The translations under genes were made by a program, and so were the position numbers. From Ginsengibacter hankyongi (GTDB lineage: Bacteria > Bacteroidota > Bacteroidia > Chitinophagales > Chitinophagaceae), in assembly GCF_008710285.1 (NCBI RefSeq), contig NZ_VYQF01000004.1, forward strand, positions 1 to 64,000: a DNA stretch of 64,000 bases. Reading direction: 5' to 3'. The notes beneath the pieces are model-generated. The model searched no databases. It had not been told where the DNA came from and worked only from the letters and a program-made list of their open reading frames with translations. This document shows, piece after piece, positions 1 through 64,000 of the stretch (position 1 is the first letter of the stretch; every line of letters starts with the position of its first letter).

Positions 1-97
1 AATCTTTCTCTTTCAAAAGAAATTAATAAAATACTTCTACCATATTAACTTTCTCAGGAGAATTTAGGTACATAGGATGCGATTATTGTACCCTGCT

Positions 98-961
98 TTA
101 TTTGTCAAGAAACGTAAGGACCTTATTTGTTAATGAAACTCTTTTATTAGTAAAGGAATGGTCAGTTTGCCAAACATCATATTCGAAGTATATAGGATTT
201 AGATTTCTAATAGCTTCAGCAATTTTTTTATTTCTATCATGCTCGTCAAGCATAATGATTTGTTTTTCTTTTAATGAGCTTATATTCTTTTCCAAATTAA
301 AATATTCGTCTCTTTCCAATACTGGCTTAAATCTATCATTCAGGGATCCGTTTAAAACAAAAAATTTACCCAGTGTATCGGCGTTCATGTTAAAAGCATT
401 TAGCTCTGTTCCGGTAAGCTGCCTTTTGTATTGATTATATATATCCCATGCTGACAAAATAAAAGCCTTCTTTACAGTGGGCAATTGTTGAATTGCTTTT
501 AAAGCTACCCATCCTCCCATACTGTGTCCAAAAAGCACAATATTTGAAGTGTCAATTTTTAATGAGTCTTGATACTTGTCACAAAATGCTACAACGTTAA
601 TTACATCCTTTACACAATTTTTAAAAGTAAACTTGCCTTGGCTTCCCCATGAACCTCTGTAATCAAAATAAATTACATTCCATCCATGCGCTCTTACTAC
701 TTGAGCAATGTCAAGATTGCGTTCATAGCCAGGATAACCATGTAAAAGCAACAATGTGGGATGTTTTCCAATTCCATTGGCGCTATACATAAGCCCTGCT
801 AAAAGGGCATTATCAGACGGTATAAATAATATTTCAGAACCTGCCGGAGAGTTTTTGTCCCATGATATGTCTTTTAATACAATGCTGTCCGATTGTGCAA
901 AAACGTAAGTTGATATAAAAAGAGTAAGCAAAAATAAAATATGTCTAATCAATCTGGTCAT
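98..961 (-). CDS. secreted alpha/beta hydrolase
   Basis: A 287-residue protein with a signal peptide (hydrophobic residues 7-20, likely cleavage after FAQ at 21-23), so it should act in the periplasm or at the cell surface. The alpha/beta-hydrolase fold is shown by the oxyanion-hole segment LLLHGYPG (residues 71-78), the nucleophile elbow GHSMGG with Ser147, an acidic candidate in DEHD (239-242) and His268 in TDHSF near the C-terminus. The substrate cannot be read from sequence; esters or peptides are possible. It is transcribed alone, away from the next gene on the same strand. The family is clear, the precise function is not. Confidence 0.8.
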   Translation of the reverse strand: MTRLIRHILFLLTLFISTYVFAQSDSIVLKDISWDKNSPAGSEILFIPSDNALLAGLMYSANGIGKHPTLLLLHGYPGYERNLDIAQVVRAHGWNVIYFDYRGSWGSQGKFTFKNCVKDVINVVAFCDKYQDSLKIDTSNIVLFGHSMGGWVALKAIQQLPTVKKAFILSAWDIYNQYKRQLTGTELNAFNMNADTLGKFFVLNGSLNDRFKPVLERDEYFNLEKNISSLKEKQIIMLDEHDRNKKIAEAIRNLNPIYFEYDVWQTDHSFTNKRVSLTNKVLTFLDK

Positions 962-1195
962 GCTGATAGTTTTAGATATCCGTGAAAAAGTAGCGTACGT
1001 CCAGGGCTTTGTGCAGGTGGGAAATTCAACGCCCGTCTGCCCGAACCCTCAGCCGAAGCTAAATGAAAAAGTTGATTATTTATTCGTTTGCTGATAGCAT
1101 TCGGTCAGCCCGAACTGCTGATGATAGCAGCACAAATGCTGATGTTTATTCCGTATGCCCCACTTGCACAAAACCCCTTGTAAGCTGCAGTATGG

Positions 1196-1678
1196 TCAAC
1201 ATAATATTTTGTCAAATGAAATTCCTCCACGTTCAGTCAATTCAAAATATTGTCCTGCAGTATATTTTGGATATTGTCTTACATATTGCTTGTATCCTAT
1301 TGATTTAAAAAAAATCGCCCCTTGTTGCGTGTCAATTGTCCAATCAAATTCTGTGTCAACTTTTATAAAGTCAGCGTTCTTGGGTTTTTGAGGATTGTCA
1401 CGACTAATTCCATCAATTTCAATACCATCTGATATCCCGTCCATTTGAAATTCCAGGTCATACACATTTTCAAAAACAAGTGTGCATGGCGATACCCAAA
1501 ACTTAAAAGTTTTTCCAGTCTGAACCCATTTAAAAATATAGTCAATGTCAAACAGTAATTGAAAATTGTCGCCAAAAGAAATTGCAAAAAGCTTACTGTC
1601 ATGCCAGCCCATCTTTTCAAAGTCTTGGTCAGTCCAAAGAGATTTTTCTAATTGATATGATTTTGAAGATTGTGTCAT
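1196..1678 (-). CDS. hypothetical protein, 160 aa
   Basis: I do not recognise this gene with certainty. It encodes an acidic, aromatic-rich soluble protein of 160 residues without signal peptide or membrane segment. The N-terminal part has a WHDSKLFAI segment followed by alternating hydrophobic residues typical of beta strands. Small proteins with a WHD-like start near the N-terminus are common as single genes in Bacteroidota and some resemble immunity proteins, but no toxin partner lies beside it. A stop-free frame of this size with ordinary composition supports a real gene. Confidence 0.55.
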   Translation of the reverse strand: MTQSSKSYQLEKSLWTDQDFEKMGWHDSKLFAISFGDNFQLLFDIDYIFKWVQTGKTFKFWVSPCTLVFENVYDLEFQMDGISDGIEIDGISRDNPQKPKNADFIKVDTEFDWTIDTQQGAIFFKSIGYKQYVRQYPKYTAGQYFELTERGGISFDKILC

Positions 1679-1830
1679 TTAAATATTGCAGCTTACGTTT
1701 GTATTTACGCTATTAGACGCTACTCCCATTTTTACAATTGCTTCATTACCAACATTCACCTTTTAAGTTTTTTTTATTGTCGGGGTGCGTCAATGCAAAT
1801 ACCAAACTAAAGTAAAGCTTTTATTAAGTT

Positions 1831-1849
1831 CATCCAAAACGTTTGGATG
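1831..1849. repeat. inverted repeat beside the HTH gene
   Basis: Arms CATCCAAA and TTTGGATG separated by 3 bases form a near-perfect palindrome 46 bp downstream of the small HTH gene. A related sequence (AGTTCATCC followed by two bases and AACG) recurs upstream of that gene at 2115-2128. This could be an operator or a recombination site. Confidence 0.5.
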
Positions 1850-1894
1850 AGTGATCTGATTTTAAAGTTTATTACGGGTACAAGCATTAAATTT

Positions 1895-2098
1895 TTAATG
1901 GTGCGTCTCCAGGAACCGAATGAGGTGGTACCCGCTTATACGCACTATCTTGCCTACGGTGAAACACTTCAGCGGATTGGGGAGGTTGCGCCATTCTCTA
2001 AGCGTCGTTTCGCTTATTCTCAATTTGGTTAACACTTCCGGGATGGTGTACATTTTGTTGGGATCAAGCCCATACGTAGGGAATTGCTCTTGATTCAT
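1895..2098 (-). CDS. small helix-turn-helix protein, excisionase-like
   Basis: A 67-residue protein whose segment YTIPEVLTKLRISETTLREW (about residues 17-36) matches the winged-helix layout of the excisionase/MerR-type HTH_17 family, followed by a VGKIVRISGYHLIRFL wing and helix. Such proteins bind DNA as recombination directionality factors or small repressors. No integrase is visible within the window, so its role here is unknown. Related CATCC-containing inverted repeats flank it on both sides (1831-1849 and 2119-2157), which may be its binding sites. Confidence 0.6.
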   Translation of the reverse strand: MNQEQFPTYGLDPNKMYTIPEVLTKLRISETTLREWRNLPNPLKCFTVGKIVRISGYHLIRFLETHH

Positions 2099-3014
2099 GC
2101 TTTCATAATTAATTAGTTCATCCGCAACGCATAGGGTGGGCGTTTTGGCAACGGATGTTGATTTACAACTATAAACTTATGAAACACACTTGAAAAAATC
2201 AAATATATTGTCATGAAATTGTATTGCAGTTCCCATATTCAACTTACAAAAGGAGTTTTTGATTTACGCCCACTACCTCTAAAAGGGGAATTCTGCAGAC
2301 CTTACGGGGCATTGCTGCCCGCCGTTAGTGAGCCTAAATAAATGATTATGAACGAAATAGGCCGCTGATAGGCTGATTTTGTTCCCCTGTTTATGGCAAA
2401 AGTATCGGGTTCAATAGCCATTGTTTGCTACATTATGGCAAAAGTATCGGGTTCAATAGCCATTGTTTGCTGTCTTATTGCAAAAGTATCGGGTTCAATA
2501 GCTATTGTTTGCTGTCTTATTGCAAAAGTATCGGGTTCAATAGCCATTGTTTGCTACATTATCCCTGCCGGCTAAGTCTCAACGCACATTGTTCCCGCGA
2601 TTTTTGGTAAAGTTGCGGGTGCAATTGCGTGTGCAGTGGTAGTCATAACGCTTGTGGAATGGCGGCCCAGGTGTTCTCATAACTTTATCCGGTGGCTCAG
2701 TTGCCGGCCCCGGCAAAAGCCGGTTGATGCCTCAACCCGTGGGAATGGTGCAATCCACGCGGTGCAGGCCTGCAACCACCCGCATTATTGTTGCCTTCCA
2801 TCTTTGCAACAATTATTTTGCCCCGCAAGGCAGGTTTATTTCACCTTATAATCTCCTGCACCGTTCACAACGGCAAACCGTATTTAGCCGCGGGTAACAT
2901 TGCAAAACCACGGGAAACCCCGGGAAGCACCAGGGATTGCGGGCATTTTGAAATAATTTTTGGGGGTGCGTTGTTTTAGGAGTATTAAAACATTAATCAC
3001 TAAAAAAATTTTTT
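2099..3014. other. long intergenic stretch with tandem repeats
   Basis: Between the HTH gene and the fibronectin-type gene there is no convincing gene. The stretch contains the 42-bp tandem array at 2393-2560 and then a GC-rich part (about 2600-2940) with several short overlapping open frames lacking any recognisable protein feature. I read it as non-coding or decayed sequence. Confidence 0.5.
2393..2560. repeat. tandem repeat, 4 x 42 bp
   Basis: Four head-to-tail copies of a 42-bp unit that begins with ATGGCAAAAGTATCGGG or ATTGCAAAAGTATCGGG and ends with TTTGCTACATT or TTTGCTGTCTT. Copies differ by only a few bases. The period is a multiple of three, so a short frame runs through it, but the encoded peptide is just the repeat and has no domain. 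There are no spacers, so it is not a CRISPR array. Confidence 0.9.
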
Positions 3015-3632
3015 ATGAAAACAGCAAAAGTTCTGCTCGATTTTTCACGCTACACTGACGCTAACTTTCTGCAGAAGTCGCTTTACATTATTACCTGCAT
3101 GACGGGCAACCCTAACTTTCCCACGCCGGTGCCACCGCTTACCGATGTGCAGGCTGCCTATGACACTTACGGCAATGCACTGGCTGCCGCGGCGGCGCTG
3201 GGCAGGCAGGCGGTGCTGGATAAGAATATAGCACGCGAGGCGCTGGAGGGTGTGCTGGCCCAGCTTGGCCGCTATGTAATGTACGTTGCCAACGGCAACG
3301 AGAGCATATTAGGCAGCAGCGGCTTTACGCTTGCAAAGATGCCGCAGCCCATGGTGCTCGACAACCCCGGTAATGTAATACTCGAGCATGGTGATAACCC
3401 CGGTGAACTGATAAGCCAGGTGCCCAAGCAGAATGGTATGTCTTTCAGCCACCAGATTACCGATGCAGCCCCTACAGAGGACACGGTATGGACAAGCCAT
3501 ACGGTAAGTACGGCAAAGTACACCTTTACCGGCCTGGTGCCAGGAAAGCAGTACTGGGTGCGTGTGGCAGTGCTTGGGAGCCGCAAGCAAATTAAATATA
3601 GCACGGTGGCTACGCAGTTTGCCAGCTTATAA
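3015..3632 (+). CDS. fibronectin type III domain protein
   Basis: A 205-residue protein with no obvious signal peptide. The N-terminal half (residues 1-90) is helical, with the TGNPNFPTPVPPL segment (31-43) and an alanine-rich stretch, a pattern I associate with a family common in Chitinophagaceae. The C-terminal half (about 115-203) has the fibronectin type III signature ending in YTFTGLVPGKQYWVRVAVLG. Function is unknown; it may be a structural or binding protein. The gene is clearly richer in GC than its surroundings and is closed by a strong hairpin terminator at 3663-3689, so it is a single transcription unit. Confidence 0.75.
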   Translation: MKTAKVLLDFSRYTDANFLQKSLYIITCMTGNPNFPTPVPPLTDVQAAYDTYGNALAAAAALGRQAVLDKNIAREALEGVLAQLGRYVMYVANGNESILGSSGFTLAKMPQPMVLDNPGNVILEHGDNPGELISQVPKQNGMSFSHQITDAAPTEDTVWTSHTVSTAKYTFTGLVPGKQYWVRVAVLGSRKQIKYSTVATQFASL

Positions 3633-4066
3633 TATTTACCCGGCAATTGCATCCCGAATGAGAGCCTCCGCGAAAGCGGGGGCTTTTTTATTGGGGGGTG
3701 CCAAGAGCATTGTTCACTCATTGGCTCCCGCGGTAAAAGCGCCCTTGAAACTTTTATGAAGCTGGACGCTGTTGTGAGGGGCGAAGAATATAAATGTATA
3801 TATTTGAAACGCTGATTGCAGAACTAACGGTAGAGTTTAAAAACCACCCCTTATTTAAACTGAATGATTTTTAATATAGAAAATTGTTGGATAACATATA
3901 AGCATACACGAAGTTATACAATTGTTTGTATTTGTTTGAGTTGATATTCAATTATGACTCGTTGTCCACTATGAAAATTTATGATTAAGGATTGTCGGGT
4001 TAATACATCCGCCAAGAAATGGCGCAGCAATAAGAGGATCGCTCTCATGGACATAAGAAATCAATA
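3633..4066. other. intergenic stretch, terminator and no gene
   Basis: Apart from the terminator at 3663-3689 nothing coding is visible. The AACTAACGGTAG motif near 3821 resembles other AACTAACG-type sequences in intergenic parts of the window. Confidence 0.5.
3663..3689 (+). terminator. rho-independent terminator
   Basis: A 9-bp stem (AGCCTCCGC with GCGGGGGCT, one G-U pair) closed by a GAAA tetraloop and followed by a run of six T residues, 31 bp after the stop codon of the fibronectin-type gene. Confidence 0.9.
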
Positions 4067-4678
4067 ATGAAAACTCAGGAGAAAATTGAAAATAACAGAA
4101 ACAGAAATGCCCTAGTTATTGCGATAATAGGAGGTTTTGCTATAATAGTTGCAGCAATTATTCCCCTATTTAAGAATTCATCTGCTCCCCCTAAACAAAA
4201 AGTAGAAATAAAAGCTAACCATAACAGTCCCGTTTCCGGGGATATTCAGACACAGAACAATTATTTTTTGAATGGTTCGATCGATTCAAATAAAAGAAAT
4301 ACCTCACGATCAAAAGGAACTAATATAAAAGCAGAAAAAACATTTCACGTATCTCCGAGTAATTCTGAACTTGAAAAGCTGATATCAGCAAATAATTACA
4401 TTTTGGCAAAAAGAGAGATTAGGTATTCCATTGAAATTACTTTCAATGGTGAGATTGAAAATGTTCAGAATGATTTATACCGATATAATGGAGGCAATCT
4501 TTTAATTAAAATCAATGGAGAAACATGCTCTGTAATGAATGACCTTATGATTACCCCAACGTTTAATGGGGGTAATAGCAAACAAATTGTTCTGAATGAA
4601 GTCAATAAAAAAATAAATGAATTAATTTCAGAACATACACCGGCTGTTTACAAGAAAATTATGCAATGCTTAAAGTAA
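4067..4678 (+). CDS. single-pass membrane protein of unknown function
   Basis: A 203-residue protein with a short charged N-terminus (MKTQEKIENNRNRN) and one transmembrane helix at about residues 15-35 (ALVIAIIGGFAIIVAAII), followed by an asparagine- and serine-rich linker and a soluble C-terminal domain of about 100 residues. The linker motif NSPVSGDIQTQNNYF resembles low-complexity spacers seen after membrane anchors in other bacterial proteins. I do not recognise the C-terminal domain. It overlaps the next gene by 13 bp, so the two are translated together and probably function together. Confidence 0.65.
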   Translation: MKTQEKIENNRNRNALVIAIIGGFAIIVAAIIPLFKNSSAPPKQKVEIKANHNSPVSGDIQTQNNYFLNGSIDSNKRNTSRSKGTNIKAEKTFHVSPSNSELEKLISANNYILAKREIRYSIEITFNGEIENVQNDLYRYNGGNLLIKINGETCSVMNDLMITPTFNGGNSKQIVLNEVNKKINELISEHTPAVYKKIMQCLK

Positions 4679-6513
4679 CATTTAAATCATCGATTTTATT
4701 AATTGTTTTCTTAATTACAAGTAACTGTTATTGTCAGGAAGGTAACCGTATCTTAATCTACTCAAACAAAACAGATTTTTTAGTTCCTTTTATTAAGAGC
4801 ACTTTAGAAGAAATGGTTAGCAATGAAACAGGTAAAAAGTTATTTTCAAGAGCAGACAATTTAAATTTACTTTTTGTCAATACGGATGCGGACAAACTTC
4901 TTCGTAATAATCTAAATTATAATTTTCCCGATCAGTCCTTCCAATCAACAAGAAATACCACTTTACAGGATTCCATCTTTAATGCTTTCGTAAGTAACGA
5001 TTACTTCCTTCTGGTTAATGAGAATACCTTACAAGATAAGATTGAATTTCAAATCACATTGTACAAAGTAATAAAAGATACACCGAACGAACGGGAGAAA
5101 CGGAACTATTTTCCGATAAAAAATATTATTACACCTCTTTCCGAAAATGATTTTTTTATCGACATTACTGCGAATAATTATCCAACAATTTTAAAGAATG
5201 GTGTTAAGAGGCTCTTTCCTGAATCGAATTTTAATACTCAGTTTAACCTTGATGTTAGCGGAAATGTATATCCTACTTCGTTAGCCAACTATAGCGTTAG
5301 CAGAAATGATACGATAACGCTTAATGTTTCAGATATTTATGATGAAGATACACCCGTTGATCAAATTAAATTTTTAATTGAGGTTAAAGATGAACTAACA
5401 AATAACAACACTTCATCTTTTTATATTAAAACAACGGGAAAACAATCGAAAATAGTCTTTAGAAATTCTGGACATTATAAAATTTTAGTTTTTGCAGATG
5501 ATGGCTCAAATAAAACCAAAACTGGTAAAATAATTGATATTAGCGTAGTTGAGACGCCTCAACTTATTGCTATTAAAAATCAGTTCAACTTTGTCTATCC
5601 TATGTCCGTTGTTGAAAATAATTCAATTAGAATTAGGGTGCCGGTTGTTGTTAAAAATTCTAATTCAGTTTATCCATTAAATTTTGTGGTTTTAAACCAA
5701 AACAAAGTTGAAGTATCAAAAAAGGCGTTTGTTGATTCTATTTTTAATCTGCTAAAGAAAGATAAATCTCGTAGAATCAATTCGAATTCCCGATTTCGAG
5801 GACACGATAGTATTTACATTGCTAAAGTTCAAAGATTTGATTCAAACATTTATTTAATTGATATAGTCTTAAACTCATCTAACAGTGATAATCTCCTTTA
5901 TATTTATGCAATCGCCAATAATCTAAAAACAAACTATGAAATTATAAATGTCAAAATAATTAAAGAAAGTTTTTTCAGTAATGAAGTTGGCATTCAGCAT
6001 GGTTCTCTTAAAATGGGAAATACTAATTGTTTATGCGGCAATGATAGCACTGAAGAAATTAATTATATACAGTTATATCCTTTAAGTTTCTATGTCAATT
6101 TGTATTCTTACAAAGCTTTGTCAGTGGGTTGTTGGCAAAAAGGAGCTTTCACTTTGTCACAAAACATAACCTATGGAAAAAATCCTATTCTGAGAAGTAA
6201 GAATCTGTTCGCTACTATCGATGTAGGATTTTTTGCGTCCGCAAGCTTTATGGTCAAATCTTGGTATTCAAATATTCGCTTAAAATATTATGTAAGAACC
6301 ACCTTTAACGGTTTCGATTCTACTTACAAAGATTTAAAACTTTATAATTTAGGTTATAAGGGGATTTCTTTGGAAGCAGATTTTTTCCCAATAAAACATT
6401 CAATTTTTGGGATTTCATTTGGTGTTAATGTAGTTAAAGATAAGTTTAAATACCTCTTATTTAATGAGTTTGGATACCATGCCGGCTTAGTTATGCACCT
6501 TCAGGATTTATAA
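4666..6513 (+). CDS. large exported protein of unknown function
   Basis: A 615-residue protein with an N-terminal signal peptide (hydrophobic residues 9-19, cleavage near CYCQ). The middle (about 210-300) contains a beta-sandwich-like stretch with DIYDEDTPVDQIKF and FADDGSNKTKTG, reminiscent of cadherin- or PKD-like folds of surface proteins. The C-terminal 130 residues alternate aromatic and polar residues and could form beta strands of an outer-membrane element. The family is not recognised. Start codon choice: the ATG lies inside the end of the preceding gene, a coupling typical of a two-gene operon. Confidence 0.6.
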   Translation: MLKVTFKSSILLIVFLITSNCYCQEGNRILIYSNKTDFLVPFIKSTLEEMVSNETGKKLFSRADNLNLLFVNTDADKLLRNNLNYNFPDQSFQSTRNTTLQDSIFNAFVSNDYFLLVNENTLQDKIEFQITLYKVIKDTPNEREKRNYFPIKNIITPLSENDFFIDITANNYPTILKNGVKRLFPESNFNTQFNLDVSGNVYPTSLANYSVSRNDTITLNVSDIYDEDTPVDQIKFLIEVKDELTNNNTSSFYIKTTGKQSKIVFRNSGHYKILVFADDGSNKTKTGKIIDISVVETPQLIAIKNQFNFVYPMSVVENNSIRIRVPVVVKNSNSVYPLNFVVLNQNKVEVSKKAFVDSIFNLLKKDKSRRINSNSRFRGHDSIYIAKVQRFDSNIYLIDIVLNSSNSDNLLYIYAIANNLKTNYEIINVKIIKESFFSNEVGIQHGSLKMGNTNCLCGNDSTEEINYIQLYPLSFYVNLYSYKALSVGCWQKGAFTLSQNITYGKNPILRSKNLFATIDVGFFASASFMVKSWYSNIRLKYYVRTTFNGFDSTYKDLKLYNLGYKGISLEADFFPIKHSIFGISFGVNVVKDKFKYLLFNEFGYHAGLVMHLQDL

Positions 6514-6545
6514 TCGAACCCGTACGCTGTGCTTAGAAAGTGCCA

Positions 6546-6774
6546 TCTCAGCGGAGTTTTAATTTCCATCCTAAATAAAACTAACAGTTATGGATAGCCG
6601 GAAATGAAACGCCGCTGCATGAAAATTCTTCAAATTAGAAAAAGCTTCTTTCCTAAACATTATAAAGATTTGTAAATTAGCTTCACACTAATTCAGTGTT
6701 AATGCGTACATCGGGGTTTCACGCGAAAAATATTATGGTTAAAAGTTTATGCCGTGAAAACCCGCTGGGAAAGT
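6546..6774. repeat. 229-bp dispersed repeat, copy 1
   Basis: Same length and largely the same sequence as 9538-9766, in the same orientation. Each copy has a first hairpin (CAGCGGAGTTTTAATTTCC pairing with GGAAATGAAACGCCGCTG), an AT-rich middle and a second hairpin (GGGTTTCACG with CCGTGAAAACCC). The copy ends 14 bp before the stop codon of the GC-rich ABC permease gene. Confidence 0.9.
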
Positions 6775-6788
6775 AAATAATCCGCCGA

Positions 6789-9230
6789 TCATTCGCTGCG
6801 GAGGGATTTTACGGGGTTAGCGAGGGCCGCCCGGATGGTCTGAATACTGACCGTCAGCAGGGCAATGGCGAGGGTAACGGCGCCGGCCACGAGGAATATC
6901 CACCAACTGATCTCCGTGCGATAGGCAAACGTCTCGAGCCATTTGTACATAGCCCACCACGCGACGGGGAAGGCGATGAGCGCAGCGATGCCGACAAGCA
7001 TCGTGAAGTCTCTGCTGAGCAGACCGACGATACCACTGACGCCGGCGCCGAGGACCTTGCGAATCCCGATCTCCTTGGTGCGTTGTTCGGCAGCATAGGT
7101 AACCAGGCCGAACAGGCCGAGGCAGGCAATGAGGATGGCGAAGACGGCGAAGCTGATGAAGATCTGCCCGGTCTGCCGCTCGGCGTGATACAATTTATCA
7201 AAGTCGTTATCCATGAAGGTGTAGCTGAAAGGCACTCCCTGCTTAACGGCATGGAACTTACTTTCCACCTGCCGGACGAGACTGAAGACGTCATTCGTGT
7301 GGAAGCGGACGGCCATGGTGCTCCAGTTATACGTGTTGACCACCATAACAAGGGGATGGATCTTGTCATGCATGGAGTTATAGTTGAAATCCTTTACGAC
7401 GCCGACGACATGATAGGTGATAGTATTGAACAGATCATCATGATTGTAGAGGACCAGATTGAGCGGGTCCTTCACGCCGAGCGTCGCTACGGCGGCTTCA
7501 TTGAGGATGATGGCGGTGGAGTCGGTAGGAAATTGCGCGAGGTCGATGTTGCGGCCTTTGACGATCTGCATGCCGAGGGTGGGAATATAATGGTCGTCGA
7601 CCCTGAGCGTGGTCATGAGGATCGATTTCCTGGCGTCAAGCGAGGCATCCCGGAACCAGCCTTCCTGCCAGTACAGGTCCTGGACGGTGAGGATGTCGGG
7701 GGTGGCGGTTGCATCGGTGACCCCGGCAAGGGTGAGCAGGTTCTTGCGAAGATTGGTCGTACCCTCCCGGCCGAGCGACCAGGTATCATGGATAACGAGT
7801 ACCTGATCCCGATTGAAGCCAACTTCCTTATTTCGAATATAATGCAGCTGGCGATAGATGACGAGGGTGCTGACGATGAGGCCAATGGAAATAAAAAATT
7901 GAAAGACCACCAGGCTGCTTCGGAGCCAGCTGCTCTTGAAGCCCGCGGCTATCTTTCCTTTCAATACATCAATCGGCTGAAAAGAGGAAAGGTAGAAGGC
8001 TGGGTAACTTCCCGCGAGACAACCCACCACCAACACCAGGAGGATGAGGATGGGCAGGAACCGGCCGCTGAAAAGCGCGTCGGCATGGAGCGATTTGCCG
8101 GCAAGCTGATTGAACATCGGTAGCAGCAGGACAGCGATTACAAGGGCGAGGACGAGAGAGAAGAGGCTGAGAAGGATGGACTCGGTGAGGAACTGGATGA
8201 TGAGGTGTCCTTTTGTAGAGCCGGCGACCTTGCGGATGCCCACTTCCCTGGCGCGGTTGGCGCTGCGGGCGGTGCTGAGGTTCATGAAATTGACGCAGGC
8301 GATCAGGAGGATGAGCACGGCGATGACGGAAAAGATGTATACATACTGAATATTGCTGTTGGCTTCCAGCTCACCAGACTTATTGGAATGGAGGTGCACG
8401 TCGGTGAGGGGGAAGATGCGGCACCGAAAATGATTACCCGCTTTCTCGAGGTCGGCGCCCGAAGTGTGGAACATTGCCTGGAGGGCCGGGCTGATATGGA
8501 AGTTGACGACTTCGTCTACATCCTTCTGGACCTCGGCTCGCGTGGTGCCGGGTTGGGCAAGGATATAGGTATAATAAGAATTGCTTATCCAGTCGTTGTC
8601 ACTGGGGTCATTAAAGGAGTAGGCTTCGCGGATGGGCCGAATGAAGCTGAAATGGAACTGCGACTGTTCCGGCATGTTCCGGATGACCCCGGTGATTTGG
8701 AGAGGTGTATTATTAGTACCTATCTCCAGCGTCCGGCCGACGACGTCGGTGCTGTTGAAATAGCGGCGGGCGGCACTTTCGTCGATCACGATGGAATGAG
8801 GGTTGTTGAGGGCGGTATTGGGGTCGCCGGCGATCATGGGCAGGGTGAAGACCTTGAAGAGCGTGGAGTCGGCGAAGGTGAAGTGATGCTCAAGGATGTG
8901 GTCGTTGCCCTTCCTTACCAGCTGGTCGCCGGGGTTGCGGAACCTGACCATCTGCTGGATCTTCGGATAGGAAGCGACCAGCGTCGGGCCGAAAAATTTG
9001 GAAGTGGTGACAGCGTCGTACTGGGTGTTATTTAAGTAGATATCCTCATCGATCCGATAGATGCGGTCGGCGTTGACGTTGTAGCGGTCGTAACTGAGCT
9101 CATCGGTGACGTACAGGACGATCAGCAGACAGACCCCGAGGCCGGCAGCGAGGCCAATAATGTTGAGGGCGGTAAAGCCCTTGCTTTTCCTGAGGCTGCG
9201 GAAGGCGATCTTGAGATAGTTGCGGAACAT
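6789..9230 (-). CDS. MacB/FtsX-type ABC transporter permease
   Basis: An 813-residue integral membrane protein of the FtsX/MacB family in the duplicated form common in Bacteroidota. It starts at MFRNYLKIAFRSLRKSKGFT, the usual beginning of the family; an upstream in-frame ATG would add 19 atypical residues. First membrane helix about 20-42, a periplasmic MacB-like domain, three helices around 270-410 (with SARSANRAREVGIRKVAGS), a second periplasmic domain, and a C-terminal set of helices preceded by AEQRTKEIGIRKVLGA. Such permeases move lipoproteins, peptides or drugs with a separate ATPase; none is adjacent. The gene is much richer in GC (about 60 percent in sampled lines) than its neighbours, and 229-bp direct repeats flank it, suggesting acquisition by transfer. 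Confidence 0.9.
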   Translation of the reverse strand: MFRNYLKIAFRSLRKSKGFTALNIIGLAAGLGVCLLIVLYVTDELSYDRYNVNADRIYRIDEDIYLNNTQYDAVTTSKFFGPTLVASYPKIQQMVRFRNPGDQLVRKGNDHILEHHFTFADSTLFKVFTLPMIAGDPNTALNNPHSIVIDESAARRYFNSTDVVGRTLEIGTNNTPLQITGVIRNMPEQSQFHFSFIRPIREAYSFNDPSDNDWISNSYYTYILAQPGTTRAEVQKDVDEVVNFHISPALQAMFHTSGADLEKAGNHFRCRIFPLTDVHLHSNKSGELEANSNIQYVYIFSVIAVLILLIACVNFMNLSTARSANRAREVGIRKVAGSTKGHLIIQFLTESILLSLFSLVLALVIAVLLLPMFNQLAGKSLHADALFSGRFLPILILLVLVVGCLAGSYPAFYLSSFQPIDVLKGKIAAGFKSSWLRSSLVVFQFFISIGLIVSTLVIYRQLHYIRNKEVGFNRDQVLVIHDTWSLGREGTTNLRKNLLTLAGVTDATATPDILTVQDLYWQEGWFRDASLDARKSILMTTLRVDDHYIPTLGMQIVKGRNIDLAQFPTDSTAIILNEAAVATLGVKDPLNLVLYNHDDLFNTITYHVVGVVKDFNYNSMHDKIHPLVMVVNTYNWSTMAVRFHTNDVFSLVRQVESKFHAVKQGVPFSYTFMDNDFDKLYHAERQTGQIFISFAVFAILIACLGLFGLVTYAAEQRTKEIGIRKVLGAGVSGIVGLLSRDFTMLVGIAALIAFPVAWWAMYKWLETFAYRTEISWWIFLVAGAVTLAIALLTVSIQTIRAALANPVKSLRSE

Positions 9231-9537
9231 GGGATGGTCGGTATTATATGACGAATAAGGCGGCCAAATCATTAGGGATGATCCCAAAAGAGTGCCGGGT
9301 TTATAAAGTTTTGAAAATCATTCTTCTGTCAAAGTCCGGCAGAGACAGTGATGTTCGGTTTCGATACAGTAATTGTGCAGCAATGAACATCGGCGGGGGT
9401 ATTTGGGGCATTTGTAAATCCGCGTTCTCTTGTTGTCACTTTACAGATTGAACAAGATTGTGTCTCTACTCCAGGCCTTGTGCTGGTGCAGGACACGGCT
9501 GTGCAGAGTTACGGTTCTTGCATCAAATATATTGCTG

Positions 9538-9766
9538 TCTCAGCGGGGATTTCATTTCCATCCGAAATAAGGCTAACAGTTATGGATAGCCGGAAATGAA
9601 ACCCCGCTGCTTGAAAATTCTTCAAATAGAAAAAGGCTTCTTTCCTAAACCTTATAAAGATTTGTAAATTAGCTTTACAATAATTCAGTGTTAATGCGTA
9701 CATCGGGGTTTCACGGGAAATTATTATGGTTAAAAGTTTATGCCGTGAAAATCCCACTGGGAAAGT
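9538..9766. repeat. 229-bp dispersed repeat, copy 2
   Basis: Direct repeat of 6546-6774 with the same length. The first hairpin is nearly perfect: CAGCGGGG plus TTTCATTTCC (one bulged A) pairs with GGAAATGAAACCCCGCTG across a loop of about 30 bases. The second hairpin lies at about 9702-9755. A short open frame across it has no protein features and is treated as chance. Confidence 0.9.
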
Positions 9767-9789
9767 GATGGCATCGCCAATGCTTCAAT

Positions 9790-9878
9790 AACTTTCATTA
9801 ATCATCTTTTGTGCATATCTTCATCAATAGTTTTTCAATTGGGCTAACGGTTTGGGCTGAACGATATAAAATTCCAGC
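9790..9878. repeat. 85-bp dispersed repeat, copy A
   Basis: Matches 34221-34305 over about 85 bp, sharing AACTTTCA, TCATCTTTT, TATCTTCAT, AATAGTTTTT, CTAACG and AACGATATAAAAT in the same order. Both copies are intergenic. I cannot assign it to a known element. Confidence 0.7.
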
Positions 9879-9952
9879 ACGGCAGCAAGTCCTCACGTTG
9901 TGCGTCATGCTATTTGGCACCCTGATAAATTGAGCGTTTAATAATTTTAATA

Positions 9953-11116
9953 ATGAAAAATAAAATCTTAATAGTCTTTTTCAGTTTCTTCTTTTCTTCT
10001 GTTGCTGATGCCCAAACAATTTATTTTCCTGATACAATATGGCAGGTTAAAACACCGGCAGAAATGAAGATGAATCAGGTATTGTTAGACAGTGCAGTGA
10101 AATTTGCACAAGCAAATGAAAACAAAAAATTTGATAGGGATATGCGTATTGGCACTTTAAAAGCTTACGCTGATGAACCCGACTTTAAGATAATTGGTCC
10201 GACTAAAGAAAGAGGTGGTCCTGCGGGTTTAATAATAAAAAATGGTTACATCGTAGCACAATGGGGTGACATTAACCGGGTAGATATGACCAACAGTGTA
10301 ACCAAAAGCTTTCTTTCAACTGTTGCAGGCTTAGCCGTTGACGAAAGGCTCATAAAAAACGTTACAGATAAAGTAAATACCTACGTTTGGGACGGCACTT
10401 TTGAAGGGCCACACAATTCAAAAATCACCTGGGATAATTTACTCACTCAATCTTCTGATTGGAGTGGAACACAATTCGGCCTGCCCGATTGGGCAGACAG
10501 GCCACCAAAAGAAGGTAGTATTGATGATTGGAAAAACAGGAAGCTTAACGAACCAGGTACTGTTTTTAAATACAATGATGTAAGAGTAAATGTACTGGCT
10601 TATTCTTTATTGCAGGTTTGGCGAAAACCTCTGCCAATGATACTCAAAAAAAAGATTATGGATCCCATTGGTGCATCTACAACCTGGCGTTGGTATGGAT
10701 ACGACAACTCATTTGTGAATATAGACGGGATAATGATGCAATCGGTAAGTGGTGGCGGTCACCATGGCGGAGGTCTTTTTATTAGTGCTTCAGACCAGGC
10801 CAGATTTGGATTGCTCTTCCTGAGAAAGGGGAAATGGAAAACTCAACAATTAATATCAGAAAAATGGGTCAAAGCTGTACATCAATCTTCATCTGCAAAT
10901 AAAGCCTACGGTTATATGTGGTGGATTAATTCCAGTAAAAAATGGAAAGATATTTCACCTGAAATTTATTATGCTGATGGAGCTGGTGGTAATTATATTG
11001 TTATTGATAACGAGCATGACCTAGTCGTAGTTACCCGATGGATAGATGAAAGTAAAATGGACGAGTTCATGAATCTGGTTGAACAATCAATAACAAATCA
11101 GTCCAACCGCAACTAA
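9953..11116 (+). CDS. secreted serine hydrolase, class C beta-lactamase family
   Basis: A 387-residue protein with a signal peptide (hydrophobic residues 4-18, cleavage after DAQ). It has the penicillin-binding-protein/class C beta-lactamase fold signatures: SVTK (Ser115 to Lys118, the SxxK nucleophile motif), YND (207-209, the YxN position) and a histidine- and glycine-rich HHGGG motif at the usual third-motif position. Members include esterases, D-aminopeptidases and transpeptidase-like enzymes; true beta-lactamase activity is not implied. The gene stands alone. Confidence 0.85.
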   Translation: MKNKILIVFFSFFFSSVADAQTIYFPDTIWQVKTPAEMKMNQVLLDSAVKFAQANENKKFDRDMRIGTLKAYADEPDFKIIGPTKERGGPAGLIIKNGYIVAQWGDINRVDMTNSVTKSFLSTVAGLAVDERLIKNVTDKVNTYVWDGTFEGPHNSKITWDNLLTQSSDWSGTQFGLPDWADRPPKEGSIDDWKNRKLNEPGTVFKYNDVRVNVLAYSLLQVWRKPLPMILKKKIMDPIGASTTWRWYGYDNSFVNIDGIMMQSVSGGGHHGGGLFISASDQARFGLLFLRKGKWKTQQLISEKWVKAVHQSSSANKAYGYMWWINSSKKWKDISPEIYYADGAGGNYIVIDNEHDLVVVTRWIDESKMDEFMNLVEQSITNQSNRN

Positions 11117-11424
11117 GCCCCACTGTTAGCCCACGGATAGCGCAACTAACGGTTATGAGCACACTAAGTGTAGCGGGGGGTTGGATAAACAGGAAGAAAT
11201 CGGGGGCGTTATGAGCAGGAATGCTTATTAGATTTGGAACTGGAACACCTGCAGAGGCAAAAGCAGCAATTCATGCCAGCATCTTTTCGGACTAGAGTTA
11301 TTCGTTGCCTGAAAAAATGGTTTTACAGCCTTTACAATTTATTTTTACTAACGGACGATAAAAATTATTACCAGTACCGAAACGTTATCGACAACTTTTA
11401 ACATCTCTAATTAAATAAACTCTT
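11117..11424. other. intergenic stretch with a repeat fragment
   Basis: No gene is visible. Positions 11145-11175 hold an ACTAACGGTTATGAGC... segment that recurs at 28538-28568. Confidence 0.5.
11145..11175. repeat. 31-bp dispersed repeat, copy A
   Basis: The segment beginning ACTAACGGTTATGAGCACAC and ending TAAGTGTAGCG is matched at 28538-28568 with four differences. Both lie just downstream of genes in intergenic DNA. Confidence 0.7.
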
Positions 11425-11973
11425 ATGGCTTCTCGCAGACAATTTTTCAAACAAGGAAGTTTAGGATTACTTTCCTCTTTAATACTTCCGCTTCCGGTTT
11501 TTGCAAAAGACATGTCAGACTTCAATGGAGTAGTAATTAATGAGGGTGAAGGTGAAGCATTTCAAATGAGAGACGGAACGGCAATCGTAAAAATAAAAAT
11601 AGCGAAAGCCCAAGGTGCAGAATCAATCTCTTTTCTTTCTGAATCTTTCAAACCCGGTGACGGTTTACCTGTGCATAAACATTTAAACGAAGATGAGCTT
11701 ATTTTCCTGCATAAAGGTTCTGGTTTATTTACGCTTGGCGACAAGCAATATCAAATTAAAGAAGGCGCTGTGGCTCTCGTACCTAAAGGAGTTTGGCACG
11801 GTTTACAAAATACAGGTAGTGAAAATATTGAAATGAGGTTTGGTTATACTCCATCCGGATTCGAAGGTTTTTTCAGGGAAGTAGGAACCCCTGTGGGACA
11901 AGCCTTCATACAAAAGACTATGAATGAAAGAAGAGCAATAGCAAAAAAATGGGGTATGATTTATAGAGACTAA
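11425..11973 (+). CDS. Tat-exported cupin protein
   Basis: A 182-residue protein with a textbook twin-arginine signal (SRRQFFK at residues 3-9, hydrophobic core to about residue 26, cleavage near VFAK), so it should be exported folded. The cupin fold is shown by the metal-binding motif H84-x-H86-x4-E91 in a LPVHKHLNEDELIFLHKGSG-type segment and by the second motif around PKGVWHGLQNTG. A metal such as iron or manganese is expected. The reaction is unknown; related small cupins act as dioxygenases, isomerases or sensors. It is a single gene. Confidence 0.8.
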   Translation: MASRRQFFKQGSLGLLSSLILPLPVFAKDMSDFNGVVINEGEGEAFQMRDGTAIVKIKIAKAQGAESISFLSESFKPGDGLPVHKHLNEDELIFLHKGSGLFTLGDKQYQIKEGAVALVPKGVWHGLQNTGSENIEMRFGYTPSGFEGFFREVGTPVGQAFIQKTMNERRAIAKKWGMIYRD

Positions 11974-12220
11974 AGTTTGCAGATAAGCTATAGAATCCAA
12001 CATACAGTGGGTGCCAGACTCATGGCGGTGAAAATCTTGATATGGATATAACGGTCCGGCACAATCGAATACATACAATCCCGGCCTTAAAGAGTCTTTC
12101 TATAAAATAAAGCGATACTTTGAACTATTTGATTTATTTTATACACTTGGTTTTGTGGGGGCGTTGCAAATTTGCCTATGGAGGTAGACTTCCGTTTTAC
12201 GTGCGCAACTTATAAACAAA

Positions 12221-12246
12221 AAAGGCAGATCGCGAAACCTGCCTTT
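12221..12246. terminator. terminator-like hairpin
   Basis: AAAGGCAG and CTGCCTTT form a perfect 8-bp stem around a 10-base loop, preceded by A residues and followed by T residues, so it could terminate transcription from either side. It is 248 bp beyond the cupin gene, so the link to that gene is uncertain. Confidence 0.6.
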
Positions 12247-12532
12247 CGACAACTGGTACAGTTGAGAAATCTTTTAAAATTTAATATTCTGCACCAATTT
12301 ATTCTAATCCGCCCATCGTCCTGGTTATCTTAACAGTTTTTATGCTGCGTTTCAGTCAGTCAGTTTACTGTCTTTTAAACAGCTATATCTGTCCTCCTTT
12401 TATAACCGACCTAACCCGGATTAATTTGATGTAAAGATATATCGACACCTAAAGATGAAGTATGCCTGTTGTCAGTACAAGTAATGATTGTGGTCAGGGA
12501 GATTACATTTCGATTAAATGGGTCAAGGGACA

Positions 12533-12712
12533 TCAGCGGCCGGCAGGCCCCGCCGCGGGGAGATTCTTCAAATTGGCAAAAGACTTTCTTCGTAAACATT
12601 ATAGAGATTTATAAATTAACTTCACAACAATTCAGTGTTAAGCGTACGCCAGGGTTTCACGGGAAGAATATTATGGTTAAAAGATTATGCCTTTGAAACC
12701 CCGGGGCGAATG
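12533..12712. repeat. 229-bp dispersed repeat, degenerate copy 3
   Basis: Shares GATTCTTCAAATTGGCAAAAG, CATTATAGAGATTTATAAATTA, ACAATTCAGTGTTA and AGGGTTTCACGGGAAGAATA with copies 1 and 2 in the same order, but the first hairpin has lost most of its loop and is replaced by a GC-rich palindromic stretch. It lies just upstream of the PAS histidine kinase gene. Confidence 0.75.
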
Positions 12713-12801
12713 AAAGAAATGTTGATTTGCGAGCGAAGGCGTGGATAGCCGAAAGTAGACATAAACTTCTACCTTCAATAACTGATTATAAATATTATAC
12801 A

Positions 12802-13875
12802 ATGCCTGACAAAAACCAACAAATACAAAAACTTACCGAACACAATGATGAGTTAGAAAACTATTTTAGGAATACAATAATTCCGCAACTGTTTGTAGAT
12901 GGAAAATTAAAGCTGCAGAAATTTACTCCTCCTGCTATGAAACAGTTTACGCTATCAGCCAGGGATGTGGGAAAACCCATAGATGACATAAAAGATAATT
13001 TCCGTTATCCCACCATTGTAGAGGATATTGAGCAGGTTATTAAGAGCAATGAAATTCTGGAAAAAGAAATACAAACTACTGACCTTCGCTGGTACCAAAT
13101 GAATATTATTCCCTATGTAAAAAAGGAGAATAATAAGACGGATGGCGTGATTATAACTTTTGTTGAAATCACCACGCGAATAATGGATTTGAAGGAACTG
13201 GAAAAATTAGTTGCTGACCACGAAATTTTATTGGATACCATTTCCCATGACATAAAAAATCCACTTGCGAATTTAGCAATCGCGATAGAGTTGTTTAAAG
13301 ATGCACCTCTGCATGATGAAAAAGAATTTTACTCCCTGCTTAAAATTGTTGACAATGCATTAATAAAGATGCACAAGCTCATTAAAGAGTTGACCGAAGT
13401 AAGAAAAGGTGACCATAAATATAAAGCGGAAGAAGAACTGCTGCGTTTTGAGGATATACTGGAAGATGTCAGGCTTACATTGAGCGATAATATTAATTCC
13501 GCAAATGCAATAATTACAAGTAAAATTAATATCTCAGCAATTACTTTTAGTAAGAGAAAATTAAGGACCATTGTGTATAACCTGGTTAACAATGCAATAA
13601 AATTCAGGGCTGCAAAAAGACAACCTAAAATTGTAGTTACTACTAAAAAACAAAAGAATTTTATGATCATATCTGTAAAAGATAATGGCATAGGTATTAA
13701 GAAGAAAAATTTAGAATCAATTTTTTCAAAGTATTACAGGTTAGAAAATGCTATTGAAGGATCAGGCATAGGATTATATTTAGTAAAAGAAATCGTAACT
13801 AACGCAGGAGGGAAGATTTTGGTAAAGAGCCAGGTAGGTAAGGGCACAGAGTTCCAGGTTTACTTAAAGAACTGA
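12802..13875 (+). CDS. PAS-domain histidine kinase
   Basis: A 357-residue cytoplasmic sensor kinase without membrane helices. I chose the ATG at MPDKNQQIQK because the upstream in-frame start is a TTG preceding unrelated sequence. Residues 15-130 resemble the PAS domain found in CheR-linked sensors (RDVGKPIDDIKDNF, then LRWYQMNIIPY). The kinase core shows the H box with His149 (DTISHDIKNPLANL), N box (NLVNNAIKF), G1 (VKDNGIGI) and G2 (GSGIGLYLVKEIV). No response regulator is adjacent, so the partner is encoded elsewhere. The signal sensed is unknown. Confidence 0.85.
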   Translation: MPDKNQQIQKLTEHNDELENYFRNTIIPQLFVDGKLKLQKFTPPAMKQFTLSARDVGKPIDDIKDNFRYPTIVEDIEQVIKSNEILEKEIQTTDLRWYQMNIIPYVKKENNKTDGVIITFVEITTRIMDLKELEKLVADHEILLDTISHDIKNPLANLAIAIELFKDAPLHDEKEFYSLLKIVDNALIKMHKLIKELTEVRKGDHKYKAEEELLRFEDILEDVRLTLSDNINSANAIITSKINISAITFSKRKLRTIVYNLVNNAIKFRAAKRQPKIVVTTKKQKNFMIISVKDNGIGIKKKNLESIFSKYYRLENAIEGSGIGLYLVKEIVTNAGGKILVKSQVGKGTEFQVYLKN

Positions 13876-13938
13876 ATGTCTTAAAATCGTGGCTGTCAAA
13901 AGATGCTAACTTTCTTCCCGCTCTCCCTTCCGGACGTT

Positions 13939-14014
13939 TAGAAAGTACGGTGAGCATTTCAACCTCCGTGGGTGTTCCGTCTTTCGCAAGCTCACATCAA
14001 CCGCCCGTAAGAGC
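13939..14014. repeat. dispersed repeat, copy A (CTTTCGCAAGCTC type)
   Basis: Resembles 26299-26365: TAGAAAGT, then a GT-rich part, then CTTTCGCAAGCTCACATCAACCGCC here against CTTTCGTAAGCTCGCGTCATCCGCC there. Both are intergenic. Confidence 0.5.
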
Positions 14015-14121
14015 CGCCAATCTCCCGACCAACGGCCAACCTTTGTAGCGCTTCTGCTCTTGTTTAATTGAGATTAAATCATTAATTTTTAGCTTATTAA
14101 AATGAAAGAGGAATAGAACGT

Positions 14122-16560
14122 ATGTCCAATAAAATATCCTATAAACGCTTCGATTTCCTTCAATCCTGGTTCAGTATAGTTATTGCTTTTATAGTTACCA
14201 TCTGCCTTGTAAGAATATTTGAATACACTGCCGTAGCCTCTAAGTTTTTTATTGCGAATGCTTTTCGATACGAATTGGTGGGCTTATTGTATGATGTATG
14301 GGCCTGCTTAATTTATAGTGGCGTATTACTCTTTCCCTTTCTGCTTTTATACTATATAAATAAACGTTCCGCAGCTTTTGCGTTTCATTTTGTAAATGTG
14401 TTATTTATTATCATGTACCTGGCTTTGCTGGTTGTTTTTTCTGAACGAACCCGCCCATTTGATCATGAATTTTTTACAAGAAATGCAGCTGATTCATGGC
14501 TTACCAGCAAGCAAATGCTTACCAGCGGATTCAAACTATACATTCCTTTCATTATTTATATTGCTTTGTATTTTGTATTGTATTACCGGGTTTTTAAAAG
14601 AACAGGTGTTAAGAGATACCTGCCGGTTTCTTTAATTTTTCTTTGTCTGGTTTCTATTTTTCTTATACAGTTTGCGATGCCTTCACAAAACAATTTTATT
14701 AAGGCAGGTGGCTATTATCTCGAATGTAATAAGTTTAGCTTTTGGATAAAAGATAGCTACAACTATTTCAAAACAAAAGATAAAAATACCGTTAGTAAGC
14801 TGGACAATAAACAACTTGAAAGCGAAATAAACTTTTATCAAAAAGAACATCCTTTTCAATTTACAAGTACAGAGTATCCTTTGTTGCACTTAAACAATAG
14901 CAAAGACGTACTGGGTAGTTTTTTTAATCTCAATAAAACACCTCCTAACATTGTGATCCTTGTAGTAGAAGGACTATCACGCGATTTCAGCGGTGACAAA
15001 GCTTATGCTACCAGCTTCACTCCTTTTTTGGATTCGTTATCTACTAAAAGCCTTGTATGGGATAATTTTTTAAGCACGGCGCCAGGTACGTTTGCAGCAC
15101 ATCCTGCCATCTCAGGCTCGTTACCTTATGGCAGGCGTGGGTTTTCATTAATGAGTGTAATGCCCAATCATTTATCATTGATTAAAATACTACGGTTAAA
15201 TGGTTATCGTACCAGTTTCATGATTGGCTTTAACCCCGACTTCGATAATATGGGAGGTTACATCCGCCTGCAGGGAACTGATTTTATTCTTTCTCACTAT
15301 GGTCCGAAGTATAAAGAAATGGGAGTTGGCTCTGGAGGATGGTCAATGGGCTATCCCGACGATGCCTTATTCAGCCGGAGTTTTGAGGTGATGGACTCTG
15401 TTCCAAAAACACCTTATTTAAATATTTATCATACCGCCACTTCTCACGAACCTTATTTGTTTGAGCAAAAACCAAAGTATGAAAAGTTATTTGATGAAAA
15501 GTTGAAAACGATTGTAGTTTCAAGAGATATAAGAAGAACGTTGAAAGCTACCAAATATGTGCTGGTAACTTTTATGTTTGCAGATGATTGCATAAAAAAA
15601 TTCTTTGCTGATTATGCAAAGCGGCCCGAATATTCCAACACCATCTTTTTTATTACCGGCGATCATCATATTGGTTCGTTCCCTTCAACCGGTAACATTG
15701 ACGATTATCATGTGCCTTTAATTATTTACTCACCCATGCTGAAAGCTGCAAAGAAATTTTATTCTGTTAATTCACATAATAACCTGGCGCCTACCATTAC
15801 TTCTCTTGTGTTAAATAATTATAAGCTGCCTTATAATCCTAAGGAAGTACATTGGTTGGCGAATGTTTTGGATACATGCGCCTCATTCAGGAACATACAA
15901 TCCATGCCCTTTATGGCATGGAGCCGGGAGATCAATGATTATATTTATAAAGACTATATGCTTTCTGAAGGCCAGTTATATAAGCTAACTCCTGAATTAT
16001 TGGAGGAGCCATATACGAATGATTCCATTAAAAAACATATCACGCATTTGCTGGAAAATTTTAAGATCATCAATTCCTATGTGTGTGACAGCAATAAAAT
16101 TTACCCCCCGGAACAGAACCTGATGCCGGGAACGAAAGAACTGCTTGTCTCTTTTAACGACTCTGTTCCAAAAACTATTTTTACAAACAAACACGATACC
16201 AGTTTGATGCCTGACTTTGTTATTTCAAGGCAATATAAATACCTATATGTTGAAACATCTGCCGATGTATATCTCGCATCACCGGGCACAGAAAATCAAC
16301 CTGATTTTCGTTTAGCCCTTGTCGATAGAAGCGGCTTAAATAAAAAATATCTCTATTGGAGTAAGCGGGATATTGTTTTGATGACCAAAAACGATTACCA
16401 GCCTAAAAAGTGGAACCATGTTTCCACGAACGATATGTTTACACTTGATGATTACAGGAATTACAATAACGTGGTTTTTGAATTGGCATTATTCAATGTA
16501 AGAACGCCGATCAATTTAAAGATGAAAGGATTGAAAGTTAATATTTATGGAATAAAGTAA
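14122..16560 (+). CDS. LtaS-like membrane sulfatase/phosphatase
   Basis: An 812-residue protein with five transmembrane helices in the first 195 residues and a large extracytoplasmic alkaline-phosphatase-superfamily (sulfatase, PF00884) domain, the layout of lipoteichoic acid synthases and phosphoglycerol or phosphoethanolamine transferases. Motifs: PNIVILVVEGLSRDFS (metal-binding Glu283), Thr319 or Thr323 in LSTAPGTFAAHPAIS as probable nucleophile, and FFITGDHHIG carrying the Asp-His metal ligands. Bacteroidota lack lipoteichoic acid, so the likely role is to modify a lipid or surface glycan with a phospho-group. The C-terminal 200 residues after the sulfatase core are not recognised. It is a single gene. 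Confidence 0.8.
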   Translation: MSNKISYKRFDFLQSWFSIVIAFIVTICLVRIFEYTAVASKFFIANAFRYELVGLLYDVWACLIYSGVLLFPFLLLYYINKRSAAFAFHFVNVLFIIMYLALLVVFSERTRPFDHEFFTRNAADSWLTSKQMLTSGFKLYIPFIIYIALYFVLYYRVFKRTGVKRYLPVSLIFLCLVSIFLIQFAMPSQNNFIKAGGYYLECNKFSFWIKDSYNYFKTKDKNTVSKLDNKQLESEINFYQKEHPFQFTSTEYPLLHLNNSKDVLGSFFNLNKTPPNIVILVVEGLSRDFSGDKAYATSFTPFLDSLSTKSLVWDNFLSTAPGTFAAHPAISGSLPYGRRGFSLMSVMPNHLSLIKILRLNGYRTSFMIGFNPDFDNMGGYIRLQGTDFILSHYGPKYKEMGVGSGGWSMGYPDDALFSRSFEVMDSVPKTPYLNIYHTATSHEPYLFEQKPKYEKLFDEKLKTIVVSRDIRRTLKATKYVLVTFMFADDCIKKFFADYAKRPEYSNTIFFITGDHHIGSFPSTGNIDDYHVPLIIYSPMLKAAKKFYSVNSHNNLAPTITSLVLNNYKLPYNPKEVHWLANVLDTCASFRNIQSMPFMAWSREINDYIYKDYMLSEGQLYKLTPELLEEPYTNDSIKKHITHLLENFKIINSYVCDSNKIYPPEQNLMPGTKELLVSFNDSVPKTIFTNKHDTSLMPDFVISRQYKYLYVETSADVYLASPGTENQPDFRLALVDRSGLNKKYLYWSKRDIVLMTKNDYQPKKWNHVSTNDMFTLDDYRNYNNVVFELALFNVRTPINLKMKGLKVNIYGIK

Positions 16561-16578
16561 AGCTGTTTTCAACCCATG

Positions 16579-16653
16579 TTACTTCAAATGTTCATTGAAA
16601 AAATCAATGGTACGCTTCCGGGCAAGTTCTGCGTATTGTGATAATAAATTATG
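16579..16653 (-). pseudogene. possible 3-prime remnant of an alpha/beta hydrolase gene
   Basis: On the minus strand a short frame reads AELARKRTIDFFNEHLK and then stops. An ending of the ARKRTIDFFNEHL type is typical of alpha/beta and dienelactone hydrolases. It begins where the histidine kinase gene ends, so the rest of the gene is gone. This rests on a few residues only. Confidence 0.3.
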
Positions 16654-19228
16654 CTGAGACCGGCAACTGAATCACAAACTCTGTAAATTCTCCTTCAATT
16701 GTATTCACCTTAATCTCCCCACCATGTGCTTTTACAATATCATAGCTTAAACTCAACCCCAAACCTGTTCCTTCACCCGTTGGCTTTGTTGTAAAGAAAG
16801 GCTGGAATATTTTATCAACTACTTTTTGCGGGATACCATTGCCGTTATCCTTCACCGTTAGTAATACTTTGTCACTAATTTTTTTTGTACTTACCCATAC
16901 CGTCGGTACGTACCGCGTTGCCAACCGTTGTTCAGCTGCTTCTTTTTGCTTCTGCTGAACAGCATAAAAAGCATTGTTGTATAAATTTAATAGCACTCTT
17001 CCAATATCCTGCGGAATGATATTAACTTTTTCTAACGTTTCATCAAAATCAGTTTGCATCTCCGAATTAAAACTTTTGTCTTTTGCCCGTAACCCGTGAT
17101 AACTTAACCGTAAATATTCATCAGCCAAAGCATTAATATCTGTTGGCTCTTTTACACCTGTGCTTACCCGTGAGTGTTGCAGCATTCCTTTTACAATTGC
17201 ATCTGCACGTTTGCCATGATGATTTATTTTTTCTAAGTTCTGAATTACATCATTGGCAATTTCTTTTGCATCGTCTGCATTACCATTATCCAATTCTGTT
17301 TTCATTTCGTCAAGCAACTCTTTACTTACTTCAGAAAAATTATTCACGAAATTTAAGGGGTTTTGTATTTCATGAGCAATGCCTGCTGTGAGTTCACCGA
17401 GACTTGCCATTTTTTCAGATTGAATCAGTTGTTTTTGCATAGCCCGAAGTTCATTAAGTGCATCCTCTGTACGTTTTTTTTCTTCTTTTAATTTTATCAA
17501 ATCAAGCTCTACCTGTTCTGCATGATGCTCCGCTATTTGTAAATCATTAAACCGGGTATAAGTAAGATTGAATACTGCAGCAAACCGTTCCAGTAAAAAA
17601 ACCGTTTCTTCCGGCTGGGGATCTGGCGAAGCCATACCTATAAATCCTTTGGCGAAGTAAGCAATGTTTTGTACCCTGCGTTTTTGTGAAAGCCCAAGCT
17701 TAAAAGGCACTTTAAGGTCTTCACTCAGGTAATGAAAATAATCGGTTAATTCCTTTCCCTGCATATCAATGGTAATTGATTTTTTCTGCTCCATCCATCC
17801 ATCATACATTTTTTGAATGGTAATATTCTTCCTGATATTTCCGGTAAACTGTGTGTTTACCTTACTTCCATCTTCATCGGTTGCCCATAATGCAATATCC
17901 CCGCTATCATCTCTTATAACGCCAATGTATAAACGATTGGGAGCAATACCAAGGTTTATCAATTGCCTGAAAACAACTGCAGCAGTCTCGGCCAGTTCAT
18001 TACTTTTCTGCATGGCGAGAGTGCGGCTTCTTACTTTTTCCAAAGCATTCTCAATCTGCGCTTCTCTTACCTGTGCTTCCGCCTTTTGTAGATCGAGAAA
18101 ACGGGTATAGGTTTGTTCAAATACTTTGGCAAATCTTTCCAGAAGTCGAATGCTTTCACCAGACGTTGATTCAGTGGATTGCACATTTAGAAGACCTTTT
18201 GAAAAGAAAGCGACATTGATAATACGCCTTTTCTCAGCTTTATTATAAACTGCGCCTCCCATGCTGGCCCGATATGTAGAAAAATCGTACAGTTCTTTCC
18301 CGCTAAGATCTATGACCAATGAAGTTTTCTGTTTTTTCCACCCTTTATATATTTTGTTGGTTACATTCGGTTCATCAATAGAGAATTTATAAACCTTTTT
18401 ATTTAAATTCCCGTACATAGTAACCCAATATTCGATTACCCATTCCTTTTCATTTATGATACCAATGGTGGCCTGATCAGGATTTTCGCCCAGTCCCTTA
18501 AATTGCTGAAAAAGGATATGTACCGTTTCTGCCAACTCATCACTATGTTGCATAGCCATGGTTCTTGCACGTACTCTTTCCAGCGCTAATTGTATTTCCG
18601 CTTCCCTGACCTGGGTAATGGCCTGTTCGATATCCAGGTACCTGGTGTATGACAATTCAAATACATTCATGAACCGTTGAAATAATTTCAATTCATCGCC
18701 TCTTAATGGAACATAAGTGGAAATACCCAACGCAACCGGGCCAAGTGAATGCCAATAGTAGCAAAGTGAACTTGCTTTTTCCAGGAACCTATCAATAAAC
18801 ACATTGGTGGTTTTCTGGTAGGCAAGCCATTCTTTAACTTTTTTGCCTTTGATGAGGGTAGTAGAAATTTCACCTTTGCCTTTTAGCATTTTTGCAGCAA
18901 AGGCTTTCGCTATTTTATGATTGGTATAAATCGTTTCGGTAATAAATGTTTTTTTATGCTTTGCATAATATTCGTAGTTCATGTATGTACCCCGGCTCAC
19001 ATAAAAGATGGCTGTTTGCACATTGCGGATCTCTTTTACGCCCAACGATTGTAACTGAAGAGAAATAGTCCGGCACACATCCAGCATATCATCAGGCCTG
19101 TTCATATTCATCGCAACTGCTCGTACCCTTTCGAGTGAAGCCTGAATTTCCAGCTCCCGATTCTTTACCGTTAGTTCTTTTTCAAGCGCTGCATTTTTTT
19201 TAAGCAGTAATTCTTGTTGATTATTCAT
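16649..19228 (-). CDS. cytoplasmic histidine kinase with three GAF-like sensor repeats
   Basis: An 859-residue protein without signal peptide or membrane helices. The first 590 residues hold three repeated units, each opened by a LERVRA-x-x-M-x-M helix (about residues 32, 217 and 402) and followed by a GAF-like domain, an arrangement common in Bacteroidota kinases. A coiled coil leads to the kinase core: QSEKMASLGELTAGIAHEIQ (phospho-acceptor His in AHEIQNP), N box (LLNLYNNAFYAV), G1 (VKDNGNGIP) and G2 (GEGTGLGLSLSYDIV). Its last 260 residues are almost identical to those of the next kinase. The ends of the two genes lie 1 bp apart, so they form an operon with this gene second. Confidence 0.85.
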   Translation of the reverse strand: MNNQQELLLKKNAALEKELTVKNRELEIQASLERVRAVAMNMNRPDDMLDVCRTISLQLQSLGVKEIRNVQTAIFYVSRGTYMNYEYYAKHKKTFITETIYTNHKIAKAFAAKMLKGKGEISTTLIKGKKVKEWLAYQKTTNVFIDRFLEKASSLCYYWHSLGPVALGISTYVPLRGDELKLFQRFMNVFELSYTRYLDIEQAITQVREAEIQLALERVRARTMAMQHSDELAETVHILFQQFKGLGENPDQATIGIINEKEWVIEYWVTMYGNLNKKVYKFSIDEPNVTNKIYKGWKKQKTSLVIDLSGKELYDFSTYRASMGGAVYNKAEKRRIINVAFFSKGLLNVQSTESTSGESIRLLERFAKVFEQTYTRFLDLQKAEAQVREAQIENALEKVRSRTLAMQKSNELAETAAVVFRQLINLGIAPNRLYIGVIRDDSGDIALWATDEDGSKVNTQFTGNIRKNITIQKMYDGWMEQKKSITIDMQGKELTDYFHYLSEDLKVPFKLGLSQKRRVQNIAYFAKGFIGMASPDPQPEETVFLLERFAAVFNLTYTRFNDLQIAEHHAEQVELDLIKLKEEKKRTEDALNELRAMQKQLIQSEKMASLGELTAGIAHEIQNPLNFVNNFSEVSKELLDEMKTELDNGNADDAKEIANDVIQNLEKINHHGKRADAIVKGMLQHSRVSTGVKEPTDINALADEYLRLSYHGLRAKDKSFNSEMQTDFDETLEKVNIIPQDIGRVLLNLYNNAFYAVQQKQKEAAEQRLATRYVPTVWVSTKKISDKVLLTVKDNGNGIPQKVVDKIFQPFFTTKPTGEGTGLGLSLSYDIVKAHGGEIKVNTIEGEFTEFVIQLPVSA

Positions 19229-19229
19229 A

Positions 19230-21284
19230 TCAACTTATTGGTAATTGTATCATAAAAATTGTTCCTGTATGCTCTTCACTTTCCACTTTTATTTCACCAC
19301 CATGTGCTTTTACAATATCATAGCTCAAACTCAAACCCAATCCTGTTCCTTCACCTGTTGGCTTTGTTGTAAAGAATGGATGGAATATTTTATCAACTAC
19401 TTTTTGCGGGATACCGTTGCCATTATCCTTCACCGTTAGTAATACTTTGTCAGTAACTTTTTTTGTACTTACCCATACTGTCGGTACGTACCGGGTTGTC
19501 GACCTTTCAAAAGTTGGCAACCGTTGTTCAGCTGCTTCTTTTTGCTTCTGCTGAACAGCATAAAAAGCATTGTTGTATAAATTTAATAGCACTCTTCCAA
19601 TATCCTGCGGAATGATATTAACTTTTTCTAACGTTTTATCAAAATCAGTTTGCATCTCCGAATTAAAACTTTTGTCTTTTGCCCGTAACCCATGATAACT
19701 CAACCGTAAATATTCGTCAGCCAAAGCATTAATATCTGTTGGCTCTTTTACACCTGTGCTTATCCGTGAGTGTTGCAGCATTCCTTTTACAATTGCATCT
19801 GCACGTTTGCCATGATGATTTATTTTTTCTAAGTTTTGAATTACATCATTGGCAATTTCTTTTGCATCATCTGCATTACCATTATCTAATTCTGTTTTCA
19901 TTTCGTCAAGCAACTCTTTACTTACTTCAGAAAAATTATTCACGAAATTTAATGGGTTTTGTATTTCATGAGCAATGCCTGCTGTGAGTTCACCGAGCGA
20001 AGCCATTTTTTCTGATTGAATGAGCTGCTTTTGTGTGGATTTTAATTCTGATAAAGTGGTTTGTATTTCTTCTTTTTGTTTGCTGAGAAGAAGATTTGCT
20101 TTTCGTTTGTTGCGAAGATTTCTTGATAATAAAAATGCGATGACCAGGAATACCAGGATTATTGCTGCAAGGATATAAACTTTTATTTTGGTTTTGTATT
20201 GTTGTTCGGCTTCTTTTTTCGCTTGTTTTATTTGTTCTTGCTGTAGCGTTTCATTAAAAGACAAGTTCTGCGCCTGCGCTATTTTTGCCTGGTTATATAT
20301 ACTGTCTTTAAGGGTTATGTAATTTTGAAGATAATTGTAAGCGCTGTCATACCTGTGGCCTCTTTGATATAATTTTGAAAGAAGCGAATATGCATCCATC
20401 ATTACATTAGGTTCATCTGTTTTTCCTAAATCCTTTAATGATTGCCGGGCATAATAGAGCGCAGAATCCAATTGGTCTTTTTTATGAAATAAAGTAGCAA
20501 TGCCCAATTCAGATGCTGCAACTATATCCCGGCGACTTACTTTTATAGCATAAGGAATACTGTTTCGATAAAAGAAAAATGCTGAGTCGTTATTTCCTTT
20601 TTCGGAATAACTATCACCAAGGCCGCCGGTTGCGAGTGCGAGCCACATAAGGTCTTCATTCTTCAAGGCAGATTTATAAATCAAAAGCTGGTAATGCAGG
20701 GCAGAATCCCAGACGTGCAGGCTTGAGTAGGCTAAAGCCATGCAATTATCCGCAGTTGTGGTGGTGATTTTTTGTCCGGAGCCCTTGTAACTTCCTGAAT
20801 GCGCTAATACCTCTAATTTTTTTGAATAATCCAATTGTTTCTTATTATCTCCCATACTACCATATATCCATCCTATCAGTCTTGTTTGATAAAATAGCGC
20901 ATCATACTGGTGATACTGTTCATCAATCTTTAAATTTTCTAATGACATTTTGAGCGCCTCAGGATAATTACCCGTATATCTCAGAAAATTGGTCATTTCC
21001 TGGCGGGCGTAAATTTCACCCTTGCGATAATGAATTTTTTTCGAAAGTGCCAGCGCTTCCTGCAAATACCATAAAGCGGAATCGTTCTTCGCCCGGCCAA
21101 ATCCAAGTCTGCCCATATTGATAAGCAATTTAATCCTGCCGGTATCCGTCTTTTCTTTGCTCAACTGAAGTTTCAGTTCATCTAATTTTTTGTTTTGTGC
21201 AAAAAGATTGCTTACACTAAAAATTATAAGAATGAAGGTGATTAATTTTTTAATTGCTTCTATATTCAATTTTGTTTTATTCAT
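19230..21284 (-). CDS. TPR-containing membrane histidine kinase
   Basis: A 684-residue kinase. A signal peptide (about 10-29) is followed by an exported sensor region of tetratricopeptide repeats (about 35-345; for example ALWYLQEALALSKKIHYRKG), a membrane helix (about 370-390, YILAAIILVFLVIAFLL), a coiled coil, and a HisKA/HATPase core with the H box GIAHEIQNPLNF. The core matches the downstream neighbour nearly residue for residue except for six extra residues (PTFERS region) caused by an 18-bp insertion at about 19498-19515. It is the first gene of a two-gene unit; no response regulator is adjacent. Signal unknown. Confidence 0.85.
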   Translation of the reverse strand: MNKTKLNIEAIKKLITFILIIFSVSNLFAQNKKLDELKLQLSKEKTDTGRIKLLINMGRLGFGRAKNDSALWYLQEALALSKKIHYRKGEIYARQEMTNFLRYTGNYPEALKMSLENLKIDEQYHQYDALFYQTRLIGWIYGSMGDNKKQLDYSKKLEVLAHSGSYKGSGQKITTTTADNCMALAYSSLHVWDSALHYQLLIYKSALKNEDLMWLALATGGLGDSYSEKGNNDSAFFFYRNSIPYAIKVSRRDIVAASELGIATLFHKKDQLDSALYYARQSLKDLGKTDEPNVMMDAYSLLSKLYQRGHRYDSAYNYLQNYITLKDSIYNQAKIAQAQNLSFNETLQQEQIKQAKKEAEQQYKTKIKVYILAAIILVFLVIAFLLSRNLRNKRKANLLLSKQKEEIQTTLSELKSTQKQLIQSEKMASLGELTAGIAHEIQNPLNFVNNFSEVSKELLDEMKTELDNGNADDAKEIANDVIQNLEKINHHGKRADAIVKGMLQHSRISTGVKEPTDINALADEYLRLSYHGLRAKDKSFNSEMQTDFDKTLEKVNIIPQDIGRVLLNLYNNAFYAVQQKQKEAAEQRLPTFERSTTRYVPTVWVSTKKVTDKVLLTVKDNGNGIPQKVVDKIFHPFFTTKPTGEGTGLGLSLSYDIVKAHGGEIKVESEEHTGTIFMIQLPIS
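19478..19523. repeat. in-frame palindromic insertion in a kinase gene
   Basis: The sister gene reads TACCGCGTTGCCAACCG at this point. Here 18 extra bases form an imperfect palindrome around ACCTTTCAAAAGTTGG, adding six residues just before TRYVPTVW. A CGGTACGTACCG palindrome lies next to it in both genes. Confidence 0.6.
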
Positions 21285-21393
21285 AAGCCAATTATGTTAT
21301 TTAACCTAAATAAGAATCTTCGTTATTCTTTGTTTACTTCTGTTCGAACCATGATTTTCAGGATTAACAGATTATAGGATTTTAAACTACCAG

Positions 21394-21519
21394 TCATAAA
21401 GGCAATTGAATAATAAACTCCGTTCCTTCACTCTCTTTACTTTTTACTTTTATCTCCCCTCCATGTGCTTTTATAATATCTTAACTTATACTCAATCCTG
21501 TTCCTTGTCCTTCCGTTTT
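21394..21519 (-). pseudogene. remnant of a third histidine kinase C-terminus
   Basis: The minus strand reads TEGQGTGLSIS, a stop codon, then DIIKAHGGEIKVKSKESEG, TEFIIQLPL and a stop. This matches the G2 box and C-terminal end of the two neighbouring kinases (TGEGTGLGLSLSYDIVKAHG, then GGEIKV). The internal stop and missing N-terminal part show it is a decayed copy. Confidence 0.85.
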
Positions 21520-21841
21520 ACATTAGGGGATTAGCAATTATGAACAATACTACTTTTTTGGAATTAAATCAGGTGGTGGAATAAAAGTAGCGAGATTTAA
21601 CATGAAATCAATTTTACTCTTCAATGAATTTTGATTTACGGAAAATAAAATGATCTCAAAGATTTTTTGATTGTGGATTTGCGATTTGTTTCTTTGAGAG
21701 ATCATCAAAAACATTTGTACAATCTTTATGGAATCCTTTGCTTTTTCTTGCCAGGGTCGGGTTAAGGCATAATCCATTTACATTCCCGTTCATCTTTATA
21801 ACGGTATAAATAGTGGATGATCGATTTTTTATGAAACCTGC

Positions 21842-22111
21842 TCATGAAGCGTGAAATTCTGATTCATCATAATCTAAACTTGCTCGCAATGTTATAAGAA
21901 CATGAGCTACTCCGTTTTGATCGTGAAGCAGATGATACGTTCCCTTAACCATATCTGAGAGTCGTTGTATTTTGGCCAGATCCGCTGCAGAAAAGATACT
22001 CAGCCTTTGGGGGTGTTCCTTTCTTTCCAGCGGCCTTAGAATGTTCAATAAGAAAATACTTTTATCGGTATTGTAGGCTTGACCAGCATCTTTGAACTTT
22101 AGTAAAAACAA
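21842..22111 (-). CDS. doubtful small protein, 89 aa
   Basis: An 89-residue frame with mixed helical composition and no recognised domain. A stretch of about 38 bp inside it (encoding DKSIFLLNILRPL) recurs at 26130-26168, where no frame is kept, so this may be a fragment of a decayed, repeated sequence rather than a working gene. Confidence 0.3.
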   Translation of the reverse strand: MFLLKFKDAGQAYNTDKSIFLLNILRPLERKEHPQRLSIFSAADLAKIQRLSDMVKGTYHLLHDQNGVAHVLITLRASLDYDESEFHAS

Positions 22112-22249
22112 TGAATTTTTAATTATAAATTTAGTAGCGGTTGTCGGCAGACGAAAGGAAATATCCCAACGTCATAAAGCCCGGTCCGTTAGGGCCCAGG
22201 CTAAAATATGACCGTGAGTATTGAATAGGCTAATCAATTCTATATTTAA

Positions 22250-23314
22250 ATGACATTAGAAGATTTAGGATATAATGGTAAACTTGAAAAATTAAGGAAT
22301 GAGAATAACCTTAAAGAGTTTGAGATTGGAAGAGTTATATCGGAACATAAGGAAAGGTATATTGTAAAGACGGAGAAAGGAGAATTTGAAGCTGAGATAT
22401 CAGGGAAGTTGCGGTTTTCATCAAAAAGCCGTGAAGATTTTCCTGCCGTTGGTGATTGGGTTGCTATAACCATTCATGATTCAGATTTTTCCATTATTCA
22501 CAGCATATTACCGAGATCCTCTGTTATTTCGAGACAGGACGTTGGTAAATTCAGAGAGATACAAATAATAGCAACAAATATTGATTATGCATTATTGGTG
22601 CAAGCCGCTGATAGGGATTTCAATATTAATAGGCTTGAAAGATACCTGACCATTTGTAATGCATCAAAGGTTAGTCCTATTATAGTGCTCACTAAGATTG
22701 ATTTAATTGATGAACACCGGACTTTTGAGATATTGGAGAAAATAAAAGCCCGCATTAATAATGTTCCCATTATTGCAATAAGTAACGAATCACAAGCTGG
22801 GTACGACAAACTAAAAGCGATTATTGAAAAAGGTAAAACCTATTGTATGCTTGGCTCTTCAGGTGTTGGAAAATCCACTCTATTAAATAATCTTTCCGGA
22901 AAATCTATAATGCGAACAGATACAATTAGCGAGAGTACAAATAAAGGGAAACACGTTACAAGTCATAGAGAATTAATTATTCTTGAAAATGGAGGAATAT
23001 TAGTTGATAATCCGGGAATGAGAGAAGTAGGTATTGCCGATGCAACAAGCGGATTAGAAATTACATTTGATATGATTACCAGGCTTTCTCAGAACTGTAA
23101 GTTCAAAGACTGTACCCACACCAATGAGATAGGTTGTTCTGTTATTGAAGCCGTTGAAAAGGGAGAAATAGACCGGGCTTCATATGAAAATTACCTGGAA
23201 TTAGAAAGAGAGAAAGCTCATTTTGAATCTTCGGTTGCTGAAAGACGGAAAAAAGATAAGCAATTCGGAAAAATGGTGAAGAATTACAAAAAGGACATTA
23301 ATAGGAAAAAATGA
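22250..23314 (+). CDS. rsgA: ribosome small-subunit GTPase RsgA
   Basis: A 354-residue circularly permuted GTPase that helps late maturation of the 30S ribosomal subunit in the cytoplasm. Order of parts: an OB-fold domain (about 20-100), the G4 motif TKID (148-151) ahead of the P-loop GSSGVGKST (202-210), which is the hallmark permutation, G3 as DNPG, and a zinc-binding knuckle CKFKDCTHTNEIGC followed by a helical C-terminus. Length fits the family. It is a single gene with no partner nearby. Confidence 0.95.
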   Translation: MTLEDLGYNGKLEKLRNENNLKEFEIGRVISEHKERYIVKTEKGEFEAEISGKLRFSSKSREDFPAVGDWVAITIHDSDFSIIHSILPRSSVISRQDVGKFREIQIIATNIDYALLVQAADRDFNINRLERYLTICNASKVSPIIVLTKIDLIDEHRTFEILEKIKARINNVPIIAISNESQAGYDKLKAIIEKGKTYCMLGSSGVGKSTLLNNLSGKSIMRTDTISESTNKGKHVTSHRELIILENGGILVDNPGMREVGIADATSGLEITFDMITRLSQNCKFKDCTHTNEIGCSVIEAVEKGEIDRASYENYLELEREKAHFESSVAERRKKDKQFGKMVKNYKKDINRKK

Positions 23315-23396
23315 AGTTCTAAGAAAAGAAGCTAATCCCAGGCCGTGATTTTGATAGAAATATTTTGGCTTTTGCCTGGTTCCGGAAACGACTCTT

Positions 23397-24485
23397 TTAA
23401 TGCTGTGTCGTTTTATACCTATTCCTTATTTTTTTGATAAATCCCGGCTCTGCTTTTCCTGTTTCAATTTTACCAATCAGGAAACCATACGGTTTTAGCG
23501 GGTCGATATGGTCGCATACAATTTTAACCATAGCAGTAAGAGGAATGGCGAGAAAAACTCCCGGAATGCCCCAAAGCAATTCTCCTAATACCAGCACTAT
23601 AACGGTTGCGAAAGGATTGATCTTTACCTGCGGACCTAGAATGAGCGGTTCCAATACCCACCCCTGTATAAATTGTATTATTGCGTAAGTACCTATAATA
23701 CCAACCAGCATAGGAATGCCTGCTCCCTGTACAAGAGATACCAATGCAGTGAGTGTAGTGCCTGTTATATTGCCGATGAAAGGAACAATTTCCAGGAGGC
23801 CGCAGAGGATTGCAAAAAAGAAAGCATTTTTAACTCCCATAATGGTAAAGCCGATACTGTACATTATCCATAAGCAAATGATCATTTTAGCAAGCCCCAG
23901 CATGTATTGCTGAGATACATGGGAGATGCTGTAAAGGATCTGCCGCATTTCAGTTTTTTGGCCGGGTATTGAAAGTTGAAGGAAGAAATTTAAGATGTGA
24001 CCACGATAATACAGGAAAAGAAACATATAAGCCAGCACAAAAATAAAATTGATAAAAACAGATAAAAGCGAGCCTGCTACCATCTTCATAATCGCGGTAA
24101 CTCCCGGTTGATCCTGATTGAGAATCTGCGATTGCTTTTCTGTTGAAATGCCTATATGATTAAATATATATTCCTGGAGGTGGTTGAAAGTTTCTATGGA
24201 TTTTTGTTTTAACAGGGCGAAATCCCTTGCCAGTGAAGCAACCTGCCATCCAAGCAATGCTCCTACAAATGCTATGGTCAATAAAAATAGAAGGAGGCAA
24301 ATTAAAACCGCCAGGCCTTTGGATACTTTCTTCGCTTCCATTCGTTTACAAACAGGTAAAAACAAAGTGGCTAAAACACCGCCAATTGCCAGGGGAATCA
24401 AAAAATCTTTAGCATAATATAACCCGGCGGCAACAAGAAAAACAATAAGTAGTTTCTTTATAATTAAAGTTGCAGAAGTTGTCAT
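23397..24485 (-). CDS. AI-2E family transporter
   Basis: A 362-residue inner-membrane protein of the PerM/YhhT (AI-2E, PF01594) family with about seven to eight hydrophobic helices, beginning with paired helices at 13-52 and 57-85, a soluble stretch near 88-135 and a C-terminal group containing the conserved QFIQGWVLEPLILG and GELLWGIPGVFLAIPL segments. Members export small molecules or sodium; the substrate here is unknown. A lysine/arginine-rich tail ends the protein. Single gene. Confidence 0.9.
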   Translation of the reverse strand: MTTSATLIIKKLLIVFLVAAGLYYAKDFLIPLAIGGVLATLFLPVCKRMEAKKVSKGLAVLICLLLFLLTIAFVGALLGWQVASLARDFALLKQKSIETFNHLQEYIFNHIGISTEKQSQILNQDQPGVTAIMKMVAGSLLSVFINFIFVLAYMFLFLYYRGHILNFFLQLSIPGQKTEMRQILYSISHVSQQYMLGLAKMIICLWIMYSIGFTIMGVKNAFFFAILCGLLEIVPFIGNITGTTLTALVSLVQGAGIPMLVGIIGTYAIIQFIQGWVLEPLILGPQVKINPFATVIVLVLGELLWGIPGVFLAIPLTAMVKIVCDHIDPLKPYGFLIGKIETGKAEPGFIKKIRNRYKTTQH

Positions 24486-24614
24486 ATTGCATTCATAAAT
24501 TTTTTCCCCGGAGTGCCTTCATTATATCGTATAGTTTTTGGATTGCTGCCAATACATAAATATACGCACTATTAAAGATCCTTCGACGTCTATGTTTTAC
24601 CGTTAGTTACAGGC

Positions 24615-25547
24615 TTAAGTAAATGCCTGTTCCAAGACAGGTACTGAAGCCTTAGTCTCCTTTGTGCTTAATATAAAATTGGTTATTGAAGTTCTTACCA
24701 TTAAATGATGACCCATATGTAAATGACCCCCACTCTCAATTGTTACAAATTTTGAACGAGGTATTTGTGCGGCTATTCTTTTGGCCGTTTTAAAAGAAGG
24801 CATAGGGTCGTCAACCGCATGAATAATTAATGTGGGTATCGTCAATTCCTGAAACGGATAACCCTTGTTGAGATCCGGATTCGTTACCCATATATCGTTG
24901 ATTATCCCGTTTACCCGTAATCGCACGGGCAAAAAAGAAAACATTGTATCATCCAGCCATTCTTTATCAACAGCAGAAAGCCGTTTTTGAACAGGTTTTG
25001 GCACGCCCATTAGGCGCATCATAATGGATGGAAAATATTTGATGAGGATCCAAAAAATAAAGTCTGAACCAAAAAATATCTTGGCAATAATCCGGAGAAT
25101 GTGGGGAGGTTCCGTGTAGGGTGGAACGGCCCCCGATAGAAGTATAAGTGATGAACAGCGATCGGGATGTCGTAAAGCAAATTGCAGGGCAGAAGGTGCG
25201 CCTGATGAAAAACCTACCACAGCAACTTTTGGAATCTTCAGCGCATCAAGTAAGGCCGCATATAGATCTGCCTGTGCAGCCGGTGTAGCATTCACGGGTA
25301 GCGGACTGCCTATATATCCAAACCGGGATACGGCAATAATCCTGAAATCTCTATCAACCAATGGCTCGGAGGAAATGATTCCCTGGTCAGCTCCGCCCAC
25401 AATTCCATGAATCCATAATACCGGCAATCCCTTTCCAAAAGCTATGTATTCAATTTTACCCAGCCTCGTATTTGCCGTTTTGATTCCTGATGCTAATATT
25501 CTTTCTCTTGCTGCAGATAAATTTTTTTTGAAAAGGGCGTAAAACAT
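24615..25547 (-). CDS. alpha/beta hydrolase
   Basis: A 310-residue cytoplasmic alpha/beta hydrolase. I start it at the ATG of MFYALFKKN: an upstream in-frame TTG would add 16 residues and would overlap a TGAT-N4-ATCA palindrome (25595-25608) that looks like a regulator site. Visible motifs are VLWIHGIVGG (oxyanion loop), VVGFSSGAPSAL (nucleophile Ser in GFSSG), an acidic residue in HAVDDPMPS and His in GGHLHMGHH. The substrate is unknown. It follows the 2TM gene on the same strand and could share its regulation. Confidence 0.75.
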   Translation of the reverse strand: MFYALFKKNLSAARERILASGIKTANTRLGKIEYIAFGKGLPVLWIHGIVGGADQGIISSEPLVDRDFRIIAVSRFGYIGSPLPVNATPAAQADLYAALLDALKIPKVAVVGFSSGAPSALQFALRHPDRCSSLILLSGAVPPYTEPPHILRIIAKIFFGSDFIFWILIKYFPSIMMRLMGVPKPVQKRLSAVDKEWLDDTMFSFLPVRLRVNGIINDIWVTNPDLNKGYPFQELTIPTLIIHAVDDPMPSFKTAKRIAAQIPRSKFVTIESGGHLHMGHHLMVRTSITNFILSTKETKASVPVLEQAFT

Positions 25548-25594
25548 TAAAAGCTTTTGAAATTTAAAATTAAAGAGATACAATGCACCATTCA

Positions 25595-25608
25595 ATGATG
25601 TTGATCAT
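25595..25608 (-). promoter_or_regulatory. FNR/CRP-like palindrome before hydrolase gene
   Basis: ATGATGTTGATCAT contains TGAT-N4-ATCA with a further A/T pair on each side. It lies 48 bp upstream of the chosen start of the hydrolase gene. No convincing -7 box at a matching distance was found. Confidence 0.5.
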
Positions 25609-25625
25609 TCTGCCAGCCGGGTAAT

Positions 25626-25904
25626 TTATGCACCCCCTTGCGGTAAATGCCGGTTTCCTTTTAATTTCTGGTATTCATTTTCCGCGGTGTGGCTGAATTT
25701 GTATACACCGAAATAATTAAAAATTACGCCAATGCCCCAGCCCACCGTTGGCCATATCGGCCAGGCATATGAATTTACACCGGACGTAAAGAACCATAGT
25801 ATCCAAAGCATGCCGTTTATAATAAGGTAGGTTAGGAGATGTATTTTAAATCCTGCCCTGTCCTTCGCCTCCTTCCAGAGTTGATCATCTTTTTCGTCTT
25901 TCAT
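25626..25904 (-). CDS. 2TM domain protein
   Basis: A 92-residue protein matching the 2TM domain (PF13239): a short charged N-terminus with WKEAKDRAGFKIH, two transmembrane helices (about 24-40 and 52-68) containing NGMLWILWFF and GWGIGVIFNYFGVYK, and a charged tail. The function of the family is unknown; in other proteins the domain is joined to histidine kinases or regulators. It precedes the alpha/beta hydrolase gene. A TGAT-N4-ATCA palindrome lies 99 bp upstream. Confidence 0.8.
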   Translation of the reverse strand: MKDEKDDQLWKEAKDRAGFKIHLLTYLIINGMLWILWFFTSGVNSYAWPIWPTVGWGIGVIFNYFGVYKFSHTAENEYQKLKGNRHLPQGGA

Positions 25905-26002
25905 GATAGTAAGTTTTTAGTTTATTATTCCGTTCTTTATTTCACACCCGTAAAGTTCACATGTATTCAATTTTAATAAAATGATTACTGACAGGGCATT
26001 TG

Positions 26003-26016
26003 ATGATTCGGATCAA
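26003..26016 (-). promoter_or_regulatory. FNR/CRP-like palindrome before 2TM gene
   Basis: GATGATTCGGATCAAC carries TGAT-N4-ATCA at 26004-26015, 100 bp upstream of the 2TM gene. The four-base centre differs from the TAAA centre of the sites near nuoA, ppdK and tnaA. Confidence 0.4.
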
Positions 26017-26298
26017 CACATGAGAACCACCGCTGGGGCGGCATGGCCTGGTATTAATTACCAGGTGCATATTTTTTATAATATTGCGCTCCTTCAAATA
26101 CCAGCATAATTGAAAAGCAATCCGAGGCTGTCCTTAGAATGTTTCAATAAGAAAATACGTTTATCGGGCTATCTCGTACAAGGTTTAAATAATTAGGGAT
26201 ATACTTTGAATATACTTATAGCAGTCCCTGAAATTATTATAGAAAGCAATTCGGGCTCATTGAAATTTTGTACCTAAGTTCTCTTGAGAAAGTTAGTG

Positions 26299-26365
26299 TC
26301 GTAGAAAGTGTTTACTTCAGGTGGATGCTCCCTTTCTTTCGTAAGCTCGCGTCATCCGCCTGACT
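26299..26365. repeat. dispersed repeat, copy B (CTTTCGTAAGCTC type)
   Basis: Inverted arms CAGGTGGATG and CATCCGCCTG (nine of ten pairs) enclose CTCCCTTTCTTTCGTAAGCT. Related to 13939-14014. Confidence 0.5.
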
Positions 26366-26405
26366 ATGAGTTTCTCCTACGCTTAACAAACGCATAATAA
26401 AACGT

Positions 26406-27575
26406 CTACCCTTCACCGTTATCATTATTTGATCGCAAGAGTAAAGCAATAATATTATCGTTTGATAATGCTTGCCGGTGATATGCTTCATACAATACAT
26501 TTGAATACGTTTTCTTTTCAACTGCCCGGTCGGGTGTTTGATGAAATATAAACCGGACCGGCTGCGTGCGCTCCCTGTTATTAGGCGAATCGGCATTCAT
26601 TTGTTTCCAGGAATTTTTAAAAGATTCGCCAAGGGCAACGAGGTCTGTTTTACTATTTATAAGTACCACAAAATTTTCAGTTGCAATATGATTGATGATC
26701 TGCCCGATCTCCCACTGTAGCCCGGCCCGTTCGTTTGTATAATCGCTTGCATCAATAATCGAAAAATCCGTTTTGGCAAATAACAATGCCACACACTGCT
26801 GCCACACAGCATCCGTACAATAAAAAACATTAGAAGGATAAGCGCCCGCAAAGTAATTCTCGGTCATTAATCCCTTTGTTTTAGGAGGCAACGGTTTCTC
26901 TGAAATGTTGTCGATTGCTTCAGCTAATTTTTCCGGTGTGGTAATTAATAGCTGGCGCATTATTTTTGTTATAGAAAACATATTCCAGAGTTTACTGAAG
27001 CCAATGTCCTGTGGCGAACCGAGAAAAAAAACGGGGCCATGTCTTTGAAACCCGCCGCTCGTTTTGTTGATAAGAGAACCGGAAGAATAAAAATTGAAAA
27101 AATAAAATATGTGTAACGGTTTAATATTAAAAATATTTTTTTCTTCAGTAAGATTCGGGTTCAGTGTAAAAGAATGAGCGGGCAATTCATTTTGTTCATA
27201 TACATCTAATTGAAATGGTGGGATTGTAATTGCTTTAGCAGGTTCCCGCAAAGGTTCAGCACCTGTTGCGACGGCACCTGTGTTTTGTTGCGATGTATTA
27301 ATCTTTGTATTCATCATATTAGCTACCCTCTGTTGAATAAGCGTTTGTATAAGCCCAAGGGTAAGCATCAGCGCGAGTATGGCAGCAACAATAAGCTCAG
27401 CATTACTTGAGGCCAGGTATCCTGTAACTGCAAAAAACATTACCACTCCAAAAAATAAAAGAAATGATACGTACTTATTTTTAATCTCTTTTCCTTCCCG
27501 CTGCTTAGTTTCCTGTTCCGTTATATGTTCCTGTGCAATGGGTATAAAGGCATCTTTTTCATAAAATGTTTTCAT
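26406..27575 (-). CDS. membrane protein with TIR/deoxyribosyltransferase-like C-terminal region
   Basis: A 389-residue protein with two transmembrane helices (about 37-55 and 61-82), a linker, and a soluble C-terminal half. The region around residues 250-320 (VWQQCVALLFAKTDFSIIDA, then TNERAGLQWEIGQI) has the W-x6-L-x6-D-x6-GLxWE arrangement of predicted nucleotide-handling domains related in fold to TIR or nucleoside 2-deoxyribosyltransferase proteins. That link is by pattern only. It is transcribed divergently from the gene at 27898, with a perfect 34-bp palindrome between them. Confidence 0.6.
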   Translation of the reverse strand: MKTFYEKDAFIPIAQEHITEQETKQREGKEIKNKYVSFLLFFGVVMFFAVTGYLASSNAELIVAAILALMLTLGLIQTLIQQRVANMMNTKINTSQQNTGAVATGAEPLREPAKAITIPPFQLDVYEQNELPAHSFTLNPNLTEEKNIFNIKPLHIFYFFNFYSSGSLINKTSGGFQRHGPVFFLGSPQDIGFSKLWNMFSITKIMRQLLITTPEKLAEAIDNISEKPLPPKTKGLMTENYFAGAYPSNVFYCTDAVWQQCVALLFAKTDFSIIDASDYTNERAGLQWEIGQIINHIATENFVVLINSKTDLVALGESFKNSWKQMNADSPNNRERTQPVRFIFHQTPDRAVEKKTYSNVLYEAYHRQALSNDNIIALLLRSNNDNGEG

Positions 27576-27897
27576 TCAAATTTTCAGGAATTATATGTTA
27601 CTTTTTTCCGTTTCCAAATCTAATACATTGTCATCTTCATTGATAAATATTATAAATCTTTCCAGCTGACTCCCGGCTATTTTGGAGCTATTTGCCATGG
27701 GAATTCCCATGGCAAATAGCAAGGAATCTGCACTGGAGTATTTCTTAGTCAAAAAAGGGGACATCCGCACATAAAAGCCAATTGCAATCCTTTAATGGAA
27801 AAAAGTAACCACGAACCAGTTGGGCGTTACAGGCCGGAACATTTATTAAATTTGTAACCGGAAACCTGCAAAGGCATAAAACAGCTGTTAATTTATA
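27576..27897. other. divergent intergenic region
   Basis: Separates the minus-strand membrane protein from the plus-strand gene at 27898. It holds the 34-bp palindrome at 27687-27720 and nothing else I can name. Confidence 0.5.
27687..27720. repeat. perfect 34-bp palindrome
   Basis: GCTATTTGCCATGGGAA followed directly by its exact reverse complement, no spacer. It sits between two divergent genes, so a dimeric-regulator operator or a cruciform-forming site is possible. It lacks the T run of a terminator. Confidence 0.9.
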
Positions 27898-28467
27898 ATG
27901 CAACTTGCCCTAAATTTTACCTTCATGTGGATCGGATGGACAGCTATTTCCGCAATTGGTTCATTACTGGCAGCAATTGTAGCTGGGGTTTATACTTATT
28001 TTACCTATCATTTATTACAAACCAATCGTAAAGCAATTGATAGAAGTAATCGCTTGTATGAATTTCAGTTTTACAAAGAGATATCAGAAAGATTAAACTC
28101 GCAGGAGGCCCGGAACTTAACGGATCTCTGTCAGAATAATTTATTGAAAATAGATTATTCAATTGGGGCAAAAGACATTGTTGGGAATACAGTGAGTGCA
28201 AATTATTTAAACCGGATTCTACTGAATGAATTGGAAAGTATTGCCGTCTTTTGGAAAAGTGAATTAATTAATATCATCACTGTAGATACGGGATTTGGGT
28301 ATAAGATATTAGCCATAGGAAACAGCCAGGCCATTGTAGATCATGTAATCAAGAGCAGAGTAACCTATCCTCATACGTTTTCTCAATTTGAAGATTTGTA
28401 TAATGAGATCTATAAAATATCAACTGCTGAAGGAAAAACGGGATACCGGGCCAGGTTTATCCATTAA
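27898..28467 (+). CDS. membrane-anchored protein, DUF4760-like
   Basis: A 189-residue protein with one N-terminal helix pair or long helix (about 8-40, GWTAISAIGSLLAAIVAGVY) followed by a helical cytoplasmic domain with conserved-looking RSNRLYEFQFYKEISERL and LNRILLNELESIAVFW segments. This layout matches small membrane proteins annotated as DUF4760 and similar. The function is unknown. It is divergent from a TIR-like membrane protein, and such pairs are sometimes defence related, but nothing here proves that. Confidence 0.6.
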   Translation: MQLALNFTFMWIGWTAISAIGSLLAAIVAGVYTYFTYHLLQTNRKAIDRSNRLYEFQFYKEISERLNSQEARNLTDLCQNNLLKIDYSIGAKDIVGNTVSANYLNRILLNELESIAVFWKSELINIITVDTGFGYKILAIGNSQAIVDHVIKSRVTYPHTFSQFEDLYNEIYKISTAEGKTGYRARFIH

Positions 28468-28767
28468 TTTTTATAATGACCGGCTGCCTGCAACATTGCT
28501 CAATCACAATTTTTATCACCACTACAACGCTGGAAAAACTAACGGTCACGAGCACACTAAGTGAAGCGCAGTTGAGCGTCTGCCCGTATCTTTGCTTACA
28601 TTAAGAATATATTTAAATAGCCGAAATTAAAGCGTGCGGATTATGTCGTTTGTTTTCAATAAATGAAAGCTTATTTAAGCAGGCTATAGTTTATTAAATG
28701 TGACAGCAGACGCTAAACAAAGAAAATATCCAATGAAAAAAGAATCGCAAAAGACCTAAAGAACAAT
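28468..28767. other. intergenic stretch with a repeat fragment
   Basis: No gene is visible. It holds repeat copy B at 28538-28568, and a CTATAGTTTATTAAA segment near 28684 that recurs near 33408. Confidence 0.5.
28538..28568. repeat. 31-bp dispersed repeat, copy B
   Basis: The segment beginning ACTAACGGTCACGAGCACAC matches 11145-11175. It is followed by GCGTCTGCCCG, which also occurs near 1033. Confidence 0.7.
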
Positions 28768-29529
28768 ATGACTTTGACAATTATTTTAATCCTTGCCATT
28801 AGTTTTATTGCTTCACTTGTCAGGTCTACCCTGGGCTTTGGTGAATCCTTATTTGCTGTACCACTGTTTCTCTTTTTTCTGCCTGTTGAAGTTGCCGTCC
28901 CCTTATCCGTAATGCTTTCTATTACAATTGCCCTGGTGATTGTTATCCAGGACCATTCAAGCATTCACTTTAAAAGCGCAAAATGGTTGATTGTTTATGC
29001 AGTACCCGGAATACCAATAGGATTATTCATTTTAATATACGGAAATGAAACTTTTGTAAAAACGGGGCTTGGATTTTTAATCATCATCTATTCTCTTTTC
29101 TCTTTATTTGGAAAATCAACATTCACTTTAAAACAAGACAACAAATTATGGCTTTTTATCTGTGGTTTTTTGTCTGGGATACTCGGCGGAGCGTATGGCC
29201 TTAACGGACCTCCTTTGGTTGTTTACGGAAACTTAAGGAAATGGACAGCAAAGCACTTTCGGGCAACGCTGCAGGCCTACTTTTTGCCTGCGAGCCTTAT
29301 CGGTTTTACCGGCTATTATATAAAAGGCCTGGTAACTGCTGAAGTAAATCAATACTTTCTGATCTCTTTAATAACTGCACTTCCGGCAATATTTTTAGGA
29401 CGATATTTGAACCATAAATTAAATAACCAATCATTTTTTAAGTACGTTTATTGGGCGCTTATCATTATTGGAATAATATTGATAGTCGTTTCAATAAAAA
29501 ATACAACCTCACTGTACACGCGGGAATAA
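28768..29529 (+). CDS. TauE/SafE family permease
   Basis: A 253-residue integral membrane protein with eight predicted helices in two related halves, each with a glycine-rich loop (LVRSTLGFGESLFAVPLFLF near residues 17-36 and GFLSGILGGAYGLNGPPLVV near 133-152). These are signatures of the sulfite exporter TauE/SafE family (PF01925), which moves organosulfonates, sulfite or related anions. The substrate here is unknown. It is followed on the opposite strand by the cytochrome c and nirK genes but does not share their transcript. Confidence 0.85.
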   Translation: MTLTIILILAISFIASLVRSTLGFGESLFAVPLFLFFLPVEVAVPLSVMLSITIALVIVIQDHSSIHFKSAKWLIVYAVPGIPIGLFILIYGNETFVKTGLGFLIIIYSLFSLFGKSTFTLKQDNKLWLFICGFLSGILGGAYGLNGPPLVVYGNLRKWTAKHFRATLQAYFLPASLIGFTGYYIKGLVTAEVNQYFLISLITALPAIFLGRYLNHKLNNQSFFKYVYWALIIIGIILIVVSIKNTTSLYTRE

Positions 29530-29631
29530 GATTAATACATGCACTTGTGCCTGCGTTAAAAAGAGGTTTAAACACCGATTCAAAAAAGTAGAAAAATTTT
29601 ACAATACAGCCTGATTCGTATGGGCTAATAG

Positions 29632-30123
29632 TTATTTCTTGCCATCATTTTTTCTCTGGAATTCAAGAACAGAACGTGCGTCTGTTTCTGAAAGATTTTG
29701 ATTGGGCATTTGCACTAAACACACCTCCAGCAGGTTTTTTGCTGCGGTATCTGTTTTCAACATTTCTTCGGTATTTGTAACGAAATTCATTATCCACTCA
29801 GGAGTTCTTCTGTCCGTAACGCCCTTCCAGCCTGGTCCTACAAGCTTTTCGCCGGTTAATTTATGACATGAGGCGCATTTCACATTGTAAACCTTTTCAC
29901 CTGCTGCTACCATCTTTTCGTCTAAAGGATGAGTAAGTACAACATTTGTGTATTTGCCCACGCCTTTAGGATTGGTGCTTTCGGTTGAAGTTTCATTTGA
30001 AGAAGAAGGTGCAGTGCTTGTATCTGAGGATGTGGCGGCGTTATTTGCATTTTGATTACCGCAACTAAAACCAAGCATGATGCAACTAAAAAATAACACG
30101 AGATAAAAAATTTTTCGTTTCAT
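29632..30123 (-). CDS. lipoprotein cytochrome c
   Basis: A 163-residue c-type cytochrome. I start at MKRKIFYLVLFF, which gives a lipoprotein signal with lipobox LGFSC at residues 18-22; upstream in-frame residues would spoil it. A serine/threonine/asparagine-rich tether (about 22-55) leads to a single-haem domain with CASCH as the haem-attachment motif and Met in VQMPNQNLS as likely sixth ligand. It lies 131 bp downstream of nirK on the same strand, so it is the natural candidate electron donor to the nitrite reductase at the periplasmic membrane face. Confidence 0.9.
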   Translation of the reverse strand: MKRKIFYLVLFFSCIMLGFSCGNQNANNAATSSDTSTAPSSSNETSTESTNPKGVGKYTNVVLTHPLDEKMVAAGEKVYNVKCASCHKLTGEKLVGPGWKGVTDRRTPEWIMNFVTNTEEMLKTDTAAKNLLEVCLVQMPNQNLSETDARSVLEFQRKNDGKK

Positions 30124-30254
30124 AAGAAATATTTTTAAAGTGATAGAATAAGATTTTGATTTACTTAATAAAAATAGTGCCATACTATTGCTGGTTGATT
30201 TTTAATATTCCGTCCATACCGAAAGATGCGCTATAATACATGGTTAATTCTGTT

Positions 30255-31388
30255 TTATTGCAATGGACTTTGCTTGCGTACTACTTTCATCAGGCTGCTG
30301 TCCCACTTCCCTTCTACTTTTACCTGGGCTACTGCTCCGTAAGCAAATGCTTCTATCAGGTTGTGATCCAAAAGAGCATAAGTTCCCGGCTCTCTGAATC
30401 GGTACAGTACAGCTGCGGCGGACCCTCCGGGTACCTCCCATGTTTCAAAATCGGTAAAGGGTTTATTTGAAAATTTCCCTCCCGGCCAGTAAAGATCAGC
30501 ATGTCCGCCGATAAGATGCATGCGGGTGTCGTTGTTGGCATCCGAAGTAATGAACAACACCTTCTCACCCACTTTTGCTTTTAGCGCATTGGGGCCTAAC
30601 AAGGCGCCTTGTTTTCCATTGAAAACAATATTGGTTGGCTTAAGTGTTTTTATAGATTCTCCGAGTGCCTGTATGCTTTGCTGAACGGTCGCGAAATTTT
30701 CTGTTTTGCCATCTTTATCTTTTGGAAAATAAAAATCCTGTTGTGCAATATAATAAGCCCTGTCGAAAGTAACCGGGTTGCCATTTTCATCTTTTAATCC
30801 ATCTTTTGGGAGCACCATAATGGCGCCATTCATCCCGGCCGTAACATGGATCGGAACCATTAATCCGCCCGGAGCGCAGTGGTAAACAAATACACCGGCT
30901 CTCGTGCATCTGAACCTGAAAGTGACCTCCTGTCCCGGGTTAACAAGAGATACATCTCCACCGCCCATAGCACCAGTGGCGGCATGAAAATCTATATTAT
31001 GCATTTGAGTATTGGTGGCGGGGTTTTTCAATGTCAATTCTACAAAATCTCCCTGGTGCGCAACTATCATCGGTCCCGGAACGGTGCCATTGTAAGTAAA
31101 CGCCCAGATAGAATCGTTGGGTGCGACTTCTATTTTCTTTTCTTCTACTGTAAAAGTTACCAGTATCACTTTGGGTCCGCCATTTTCCACCTGGTCAAAT
31201 TTTGGCAACATTGGCGGTGGAACCATCACTTGCGTTACCTTAGGTAAATCATCGCCGTTGCCTTCGTAAGTTTTGTCCAGGACTGAATTTGAACTGCTGT
31301 TTGTTTTACAGGCACTTAAAAACAGCACGGAGCCTATAATAAAAAAATAAGTTATTTCTTTGTTTACTGTCTTTAATACATTTTTCAT
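30255..31388 (-). CDS. nirK: copper-containing nitrite reductase
   Basis: A 377-residue periplasmic lipoprotein (lipobox LSAC ending at Cys27) that reduces nitrite to nitric oxide in denitrification. Two cupredoxin domains with the full set of ligands: type 1 copper His130, Cys171, His181 and Met186 (MHNIDFH, YHCAPGGLMVPIH, GMNG); type 2 copper His135 and His170 plus a third His in LLDHNLIEAF from the C-terminal domain; catalytic Asp133 and the His of TRMHLIGGH. The downstream cytochrome c probably donates electrons. No nitric oxide reductase is visible, but hemerythrin and a ScdA-type gene near 63000 suggest nitric oxide stress handling. Confidence 0.95.
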   Translation of the reverse strand: MKNVLKTVNKEITYFFIIGSVLFLSACKTNSSSNSVLDKTYEGNGDDLPKVTQVMVPPPMLPKFDQVENGGPKVILVTFTVEEKKIEVAPNDSIWAFTYNGTVPGPMIVAHQGDFVELTLKNPATNTQMHNIDFHAATGAMGGGDVSLVNPGQEVTFRFRCTRAGVFVYHCAPGGLMVPIHVTAGMNGAIMVLPKDGLKDENGNPVTFDRAYYIAQQDFYFPKDKDGKTENFATVQQSIQALGESIKTLKPTNIVFNGKQGALLGPNALKAKVGEKVLFITSDANNDTRMHLIGGHADLYWPGGKFSNKPFTDFETWEVPGGSAAAVLYRFREPGTYALLDHNLIEAFAYGAVAQVKVEGKWDSSLMKVVRKQSPLQ

Positions 31389-32240
31389 CTTTATAGTTTT
31401 TAAAAGGATTAGAAATTGCTTAAGATTTTTCTGTTGCTCAAACCGGGACTACCGTAGTTACCAACTATCCCCGTTCGTGTCTCAATCGGTATGACCGTAG
31501 TCTCTAAGGTACGCCTTCATCTTATTTAAAATTTATTTTAATATTTATATAATGAAATCTTGAATTATTTATGACTTTATTGACCCAGTTGTTAAATTCT
31601 TCCAAAGCGATGGGAGGATATATTTGAAGGTATTCTTAAACAAGCTTTCAATGTGTTGCATAAAAAGGTAAATGTAATAAAGAGCATTTGCAAAACGTAA
31701 GTAGATGTTATTAATAATTTTTATCAAATTCCCTGTTCGCACGTCCGCTTCCGCCAATAACCAATTTTCCGGCGCAGTGCTTTAATATAACTGTTACCGT
31801 TATTCGCAATTAATGTAAAATTGCCTTGCCCGATTTAACTTCATATTACAAAATTGTAGGAAAATGCAGTATAAAAAAAGGCTATGTTTGTGAGGATGAT
31901 ACCAGAAAAAAAATATCAGCCTTCCAGTCGCCTACATACTTTTCTCATAGTTGATATGAGTGATTGTTATACGTGGTCATTTCCTGAATTCATTCCTTTC
32001 TGTTCACAACTTTATTACTTCTCCAATTATAAAGACTTCAACAAGTCTGCCCGGGCATAATTTGTGCTTACCGGGAATCTTACTTTAATTTTCTCCTGGT
32101 AATTACGCGTTCAATTTATTAGCGCTTTATTACCAGATCTGAAAAGATATCTATTTGTTTTAATGATATCCAGGCTGCCGATTATAGAAATTAATAAGCA
32201 GCCGTTCATTAAGTCATTATAAATCCTACAAAAAAATATT
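31389..32240. other. 852-bp stretch without a gene
   Basis: The upstream region of nirK. Positions 31448-31510 hold two ACCGTAGT-type repeats, GGACTACCGTAGTTACC and GGTATGACCGTAGTCTC, that could form stems in the nirK leader. The remainder (31560-32240) has only short frames with no features and I see no gene. Confidence 0.5.
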
Positions 32241-32777
32241 ATGTCAACCTTACTCATAGCAGCAGTGCTGATAGCGGCTATTATAGCCATTGTGGTGTTC
32301 CTTATATCAATTGATAAAAAACAAAAACAAAATGCCATGAATACTTTTTTCAATTGCCTGAGCAAGACCGGATCGCTAAACAAATTAAACTTTACAAGCC
32401 AGGAATTTTTAAACAATATTGCCATCGGGTTAGATGCTCCGCAACGGAAGCTATTAATATTAACCCGGGTTGACCGTGATGTATACAGGGATAGAATTAT
32501 CAACCTGGACCATGTACAATGCTGCTCTGTAAAGAAAAATTATGACTATATAAATGCCGGCGATTTAAAAACTAACAGGCTGGAAAAGCACCTGGAAGAA
32601 ATTGTGCTGCATATGAACCTTTATGATGGGAGCAGCGCAGATATTCCATTTTACAGCCATATTAATGACCACATTTCGCGGGTAATTGAAACGGAAGAAA
32701 AAGCCAAAAGGTGGGAGGCTATTATTAGTTCGTTATTAAACGACCGTTTTAAAAAAAATAATTTAAAAGTGGTGTAA
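32241..32777 (+). CDS. single-pass membrane protein of unknown function
   Basis: A 178-residue protein with one N-terminal transmembrane helix (residues 3-24, LLIAAVLIAAIIAIVVFLIS) and a cytoplasmic domain of about 150 residues with mixed charge and the segment APQRKLLILTRVDRDVYRDR. A helical tail ends in lysines. I do not recognise the family. The gene is isolated. Confidence 0.6.
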   Translation: MSTLLIAAVLIAAIIAIVVFLISIDKKQKQNAMNTFFNCLSKTGSLNKLNFTSQEFLNNIAIGLDAPQRKLLILTRVDRDVYRDRIINLDHVQCCSVKKNYDYINAGDLKTNRLEKHLEEIVLHMNLYDGSSADIPFYSHINDHISRVIETEEKAKRWEAIISSLLNDRFKKNNLKVV

Positions 32778-32826
32778 ATAGAAATTGTTGCCTGCTGTTA
32801 GCAAGCATAGGTTTAGAACTAACGCA

Positions 32827-32840
32827 GGGTTTATAAACCC
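32827..32840. repeat. 14-bp perfect palindrome
   Basis: GGGTTTATAAACCC, just downstream of the gene ending at 32777. It has no T run and its role is unknown. Confidence 0.5.
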
Positions 32841-32913
32841 GTGGGTAAGAACGACCAGTGGTTGGAACCGGGCGAGTACCGCCGGGGCATAAGATGCAGA
32901 CCACGAAAAGCAT

Positions 32914-33207
32914 TTACCAAACCTGGTAAATTTCCCTTGAACCTGTAAGATACTTATCCTGGTAGCCCTGCATTTTTTCTTTCATCTTTTTCGTTTCTTC
33001 GTTATCCTGCATGTACTTCTGGAAGCTTTGTTCAAAAGCAGTGAGGTTGTCGTACTTGCTTACCATAATTACCCGGTTATATGCACCGGTCATGTCGGTC
33101 ATAATGTTAACCATATTAGGATCGTTTGCCATTGCTTCTTTAAACATTTTGGCAACTTTAGATGCATTACCCGGCTTGCAGATGAATGTATCATGAACCA
33201 TGATCAT
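32914..33207 (-). CDS. small ferredoxin-like-fold protein, 97 aa
   Basis: A soluble 97-residue protein. The order VHDTFICKPGNASKVAKMF, then MTGAYNRVIMVSKYDNLTAF, then a charged C-terminal helix suggests the beta-alpha-beta dimeric alpha/beta-barrel fold of NIPSNAP- or Dabb-like proteins. No catalytic residues can be named and the function is unknown. Single gene. Confidence 0.55.
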   Translation of the reverse strand: MIMVHDTFICKPGNASKVAKMFKEAMANDPNMVNIMTDMTGAYNRVIMVSKYDNLTAFEQSFQKYMQDNEETKKMKEKMQGYQDKYLTGSREIYQVW

Positions 33208-33574
33208 AGCTGTAATTTTTATAATTGTGTAAATAATTAGAGGAGTCTTTATAGGAGAGCAGTACCAAGTTAGGCAATATTTACATTTTAATCAATAGGG
33301 TAAGCCCAAGGGTTTGCCTGAACTTTCATTAAAAAGGGCCGTAAAGAAGGGAAATTAAAATTTACGTATATCAATTGTCGTCTGTAAATAAGAATTAGTT
33401 TAGGCAGTCTATAGTTTATTAAACCGTGGATATGGAAAGCATTACTGATGGTCTTACTAATAAATTATCTTTTTCTAACTGAGAATATTGTTTAATATTG
33501 ATCTTCATTTATAGGGGAATACGACTGATAAATATTCTATTGATTTTTTTCTTCACACTAATGCATTTTGCTTT
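33208..33574. other. intergenic stretch without a gene
   Basis: The region upstream of both flanking genes. Apart from a CTATAGTTTATTAAA copy near 33408 I see nothing specific. Confidence 0.4.
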
Positions 33575-34084
33575 ATGGTAAAAAAAATACTGCTGGTTTT
33601 ATTGATTATTCTTATTGTAATTCAATTTATAAAGCCACAAAAAAATATCCATCCCGGCCCGCAGCCTGCAGACATTTCTACCCTATATCCTGTTCCGGCA
33701 GATGTTGATTCGTTACTGGTGGTAGCCTGTAAAGATTGCCATACTAATAACACACGCTATCCCTGGTATAACAACTTTCAACCTGTTGCGTGGTTTTTAG
33801 CAAATCATGTTAAGGATGGAACAAGGTCTTTTAATTTAAATGAGTTTGCAACTTATCCTGTGGCAAGGCAGTACGATAAAATAGAAGAAATAAAAAAACA
33901 AATTGATAAAGGAGATATGCCTCTTTCTTCTTACACAATTATACATAGAGATGCAAAGTTAACCGATGCCCAAAAAAATACAATTATTACATGGAGCGAA
34001 AATATCCGTAAGGATATGGAAGCGAAATATCCAAAAGACAGTTTGATAAGGAAAAAGAAGCCTGTTCCACCAGGTGCCGGTTAA
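33575..34084 (+). CDS. haem-binding domain protein
   Basis: A 169-residue exported or membrane-anchored protein with one N-terminal helix (residues 4-19) and a domain matching Haem_bd (PF14376): CKDCH (haem attachment) followed by NTRYPWYNNFQPVAWFLANH, then a helical region with MPLSSYTIIHRDAKLTDAQK. It is likely a periplasmic c-type haem protein; its partner is unknown. Single gene with a proline/lysine-rich end. Confidence 0.85.
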   Translation: MVKKILLVLLIILIVIQFIKPQKNIHPGPQPADISTLYPVPADVDSLLVVACKDCHTNNTRYPWYNNFQPVAWFLANHVKDGTRSFNLNEFATYPVARQYDKIEEIKKQIDKGDMPLSSYTIIHRDAKLTDAQKNTIITWSENIRKDMEAKYPKDSLIRKKKPVPPGAG

Positions 34085-34387
34085 TATTTAGCGTTTGGCA
34101 ACATAGACTTTTCTCCATGCCGGGCTGAGAATGTTTAGATAAATAAAATCGTCTCCAACGGTGTAAGGATCTTAACGCAAGCGTGCGCCTGTAAATCATG
34201 CAATCAGCAAAGCCTTCGTGAACTTTCAATTTCATCTTTTATTCCTATCTTCATAAATAGTTTTTTACCTTGACTAACGTTGAGCCTAAACGATATAAAA
34301 TCGCCGGTACAAAAACAGAACTAACGTTAGCGGCTATCCGATGAGAAGTGGATGCAGTTATATTAAACATCAATAAAAAACCATAGT
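34085..34387. other. intergenic stretch with repeat copy
   Basis: No gene is visible. It holds copy B of the 85-bp repeat (34221-34305), followed by AACTAACGTTAGCGGC. Confidence 0.5.
34221..34305. repeat. 85-bp dispersed repeat, copy B
   Basis: Matches 9790-9878 in the same orientation, with several substitutions but the same order of shared blocks. Confidence 0.7.
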
Positions 34388-35260
34388 ATGGTTTCAACTA
34401 TTCAAAAAGAAAAAGCCGAACTGTTCCTGAAATTTCACCAGGACAAAGAAATGCTGGTTCTGTTAAACTCGTGGGACGCCGGAAGTTCGAAATTAATAGA
34501 AGCATGCGGCTATAAAGCAATCGCAACAACCAGTATGGGAATAGCTGCCTCTTTAGGGTATCCTGACTGCCAGGTTATACAATTGCCGGAAATGATTGAA
34601 GCTATTACACGAATCGTAAATGCAGTACAAGTTCCGGTAACGGTGGATATAGAAGCAGGCTATGGAAATAATTTAAATGAAATAATTGATTCAGTTAAGA
34701 AGATCATTGAAACGGGAATCGTTGGAATAAACATTGAAGACAGTATTGATTTAAATCCAAGATTAATCGACGAGATGGAGTTTTGTGAAAGGATATCAGC
34801 TATTCGTGCCTTATCAGATTCATTGGGCTTTCATTTAGTAATTAATGCCAGAACGGATTCATTTTATACTTCGACAGGTTCGTCGCAGGAAAAATTATCG
34901 GAATCAATAAAGCGTGGCAATAAATACCGGGAAGCGGGAGCCGACTGCATATTTGTACAACCTGTATGGGAAAAAGAAATGATTGCTACATTGGTTAAGG
35001 AAATTAATGCCCCAATTAATATTCTTTCAAACCCGGCATTTGGTGGCGGAGGACTGCTTCCATCTGTAAGTGAACTGCAGGATTTAGGTGTCGCCCGTTT
35101 AAGCCTGGGTTCGGGTTTGATGAAAGCTACTTTAGCTTTAATTAAAAAAGTTGCTGATGAACTATCTGAAAAAGGAACGTACGATCTGTTACTAGATACT
35201 TTAACACCGCTTCCCGGGGCTGCAATGGCCTATAAAATGGCAACACGGTTACATAAATGA
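34388..35260 (+). CDS. isocitrate lyase/PEP mutase family protein
   Basis: A 290-residue cytoplasmic TIM-barrel protein of the ICL/PEPM family. Seen motifs: NSWDAGSSKLIEACGYKAIA near the N-terminus, VTVDIEAGYGN (metal-binding Asp region), INIEDS and INARTDSF. The catalytic KKCGH loop of true isocitrate lyase is absent, so a carboxyphosphonoenolpyruvate-, oxaloacetate- or methylisocitrate-type reaction is more likely. The exact substrate cannot be told. Single gene, followed by a broken cupin gene. Confidence 0.85.
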   Translation: MVSTIQKEKAELFLKFHQDKEMLVLLNSWDAGSSKLIEACGYKAIATTSMGIAASLGYPDCQVIQLPEMIEAITRIVNAVQVPVTVDIEAGYGNNLNEIIDSVKKIIETGIVGINIEDSIDLNPRLIDEMEFCERISAIRALSDSLGFHLVINARTDSFYTSTGSSQEKLSESIKRGNKYREAGADCIFVQPVWEKEMIATLVKEINAPINILSNPAFGGGGLLPSVSELQDLGVARLSLGSGLMKATLALIKKVADELSEKGTYDLLLDTLTPLPGAAMAYKMATRLHK

Positions 35261-35335
35261 AAATGAGCCACTAATATCATATCCCATTATTGGTGGTAAT
35301 TTTTAACGACTGAAAACTATATAATAGCTTAACGT

Positions 35336-35901
35336 ATGACAATGAAAAAACCTGGCTTAATAATGTTGTTATTAACATTCGTACTGCATCTTTTCCGCCA
35401 AAATTCCGGCAGTCAAACTCAAATGTTGGGAGGGCAATTCTAGTTCATACTGCAGAAATTAATGCTGCCGAAGAAACAGGCAGGGGACGTGCCGTTGCAG
35501 ACTCTGTTCTTCATGTAGTTTCAATTGAAGGCAAATATAATGTTGGTGTTTCTGTAGTAAGCCGGTCAAAAGTAAATGGTAAAACGCCGCCGGATGCAAT
35601 TATACATGATGTAGTTACTGAGGTATATCACATCATTGAAGGAAGGGGAATTTTAGTGGTAGGAGGAACGCTTGATTCATCAGTAAGAATTCCTGCTAAC
35701 AATCCAATAGTTGTTAAAATAACAGGTCCGAGTTCCACAGGTAAACATATTATTGGCGGCACCCGGTACGAAGTAGGACCTGGTGATATAGTGGTAATTC
35801 CTCCAAACACGCCGCATGGATTTGTGGAGCTTAAAACAGGTATCATTGTATATACTCTTATACGCATTGACCCTGAAAAGGTGCTTGAGATAAAAAATTA
35901 G
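35336..35901 (+). pseudogene. frameshifted exported cupin gene
   Basis: An ATG at 35336 opens a signal-peptide-like sequence (KKPGLIMLLLTFVLHLF) that runs into a stop at 35441-35443. Before that stop the protein continues in another frame as SNVGRAILVHTAEINAAEE and runs uninterrupted to 35901. The second part is a cupin domain (YHIIEGRGILVVGG, then GPGDIVVIPPNTPHGF). One frame change near 35385-35430 splits the gene. It is either a pseudogene or a sequence error. Confidence 0.7.
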
Positions 35902-36122
35902 CGTGAAAAAGAATATACATCTCTAAATAAAATAAGAATAGTAACCCCACTGCTGCCCCGGCAATTGCGTATATGCTGAATAGTTAGTTTGTTAAAGAGT
36001 GGTAATTTTTTCGCAAAAAGCCGGGCAGCGAACTCTTTACATCTTGTCTAGATGAGACTTACAGCGACCTTCTTTAAAATTAACAACCCATCTTTTTAGT
36101 TTTATTTATTAAAATATATTAA

Positions 36123-36158
36123 ATTAGTACTATATCAATTTTTTTTTGAAGTACTAAT
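36123..36158 (+). promoter_or_regulatory. inverted repeat before the methyltransferase-like gene
   Basis: ATTAGTACT at 36123-36131 and AGTACTAAT at 36150-36158 are exact inverted repeats separated by an AT-rich 18 bp, and the right arm ends 11 bp before the ATG of the next gene. It may be an operator or a hairpin covering the ribosome binding site. Confidence 0.55.
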
Positions 36159-36169
36159 CCATTAAGATT

Positions 36170-38455
36170 ATGGCTAAGGAAACGGGCGTTGAGCGTGCCC
36201 CACGCCGGGCAGTTTCAACACCCAAAAAAAAATTAAATACCCCCAAAGCTCCTGCAAAAGCTACATCAATAACTGCACAGCACGTAGCGAAAGACCAGGC
36301 TTTATTGTATCCCCAACCAGTTCTTTCGGCTGAATTACAGGGAATGATTAATGAGAAGTGGGACGCCTGCTGGCCGGTAAGCACATTAAGGCCACTGGCA
36401 CTACTTGATTTACTTTGCTATTTGCTTTTTATACAAAAGCTGGAAGAAAAAAGGCTTATAACGGTGTCCCATGCACGAAGCAGTGAAAACAGTGCTGCTG
36501 TGAGTCCGCTAAGCTGGAACGGTTGTAAAGATTTGAGTGCACAGGAATTAGAAAAACATTTTACCGGCGAAAACGGTATAATTGATTTAATAAAAAATTA
36601 TGGACTCACTAATCTGCGGTACAGTGCCTTTTTAAAAGGTCCGCTGCTTTTAACTCCGACGGCCAGGTTGCTATTGAACATAAGGGATATAATTAAATTA
36701 ATGGATGCAGAAGGAAGCGTTACTAAAGTAGCCCTGTTTGAAGATTTGTTAAATAGAGTCGAGATAGCAACACAAAACGGGCAGGTGTATGCACCAGCGA
36801 AGGTTGTTAAGCTTATAACGGAATTAATGCAGCCTCGTGAGAAGGACGTAGTATGGGATCCTTCATTGGGTAATGGCAGTTTTTTGGTAAACAGTGCATT
36901 GTATATAAGAAGCAAAAACGCTGGGATGAACAGTAATATGGAGGATGATTTTATCGCACACCATTATACCGGCTTTGACTCCGATCCTGTTCAACTTCGC
37001 ATTGCAGCCATGAATATGATTCTTCACGGTATTGACGACCCCAAACTACGGTGTAATCCAAAGCCCGGTTCGGGTGAGCAACCAAGCCTCGTGCTTTCAA
37101 ATTTATTTTTTGATGGTGTAGCTCCTATAAAACAGGTAGAGGGAAGCACATCAATACCAGTGCATGAGCGGCCCGAAATCTCCCTGCTAAAACTTATTTT
37201 ACAAACGCTGAAAAAAGGAGGAAGAGGAGCGGTTATTGTTAAGGATTACATCTTATCCAATTACACAGAAGAAATAAAAACGCTGCGCCGGGAGATTATT
37301 GAAAACCATAACCTGCAAGCCGTAATAACTTTGAGTAGCACCGGTGGCTCACTTTTTTCCGGTGCCAGTATTCTTATTTTCTCCGATGGTAATACGGGGG
37401 TGAAAGATAAAGTATGGTTCTATAAAATGAAACCGGGTATAAAAAAGAATGAAGCTTGCTCATCGGCTTGCAGAGAAAATGGAATAGATGAGTATGATGA
37501 AATGGCTGATATAATAAGCCGGTGGAAAAATTTAGCGGGAGAAAATACAAGGATGAGAACTGAGGATAGTTTTTTTGTTACTATCGATGAAATAAAATCT
37601 AATGATTTTAATCTTTGTTTTAACGAATATAGAAAGATAGAAAAAATACCTGCACCGTCTACTCCCCCTGAAATTTCAATAATTAAAAGAGAAGTTATTA
37701 ATCCTAACCCGGTAAAGAAAAACATAAAGCCTGATTTTGCTGCGCTAAAAAAAATATATACGCTTGCCAGAGTTGCTATTAAAAAGATTTCGCTAAATAT
37801 AATGGTGCAGGTGCAGCTGCTTATTAAGAAAGTGTCACTACAGTTGCAAGCATCGGTGCACCTCTTTAAGAAAAGGCTCTCTCCGGGTTTAATTCCGCCA
37901 GTGCTTATTGGTTTAGTTGTAATGATGTTCTTTTTAATTTTTATAAATACATATGATACTCCTTTAATTGGAGTAGCAAAAACCTACAAAATACCTGTTG
38001 AAGAAAAACCAGGCGGAGCTGCAGCTAAAATAATTACCGGCACTAATGCGACAGGTATGTTGTCGCCGGAACAAATTAAAGCAATAGTGTATGATACAAC
38101 CGGCATTATTCATTTCCACGAAGACACTTCACCAGCCGTTTCGCTGGAAGATTCAATTGACGCTGCCCTTGCAGGCGACGATGATATTGCGATTAATAAT
38201 AATTCTTTTGAAGAAAACGGATCCAAAACGGTTAATAATGCCAGCCCGGCAAATTATACCGTTAGAGATACCGCATTTTTCCATAACCAGCCTGATGAGC
38301 ATTCGGAGAGAAAGACATATCTCGACCCGCTTAAGAAAAGTATCCTGAAACCGATAGACGAAAAAAACGGTTTTATTTATATCGTTTATACCAACCAGCT
38401 CGGACGCACGTCAAAAGGATGGATAAATAAAAAAGATTTGGTTCCATTGAGGTAA
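36170..38455 (+). CDS. membrane-anchored HsdM-like protein with SH3 domain
   Basis: A 761-residue protein with an unusual build. Residues 50-180 are helical, like the HsdM N-terminal region. Residues 200-480 resemble N6-adenine methyltransferases of type I systems: GQVYAPAKVVKLITELMQP (compare GEFYTP), motif I as DPSLGNGSFL (230-239) and YTGFDSDPVQLRIAAMNMIL (266-285). Motif IV, normally NPPF or NPPY, reads SNLFF (310-314), so catalysis is doubtful. Then come an amphipathic basic region (535-570), one transmembrane helix (about 576-600, PVLIGLVVMMFFLIFI) and an extracytoplasmic part ending in an SH3-like domain (about 672-761, with DEKNGFIYIVYT and GWINKKDL). No hsdS or hsdR is adjacent. It lies 158 bp upstream of nuoA. 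Confidence 0.75.
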   Translation: MAKETGVERAPRRAVSTPKKKLNTPKAPAKATSITAQHVAKDQALLYPQPVLSAELQGMINEKWDACWPVSTLRPLALLDLLCYLLFIQKLEEKRLITVSHARSSENSAAVSPLSWNGCKDLSAQELEKHFTGENGIIDLIKNYGLTNLRYSAFLKGPLLLTPTARLLLNIRDIIKLMDAEGSVTKVALFEDLLNRVEIATQNGQVYAPAKVVKLITELMQPREKDVVWDPSLGNGSFLVNSALYIRSKNAGMNSNMEDDFIAHHYTGFDSDPVQLRIAAMNMILHGIDDPKLRCNPKPGSGEQPSLVLSNLFFDGVAPIKQVEGSTSIPVHERPEISLLKLILQTLKKGGRGAVIVKDYILSNYTEEIKTLRREIIENHNLQAVITLSSTGGSLFSGASILIFSDGNTGVKDKVWFYKMKPGIKKNEACSSACRENGIDEYDEMADIISRWKNLAGENTRMRTEDSFFVTIDEIKSNDFNLCFNEYRKIEKIPAPSTPPEISIIKREVINPNPVKKNIKPDFAALKKIYTLARVAIKKISLNIMVQVQLLIKKVSLQLQASVHLFKKRLSPGLIPPVLIGLVVMMFFLIFINTYDTPLIGVAKTYKIPVEEKPGGAAAKIITGTNATGMLSPEQIKAIVYDTTGIIHFHEDTSPAVSLEDSIDAALAGDDDIAINNNSFEENGSKTVNNASPANYTVRDTAFFHNQPDEHSERKTYLDPLKKSILKPIDEKNGFIYIVYTNQLGRTSKGWINKKDLVPLR

Positions 38456-38520
38456 TATAAAAGCCTGGAGTAAACTTTCATTTAAAAACATATTCCCGCC
38501 AAAAACAATCATACACTTGT

Positions 38521-38576
38521 GTGATTAAAATCATATTTCAGGAAATATATCGCATAACATTATTTACTACCTTTCG
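38521..38576 (+). promoter_or_regulatory. nuo operon promoter with FNR/CRP-like site
   Basis: GTGATTAAAATCAT (38521-38534) holds TGAT-N4-ATCA. A likely Bacteroidota -7 element TACCTTTC starts at 38568, 34 bp after the site. An overlapping palindrome ATATTTC-AG-GAAATAT spans 38533-38548. nuoA starts 38 bp beyond the -7 box. Confidence 0.65.
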
Positions 38577-38613
38577 TTTATAAATATTCCTGCTCAACAA
38601 ATTGATTTTAAGT

Positions 38614-38964
38614 ATGGGATCTTCTTCAATGATTGTTTTAATAATAGCCGCACTCGCTTTTTCATCTATTGCTATTCTTATCGCTAAAATTGTTACAAAG
38701 TCTACGACCAATCCACAAAAGGGAGAGCCTTATGAATGTGGCATTCCTACGCATGGAAAAACATGGAAGCAACTGAACGTGGGCTATTATTTATTTGCAT
38801 TGATATTTTTAATTTTTGATGTGGAGCTGGTATTCCTTTATCCATGGGCGGTTGTGGCAAAACATGTAGGATGGATGGCATTGATTGAAATTATCATTTT
38901 CTTTTTTATATTATTTATGGGATTTTTATACGCACATAAAAAAGGCGCCTTAAAATGGAAGTAA
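38614..38964 (+). CDS. nuoA: NADH-quinone oxidoreductase subunit A
   Basis: A 116-residue three-helix membrane subunit of complex I. I use the ATG of MGSSSMIVL instead of an upstream TTG. Conserved features include [12 protein letters not shown] in the first loop and [20 protein letters not shown] with the acidic DVE of the quinone-channel loop. First gene of an operon that runs nuoA, B, C, D, H, I, J, K, L, M, N. It overlaps nuoB by 10 bp, which suggests coupled translation. Confidence 0.95.
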
Positions 38965-39494
38965 ATTCAAATACGGATAAAAAAGATTTTCCTGGGCAAA
39001 TACATGAAACTCCCGGAGGTGGCATTGTATTAAGTAAACTGGATGATGTGATCAACTGGGCACGTTCTAATTCATTATGGCCATTAACGTTTGCTACTAG
39101 TTGCTGTGGTATAGAAATGATGTCGGTTGCCGCTGCTAAATATGATTTCTCGCGTTTTGGTTTTGAAGTAGCAAGAGCTTCACCACGCCAGGCAGATGTG
39201 ATAATTATTGCCGGAACTATTGTAAATAAAATGGCGCCCGTTTTAAAAAGATTATACGACCAGATGGCTGATCCTAAATATGTAATTGCCATGGGTGCGT
39301 GTGCTATCAGCGGAGGACCATTTTTTTATAATACTTATTCAGTAGTAAAAGGTGCAGACCATGTGATACCGGTAGATGTATATGTAGCAGGTTGCCCGCC
39401 AAGGCCGGAGGCATTGTTGCATGCTTTAATAAGCTTGCAGCAAAAAATAAAAAGCGGTTTAACAAGGGAACAGATAAAGACAGGTAAAGAATAA
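38955..39494 (+). CDS. nuoB: NADH-quinone oxidoreductase subunit B
   Basis: A 179-residue peripheral subunit carrying the N2 iron-sulfur cluster next to the quinone site. Cluster ligands are visible as the tandem cysteines of TSCCGIEMM, the Cys of MGACAISGG and the Cys of [10 protein letters not shown]. The length is normal. It is followed by nuoC after 2 bp. Confidence 0.97.
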
Positions 39495-39496
39495 TT

Positions 39497-39955
39497 ATGA
39501 ACAACGAAGAGCTGAAAACCACGATAACAGCATTACTTCCTTCTGATACTTTTGAAGAGGGTGGTGAGTGGCTGAATATAAACGTAGAGCCGAAAGACTG
39601 GTTGCCATTAGCACAGCAATTGCGTAATGATGCATCATTATTCTTTGATTATCTCTTTTGCCTCACCTGCATCGACTGGAAGACGCATCTTACCATGGTG
39701 TATCATTTATCGTCTACGCGATGCCGTCATAACATTGTTGTAAAATCCAAACTTGACAGGAGCAATCCCGAAATAGAAACAGTTAGTAAGATATGGAAGA
39801 CAGCAGAGTTTCATGAAAGAGAAGTGTACGAAATGTTTGGGGTAAAATTTCTCAATCATCCTGATTTACGGTTATTGATTTTACCTGATGGATGGGAAGG
39901 AAAAAAACCAATGCTGAAAGATTTTGAAGACGCGGTAAATATGATAAGGCTATAA
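39497..39955 (+). CDS. nuoC: NADH-quinone oxidoreductase subunit C
   Basis: A 152-residue subunit of the 30-kDa type. The signature FHEREVYEMFGVKFLNHPDL and the following LPDGWEGKKPMLKDF are the family's C-terminal hallmark. It is separate from nuoD, not fused as in enterobacteria. A 102-bp gap with inverted AACAAGGAATA repeats divides it from nuoD. Confidence 0.95.
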   Translation: MNNEELKTTITALLPSDTFEEGGEWLNINVEPKDWLPLAQQLRNDASLFFDYLFCLTCIDWKTHLTMVYHLSSTRCRHNIVVKSKLDRSNPEIETVSKIWKTAEFHEREVYEMFGVKFLNHPDLRLLILPDGWEGKKPMLKDFEDAVNMIRL

Positions 39956-39960
39956 AAATA

Positions 39961-40048
39961 ATGAATAACGAACAAGGAATATTGAATGATGAAGTATGAA
40001 GCGCTTAAAAGATCAGTGTTCGTTATTCCTTGTTCAATATTCGATATT
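39961..40048. repeat. nuoC-nuoD intergenic inverted repeat, AACAAGGAATA family
   Basis: A forward unit AACGAACAAGGAATATTGAA and a reverse unit TTCGTTATTCCTTGTTCAAT face each other with about 30 bp between, so the transcript can form a stem of at least 12 bp on the shared GAACAAGGAATA core. The same family lies in two other gaps of the nuo operon. Confidence 0.9.
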
Positions 40049-40057
40049 TAAAAAAAT

Positions 40058-41173
40058 ATGGTTGAAGAAATAGGCACAACGGAAGAAGGTGATTTAATAA
40101 TCAATGTGGGGCCACAGCATCCTGCCACCCATGGCGTGTTGCATTTGGTGATTACATTAAATGGCGAGACCATAAAAAAGGTTGAACCTCATCTTGGTTA
40201 TATTCATCGTTCCATTGAAAAAATGTGTGAGAGCTTAACCTATCGGCAGTTTATTTATGTTACCAGCAGGATGGATTATCTCTCTGCTCACATTAACAAC
40301 CACGCGTGTGCGTTATGTGTAGAAAAAGGCCTTGACGTAGAAATACCGCGGAGGGCGCAGGTAATAAGAGTATTGATGGATGAGCTGACAAGAATTGCAT
40401 CGCATGAATTGTGGTGGGGAGCTATGGCTATGGATTTGGGAGCATTTACTCCCTTCTTTCATGCATTCAGGGAGAGGGAAACGATTAATGATATTATGGA
40501 AGAAACCTGTGGCGCAAGATTAACCATGAACTATATGGTCCCGGGTGGTTTGATGGCTGACCTCCATCCCAACTTTCAGAAGAGAGTAAAAGAATTTATC
40601 ACTTTATATAAATTAAAGATTAACGAATACGCGGAGCTTGTTACTGGTAACATTATATTTCAAAACCGGATGAAGGGCGTGGGATATTTATCTGCTGAAG
40701 ATGCAATTTCGTATGGATGCAGCGGGCCAACAGCAAGAGGGAGTGGAGTAAGTTGTGATATCCGCAAATTGTATCCTTATGAAGTATATGATAAACTGGA
40801 ATTTGATGAAGTGCTGGAAACGGAAGGTGATTCATTTGCCCGGTACATGGTGCGCATAGGAGAAATGAATCAATCGATAAAAATAATAGAGCAATTAATC
40901 GATAATATTCCCGATGGTGATTTTCAGGCCAAGACAAAGGTGGTTTTAAAATTACCTAAGGGAGAATTTTATTCAAGAGTAGAAACAGCAAGAGGTGAGT
41001 TGGGTGTATACATTGTGAGTGAAGGAGGGACTACACCTTATAGAATTAAATTTCGTTCGCCGGGATTTTCAAATCTTTCTGCTTTGGATCATATGGCAAG
41101 AGGCAGTAAGCTGGGTGATTTGGTAGCGATGATGGGAACATTGGATTTGGTGATACCGGATATTGACAGGTAA
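40058..41173 (+). CDS. nuoD: NADH-quinone oxidoreductase subunit D
   Basis: A 371-residue 49-kDa-type subunit that forms the quinone pocket with NuoB. Motifs: NVGPQHPATHGVLHL at the N-terminus, LGYIHRSIEKM, RMDYLSAHINNHA, and near the end YSRVETARGELGVYIVSEG and FRSPGFSNL. Slightly shorter than the E. coli NuoCD portion but complete. The next gene is nuoH: the usual nuoE, nuoF and nuoG are missing here. Confidence 0.97.
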   Translation: MVEEIGTTEEGDLIINVGPQHPATHGVLHLVITLNGETIKKVEPHLGYIHRSIEKMCESLTYRQFIYVTSRMDYLSAHINNHACALCVEKGLDVEIPRRAQVIRVLMDELTRIASHELWWGAMAMDLGAFTPFFHAFRERETINDIMEETCGARLTMNYMVPGGLMADLHPNFQKRVKEFITLYKLKINEYAELVTGNIIFQNRMKGVGYLSAEDAISYGCSGPTARGSGVSCDIRKLYPYEVYDKLEFDEVLETEGDSFARYMVRIGEMNQSIKIIEQLIDNIPDGDFQAKTKVVLKLPKGEFYSRVETARGELGVYIVSEGGTTPYRIKFRSPGFSNLSALDHMARGSKLGDLVAMMGTLDLVIPDIDR

Positions 41174-41250
41174 CCCCTAAATCCCCTAAAGGGGACTTTG
41201 GGAATTCTTTTAAAATTTAAATTAATTAGCCCCTTTAGGGGTTGGGGTAT
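41174..41250. repeat. nuoD-nuoH intergenic hairpin repeat, CCCCTAAAGGGG family
   Basis: CCCCTAAATCCCCTAAAGGGG (less one base) near 41175 pairs with CCCCTTTAGGGGTTGGGG ending at 41247. The repeat fills the whole gap and abuts the nuoH start. It occupies the place where nuoEFG stand in 14-gene operons. Confidence 0.85.
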
Positions 41251-42327
41251 ATGTGGAGCTTTAGTAAAATAGCAGACTTAGTTCATCAATCGTTGAATCA
41301 CACATTCAGCCCGACATTGGCTACCATTATTGAAATGGTGATTGTTGGTGTTTGTGTTATTGGATTGTTTGCTGTCTTAGGATTAGTATTGGTGATTATG
41401 GAACGAAAAGTTTCTGCATGGATACAAATAAGGCTGGGGCCAAATCGTGTGGGCCCAAAAGGGATGTTCCAATCATTGGCAGATACGGTGAAATTATTAG
41501 TGAAAGAAGGAATGACTCCATCAGGAGCTGATAAATTTTTATTCAACCTTGCTCCTTATATAGCGTTGATAGTTGCGATGTTGCTGATGGCTCCCTTGGC
41601 TTTTGCAAAGGATTTCCAGATGTGGGATTTGAATATTGGTGTGTTGTATGTATCTGCCATTTCATCGGTTTCGGTCATTAGTATTTTAATGGCAGGATGG
41701 TCCAGCAATAATAAATATTCTTTGATGGGTGCAATGCGCAGTGGTGCGCAAATCGTGAGTTATGAATTATCAGCAGGATTCTCTGTTCTCTCTGTGGTGG
41801 TGCTGGCCGGCAGTTTAAATCTGAATACTATCATTCAATCGCAGGCAGATGGATGGTGGATATTTAAAGGGCATATACCGGTAATGATTTCATTCGTGAT
41901 TTTTATAATAGCAGTAACAGCAGAAACAAACAGGGCGCCTTTTGATCTGGCAGAAGCTGAATCAGAATTAACCGCGGGTTTTCATACAGAATATTCAGGG
42001 ATGAAATTCGCTTTGTTCTTCCTTGCAGAATATGTGAATGTTTTTATTGTATGTGCTATTGGCGCAACATTATTTCTTGGAGGCTGGATGCCTTTTCATA
42101 TTGGCCATTGGGACGGGTTTAATCATGTGATGGATTATATCCCTTCGAGCATTTGGTTTTTTGGTAAGACGTTCTTTTTAATATTCCTGATCATGTGGTT
42201 CCGGTGGACTTTTCCCAGGTTGCGTATCGATCAGTTATTAAATCTTGAATGGAAGTATTTGTTGCCCATTAGTTTGTTTAATATTTTATTGGTAACAGCG
42301 ATGGCAATATTAGGATGGTATTTTTAA
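41251..42327 (+). CDS. nuoH: NADH-quinone oxidoreductase subunit H
   Basis: A 358-residue membrane subunit with about eight helices that links the quinone site to the proton channels. I start at the ATG of MWSFSKIADLV, directly after the hairpin repeat; an in-frame TTG upstream would lie in the repeat. Signatures: MERKVSAWIQIRLGPNRVGP, AETNRAPFDLAEAESELTAG and FHTEYSGMKFALFFLAEY. Length is within the family range. Confidence 0.96.
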   Translation: MWSFSKIADLVHQSLNHTFSPTLATIIEMVIVGVCVIGLFAVLGLVLVIMERKVSAWIQIRLGPNRVGPKGMFQSLADTVKLLVKEGMTPSGADKFLFNLAPYIALIVAMLLMAPLAFAKDFQMWDLNIGVLYVSAISSVSVISILMAGWSSNNKYSLMGAMRSGAQIVSYELSAGFSVLSVVVLAGSLNLNTIIQSQADGWWIFKGHIPVMISFVIFIIAVTAETNRAPFDLAEAESELTAGFHTEYSGMKFALFFLAEYVNVFIVCAIGATLFLGGWMPFHIGHWDGFNHVMDYIPSSIWFFGKTFFLIFLIMWFRWTFPRLRIDQLLNLEWKYLLPISLFNILLVTAMAILGWYF

Positions 42328-42339
42328 AATTAAAAATGA

Positions 42340-42420
42340 TGAATAGCGAACAAGGAATAGCGAACAAAGAAGTAAAAAAGTACATGCATTCATTATTCCT
42401 TGGTAATTATTCGATATTAT
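42340..42420. repeat. nuoH-nuoI intergenic inverted repeat, AACAAGGAATA family
   Basis: A forward unit GCGAACAAGGAATAGCGAAC and a reverse unit CATTATTCCTTGGTAATTAT are inverted with the CAAGGAATA core shared. The reverse unit ends in TTCGATATTAT just before nuoI, as in the nuoC-nuoD gap. Confidence 0.85.
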
Positions 42421-42425
42421 AAAAA

Positions 42426-42902
42426 ATGTTTATAGTTAAATACATAAAGGAAGTTTTCAATGCTGTAAAATCATTGTTTGTTGGCCTGAGGCGAACAGGA
42501 TATTATTTTACGCATCATAAAGAAATCATTACACAACAATATCCTGATAACAGGGACACATTGAATTTGCCTGAAAGGTTCAAAGGTGAAGTGGTAATGC
42601 CGCATAATGAAAACAATGAACATCGTTGCACCGGTTGCACTGCTTGCGAACTGGCTTGCCCCAATGGAACTATTAAAGTAATTACAAAATTTGATATAGG
42701 TACCGATGGTAAAAAGAAAAAAGCCATTGATAAATTAGTATATCACCTGGAGCTGTGCACCATGTGTAATTTATGTATAATCGCCTGTCCTTCGGATGCC
42801 ATTGTGATGGCGCAAACATTTGAACACAGTGTTTTTGATCGTGCCGAGTTAACTAAAATATTAAACAATCCCGGTTCTAAAATAATGGAGGGCGTAGAAT
42901 AA
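42426..42902 (+). CDS. nuoI: NADH-quinone oxidoreductase subunit I
   Basis: A 158-residue ferredoxin-like subunit with two 4Fe-4S motifs, CTGCTACELACPNGTI and CTMCNLCIIACPSDAI, holding the N6a and N6b clusters. In a complex lacking NuoEFG this subunit is the expected entry point for electrons, possibly from ferredoxin. Its stop codon overlaps the nuoJ start by 1 bp. Confidence 0.97.
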   Translation: MFIVKYIKEVFNAVKSLFVGLRRTGYYFTHHKEIITQQYPDNRDTLNLPERFKGEVVMPHNENNEHRCTGCTACELACPNGTIKVITKFDIGTDGKKKKAIDKLVYHLELCTMCNLCIIACPSDAIVMAQTFEHSVFDRAELTKILNNPGSKIMEGVE

Positions 42903-43429
42903 TGAGCGGATCAACGATTATATTTTATATGCTGGCGGCGCTTACTTTGGTGAGTGGAGTTTTTGCTGTAGGTACAAGGCAAATATTCAGGGCTGCAATC
43001 TTTTTATTGTTTTCTTTAATTGGCGTTGCGGGATTATATTTCTGGATGCAATATGAATTTATTGCAGCAGTTCAAATAGTGGTGTATGTGGGTGGCATAA
43101 CAGTATTGATCATCTTCTCTATTTTTTTAACACAACAGGCCGGAGACAAAATGCCCAAACAAAAGATAGGGCGACAAATTTTTTCAGCATTGGCAGCCTT
43201 TTTCGGATTTGCTTTGATTATGTTGCAACTGTTTCAACATACATTCACCGGCACTATTAATCAGCCAATGGAGCCGGGAGTTACAAACATTGGTACACAA
43301 ATGCTGGGAGTGAATAACGGCGGCTATGCGTTACCGTTTGAAGTAGTTAGTATGTTGTTGCTGGCCGCATTAATTGGGTGTATTGTAATTGCGATGAAAA
43401 CGACTGGGGGAATATCGAACAAGGAATAA
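42902..43429 (+). CDS. nuoJ: NADH-quinone oxidoreductase subunit J
   Basis: A 175-residue membrane subunit with five helices. Family features include YFWMQYEFIAAVQIVVYVGG and ITVLIIFSIFL in helix 3 and FEVVSMLLLAALIGCIVIAM at the end. The last residues (GGISNKE) and the stop codon are contributed by the AACAAGGAATA repeat, so insertion of the repeat probably reshaped the C-terminus. It is followed by the S23/IVP gene instead of directly by nuoK. Confidence 0.95.
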   Translation: MSGSTIIFYMLAALTLVSGVFAVGTRQIFRAAIFLLFSLIGVAGLYFWMQYEFIAAVQIVVYVGGITVLIIFSIFLTQQAGDKMPKQKIGRQIFSALAAFFGFALIMLQLFQHTFTGTINQPMEPGVTNIGTQMLGVNNGGYALPFEVVSMLLLAALIGCIVIAMKTTGGISNKE

Positions 43430-43470
43430 CGAATAACAAACAAGGAATATCGAATAATGAGGTAAAGAAA
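43410..43470. repeat. direct AACAAGGAATA repeats before the S23/IVP gene
   Basis: Two forward units in tandem, ATCGAACAAGGAATAACGAA and AACAAACAAGGAATATCGAA, the second followed by TAATGA. The first unit overlaps the nuoJ stop codon and the second ends just before the S23/IVP start. Confidence 0.9.
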
Positions 43471-43476
43471 ATACAA

Positions 43477-43863
43477 ATGAATACTGAAAGGAAATATGAC
43501 CTGGAAGATAGGCTGATTGATTTTGCTGTTTTAATAATACGAATAACAGAGAACTTGTTTAATACAAAGGCTGGGAATTATATAGGTGGACAATTAGTAA
43601 GATCGGGTACTTCTCCTGCATTACATTACGGAGAGGCACAAAGTGCAGAATCAAGAAATGATTTTATTCATAAACTTAAAATACTCTTGAAGGAATTAAG
43701 AGAATCGAGGAGTGCAATGAAGATTATTAAAAATGCTCCTTTAGCAGAGAATATGGAATTGGTAGAAAAAGGATTACTTGAATGCAATGAGTTGATTTCA
43801 ATTTTTGTAAAAAGTATAGAGACAGCGAAAAAGAATTTGGAGAATGAGAAATTGAAGAAATAA
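43477..43863 (+). CDS. S23/IVP four-helix-bundle protein inserted in nuo operon
   Basis: A 128-residue helical protein of the 23S rRNA intervening-sequence (S23, IVP; PF05635/TIGR02436) four-helix-bundle family: YDLEDRLIDFAVLIIRI, GGQLVRSGTSPALHYGEAQS, SRNDFIHKLKILLKELRESR and the final ELISIFVKSIETAKKNL helix. The start is the ATG of MNTERKYDLED; upstream in-frame residues come from the repeat. The family is classically encoded in excised segments of 23S rRNA genes and also occurs alone; its function is not settled. Here it splits nuoJ from nuoK and is enclosed by AACAAGGAATA-family repeats. It plays no known part in complex I. Confidence 0.9.
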   Translation: MNTERKYDLEDRLIDFAVLIIRITENLFNTKAGNYIGGQLVRSGTSPALHYGEAQSAESRNDFIHKLKILLKELRESRSAMKIIKNAPLAENMELVEKGLLECNELISIFVKSIETAKKNLENEKLKK

Positions 43864-43921
43864 TAAAAAATAATATGAATATAATGATGGGATTTTGATT
43901 AAGAGTTGGGCTTTTCCCTTC

Positions 43922-44024
43922 TACATTCATTATTCCTTGTTCAATATTCGATATTATGTTTAAATATGAAAACCGAAAGGAATAAAGAATAACGAACAAG
44001 GAATATCGAATAATGAAATAAAGA
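43922..44024. repeat. AACAAGGAATA-family repeats after the S23/IVP gene
   Basis: A reverse unit CATTATTCCTTGTTCAATAT with TTCGATATT, then about 30 bp later a forward unit AACGAACAAGGAATATCGAA with TAATGAAATAAAG, the latter just before nuoK. The end of the forward unit matches the tail of the unit before the S23/IVP gene. Confidence 0.9.
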
Positions 44025-44040
44025 AACAAAATTGAATTTA

Positions 44041-44355
44041 ATGTTTACACCCGGACTATATCATATTTTATTTATTAGTACAGCGCTTTTCTTTATTGGT
44101 GTATTTGGTTTTCTTACAAGAAAAAATTTAATCACCATCCTGATGAGTGTAGAATTGATATTGAATAGTGTGAATTTAAATTTTATTGCATTCAATAAAT
44201 ACCTGTGGCCTGATAAATTAGACGGATTATTTTTTACCATATTTATAATTGCGATTGCTGCTGCAGAAGCCGCAGTAGCTATTGCAATCATAATTAATTT
44301 ATATAGAAGCCATCATTCAATTGATGTGGATAATGCGGAAGAAATGAAATATTAA
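44041..44355 (+). CDS. nuoK: NADH-quinone oxidoreductase subunit K
   Basis: A 104-residue membrane subunit with three helices and the conserved ISTALFFIGVFGFLTRKNLI and ILMSVELILNSVNLNFIAF segments, including the helix Glu of MSVEL used in proton transfer. The ATG of MFTPGLYHI is chosen over an upstream TTG. Translation could depend on the repeats just before it. Confidence 0.95.
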   Translation: MFTPGLYHILFISTALFFIGVFGFLTRKNLITILMSVELILNSVNLNFIAFNKYLWPDKLDGLFFTIFIIAIAAAEAAVAIAIIINLYRSHHSIDVDNAEEMKY

Positions 44356-44373
44356 AATACAACATCAAACTAA

Positions 44374-46326
44374 ATGCTTAATGCAACTACCATAGCACTG
44401 ATCCCTCTGCTGCCACTGGCAGGTTTTTTAGTCCTTGGATTATTTGGAAGAAAATATTTTAAGAATTCATCCGGTATCATTGCAACTATCTTGTTACTGG
44501 CTGCAACTATTTTAGCAATCTATACCGCTTATGGTTATTTTTTCGAGTATGGCAAAGTGAATGGAGTTTATGAAAAATTTATTCCGCTAAAATATACATG
44601 GTTGCAATTCTCCGAAGGTGTTTCCATTGACATGGGTATAATGCTCGATCCCATAACCTGCATGATGCTGGTGGTGATAACTTTTGTTTCATTAATGGTG
44701 CACATCTATAGCCTGACCTACATGAAAGGAGAAGAACGATTTGCAACTTACTATTCTTTTTTGGGATTGTTCACTTTTTCCATGCTGGCATTAGTAATCT
44801 CTTCCAATGTTTTCCAAATCTATATTTTCTGGGAACTGGTGGGCGTTTCATCTTTTTTACTGATTGGTTTTTATTACGATAAACCCAGCGCTGTAGCGGC
44901 TTGCAAGAAAGCTTTTATTGTAACACGTTTTGCCGATTTGGGATTTTTAATCGGCATCTTAATACTTTCATTTTATTCGGGCACATTGGATTTTAGTGCC
45001 CTTATTCAAAGGTTAACAACACCGGGGTCAGCAGAATTAAGTGCCGCATTGTCTTCATCGTTTATGGGCATCTCTGCATTAACATGGGCAATGGTATTGG
45101 TTTTTATAGGTGCCGCAGGAAAAAGTGCGATGTTTCCTTTACAAATCTGGTTACCAGATGCAATGGAAGGACCTACTCCTGTTTCTGCATTGATACATGC
45201 TGCAACAATGGTGGTAGCGGGTGTATTTTTAGTTGCAAGATTATTTCCTGTTTTTGCATTATCTGCGCCGGATGCCCTGCGGTTAGTAGCTTATGTGGGA
45301 GCTATCTCCGCTTTGTTAGCGGCAATAATTGCGTGTACGCAAACCGATATAAAAAGAGTGCTGGCATTTTCAACCATATCGCAAATAGGTTATATGATGT
45401 TTGCATTAGGCGTCTCAAAGTATGGTGGCGAAGGCGGATTAGGTTATACCGCTTCCATGTTTCATTTATTTACGCACGCCATGTTTAAAGCGCTGTTGTT
45501 TTTGGGGGCAGGTTCCGTTATACATTTTATTCATAGTAACGAAATGAAAGATATGGGTGGATTGAGAAAATATTTGCCGGTAACGCATATTACTTTTTTA
45601 ATCGCCTGTCTCGCAATTGCAGGGATACCACCGTTTGCGGGCTTTTTCAGTAAAGAAGAAATTTTATCCGCGGCTTATCAAAACAATATGATTATTTATT
45701 GGATAGCCTTGTTTACTTCAGGACTTACTGCTTTTTATATGTTCCGTTTATACTTTGGGATATTTTGGAATAAGGCTCCCTCTCTGAAGGAGAGGGCGGG
45801 GGGTGAAGCTCACGCTCATGGCGAAGGAGGATTTGCAATGATGCTTCCATTGATTTTATTAGCCACTGGCGCAGCAGCAGCCGGGTTTATTCCTTTCGGA
45901 AATTTTGTTAGTTCAGATGGAAAGGGTTCAGAAAGTGCTTTTCATTTACAGTTTTCTATTGCACCGGTTTTGTTTGGTTTAACAGGAATTTTTATAGCGA
46001 TGTGGTTGTATAAAAAGGAAAATAATAAACCGGATATAATTGCAGCGTCGATGAATGGCTTATACAAATCAGCATGGAATAAATTTTATTTTGATGAAAT
46101 GTATTTATTTGTCACCAAAAAAATATTATTCAATTTGGTCGCAAAACCTGCAGCATGGATTGATAAAAATGTGGTTGATGGTTTGGTGAATGCAACGGGT
46201 AATACCACGATGTTTATTTCAAAAAAGATAAAGGGTATTCAATCAGGTAAAGTACAGCAATATGCAGCTTACTTTTTAGTGGCTGCAATAGCAGTGGCAG
46301 TGCTGTTTATTTATTGGTGGAAGTAA
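44374..46326 (+). CDS. nuoL: NADH-quinone oxidoreductase subunit L
   Basis: A 650-residue antiporter-like proton-pumping subunit with about 16 helices. Recognisable parts are YIFWELVGVSSFLLIGFYY, LPDAMEGPTPVSALIHAATM, LFTHAMFKALLFLGAGSVIH and the long lateral helix near the C-terminus. Around residues 468-478 the protein has an in-frame insertion KAPSLKERAGGEAHAHG whose DNA (45777-45799) is a perfect hairpin repeat. The insertion falls in a loop between helices, so the protein can still be functional. nuoM starts 17 bp after its stop. Confidence 0.95.
   Translation: MLNATTIALIPLLPLAGFLVLGLFGRKYFKNSSGIIATILLLAATILAIYTAYGYFFEYGKVNGVYEKFIPLKYTWLQFSEGVSIDMGIMLDPITCMMLVVITFVSLMVHIYSLTYMKGEERFATYYSFLGLFTFSMLALVISSNVFQIYIFWELVGVSSFLLIGFYYDKPSAVAACKKAFIVTRFADLGFLIGILILSFYSGTLDFSALIQRLTTPGSAELSAALSSSFMGISALTWAMVLVFIGAAGKSAMFPLQIWLPDAMEGPTPVSALIHAATMVVAGVFLVARLFPVFALSAPDALRLVAYVGAISALLAAIIACTQTDIKRVLAFSTISQIGYMMFALGVSKYGGEGGLGYTASMFHLFTHAMFKALLFLGAGSVIHFIHSNEMKDMGGLRKYLPVTHITFLIACLAIAGIPPFAGFFSKEEILSAAYQNNMIIYWIALFTSGLTAFYMFRLYFGIFWNKAPSLKERAGGEAHAHGEGGFAMMLPLILLATGAAAAGFIPFGNFVSSDGKGSESAFHLQFSIAPVLFGLTGIFIAMWLYKKENNKPDIIAASMNGLYKSAWNKFYFDEMYLFVTKKILFNLVAKPAAWIDKNVVDGLVNATGNTTMFISKKIKGIQSGKVQQYAAYFLVAAIAVAVLFIYWWK
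45777..45799. repeat. in-frame hairpin repeat inside nuoL
   Basis: CCCTCTC and GAGAGGG form a perfect stem around TGAAG, in the wider GCTCCCTCTCTGAAGGAGAG sequence that resembles repeats common in Bacteroidota genomes. It is a multiple of three when read with its flanks and does not break the frame. Confidence 0.8.
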
Positions 46327-46343
46327 AAATAATTTGCAAAAGA

Positions 46344-47825
46344 ATGAATCTAACGTTACTCATATTAGTTCCATTAATTACCGCAATTGCTTTGTTGCTG
46401 ATGCGTAATAAACAACAGGTAAAATGGCTGGCCTTGACCGGCGCTACTGTTCAGCTTGTTTTGGCATTTGTATTATTATTTACTTACAGAAATGAGGTTG
46501 CCTCCGGTAATGCGGAACAATTTTTATTTCAGCAACAATATGATTGGTTTCCTTCCTGGTACATCAGTTTTCATTTGGGAGTAGATGGTATTTCCGTGGC
46601 TATGATCTTATTGACTGCTTTTGTTGTAATTGCAGGTGTATTGGTTTCATGGAATATAGACAGGATGCCAAAGGAGTTTTATTTTCTTCTTATTTTATTA
46701 AGCTTTGGTGCTTATGGTTTTTTTCTTTCACTGGATCTTTTCATTCTTTTCTTCTTTTTGGAAATTGCGGTTATTCCAAAGTATTTATTAATTGGTATTT
46801 GGGGAAGCGGCAAAAAAGAATACGCGGCCAATAAACTGGCGCTGATGCTAATGGGTGGCTCTGCATTGGTTTTGGTAGGACTGTTGGGTTTATATTTTAG
46901 CAATCCGGAAAGAACTTTCGACTTAGTAAAATTATCTCATCTGGATATCCCGGTTTATATACAAAAGATTTGTTTCCCTTTGTTGTTTGTGGGTTTTGGT
47001 GTATTCACTGCTTTGTTTCCTTTTCACACATGGGTTCCCGATGGGCATTCATCTGCTCCTACCGCAGGTTCTATGTTTCTGGCCGGCATATCCATGAAGT
47101 TGGGAGGCTATGGCTGTTTGCGGGTAGCCGCCTACGTTATACCTGAAGGCGCTAAGGAATATGCCGATATTATTATTGTACTTTCTACCATTGCAATTTT
47201 ATATGGAGCCTTTGCTACAATGATGCAGAAAGATTTGAAATACATGAATGCTTATTCATCGGTTAGCCATGTTGGGTTTGTTTTATTTGGAATTGGTATG
47301 TTAACCAAAACTGCGATTACGGGCGCCGTTATACAAATGGTTAGTCATGGATTAATGACAGCCCTTTTCTTTGCTGTGATAGGAATGATTTACGAACGTA
47401 CGCATACGCGGGAGGTAAATGAAATGGGCGGACTGCTGAAAGTAATGCCCTTTATTACAACGGTATTATTTATTGTTGGTTTGTGTTCGTTGGGATTGCC
47501 CGGCCTTAGTGGCTTTGTAGCTGAGGTAACAGTGTTTATGGGAGCTTGGGAACACCCGGATTTCTTTCATCGTTTTGCAACCATACTGGCGTGCATGAGC
47601 ATTGTGGTAACGGCGGTTTATATTTTGCGGGCCATCAGCAGGACTGCGATGGGACCTATTAAAGAAAGCTATTCCAATTTAACCGATGCCAGGTGGAATG
47701 AAAAATTAGCTGCCATTATTTTAATAGCAGGCATTATAGCCATTGGCGTGGCACCTTTCTGGCTAAATAATTTAATAAGCCCGGGTGCAGAAATAATTAT
47801 GCAAAAATTTTCAGTGGCGCCTTAA
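46344..47825 (+). CDS. nuoM: NADH-quinone oxidoreductase subunit M
   Basis: A 493-residue antiporter-like proton-pumping subunit with about 14 helices. Signatures: FLEIAVIPKYLLIGIWG, LFPFHTWVPDGHSSAPTAGS, SMKLGGYGCLRVAAYVIP and SSVSHVGFVLFGIGMLT. The ATG of MNLTLLILVPL is chosen; an upstream TTG would overlap the nuoL coding end. nuoN follows after 13 bp. Confidence 0.95.
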   Translation: MNLTLLILVPLITAIALLLMRNKQQVKWLALTGATVQLVLAFVLLFTYRNEVASGNAEQFLFQQQYDWFPSWYISFHLGVDGISVAMILLTAFVVIAGVLVSWNIDRMPKEFYFLLILLSFGAYGFFLSLDLFILFFFLEIAVIPKYLLIGIWGSGKKEYAANKLALMLMGGSALVLVGLLGLYFSNPERTFDLVKLSHLDIPVYIQKICFPLLFVGFGVFTALFPFHTWVPDGHSSAPTAGSMFLAGISMKLGGYGCLRVAAYVIPEGAKEYADIIIVLSTIAILYGAFATMMQKDLKYMNAYSSVSHVGFVLFGIGMLTKTAITGAVIQMVSHGLMTALFFAVIGMIYERTHTREVNEMGGLLKVMPFITTVLFIVGLCSLGLPGLSGFVAEVTVFMGAWEHPDFFHRFATILACMSIVVTAVYILRAISRTAMGPIKESYSNLTDARWNEKLAAIILIAGIIAIGVAPFWLNNLISPGAEIIMQKFSVAP

Positions 47826-47838
47826 AATAAAAAACCGG

Positions 47839-49239
47839 ATGAATGAATTTTTAACATTGATGAAACCTGAATTGCAGATAACAATTATCATCTTCCTGCT
47901 GCTATTTATAAAGCTAAGCAAAGGAATAAAAAATGATTTGTTGTTACTGATCATTCAGAATTTATTATTGTTGAATTTTATAGCAGGATTTTTTTTCAAT
48001 GCACCGGGTAATTTATTTGATGGCATGTATCAAACCAATACGTTGATTGCCTTTCAGAAAAGCATTTTGAACCTTGGTATTTATCTCATCTCATTATTAT
48101 TTACCGGGTGGTTCAGGAAGACAGAACATTTGCCCGAATTTTTTATATTGATGTTATCCGCATTGCTGGGTTTGGATTTCCTTATATCGAGCGGTAATTT
48201 TTTAATATTCTTTTTATCATTGGAACTGGCAACTATTCCAATTGCAGCAATGGCCAATTTTGATTTGGAGAAAAAAATATCTTCCGAAGCTGCTATGAAA
48301 ATGATTTTATCATCAGCTTTTTCTTCAGGTATATTATTGTTTGGTATTTCTTTGATCTATGGCGCTACCGGCACCATCAATTTTGAAGCATTGCCTGCAC
48401 AGCTTGATGGAAGTACTTTACAGATATTGTCTTTTGTATTTCTAATTACTGCATTTGCTTTTAAATTATCAATCGTTCCATTTCATTTATGGACAGCAGA
48501 TGTTTATGAAGGCTCGCCAATTGCGGCAACTTCTTTCCTGTCTGTAATTTCCAAAGGTGCAATGGCATTTGTTTTTATTTCGGTATTGTATAGAGTATTT
48601 CAGCCAATGCACCAGGTATGGTATAATATGGTAATGCTCCTATCAATTATCACCATGATCATTGGCAATCTTTTTGCTTTACGGCAACAGAATATCAAAA
48701 GATTTCTTGCATTTTCTTCCATTGCACAAGTGGGTTTTATTTTGGTGGGCATAACGGCTAATTCACCGGAAGGAATATCTTCTGTTGTTTATTTTATTTT
48801 GATCTACACTGTTTCCAATCTCACCGCATTTGGTGTGGCAGCGGCTATCTCATCACAAACAGGTAAAGAGAAAATTGAGGACTATAAAGGGTTGTATCAA
48901 ACAAATCCCTTGCTGAGTTGGGTGATGGCGCTGGCATTATTCTCGTTGGCAGGTATTCCACCCACTGCGGGTTTTTTTGGTAAACTATTTTTATTAACTG
49001 CGGGAGCATCCAATGCCAATTATGGTTTCATTCTTATTGCAGCGTTAAACATGATCGTCTCGTTGTATTATTATTTGCGTGTGATACGATCTATATTTAT
49101 GGATAAAAATGAACAGCCCATTGAAAAAATAAATATCCATCCGTCAACAAAATTTGCATTTATTATTTGTTCTGCAGGCATTGTATTAATAGGAATGTTG
49201 AGTTGGATTTACGATTACATACAATCTTTAAACCCGTAG
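47839..49239 (+). CDS. nuoN: NADH-quinone oxidoreductase subunit N
   Basis: A 466-residue antiporter-like subunit with about 14 helices. Signatures: FFLSLELATIPIAAMANFDL, VPFHLWTADVYEGSPIAATS, FLAFSSIAQVGFILVG and LFSLAGIPPTAGFFGKLFLL. Last core nuo gene; the next small gene starts 3 bp after the stop and is probably on the same transcript. Confidence 0.95.
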   Translation: MNEFLTLMKPELQITIIIFLLLFIKLSKGIKNDLLLLIIQNLLLLNFIAGFFFNAPGNLFDGMYQTNTLIAFQKSILNLGIYLISLLFTGWFRKTEHLPEFFILMLSALLGLDFLISSGNFLIFFLSLELATIPIAAMANFDLEKKISSEAAMKMILSSAFSSGILLFGISLIYGATGTINFEALPAQLDGSTLQILSFVFLITAFAFKLSIVPFHLWTADVYEGSPIAATSFLSVISKGAMAFVFISVLYRVFQPMHQVWYNMVMLLSIITMIIGNLFALRQQNIKRFLAFSSIAQVGFILVGITANSPEGISSVVYFILIYTVSNLTAFGVAAAISSQTGKEKIEDYKGLYQTNPLLSWVMALALFSLAGIPPTAGFFGKLFLLTAGASNANYGFILIAALNMIVSLYYYLRVIRSIFMDKNEQPIEKINIHPSTKFAFIICSAGIVLIGMLSWIYDYIQSLNP

Positions 49240-49242
49240 GTT

Positions 49243-49635
49243 ATGGCCATCAACAAAAATCATTTATTTGAAGAATTGGACGGTGTAAAATGTGGTATCG
49301 TTGAAAAAGAAGTATCTGCAGACAGAGCATCCTTCTTAAAAAACTTATTAGAGTATAATAACTTTAATGTAATAGTAGTTCCCGCTCCTCCGCCAAAAGC
49401 TGTATCAGCCGCGGTTGTTAAAGCAGCAGATGGAACAATAATCCCTTCACTTCCGCCACCGCCAGTGCCAGAAACATTTACCGTCGGAGTAACTGATTAT
49501 ACTTTCAATCCGATCAATGCCATTTTTGGAAGATTGTTAAAAACTCCCGATGGCCATGTAGTTACCCTTGCTTATTGGGAACAGAAGGAAACCGTTAGCC
49601 ATGATGAGGTTCCTTATTACGAGACCAGTCATTAA
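49243..49635 (+). CDS. hypothetical protein after nuoN, 130 aa
   Basis: A 130-residue soluble protein directly after nuoN. The N-terminal part (1-50) has an alpha/beta pattern ending in NFNVIVVPAPPPKA, followed by a proline- and alanine-rich linker (48-85) and a C-terminal part with VGVTDYTFNPINAIFG. The family is not recognised. Its position suggests a role linked to complex I or respiration, but that is inference. A strong hairpin terminator follows, ending the nuo transcript here. Confidence 0.65.
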   Translation: MAINKNHLFEELDGVKCGIVEKEVSADRASFLKNLLEYNNFNVIVVPAPPPKAVSAAVVKAADGTIIPSLPPPPVPETFTVGVTDYTFNPINAIFGRLLKTPDGHVVTLAYWEQKETVSHDEVPYYETSH

Positions 49636-49638
49636 TAT

Positions 49639-49662
49639 AACGGATAAGCCTATCCGTTTTTT
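49639..49662 (+). terminator. rho-independent terminator of the nuo operon
   Basis: AACGGATA, loop AGCC, then TATCCGTT and a T run: a perfect 8-bp stem 4 bp after the stop codon of the gene following nuoN. Confidence 0.9.
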
Positions 49663-49768
49663 ACCGTTCTGGTCTGAAAATATTTTATATTTGGAAGTAG
49701 AATAGTAATAGTGGATAAAAGAGAACCATGATATATAGTTAACGTCCCACAATTGCAGATCGATCAAC

Positions 49769-51028
49769 ATGAGAAATATCAATACCATCAAAGTCAATTT
49801 CAAGGGAGGCATTATTCCCTGTAAAGATCTTTACAATATATTGCTGGCTGCCGGTAAATCAGGCCTGCTTTATGTTAGGTTTGGTTTGCGCCAGCAACTT
49901 TTACTTGATGTAGAAATAGAAGAACTGGATAATTTAACTGCGGAACTTGAAACGTTAGGTATCGATTATGAGGTAAACAAAGAAGAATTTCCAAACATTA
50001 TTAGTTCTTATCCCGCAGAAGAAGTATTTATTATTAATACCTGGCTGAAGGCAAATGTGTATGATGAAATTTTTGAATCGATTGATTATACTCCACAATT
50101 GAAGATAAATATCAGTGATGCCAACCAGACTTTTACTCCCCTGTTTACAGGAAATATCAATTGGGTGGCTTCACCTGGTGACCCGCATTTCTGGCATTTG
50201 TTTATCCGGTTTCCAAAAACAAATATTGTTTATGAATGGAAAGATCTCGTTCATACAGAGGACGTAGCCAGTATGTCATTACGCATTGAAGAAACAATCC
50301 TGCACGATAAGGGAAAGTTCTATGATAATAATGAAGCTAACGGGAACGAATTGTATGAAAAGATAAACATGGATGCATTCAATATAAAGCCGGCCGTTAC
50401 TCCCCTGGCGTTGCCACCTTATAATCTTCCTTACTATGAGGGGTTCAACCGCTACAATAATAAATACTGGCTGGGTATTTATAGGAGGGACGAGTTATAC
50501 AGCATACAATTCTTAAAGGAAGTATGCCTGCTTTGCATGAAAACGGAAGTCGGCCAGTTGTGCTCTACGCCCTGGAAAACTATTATCATAAAAGGGATTG
50601 GGGAAAAAAACAGGAAGGACTGGAATCATCTGCTTAATAAATACCAGATCAACGTGCGCCATGCCGCTAATGAACTCAACTTCCAGGTGGAGGATAACAG
50701 CCCGAGAGCTTTAAAGTTGAAGCAGCACCTGGTAAAGTACCTAAACGATGATGACACCAGGACGTTTGGTATTTGCATCGGCATAAAAACCCGGAAAAAG
50801 AGTGAAGTCTTCAGCAGCATATTAGTGCGGCGTAAAGCATTATTCACAATTGGAAAATGGGGCTTTTTTTACACATACGATATTCTGTGTGCAAAAGAGT
50901 ATAACCCGAATGAACGCACCGATTTTGTATTCAGCAGCGACAATCCGAAATTTTTGCTGGCCGAACAATTACGCCGTGCTGTTCTCTCTTTTTATAAATA
51001 TCCCGACACAGGTGGAGATGAAGAATAA
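49769..51028 (+). CDS. nitrite/sulfite reductase ferredoxin-like half-domain protein
   Basis: A 419-residue soluble protein. The N-terminal segment NFKGGIIPCKDLYNILLAAG, then LLYVRFGLRQQLLLD, has the shape of the ferredoxin-like half domain of nitrite/sulfite reductases, as in Bacteroidota proteins often labelled rubredoxin. A second copy-like segment contains CLLCMKTEVGQLC followed by STPWKTIIIKGI. The C-terminal rubredoxin domain (two CxxC pairs) of those relatives is absent. It may bind an iron-sulfur centre or siroheme-like cofactor, which I cannot confirm. It follows the nuo unit after a terminator and precedes PPDK. Confidence 0.5.
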   Translation: MRNINTIKVNFKGGIIPCKDLYNILLAAGKSGLLYVRFGLRQQLLLDVEIEELDNLTAELETLGIDYEVNKEEFPNIISSYPAEEVFIINTWLKANVYDEIFESIDYTPQLKINISDANQTFTPLFTGNINWVASPGDPHFWHLFIRFPKTNIVYEWKDLVHTEDVASMSLRIEETILHDKGKFYDNNEANGNELYEKINMDAFNIKPAVTPLALPPYNLPYYEGFNRYNNKYWLGIYRRDELYSIQFLKEVCLLCMKTEVGQLCSTPWKTIIIKGIGEKNRKDWNHLLNKYQINVRHAANELNFQVEDNSPRALKLKQHLVKYLNDDDTRTFGICIGIKTRKKSEVFSSILVRRKALFTIGKWGFFYTYDILCAKEYNPNERTDFVFSSDNPKFLLAEQLRRAVLSFYKYPDTGGDEE

Positions 51029-51139
51029 ACTATCGCTTATTTATAATTATAGAGATTTTTTGGAGCCAGACCTCTCACGCCGGAAACCGATGGTTATTGA
51101 AAAATTTGATTTTCTTTACTATGAAAAAAAGTCATTAAT

Positions 51140-51160
51140 AACGGGTAAGCCTACCTGTTT
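51140..51160 (+). terminator. terminator-like hairpin, duplicate of 49639
   Basis: AACGGGTA, loop AGCC, then TACCTGTT and TTCTCT: an 8-bp stem with one G-U pair. It copies the terminator at 49639-49662, including the preceding GTCATTAATA. Confidence 0.6.
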
Positions 51161-51208
51161 CTCTCCCATTTGTTTAATATTTAGTATCAATTCGCCTTTC
51201 TCCCGAAG

Positions 51209-51274
51209 ATGATTAAAATCATTATCCGGATTGATTTTCATCCTCGTTATTCATTATATAATTATCTACCTATG
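51209..51274 (+). promoter_or_regulatory. ppdK promoter with FNR/CRP-like site
   Basis: ATGATTAAAATCAT (51209-51222) is the same palindrome as before nuoA and tnaA. The likely -7 box TACCTATG starts at 51267, 45 bp after the site. ppdK starts 22 bp beyond the box. Confidence 0.65.
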
Positions 51275-51295
51275 CATTGCTTAAAATAATTATTT

Positions 51296-54049
51296 ATGAA
51301 CAAGAATATCGGGTCAGAAAAATATGTATACTTCTTTGGCGGTAATAAAGCTGATGGCAATGAGTCAATGAAAAACCTGTTAGGTGGCAAGGGTGCTAAT
51401 CTTGCGGAAATGGCAGGTCATCCAAAACTTCGTTTACCGGTTCCTCCCGGGTTTACCGTTACTACAGAAGTTTGCACTTATTATTATCAAAACAAAAAAA
51501 CCTATCCCAAAACTTTAAAGCTGGAGTTGGAAACAGCGCTGGCTAAAATGGAAAAACTAACGGGCAAAAAATTTGGTGACGAAAAAAATCCGCTATTGGT
51601 GTCCATTCGATCCGGCGCACGGCGTTCAATGCCGGGCATGATGGAAACTGTATTGAATGTTGGGCTTAATGAAAAAACTATTAAAGGAATTATTGCGCAA
51701 AGCGGCGATGAGCGTTTTGCTTATGATGCTTATCGAAGATTAATTATGATGTATGCAGATGTTGTAATGGAAAAAGGTGATGGAGCAGAAGTGAAGAATG
51801 GAAAAGGAATTCGCAAAATGCTGGATGAAAAACTGGAACATATCAAAAAAACAAAGGGGTATGCAAGTGATACTGACCTTACGGTGGCAGAACTGAAAGA
51901 GTTGGTAAAAGATTACAAGCAAACAGTAAAAGAAGTTTTGGGCAGCGATTTTCCTGATGATCCATGGAAACAGCTCTGGGGCGGCATTGGGGCAGTTTTC
52001 AGTAGCTGGAATGGAAAAAGGGCAATAGAATATCGCCGTATAGAAAAGATACCCGATGAATGGGGAACTGCAGTAAATGTGCAGGCAATGGTATTTGGCA
52101 ACATGGGTAACGATAGCTGCACTGGTGTAGCTTTTACAAGAAACCCAGGTACAGGCGAAAATAAATTTTATGGTGAATATTTAGTAAATGCGCAAGGTGA
52201 AGATGTAGTGGCCGGTATAAGAACGCCTGCTCCCGCTAATGAGTACTCGAAGAATGCGCAAAGCAAACAGTTTAAAACATTGGAAAAAACAATGCCTGCT
52301 CTCTATAAAGAATTATTCAGTTACCAGAAGAGATTGGAGCAACATTATAAAGACATGCAGGATATTGAGTTCACCATCGAAAAGGGAAAACTTTATATGC
52401 TTCAATGCCGCGTTGGAAAAAGGAACGGTATTGCGGCAGTAAGAATGGCTACAGAAATGTATGCGGAAAAACTTATTGATGCAAAAACTGCAGTGAGCAG
52501 GGTTGCGCCTAACCAATTAGTGGAATTATTATTACCAATGCTTGATCCAAAAGCTGAACTATTAAATACAGTAATTGCAAAAGGTCTACCCGCCGGTCCG
52601 GGTGGTGCCAAAGGACGTGCGGTATTCTCTTCCAGTGAAGCAGTAGAATGGGCACACAGGGGCGAAAAAGTAATTCTTGTTCGTGAGGAAACATCACCTG
52701 AAGATGTAGATGGCATGCATGAAGCTGAAGCGATCTTAACTACAAAAGGCGGAATGACATCGCACGCGGCATTGGTTGCAAGAGGCTGGGGTAAATGTTG
52801 TATAGTAGGTTGTAGTGATATTGAGATACATCACGACACAAAAACTTTTCATGCAAAAAATGGAGCGGTCATTAGAGAAGGCGACTGGCTTACTTTAAAT
52901 GGAACTAAGGGTTTGGTATATGAAGGCAGTTTACCGTTAGTAGCCATTAATCTCGATAAAAATGCGTCTTACAACAACCTTATGAAACTGGTTGATAACA
53001 TAAAACAGATTGGTGTTCGTGCCAATTCAGAAACGCCGGAAGATGCCGCACAGGCTTTAAAATTTGGAGCCGAAGGAATCGGGTTGTTCCGCACCGAGCA
53101 TATGTTTTATGGTGCCGGAAGTGAACAACCATTATTTCTGCTGCGAAAAATGATTGTAAGTAAAACTATTGAAGAAAGACAACAGGCGCTGGCCGAATTA
53201 TACATCCATGTAAAAAAAGATATCAAAAATACCTTGAAGGTAATGAATGGATATCCTGTTACGATTCGTCTATTAGATCCGCCTTTGCACGAATTTGTTC
53301 CCCACAATAAAGAAAAATTACTTCAACTCAGTAAAGAACTTGGTATTAGCATGAGCATTTTAAGAAGAAGGGTATTGGCATTGCATGAAAATAATCCGAT
53401 GCTCGGTCACCGTGGGGTACGCCTTGGCGTTAGTTACCCGGAAATAACTGAAATGCAGGTGAGGGCCATATTCGAGGCCACAGCTGAATTGATTAAATCC
53501 GGTAAGAGAGCGTTCCCTGAGATCATGGTTCCGGTTACCTGTACCGTAAACGAACTCATACATCAGAAAAAAATTGTTGACAGAGTTTATAAAGAAGTAT
53601 GTGAGAAAACAAAAATGCAGAGGATTCCGTATCTCTATGGTACGATGATCGAAATACCAAGAGCAGCAATAAGAGCTGATCGCATGGCAGAAGTTGCTGA
53701 CTTCTTTAGCTTTGGTACAAATGATCTTACACAAATGAGTTTTGGATTCAGCCGTGATGATATCGGTGGATTTTTGCCAAATTATCTTGATCTGAAAATA
53801 TTGAAGGATGATCCATTTCAAACAATTGACCAGGATGGAGTAGGGGAACTAATAAAAATAGGAACTGAAAGAGGCCGCAAAACAAAACCCCAGCTTAAGG
53901 TGGGTATTTGCGGGGAACATGGGGGTGATGCCGAGAGTGTAAAATTCTGCCACCGCATTGGAATGAACTATGTAAGTTGTTCACCCTTCCGTGTGCCAAT
54001 AGCAAGGCTGGCAGCAGCTCATGCGGCAATAGAATCTCCACGGAAATGA
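51296..54049 (+). CDS. ppdK: pyruvate phosphate dikinase
   Basis: A 917-residue cytoplasmic enzyme that interconverts pyruvate, ATP and phosphate with phosphoenolpyruvate, AMP and pyrophosphate. The nucleotide domain shows LLGGKGANLAEM and SIRSGARRSMPGMMETVLNV; the swivelling domain has the phospho-histidine in GGMTSHAALVARGWGKCC; the C-terminal barrel has GEHGGDAESVKFCHRIGMNY with the catalytic Cys region ending VSCSPFRVP. Length is normal to slightly long. It has its own promoter and a strong terminator. With tryptophanase and PFOR nearby it can link pyruvate to PEP. Confidence 0.97.
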   Translation: MNKNIGSEKYVYFFGGNKADGNESMKNLLGGKGANLAEMAGHPKLRLPVPPGFTVTTEVCTYYYQNKKTYPKTLKLELETALAKMEKLTGKKFGDEKNPLLVSIRSGARRSMPGMMETVLNVGLNEKTIKGIIAQSGDERFAYDAYRRLIMMYADVVMEKGDGAEVKNGKGIRKMLDEKLEHIKKTKGYASDTDLTVAELKELVKDYKQTVKEVLGSDFPDDPWKQLWGGIGAVFSSWNGKRAIEYRRIEKIPDEWGTAVNVQAMVFGNMGNDSCTGVAFTRNPGTGENKFYGEYLVNAQGEDVVAGIRTPAPANEYSKNAQSKQFKTLEKTMPALYKELFSYQKRLEQHYKDMQDIEFTIEKGKLYMLQCRVGKRNGIAAVRMATEMYAEKLIDAKTAVSRVAPNQLVELLLPMLDPKAELLNTVIAKGLPAGPGGAKGRAVFSSSEAVEWAHRGEKVILVREETSPEDVDGMHEAEAILTTKGGMTSHAALVARGWGKCCIVGCSDIEIHHDTKTFHAKNGAVIREGDWLTLNGTKGLVYEGSLPLVAINLDKNASYNNLMKLVDNIKQIGVRANSETPEDAAQALKFGAEGIGLFRTEHMFYGAGSEQPLFLLRKMIVSKTIEERQQALAELYIHVKKDIKNTLKVMNGYPVTIRLLDPPLHEFVPHNKEKLLQLSKELGISMSILRRRVLALHENNPMLGHRGVRLGVSYPEITEMQVRAIFEATAELIKSGKRAFPEIMVPVTCTVNELIHQKKIVDRVYKEVCEKTKMQRIPYLYGTMIEIPRAAIRADRMAEVADFFSFGTNDLTQMSFGFSRDDIGGFLPNYLDLKILKDDPFQTIDQDGVGELIKIGTERGRKTKPQLKVGICGEHGGDAESVKFCHRIGMNYVSCSPFRVPIARLAAAHAAIESPRK

Positions 54050-54067
54050 AATGGACCTGATAACTAG

Positions 54068-54109
54068 GAAGGATACACGAAAATTTTGTTTTCGTATATC
54101 CTTCTTTTA
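54068..54109 (+). terminator. rho-independent terminator of ppdK
   Basis: GAAGGATA-C-ACGAAAA pairs with TTTTCGT-A-TATCCTTC through a long stem, followed by TTTTAT. It starts 19 bp after the ppdK stop codon. Confidence 0.9.
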
Positions 54110-54142
54110 TTAATCAAACCTCATGAAAACTATTTTCAGGAA

Positions 54143-54186
54143 ATGATTAAAATCATATTTAGTAATATTTTACTTAACTACTTTTA
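54143..54186 (+). promoter_or_regulatory. tnaA promoter with FNR/CRP-like site
   Basis: ATGATTAAAATCAT (54143-54156) with TTTCAGGAA just before it, a sequence also found next to the nuoA site. A likely -7 box TACTTTTA starts at 54179, 23 bp after the site; tnaA begins about 135 bp further on. Confidence 0.55.
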
Positions 54187-54320
54187 ATTATAAATTCATT
54201 CATGAGCATCTGGAAAAATATTATCAGGAAACCCAGCTAATTGCTCCACTCATTTTACTCCTTAAGTATTCAATTTATTATAAACATTTACCGGTAGTAA
54301 TACTAATTAATTATTCATGT

Positions 54321-55694
54321 ATGAACACAATCATAGAACCATTTCGGATTAAATCCGTTGAACCCATTTATTTTAACAATAAAGAAGAACGTATTGCCAT
54401 TTTAAAAAAGGCATTTTATAATCCTTTCCTGATTCATTCAAATGATGTTTTGATTGATCTGCTGACTGACAGCGGCACCAGTGCCATGAGCAGCAATCAA
54501 TGGGCGGGCATCATGCAGGGGGATGAATCTTATGCTGGGAGTCCCAGTTTTTTTCGTTTTGAGGAAACTATACAACAACTTACAGGGTTGCCTTTTGTGA
54601 TACCTACGCACCAGGGAAGAGCATCGGAAAAAATCCTTTTCAGCATCCTTGGGGGGAAAGGTAAATATATTGTAAGCAATACGTTGTTTGATACAACCCG
54701 TGCCAATATTGATTTTTCAGGAGCGGAAGGAGTTGACCTAATATGTGAAGAAGGGAAATATCCAACGATTCCCGCACCATTTAAGGGAAATATGGATACT
54801 GGGTTATTTGAAAAATTCATTGCAGAAAAAGGAGCAGCTAATATTTCCGCATGTATTATCACAGTAACCAACAATTCCGGTGGAGGGCAGCCTGTAAGTA
54901 TGGCCAACATCAGGGAAATAAAAAATATTTGTGTTGAATTTAATATCCCACTTTTTATAGATGCCTGCAGGTTTGCTGAAAATTCTTATTTCATCAAATT
55001 GAGGGAGGAAGGCTATGCGGATAAATCTGTTACTGAAATAGCCAAAGAACTTTTTTCCTATGCTGATGGTTGTACCATGAGTGCTAAAAAAGACGCCTTT
55101 GCAAATATTGGTGGTTTTCTTGCCATGCATAATGAACAACTTGCAAAGGAATGCCGTAATCTTTTGATTATGACGGAAGGCTTTCCAACTTATGGAGGGC
55201 TTGCGGGGCGTGATCTTGAAGCCATTGCAATCGGATTGCGTGAAGTGTTGGATGAACATTACCTGCAATATCGAATCCGTAGTATTGAATACCTCACGAA
55301 TAAATTGATTGATGTTGGTGTGCCCGTGATGCAGCCTGCCGGTGGTCACGCAGTATATATTGATGCAAAGGCATTTCTTAACCATATTCCGGTTGATCAA
55401 TATCCCGGACAAGCGTTGGTTGGTGCATTATATGTTGAAGGTGGAATCCGAAGTGTTGAAATTGGTTCCTTGATGTTTGGAAAGTATGATGAAGATGGAA
55501 AATTAATTCCCTCGCAAATGGAATTAGTTCGTCTTGCAATTCCAAGAAGAGTATATACACAAAGCCATATCGATTATGTGGCAGAAGTAATCATTGAAGT
55601 TTTCAATAAGAGAAATGAAATAAAAGGATTAAAAATTATTGAAGAAGCATCAACGCTCAGGCATTTTACTGCAAAGCTTGAAACTATTAATTAA
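54321..55694 (+). CDS. tnaA: tryptophanase (beta-eliminating lyase)
   Basis: A 457-residue pyridoxal-phosphate enzyme of the tryptophanase/tyrosine phenol-lyase family that cleaves tryptophan to indole, pyruvate and ammonia. Motifs: IDLLTDSGTSAMSSNQWAG, PTHQGRASE, NNSGGGQPVSMANI, and SAKKDAFANIGG with the Schiff-base Lys. At the place where tyrosine phenol-lyases carry the substrate-specific Arg (SMERG), this protein reads SVEIGS, as in tryptophanase (AVEIGS), which favours tryptophanase. Some parts, such as SNQWAG, are closer to tyrosine phenol-lyase, so the substrate call is likely but not certain. A truncated second start lies just downstream. Confidence 0.85.
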   Translation: MNTIIEPFRIKSVEPIYFNNKEERIAILKKAFYNPFLIHSNDVLIDLLTDSGTSAMSSNQWAGIMQGDESYAGSPSFFRFEETIQQLTGLPFVIPTHQGRASEKILFSILGGKGKYIVSNTLFDTTRANIDFSGAEGVDLICEEGKYPTIPAPFKGNMDTGLFEKFIAEKGAANISACIITVTNNSGGGQPVSMANIREIKNICVEFNIPLFIDACRFAENSYFIKLREEGYADKSVTEIAKELFSYADGCTMSAKKDAFANIGGFLAMHNEQLAKECRNLLIMTEGFPTYGGLAGRDLEAIAIGLREVLDEHYLQYRIRSIEYLTNKLIDVGVPVMQPAGGHAVYIDAKAFLNHIPVDQYPGQALVGALYVEGGIRSVEIGSLMFGKYDEDGKLIPSQMELVRLAIPRRVYTQSHIDYVAEVIIEVFNKRNEIKGLKIIEEASTLRHFTAKLETIN

Positions 55695-55713
55695 TTCAGC
55701 AAAAGAAATAGAA

Positions 55714-55773
55714 ATGAAAAAAATTATAAAAAGAAGCTGGGCCGAACCTTATAAAATAAAAATGGTGGAGTTG
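55714..55773 (+). pseudogene. 5-prime remnant of a second tryptophanase-family gene
   Basis: The frame starts MKKIIKRSWAEPYKIKMVE, the characteristic beginning of tryptophanase/tyrosine phenol-lyase proteins of a different subgroup (RSWAEPYKIKMVEP), and loses similarity after about 19 residues. It lies 20 bp after tnaA and abuts the end of the convergent DHOD-like gene. Confidence 0.6.
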
Positions 55774-55797
55774 CTCGATTCTTTCTGTCATGCTACT

Positions 55798-56787
55798 TTA
55801 TTTAACTCCTTCCAGTATTTTAATATAATTGGCCCTTTGATAAGCAGTAGGGTCAGAAATTTTTTGCTGGCTCATATTCCCTTTAAATGAATTAATATCA
55901 TCATAGCCCATCATATACATCCATTCCTGTAATTCCTTGTTCATAGTTTTTAAATAAGGAATATCATTTTTATATAAAGAAGAAGCTGTCATCACTACAT
56001 CAGCACCGGCAAGTATATATTTTATTACTTCAACAGCGCTTTGTACACCGGTAGTAGCAGCAAGTGAAAGATCTACTTTTCCATACAATAAACCAATCCA
56101 TAATAATGGCAACCTTATCTCATTAGATTCGCTATAATTCAAATCAGTTTTAATAATCATTTCATTGATATCAAAATCAGGTTGATAGAAGCGATTGAAT
56201 AAAACCAGTGCATCTGCGCCCGCCTTTTTCATCCGCAATGACATATTCCCCATAGCGCTGAAATAAGGACTTAATTTTACAGCAACAGGAATTTTTACGG
56301 TATGCTTTATGGATTCAATAATATTCAGATAGCGGTGTTCTACCTCTGCAGAAGACATACTTATTTCCCCGGGAATGAAAAATATATTTACTTCAATAGC
56401 ATCAGCACCGGCCTGTTCCATTTGCTTTGAATAATTAATCCATCCTTCATTGGTAATGCCATTTAAGCTGCCGATAACTGGAACGTGTACACGTTCTTTT
56501 GCTTTGCGTATATTCTCAAGGTAATCATCAACACCTACATTAAAATCATTAAGGTTGGGGAAATAGTCTAATGCTTCCGCAGACGAATTATTGGTTTTGG
56601 ACATTACAAATTTTAACCTGGCTTCTTCTTTTCGTATCTGTTCTTCAAACAACGAAAACAATACGACAGCGCCTGCGCCATTATCTTCCATCTTCACAAT
56701 ATTATCTGTTTTCTCGGATAAGGTGCAGGCGGATACTACAATTGGCGAATCCAATTTAAGTCCCATGTAGGTTGAATGTATTTTCAT
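55798..56787 (-). CDS. dihydroorotate dehydrogenase-like protein
   Basis: A 329-residue FMN-binding TIM-barrel protein. I start at MKIHSTYMGLKLDSPIVVSA, because the 40 residues upstream are encoded by a hairpin repeat (CLPSGRQV) and unrelated sequence. Barrel motifs are seen in ALVLFNRFYQPDF, VPVIGSLNGIT, GADAIEVNIFF and VAVKLSPYFSA, typical of the dihydroorotate-dehydrogenase-like family often found with PFOR genes. True pyrimidine synthesis is not implied; PreA-like activity on an unknown substrate is possible. It lies downstream of nifJ on the same strand and may share its transcript. Confidence 0.8.
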   Translation of the reverse strand: MKIHSTYMGLKLDSPIVVSACTLSEKTDNIVKMEDNGAGAVVLFSLFEEQIRKEEARLKFVMSKTNNSSAEALDYFPNLNDFNVGVDDYLENIRKAKERVHVPVIGSLNGITNEGWINYSKQMEQAGADAIEVNIFFIPGEISMSSAEVEHRYLNIIESIKHTVKIPVAVKLSPYFSAMGNMSLRMKKAGADALVLFNRFYQPDFDINEMIIKTDLNYSESNEIRLPLLWIGLLYGKVDLSLAATTGVQSAVEVIKYILAGADVVMTASSLYKNDIPYLKTMNKELQEWMYMMGYDDINSFKGNMSQQKISDPTAYQRANYIKILEGVK

Positions 56788-56826
56788 GTGCTTATATCTT
56801 TTGACTAAAACTATTTTGTTTAAATA

Positions 56827-56854
56827 CACCTGCCTGCCCGAAGGCAGACAGGTG
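56827..56854. repeat. hairpin repeat between nifJ and DHOD-like gene
   Basis: CACCTGCCTGCC pairs with GGCAGACAGGTG (one mismatch) around CGAA. This is the CCTGCC-type repeat often found in Bacteroidota; read in frame it yields CLPSGRQV. It sits 40 bp upstream of the DHOD-like start. Confidence 0.8.
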
Positions 56855-56918
56855 GTCTCCTCGTTGATTTGGTTAATCCTCCATAAGCTTATATGGAGGT
56901 TGCACAAGTCAAATATTC

Positions 56919-59900
56919 TTATTTTCCAACTGGAACAAAATCACTTGCTTTCTTTGTTGCCAGTTCTTCGTAAGTTTTCCATTTCAGGTTCACCAAGTCC
57001 TGCGCTTGTTTCATCAACCTATCTGCTGCTTCAGGATTTGTTATCGTCAAAACTTTATATCTTAATTCATTGTATGCATAATCTTTTAATGCCATATTTG
57101 GCCTTGGTGAATCCAGTACAAATGGATTTTGATTTTTCTTTCTTAGGATAGGATTATATCTCAGCAAAGGCCAGTGTCCGCTGGCAACTGCTTTGTGTTG
57201 CTGGTCTAATCCATTTTTCAGATCATATCCATGAGCGATACAATGGCTGTAGGCAAGGATAATTGAAGGTCCGTCATAAGCTTCGGCTTCCCGCATTGCT
57301 AATAATGTTTGTTGTGGATTAGCACCAAAGGCCACTCTTGCCACATACACATTGCCGTAAGAAATAGCTTGCATCGCCAAATCTTTTTTACCACCGCTTT
57401 TACCACCTGCCGCAAATTTTGCCGTTGCTGCTGTTGGTGTTGATTTTGAAGATTGACCACCTGTATTTGAATACACTTCTGTATCGAGTACTAAAATATT
57501 TATGTTTCTTCCGCTGGCCAATGCATGATCCAACCCTCCATAACCAATATCATAAGCCCATCCATCGCCACCTACTAACCATACACTGCGGCGAACCAGT
57601 TGATCAGCTACTGATAAAAGAAGATTGGCTGCAGATGACGTCATTGTTTTCAATTTTTCTTTTAATCCATCCACTCTTTGATGTTGCAGAACCAATTCTG
57701 ATTCTAATGTTTGTTTAGCATCTAATATTTCCTTTACATCAGCTTCGCCTAATTCATCTTTTAATTCTAATAACAATTGCCTTGCAACATTCAATTGTTT
57801 ATCCGCGGTAACACGCATGCCCAATCCAAACTCTGCATTGTCTTCAAACAAAGAGTTGCTCCATGCCGGTCCACGGCCTTCTTTATTTATTGACCATGGA
57901 GTTGTCGGCAGATTACCACCATAAATAGATGAACAACCAGTTGCATTTGCAATTAATAAACGATCGCCAAATAATTGTGATAGCAATTTTAAGTAAGGCG
58001 TTTCTCCGCAACCGGCGCACGCTCCTGAAAATTCAAATAATGGCTCTAAGAATTGTGCACCGTGTACAGTAGAGAAGTCAATTTTTGAACGGTCGTTCCA
58101 GGAAATGTCTTCAAAGAATTCAATATTGGCTTTTTCCTGTTCGAGTATGGGTTCTTTTTCGCCCATATTGATAGCCTTACGATTACGGTTAGACGGATCT
58201 GTTGCCGGGCAAACTTCCACACATAAATTACAACCGGTACAATCTTCTACATACACCTGCAATGAATATTGTGTTTCAGGGAAACCTCTTGCATTGATCG
58301 GCGCTGATTTGAATTCCTGCGGTGCTTTTTTCAAATTATCCTTGTGATAGAACTTAGCTCGTATTACACTGTGCGGACATACATAGGCACAGTTGCCGCA
58401 TTGTATACACAGATCGGGCTCCCATAAAGGCACCAGGTCAGAAACATTTCTTTTTTCCCATTGAGTAGTACCACTTGGATAAGTACCATCATTTGGCATC
58501 ATACTTACGGCTAACTGATCGCCATGATCTGCCATCATTACTGCGGTAACATTTTTCACAAAGTCAGGCGCTTTAGCAGATACCGTTAGTAAGTTATGAT
58601 CAGCAGCAGAAACATTTTTTGGATAATCCACTTCATATAAATTCGCAAGGGTTGCGTCCACCGCTAAAAAGTTCTGATCAATTACTTTTTGGCCTTTCTT
58701 GAAATATGTTTTTTCAATTGCTTTTTTTATTTGTTTAATGGCATCTTCTTTCGGTAATACACCTGATAAAGCAAAATAGCATGTTTGCATGATGGTATTG
58801 ATACGTCCACTCATGCCTGTTTCTCTTGCCACTGTTGTCGCATCAATTACATAAAATTTTATTTTTTTATCAATGATACTTTTCTGTACCTGTCCCGTTA
58901 GTTTACTCCACACTTCGTCTTTGTCATAAGGGCTGTTTAGTAAGAATGTGGCACCTTCACCTGCAAAGGCCAGCATTTCTACTTTTTCTGTAAAGTTGAA
59001 CTGGTGGCATGCAATAAAATCTGCTTTTGAAATTAAATAGGGCGCTCTTATTGGCTTTGGTCCAAAACGTAAATGAGATACTGTTCTTGCGCCCGATTTT
59101 TTAGAATCATATACAAAATATCCCTGTGCATATAAGCTGGTATTCTCACCTATAATTTTGATGGTATTTTTATTAGCACCAACAGTTCCATCAGAGCCTA
59201 ATCCAAAAAATAATCCCTGTCTCCATGCTGATTCATCTAATTTATAAGATGGATCATATTCAAGACTTGTGAATGTTACATCATCATTAATACCAATAGT
59301 GAATCCATTTTTAGGATGATCTTTTTTCAATTCATCATATATTCCTTTCACCATCGCCGGTGTAAATTCCTTAGATGAAAGGCCATAACGGCCGCCAACA
59401 ATGTTCGGTAATCTTTTCAGTTTTCCCTGTTGCAATGCATCCACCAATGTTGATAAAACATCCTGGTACATTGGTTCACCGGCGGCACCGGATTCTTTTG
59501 TTCTGTCTAATACAGCAATTGATTTTACAGTTGGCGGCAACACTCTAATTAAATATTCTAATGAGAAAGGCCTGTATAACCTAACGGTGATAACACCGGT
59601 TTTTTCTGCGACTGCATTTAAGGCATTGACAGTTTCAGAAACAGTTTCACTTCCGGAACCCATGATGATGATTATTTGTTCTGCATCAGCAGCGCCGGTA
59701 TATTCAAACAGTTCGTATTTTCTTCCCGTCATTTTTTCAAAATCGTTCATCACTTCTTCAACAATGCCTGGCATACTATTGTAAAACTTATTTACAGTTT
59801 CTCTTCCCTGGAAATAAACGTCAGGGTTTTGTGCTGTTCCTCTTATGAATGGATGTTCAGGATTCAAACCTCTTTTACGGTGAGCAATAACCAGATCATC

Positions 59901-60575
59901 CGGTATCATTGATTTTATTTGTTCATCGCTTAACAGTTCCAGTTTATTTACTTCATGTGAAGTACGGAAACCATCAAAAAAATGTACAATAGGAATTCTT
60001 GATTTTAAAGTAGCAACCTGTGCTATCAACGCAAAGTCATGCGCTTCCTGAACGCTGGCAGAGCTCAACATAGCAAAGCCGGTAGTTCTTGCTGCCATTA
60101 CATCCTGGTGGTCACCAAAGATGGATAAGCCCTGTGTTGCTAATGAGCGTGCTGCAACATGAAAAACAGCAGGTGTTAACTCGCCGGCAATTTTATACAT
60201 GTTGGGCAACATCAGCATTAAACCTTGTGACGCAGTAAACGTTGTAGTGAGTGAACCGGTTTGTAATGCACCATGCACTGTACCTGCTGCACCGCCTTCA
60301 CTCTGCATTTCAATAACATCGGGAACATTACCCCAGATATTTTTTATTCCTTTTGAAGCCCATTCATCTGCGAGTTCAGCCATGGTGGATGATGGCGTAA
60401 TTGGATAGATGGCACAAACTTCGTTTACCCTGTAAGCTACATAAGCCGCTGCTTCATTTCCATCTATTGTTGCGATCAATTTTTTATTAACTGCCATCAA
60501 CGGTTCACCCGATACGTCTGACTTTTGCGGAACACTACGGCTTTCTTTTAAAATTGGTGTTATACTATTTTCCAT
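56919..60575 (-). CDS. nifJ: pyruvate:ferredoxin (flavodoxin) oxidoreductase
   Basis: A 1218-residue homodimeric-type PFOR that converts pyruvate and CoA to acetyl-CoA and CO2, reducing ferredoxin. Order of domains: a 25-residue leader then TPP-dependent domain I (YPITPSSTMAEL), domain II with GSGSETVSETVNAL, ferredoxin domain with CIQCGNCAYVCPHSVI and CTGCNLCVEVCPATD, and the TPP-binding domain with ACAGCGETPYLK, GGDGWAYDIGYGGLDH and YSNTGGQSSKSTPT. All four domains are complete and the length is slightly above the usual 1170-1190. It is the second gene after the GltD-like flavoprotein (21-bp gap), so both are one transcription unit. Confidence 0.96.
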   Translation of the reverse strand: MENSITPILKESRSVPQKSDVSGEPLMAVNKKLIATIDGNEAAAYVAYRVNEVCAIYPITPSSTMAELADEWASKGIKNIWGNVPDVIEMQSEGGAAGTVHGALQTGSLTTTFTASQGLMLMLPNMYKIAGELTPAVFHVAARSLATQGLSIFGDHQDVMAARTTGFAMLSSASVQEAHDFALIAQVATLKSRIPIVHFFDGFRTSHEVNKLELLSDEQIKSMIPDDLVIAHRKRGLNPEHPFIRGTAQNPDVYFQGRETVNKFYNSMPGIVEEVMNDFEKMTGRKYELFEYTGAADAEQIIIIMGSGSETVSETVNALNAVAEKTGVITVRLYRPFSLEYLIRVLPPTVKSIAVLDRTKESGAAGEPMYQDVLSTLVDALQQGKLKRLPNIVGGRYGLSSKEFTPAMVKGIYDELKKDHPKNGFTIGINDDVTFTSLEYDPSYKLDESAWRQGLFFGLGSDGTVGANKNTIKIIGENTSLYAQGYFVYDSKKSGARTVSHLRFGPKPIRAPYLISKADFIACHQFNFTEKVEMLAFAGEGATFLLNSPYDKDEVWSKLTGQVQKSIIDKKIKFYVIDATTVARETGMSGRINTIMQTCYFALSGVLPKEDAIKQIKKAIEKTYFKKGQKVIDQNFLAVDATLANLYEVDYPKNVSAADHNLLTVSAKAPDFVKNVTAVMMADHGDQLAVSMMPNDGTYPSGTTQWEKRNVSDLVPLWEPDLCIQCGNCAYVCPHSVIRAKFYHKDNLKKAPQEFKSAPINARGFPETQYSLQVYVEDCTGCNLCVEVCPATDPSNRNRKAINMGEKEPILEQEKANIEFFEDISWNDRSKIDFSTVHGAQFLEPLFEFSGACAGCGETPYLKLLSQLFGDRLLIANATGCSSIYGGNLPTTPWSINKEGRGPAWSNSLFEDNAEFGLGMRVTADKQLNVARQLLLELKDELGEADVKEILDAKQTLESELVLQHQRVDGLKEKLKTMTSSAANLLLSVADQLVRRSVWLVGGDGWAYDIGYGGLDHALASGRNINILVLDTEVYSNTGGQSSKSTPTAATAKFAAGGKSGGKKDLAMQAISYGNVYVARVAFGANPQQTLLAMREAEAYDGPSIILAYSHCIAHGYDLKNGLDQQHKAVASGHWPLLRYNPILRKKNQNPFVLDSPRPNMALKDYAYNELRYKVLTITNPEAADRLMKQAQDLVNLKWKTYEELATKKASDFVPVGK

Positions 60576-60596
60576 TTTTAATAAATTATTAAATTG

Positions 60597-62228
60597 TCAA
60601 ACTGTAACAGGTTCCGGAACCATTTCAATTGCATGGCACGGGCATTGCTCATAACATACCGCACAACCCGTACAGGCGTCATAATTAAAATTATAACGGT
60701 TACCCTTACCTAGTTTTATGATAGCATCTTCAGGGCATGCGCCGAAGCATCCGTCACACTCAAAACAGTTACCACAGCTAAGGCAACGCTGGGCTTCGAA
60801 TCTCGCTTCTGGTTCGGATAAGCCTGCAACTACTTCATCAAAGCTTTTTATCGCAACTGCCGGTGCAAGTTTGTCCTGCGCTTTTTGTGGCGCATCTGTT
60901 TTATACCACATGTGCAGTTTACGATAACTGGCGGTGGGATGTTTATCAGGTTTTAAGTAAGTTTTCCCAGACAGGTAACCGTTAATATAACGGGCTGCTT
61001 TTTTACCCTGCCCGATGGCAATGGTAGCACTCCTGTTTTCACCCGGAAGCACATCGCCACCTGCAAAAATTCCATCATAGCCGGTCATGCGTTGCGCATC
61101 TATGTTCACCGTTCCATCATCATTAATTACTACGCCTGTAAGAGAAAGGAGAAAATTAGAATCTGATTCCTGCTTATGAGCATTTATTAATACATCCGCT
61201 TCAATAGTTTCAAACTCACCTGTACCCGCGGTTTTTCCTCTTTCCACTTTCAATTTCTCCAGCGTAATTGTTTTATTTTTAATTGATGTGATACTTTTTA
61301 AAAGTTGTACATCTACACCTTCTTCCATTGCGTCCTCCGTTTCATAATCATAAGCCGGCATCATTTTTTTATCTCCGGGGAAATACACTGACACTTGTGA
61401 ATTCAATCTCTTTATAATGCGGGCAATATATAAAGCCAGCTTACCACCACCATAAACTACTACTTTCTTGTGTGCGTAAGGCGATGTGTATGATTCCAAT
61501 TCATTGAAGAAAGAAAACGCATCCGTGATGTACACTGAATTATCGTGCCTGAACTCTTCATCATGTATATGTTGCGCACCAATGGCAAGATAGACGGCAT
61601 CAAAGTTGCCCACTTTCTTTGCCATTAAAACATCGGTTACTTTATAATTCAATTTTATTTTTACTCCTAGCCGCTCGATGCGATTGATCTCTGCATCCAA
61701 TATGTATTTTGGCAAACGATAATCCGGGATACCAGTCCATAAAAGTCCACCCGCATGATTGCCCGCTTCATAAATTTCAACAGTATGGCCCATACGTACC
61801 AGGTGATAAGCTGCAGATAAACCCGATGGCCCTGCGCCTATTATTAAAATTCTTTTGCCTGTTGAATAGGATAAAAACTGGATAGGCCATTTTTGTTTTA
61901 TTGCCTCATCGCCAATATATCTTTCAACAGCATGAATATTCACCGTAGTATCAATATGTGTTCTGTTGCAACCTGTCTCACAGGGCTTCACACATACACG
62001 TCCCATGATAGCGGGGAACGGATTATCTTCTACAAGCGTTTGGAATGCTTCAAAATAATTGCCAGCCTGTGCATGAGCCATCCATGCCTGTATATTTTCT
62101 CCCGCGGGGCACGCACTGTTGCAAGGGGGCATAAAATCAAAGTATACCGGACGCTGAGATCGTTTGGGGCCGGTACCTTCAGCATGAATGGTGAGATCAA
62201 CCGGTTTAGTAATATCAAACATATGCAT
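60597..62228 (-). CDS. GltD-like NADPH:ferredoxin flavoprotein
   Basis: A 543-residue cytoplasmic flavoprotein resembling the small subunit of glutamate synthase and NADPH-dependent ferredoxin oxidoreductases. It has N-terminal cysteine motifs (PPCNSACPAGENIQAWM, CVKPCETGC), an FAD fold with IIGAGPSGLSAAYHL, an NADPH fold with VVYGGGKLALYIARI and two C-terminal 4Fe-4S motifs (CLSCGNCFECDGCFGACP and CTGCAVCYEQCPCHAI). The start may be two codons later (MFDITKP). It heads the PFOR operon and could transfer electrons between ferredoxin and NAD(P)H. A regulator-like palindrome lies 104 bp upstream. Confidence 0.85.
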   Translation of the reverse strand: MHMFDITKPVDLTIHAEGTGPKRSQRPVYFDFMPPCNSACPAGENIQAWMAHAQAGNYFEAFQTLVEDNPFPAIMGRVCVKPCETGCNRTHIDTTVNIHAVERYIGDEAIKQKWPIQFLSYSTGKRILIIGAGPSGLSAAYHLVRMGHTVEIYEAGNHAGGLLWTGIPDYRLPKYILDAEINRIERLGVKIKLNYKVTDVLMAKKVGNFDAVYLAIGAQHIHDEEFRHDNSVYITDAFSFFNELESYTSPYAHKKVVVYGGGKLALYIARIIKRLNSQVSVYFPGDKKMMPAYDYETEDAMEEGVDVQLLKSITSIKNKTITLEKLKVERGKTAGTGEFETIEADVLINAHKQESDSNFLLSLTGVVINDDGTVNIDAQRMTGYDGIFAGGDVLPGENRSATIAIGQGKKAARYINGYLSGKTYLKPDKHPTASYRKLHMWYKTDAPQKAQDKLAPAVAIKSFDEVVAGLSEPEARFEAQRCLSCGNCFECDGCFGACPEDAIIKLGKGNRYNFNYDACTGCAVCYEQCPCHAIEMVPEPVTV

Positions 62229-62646
62229 GATAATTTTGACAGAGTGAGTTTACAGTTATAACTGGTTATTAAAACTTTAGCAAAGTAGAAATTAGCTCTG
62301 CCACAAAAGATGATATTCTTCAATATAAAATATGATTCGTATCATGATAATTTTCTTGAAGTTTTTAGTAGTTAGAAAGGCCGATTGAATAAAAATGAAT
62401 AAAAAAGAGACAAATGATATTTTTCTCAGATCGATTTATAATAAAGAGTTTTGCTATTAGAAGATAAAAGGCCAGGTATTAAAATCATTTGATAATCTTC
62501 TTACCTATATTTCAATAAAGCGATAATGAAGCAGGAACTAAAGAAACCGCCTCTTAATAAATTAATAATGAATTAAATTCTGGCAATGGTTAATTTTATA
62601 AGAAGAAGTGTCAGATGAACTTTCTATAAAATCCAAACCGATTTAG
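62229..62646. other. divergent promoter region
   Basis: Holds the palindrome and -7 box of the GltD-like/PFOR operon (62280-62345) and a weaker TATTAAAATCAT half-site near 62477-62488. I see no gene. Confidence 0.5.
62280..62345 (-). promoter_or_regulatory. promoter of GltD-like/PFOR operon with FNR/CRP-like site
   Basis: ATGATTCGTATCAT (62332-62345) is a perfect TGAT-N4-ATCA palindrome with flanking A/T. On the minus strand the candidate -7 box TACTTTGC begins at 62287, 45 bp after the site, the same spacing as for ppdK. The gene starts 52 bp beyond the box. Confidence 0.55.
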
Positions 62647-63006
62647 ATGACTGAGATTTACATCAAAAGGGTTTACGAACCAACTGGAAATAACGATGGA
62701 TTTCGCATTCTTGTAGATCGCCTGTGGCCACGTGGAATAAATAAAGAGAAAGCAAATATAGATGCATGGCTAAAAGAAGTTGCTCCTTCTGCAGCATTGC
62801 GCAAATGGTTTAATCATGAACCTGCGAAATGGAAAAGTTTTGTTGAGAAATATACCGACGAATTGAAGAAATCAGAAGCAGTGAATGAATTACAAAATTT
62901 TATAAAAAAGCATAAAATAATTACACTGCTTTATGCAGTGCATGATGAACAGCATAATAATGCAGTAGTGCTTCAAAACTTTATGCAGACGAATTTAGAT
63001 AATTAA
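62647..63006 (+). CDS. DUF488 family protein
   Basis: A 119-residue cytoplasmic protein of the DUF488 family, with IKRVYEPTGNNDGFRILVDRLWPRGI near the start (shown by FRILVDRLWPRG) and WLKEVAPSAALRKWFNH. The fold is known in several structures, the biochemical role is not; genes of this family often lie beside hemerythrin or nitric oxide stress genes, as here. The hemerythrin gene follows 15 bp downstream. Confidence 0.85.
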   Translation: MTEIYIKRVYEPTGNNDGFRILVDRLWPRGINKEKANIDAWLKEVAPSAALRKWFNHEPAKWKSFVEKYTDELKKSEAVNELQNFIKKHKIITLLYAVHDEQHNNAVVLQNFMQTNLDN

Positions 63007-63021
63007 GTATTAAAAAGAATT

Positions 63022-63504
63022 ATGGAAACAAAACCTATTAAGCGTAGTGAACACATGCTGAAGCTTTCGAAAGAGCATCATTCCGGTTTATTATTTTGCT
63101 GGAAAATACGACAAGGATTAAAACGTGGAGTAACCACGGAACGCATTATAAAATACACACAATATTTTTGGAGCCATCATTTAGATGAACATTTTCGCGA
63201 AGAAGAAACCATTTTGTTTTCTCCATTGAAAGATGAATTGGTGCAGAGGGCAATTGAACATCATAAACAAATAAAACATACACTGGGTGCCTTGCAGGGA
63301 AGTTCAGCAGATGATGCAAAACAGAAATTAGCCCAACTCGCTAATCTTGTGGATGATCATATAAGATATGAAGAGCGCAAACTCTTTCCCCATCTTGAGA
63401 AAACGTTAAGCGATGAGCAACTTAATAAAATAGGACAACAATTGGCTGCGCTACAACCATCTCCATCGACTGATGATTTTGAAGACCAGTTTTGGGTAAA
63501 ATAA
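63022..63504 (+). CDS. hemerythrin domain protein
   Basis: A 160-residue protein with a four-helix hemerythrin fold that binds a di-iron centre: LSKEHHSGLLF, WSHHLDEHFREEETILF (H-x3-E motif), HHKQIKHTL and DDHIRYEERKLFPHLE supply the His and Glu ligands. Such proteins bind oxygen or nitric oxide or sense them. It is in a unit with the DUF488 gene, upstream of a DUF2249-ScdA-type gene, consistent with protection from nitric oxide made by NirK. Confidence 0.85.
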   Translation: METKPIKRSEHMLKLSKEHHSGLLFCWKIRQGLKRGVTTERIIKYTQYFWSHHLDEHFREEETILFSPLKDELVQRAIEHHKQIKHTLGALQGSSADDAKQKLAQLANLVDDHIRYEERKLFPHLEKTLSDEQLNKIGQQLAALQPSPSTDDFEDQFWVK

Positions 63505-63594
63505 AATTTATCCCCGAGTAAATGGGAAGATATAAAATGATTGATTACCTGCATTTAAAACTGGCACTGAAGGTAGTAATTAAAATAAATTAAG

Positions 63595-63641
63595 AATAAA
63601 AGTACTTTTATACTTTTATTATAAAAAATTGTCTACCTTTG
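63595..63641 (+). promoter_or_regulatory. promoter and operator of the DUF2249-ScdA gene
   Basis: AATAAAAGTA-N6-TACTTTTATT (63595-63620) is a perfect 10-bp inverted repeat, just upstream of a clean -7 element TACCTTTG (63634-63641). The position overlapping the -33 region suggests a repressor site. The regulator is unknown. Confidence 0.6.
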
Positions 63642-63671
63642 TATCCAATTAACTTTTAAAACTTATAAAAA

Positions 63672-64000
63672 ATGGAAACTTTATTAGAACAAGAGAATGT
63701 ACTTAATGTAACGCAGATAGAACCCAGGCTAAAACATCCTACGATTTTTATCAGGTTTGATGAATTAGAGCCGGGAGAAAGCTTAACCATTCATAATGAC
63801 CATGATCCTAAGCCGCTTTACTATCAATTATTAGGAGAAAGAGGAAACATTTTTGAATGGGAATATCTCGAGCAGGGGCCACAATTGTGGAGGGTAAAAA
63901 TTGCTAAAAAACTTTTGGGCGAAGAAGATGAGACTTTAGGCGAAATAGCTGCCAAAGATTTACGTAAGGCAGAAGTATTTAAAAAATATGGACTTGATTT
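63672..64000 (+). CDS. DUF2249 and ScdA_N protein (iron-sulfur repair type), 3-prime end missing
   Basis: The visible 109 residues begin METLLEQENVLN. A DUF2249 domain (about residues 20-85, with FIRFDELEPGESLTIHNDHD and FEWEYLEQGPQLWRVKI) is followed by the start of a ScdA/DUF542-type domain (LGEIAAKDLRKAEVFKKYGL), which in the YtfE/RIC family leads to a Cys-containing loop and a hemerythrin domain that repairs iron-sulfur centres after nitrosative damage. The window ends before those can be seen. Its own promoter precedes it. Confidence 0.75.
   Translation, partial: METLLEQENVLNVTQIEPRLKHPTIFIRFDELEPGESLTIHNDHDPKPLYYQLLGERGNIFEWEYLEQGPQLWRVKIAKKLLGEEDETLGEIAAKDLRKAEVFKKYGLD

Follow-up and report, generated by a model that had tools for sequence, protein, structure and literature searches.

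Upstream of genes of energy metabolism in Ginsengibacter hankyongi, palindromes of the form TGAT-N4-ATCA raise the question of whether they are the operators of one regulon, and which protein would read them. The stretch analyzed here, positions 1 to 64,000 of contig NZ_VYQF01000004.1, will be referred to as the window. Within its 64,000 nucleotides six exact copies were present compared to 2.03 expected, a number reached by one out of 100 shuffles, and all six were intergenic by our own simple ORF calling, from which the gene borders given below are taken. Four palindromes named in a preliminary description do exist, each one base further right than given there, and the common core of those at 38522, 51210 and 54144 is indeed TGATTAAAATCAT. 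The full site reads TGATTAAAATCA at these three positions and TGATTCGTATCA at 62333. The exact sites at 25596 and 26004 were missing from that earlier list. The sites, candidate −7 boxes and genes are as follows:

25596..25607, minus strand: exact site TGATCAACATCA before the alpha/beta hydrolase gene 24615-25547
25982..26015, minus strand: tandem site, of which one half is exact and the other has 2 mismatches, before the small 2TM-domain gene 25626-25904
38522..38533, plus strand: putative operator TGATTAAAATCA, exact match, before nuoA of the second (paralogous) nuo operon
38568..38575, plus strand: candidate −7 box TACCTTTC of the nuoA promoter, gap 34
38614..49239, plus strand: second nuo operon, with nuoA and nuoB identified and later genes taken as nuo by ORF order
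51210..51221, plus strand: distal putative operator TGATTAAAATCA before ppdK, exact match
51232..51243, plus strand: proximal putative operator TGATTTTCATCC before ppdK, 1 mismatch, 22 bp from the distal site
51267..51274, plus strand: candidate −7 box TACCTATG of the ppdK promoter, gap 45 to the distal site
51296..54049, plus strand: pyruvate phosphate dikinase gene ppdK
54144..54155, plus strand: putative operator TGATTAAAATCA, exact match, before the tryptophanase/tyrosine phenol-lyase family gene
54179..54186, plus strand: candidate −7 box TACTTTTA of that gene, gap 23
54321..55694, plus strand: tryptophanase/tyrosine phenol-lyase family gene
55798..62228, minus strand: likely operon of the next three genes
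55798-56907, minus strand: dihydroorotate dehydrogenase-like gene
56919-60575, minus strand: pyruvate:ferredoxin oxidoreductase (PFOR)
60597-62228, minus strand: GltD-like NAD(P) oxidoreductase
62280..62287, minus strand: candidate −7 box TACTTTGC of the GltD-like/PFOR operon, a TAnnTTGY fit counted by hand
62311..62322, minus strand: proximal putative operator TGAAGAATATCA before this operon, 1 mismatch, 22 bp from the distal site
62333..62344, minus strand: distal putative operator TGATACGAATCA (as read on this strand) before this operon, exact match

Enrichment and recurrence of the palindrome

Enrichment was evaluated in unselected sequence of 1.19 Mb, where 26 out of 66 matches to TGAT-N4-ATCA were intergenic compared to 33 out of 299 for eleven permuted half-sites pooled (p = 2e-7). 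When spacers of 0 to 12 were compared, only spacer 4 was enriched and the twelve others were not. The motif was not equally frequent inside genes, with 3.8 copies per 100 kb there compared to 17.8 between genes. The base just outside TGAT was A in 58% and T in 21% of the half-sites (26 intergenic sites, both half-sites), so that the assignment to the FNR consensus TTGAT-N4-ATCAA proposed earlier was not borne out. Enrichment upstream of genes of a palindromic operator with a four-base spacer, as observed here, is expected of a CRP/FNR-family regulon.

Exact sites were also found in relatives, the genome studied here being counted in each of the four groups. They were present upstream of ppdK at 6 of 8 loci (2 of 10 rows dropped) and upstream of the GltD-like gene in 4 of 5 orthologous promoters (all five loci were used; weaker matches were left out, as were fragments L104 and L105). 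For nuoA the site occurred at a minority of loci, 18 out of 94 compared to 0 out of 94 in the coding control; these loci came from two collections with partly repeated genomes (L135 and L192 are identical hits), 3 of 97 rows having been dropped and 13 more distant NuoB loci (L146-L158) left out. Conservation was weak for tnaA, with 2 of 26 loci (2 of 28 rows dropped, fragments L091 and L092 left out). The expected conservation thus held for three of the promoters and rarely for tnaA. Further targets in the genome include the cbb3 oxidase, a hemN-like radical-SAM gene, hemA, hypC and a universal stress protein (Usp); cbb3 oxidase, hem genes and nuo together represent a FixK-type target set. Judged by sequence, the putative regulon is real, and its CRP/FNR-type operators are predicted to control a genome-wide set of energy genes. 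The energy-gene regulon suggested in the preliminary description is backed in this respect by intergenic enrichment and recurrence in relatives.

Tandem sites and their distance to the −7 box

Around the 26 intergenic sites, second sites with at most one mismatch were counted 11 times at a distance of exactly 22 bp, compared to three counts in total at all other distances from 12 to 49. The tandem pattern (up to 2 mismatches) occurred 44 times in the genome, 40 of these being intergenic, whereas the reversed pattern occurred once. The distance to the promoter was fixed as well. At 21 of 47 promoters, TAnnTTTG with at most one mismatch followed the site at a gap of exactly 23 or 45 bp, counted per promoter with pairs taken once and including stretches that were chosen for holding sites; letter shuffling gave a mean of 1.45 and a maximum of 6 (500 shuffles), and flanks of coding sites gave 1 and 2 of 106. 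Boxes without mismatch were found at 5 of the 47 promoters at gap 23 and at one at gap 45. With one mismatch allowed, the sigma-A box of Bacteroidota thus keeps a constant distance to the operator.

Gaps of 34 (TACCTTTC), 45 (TACCTATG) and 23 (TACTTTTA) had been correctly measured, each box having one mismatch to TAnnTTTG. The proximal ppdK site ends 23 bp before its box, and the alpha/beta hydrolase promoter carries TAATTTTA at gap 23 from the site at 25596..25607. In the GltD-like promoter no TAnnTTTG box with one mismatch or less was found. The gap of 45 assigned to it stands insofar as TACTTTGC, which follows the proximal site by 23 bp and the distal one by 45 bp, fits TAnnTTGY; to TAnnTTTG it has two mismatches. 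TAnnTTGY is a −7 variant reported in Flavobacterium psychrophilum, and the −7 box spans −12 to −5 (PMC9723704). Since the gaps are 23 and 45 and the box lies at −12 to −5, the sites would be centred near −41.5 and −63.5. This is the placement expected of an activator, close to −41.5 or at a more upstream point of the same helix face, as judged by box distance at the 21 of 47 promoters. The phasing relative to the −7 box described earlier was therefore retained, but with a step of 22 bp rather than 11 bp: gaps of 23, 45 and 34 were seen in 10, 12 and one of the 47 promoters, the last being nuoA itself. A general phasing by 11 bp was rejected in view of the 22-bp second sites and the 23/45-bp gaps.

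The basic unit would accordingly be the 12-bp palindrome TGAT-N4-ATCA with A favoured outside TGAT, separated from the sigma-A −7 box by exactly 23 bp and centred near −41.5. Often there is a second site 22 bp upstream, near −63.5, at a distance of two turns of the helix and thus facing the same side, where a second dimer could bind; some promoters have the site at 45 bp alone, or that at 23 bp alone.

A receiver-CRP protein as candidate regulator

The preliminary description had called for a CRP/FNR-family gene to be found; a search with the HTH_Crp_2 domain model alone yielded five in the genome. Three genes are considered here:

C1:810176-811234: receiver-CRP fusion gene, 352 residues
C1:811239-812849: PAS histidine kinase gene, just upstream of the receiver-CRP gene
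C28:235584-236177: L036, a Crp/Fnr gene

The most likely reader of the sites is a relative of FNR/FixK under phosphorylation control, for which the receiver-CRP fusion is the candidate. Genomes with this protein contained a mean of 12.1 tandem sites (39 genomes, our own included) compared to 3.2 in 20 genomes without it (p = 1e-6), and the excess persisted within the genus (p = 0.003) and where L036 is missing (p = 2e-4), p values that ignore kinship. Presence was scored from matches of roughly 300 residues upward (303 in G013), plus G009, where the gene is split over two contigs. Among genomes with listed site places, 23 of 112 sites lay within 20 kb of the receiver-CRP gene, compared to 1.0 expected; G023 contributed 7 of its 8 sites, and G048, whose single site was not near, is not included. 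The correlation is not strict: nine of the 39 genomes had five tandem matches or fewer, G029 had 11 with no HTH_Crp_2 gene found there, and G002 (59% complete, no full receiver-CRP match) had seven together with the exact nuoA site. No exact site upstream of the receiver-CRP/kinase operon appears in the intergenic site list.

The candidate combines its receiver with a cNMP-binding fold and HTH_Crp_2. D52 and K104 of the receiver were kept in 30 of 30 proteins, and position 82 was T or S in all 30, our own included, giving the phosphoacceptor Asp, the Thr/Ser and the Lys of a response regulator. Glu and Arg of the putative recognition helix were kept in all 29 proteins covering both. The first PAS domain (PAS1) of the kinase matches FixL and DosP, and its His62 aligned with their histidine, which we take to be the heme ligand, in the proximal position. 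Five of 26 upstream kinase matches, some of them cut by the 1500-bp flank, aligned over this residue, and all five, our own among them, have His. The distal Arg has a role in FixL; the PAS1 residue aligned with it is Met. Heme sensing by PAS1 would be one possible reading of the alignment.

It is unlikely, though the strongest competing reading together with that on the signal discussed below, that another Crp/Fnr protein, above all L036, or several together read the same sites. The putative recognition helix of L036 also shows Glu and Arg at a spacing of four residues, and 53 bp before the gene there is a tandem site with 2 mismatches. Genomes with L036 (fragments in G009, G016 and G018 included) were richer in tandem sites (p = 0.001 overall), and because this also applies among receiver-CRP carriers (p = 3e-4), L036 may share the sites. 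However, three L036 genomes without receiver-CRP had few sites (1, 3 and 3; p = 0.65), the receiver-CRP genomes lacking L036 were enriched as described, and G037 (29 sites), G013 and G014 (19 each) have no good L036 ortholog. The clustering of sites, run for the receiver-CRP gene only, also argues for the latter. By co-occurrence, L036 as sole regulator fits less well than the receiver-CRP gene.

Signal and relation to known regulators

Taken as a whole, we consider it probable that a CRP/FNR-family activator, presumably the receiver-CRP protein, uses the palindromes as operators in a low-oxygen energy regulon. The signal on which the adjoining PAS histidine kinase phosphorylates this protein would be low oxygen or the redox state, and its binding to DNA would activate transcription; the oxygen response is deduced from the targets and the neighbouring PAS kinase. 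Fusion of receiver and CRP parts next to the kinase implies that the roles of FixJ (receiver) and FixK (DNA binding) would unite in one protein, whereas alphaproteobacteria keep them separate. Whether such a phosphorylation-gated, kinase-fed protein is a low-oxygen master switch replacing FNR in 39 of the 59 sampled genomes of the order (our own included) appears evenly balanced. Its code would consist of operator pairs with 22-bp spacing, positioned at −41.5 and −63.5 of TAnnTTTG promoters. It would be an unusual natural CRP/FNR activator under two-component control, and low-oxygen regulons could become predictable in uncultured Chitinophagaceae. The exact operator geometry, the candidate regulator and about 40 intergenic tandem sites make the proposal directly testable.

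The comparison with FixLJ-FixK draws on PMC4999443, which gives cco (cbb3), hemA and hemN as FnrN/FixK targets in alphaproteobacteria, nuo as a target in Rhizobiales, and TTGANCNNGATCAANG as consensus. As there, a PAS kinase, a receiver and a CRP-type activator are combined with cco, hemA, hemN and nuo targets. Unlike there, receiver and CRP parts form one protein with the kinase adjacent, in place of a separate FixJ acting on a fixK promoter; A is favoured outside TGAT, and 22-bp tandem pairs and the Bacteroidota −7 box are found.

That the sites are CRP-type and answer carbon, energy or other stress instead of oxygen is about as unlikely as their reading by L036. Usp, a PEP synthase-like gene, PRPP synthetase and a cation P-type ATPase are among the targets, and CRP/FNR homologs of Saprospiraceae/Flavobacteriales from a wastewater reactor, likewise proteins of Bacteroidota, were predicted to sense carbon in PMC8510549, with site matrices that derive either from E. 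coli or from phylogenetic work. The present proposal differs in its signal, and the main text of PMC8510549 contains neither the word receiver nor the word tandem. Oxygen is favoured by a target set that includes the cbb3 oxidase, PFOR, hydrogenase maturation and a gene similar to oxygen-independent hemN, by the resemblance of PAS1 to the oxygen sensors FixL and DosP, and by an expected input of phosphorylation rather than a small ligand. E. coli CRP uses the half-site TGTGA and class I/II positions. The candidate shares its cNMP-binding fold, HTH_Crp_2 and positions, whereas the half-site here is TGAT, and we take the cAMP-pocket residues to be unrecognisable on reading the candidate.

FNR recognizes the core TGAT-N4-ATCA, acts at a class II position near −41.5 and controls anaerobic target classes, and the sites resemble those of FNR/Anr of Proteobacteria in all three. 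Nevertheless, a true FNR, an oxygen-labile iron-sulphur regulator binding TTGAT-N4-ATCAA, is very improbable as the regulator, because none of the five HTH_Crp_2 genes read has an FNR-like N-terminal cysteine pattern (the start of L038 being uncertain) and because the outer base is A and not T. Instead of the cysteines for a [4Fe-4S] cluster, the candidate has a single Cys in 352 residues, and its input appears to be phosphorylation. Chance palindromes, conceivable since the motif is AT-rich and the window alone holds six where two are expected, are refuted by the unenriched permuted half-sites and spacers, the exact 22-bp spacing, the 23/45-bp gaps and the recurrence in relatives.

Among the other Crp/Fnr genes, the L038 frame has scattered cysteines if the first GTG is its start, and L035 and L037 carry Arg-Glu...Arg in the helix, which is presumably CRP-like.

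Operator sites and promoter geometry

All four palindromes that the preliminary description had placed before nuoA, ppdK, tnaA and a GltD-like/PFOR operon were found, each shifted one base to the right. The window, which is part of contig C28 in a genome of 5.5 Mb, contains six exact TGATN4ATCA sites (2.03 expected), and all six are intergenic. The gene names were broadly right (nuoA, ppdK, a tryptophanase/tyrosine phenol-lyase family gene, GltD-like and PFOR). The "tnaA" gene (54321-55694) scored higher for tyrosine phenol-lyase (566.9 bits) than for tryptophanase TIGR02617 (517.2), both under the curated cut-offs. A DUF488 gene and a hemerythrin-domain gene (62647-63504) are divergent from the GltD-like operon, ~300 bp from its tandem site, which they face.

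In a sample of 1.194 Mb chosen independently of the sites (intergenic share 146 kb), TGATN4ATCA occurred 26 times between genes and 40 times inside them. The 11 other half-site orderings gave 1-5 intergenic matches each (pooled 33/299; Fisher p 2e-7 against TGATN4ATCA), demonstrating intergenic enrichment rather than equal frequency in genes, and no spacer from 0 to 12 other than 4 rose above 9 in the same sample. Genome-wide, 225 exact sites compare with 46 matches to the reversed pattern ACTA-N4-TAGT, a weaker control because it carries a bias of its own.

When the surroundings of the 26 intergenic sites were searched for a further site (≤1 mismatch), 11 counts fell at exactly 22 bp, pairs of exact sites entering from both ends; the remaining distances from 12 to 49 gave three counts in total (two at 33, one at 25). 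This tandem pattern (≤2 mismatches) matched 44 times in the genome, compared to one reversed match, and 40 of the 44 were intergenic (binomial p 3e-32). A TAnnTTTG box (≤1 mismatch) followed the site after exactly 23 bp in 10 promoters and exactly 45 bp in 12, jointly 21 of 47, compared to a mean of 1.45 and a maximum of 6 in 500 letter shuffles; 106 flanks of coding sites held 1 and 2 boxes at these gaps. Perfect boxes numbered five at 23 and one at 45, and the remaining 26 promoters were without a box of ≤1 mismatch at either gap. The two standard positions are therefore at gaps of 23 and 45, separated by two helical turns. Since the -7 box of Flavobacterium psychrophilum covers -12 to -5 according to PMC9723704, the site centres would be -41.5 and -63.5. 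Two of the gaps first proposed, 23 and 45, are thus retained, whereas 34 bp, at nuoA, recurred in only 1 of 47 promoters, and the 11-bp step has to be corrected to 22 bp. At the GltD-like gene, a site pair lies 45 and 23 bp upstream of TACTTTGC, a box with two mismatches. The core claim holds: the regulon is real, and its promoter geometry is exact.

A candidate receiver-CRP regulator

FNR, initially suggested as regulator, reads an outer T with a serine. Here, A occupies the outer position in 58% of intergenic half-sites and T in 21%, giving a consensus close to ATGAT-N4-ATCAT. One of five HTH_Crp_2 genes in the genome encodes a receiver-cNMP-HTH fusion (C1:810176-811234), directly 3′ of a PAS/PAS/HisKA/HATPase kinase gene (C1:811239-812849). 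Such proteins carry Ile at the place aligned with the FNR serine (ES[VLM]IR in the 29 proteins aligned across this position), which fits an outer T not being favoured. The regulator is thus probably not FNR; judged from sequence, the receiver-CRP protein is the probable two-component activator.

Seven tandem sites lie within 20 kb of the receiver-CRP gene, and in eight genomes 23 of 112 lie this close to a gene of its type (1.0 expected). Across 59 genomes, the tandem pattern matched 534 times and the reversed pattern 31 times. With kinship ignored, genomes with the fusion averaged 12.1 tandem sites (n=39) compared to 3.2 without (n=20; p 1e-6); the effect held for densities per Mb (p 5e-5) and within the genus (15 vs 5, p 0.003), and the reversed control gave p 0.33. 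All 30 proteins compared keep the phosphoacceptor residues of the receiver, and all 29 that span Glu317 and Arg321 of the helix keep both. At 26 of 30 loci, our own among them, the gene is immediately preceded by kinase-like sequence, often matched only in its C-terminal part. PAS1 of our kinase has matches in FixL and DosP: their histidine aligns, and Met stands where FixL has an arginine. In FixL, this histidine and arginine are the proximal ligand and the distal residue, respectively.

The correspondence has exceptions. Nine of the 39 carriers have five or fewer tandem matches; one relative (G029) has 11, with none reversed, despite no HTH_Crp_2 gene being found on search; and another (G002, 59% complete, without a full receiver-CRP match) has seven plus an exact nuoA site. 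No exact site precedes the receiver-CRP/kinase operon in the listed intergenic set.

Another Crp/Fnr gene, L036 (C28:235584-236177), added to the tandem-site effect among receiver-CRP carriers (p 3e-4), and shared use of the sites is therefore possible; without the receiver-CRP gene, however, it had no effect (3 genomes, p 0.65). L036 is preceded by a weak tandem site. It opens a stretch (L170:15584-18195, C28:235584-238195) that continues with a membrane-protein gene lacking any Pfam match and a RIC/ScdA-like gene, neighbours suggesting a nitric-oxide regulator.

Among the literature matches listed, judged by title and abstract opening and with subscription journals thinly covered, none concerned a low-oxygen regulator of the receiver-CRP type, or CRP/FNR sites paired at 22 bp, in Bacteroidota.

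Conservation and targets beyond the window

Exact sites were counted over the 320 bp preceding each start, with our genome among those scored. By this count, the operator was conserved before ppdK (6/8) and the GltD-like gene (4/5) but mostly not before nuoA (18/94) and tnaA (2/26); the coding control gave 0 exact sites in each of the four gene groups. Half-sites are kept across relatives, while the N4 bases and exact positions vary. The genome holds two nuo sets (window 38614-49239 and C12:78593-89833), and only the former has an exact operator upstream. Its NuoB, whose best named matches are Ferruginibacter and other Chitinophagaceae MAGs (~91-96% identity), forms a separate group, with 82-98% identity in several relatives and 55% to the other copy. 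Near the paralogous NuoB gene (C12:88872-89456), no exact intergenic site occurs within C12:70-105 kb, and one-mismatch sites lie at 89525 and 90088.

Targets among the scanned genes, which cover part of the 44 tandem sites:
fused ccoN/ccoO-type oxidase gene (COX1 + FixO)
radical-SAM gene resembling oxygen-independent hemN (named from reading)
hemA with a divergent ferrochelatase-like gene (from reading)
hypC with a divergent proton-antiporter-type subunit
universal stress protein gene
PEP synthase-like gene
PRPP synthetase gene
cation P-type ATPase gene
fatty acid desaturase gene

Alphaproteobacterial FnrN/FixK targets include cco, hemA and hemN, and in Rhizobiales also nuo, according to PMC4999443.

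A second cluster of eight tandem sites (C1:149-196 kb) neighbours a Usp-like gene, a DUF892 protein, a cation P-type ATPase and a PEP synthase-like gene; it resembles the hypoxia/persistence islands of other phyla. At L177 (C1:587832-591627), three exact sites lie between hypC and the divergent proton-antiporter-type subunit. Farther along the latter's strand comes a distant NuoB homologue, and the locus possibly encodes a membrane-bound hydrogenase.
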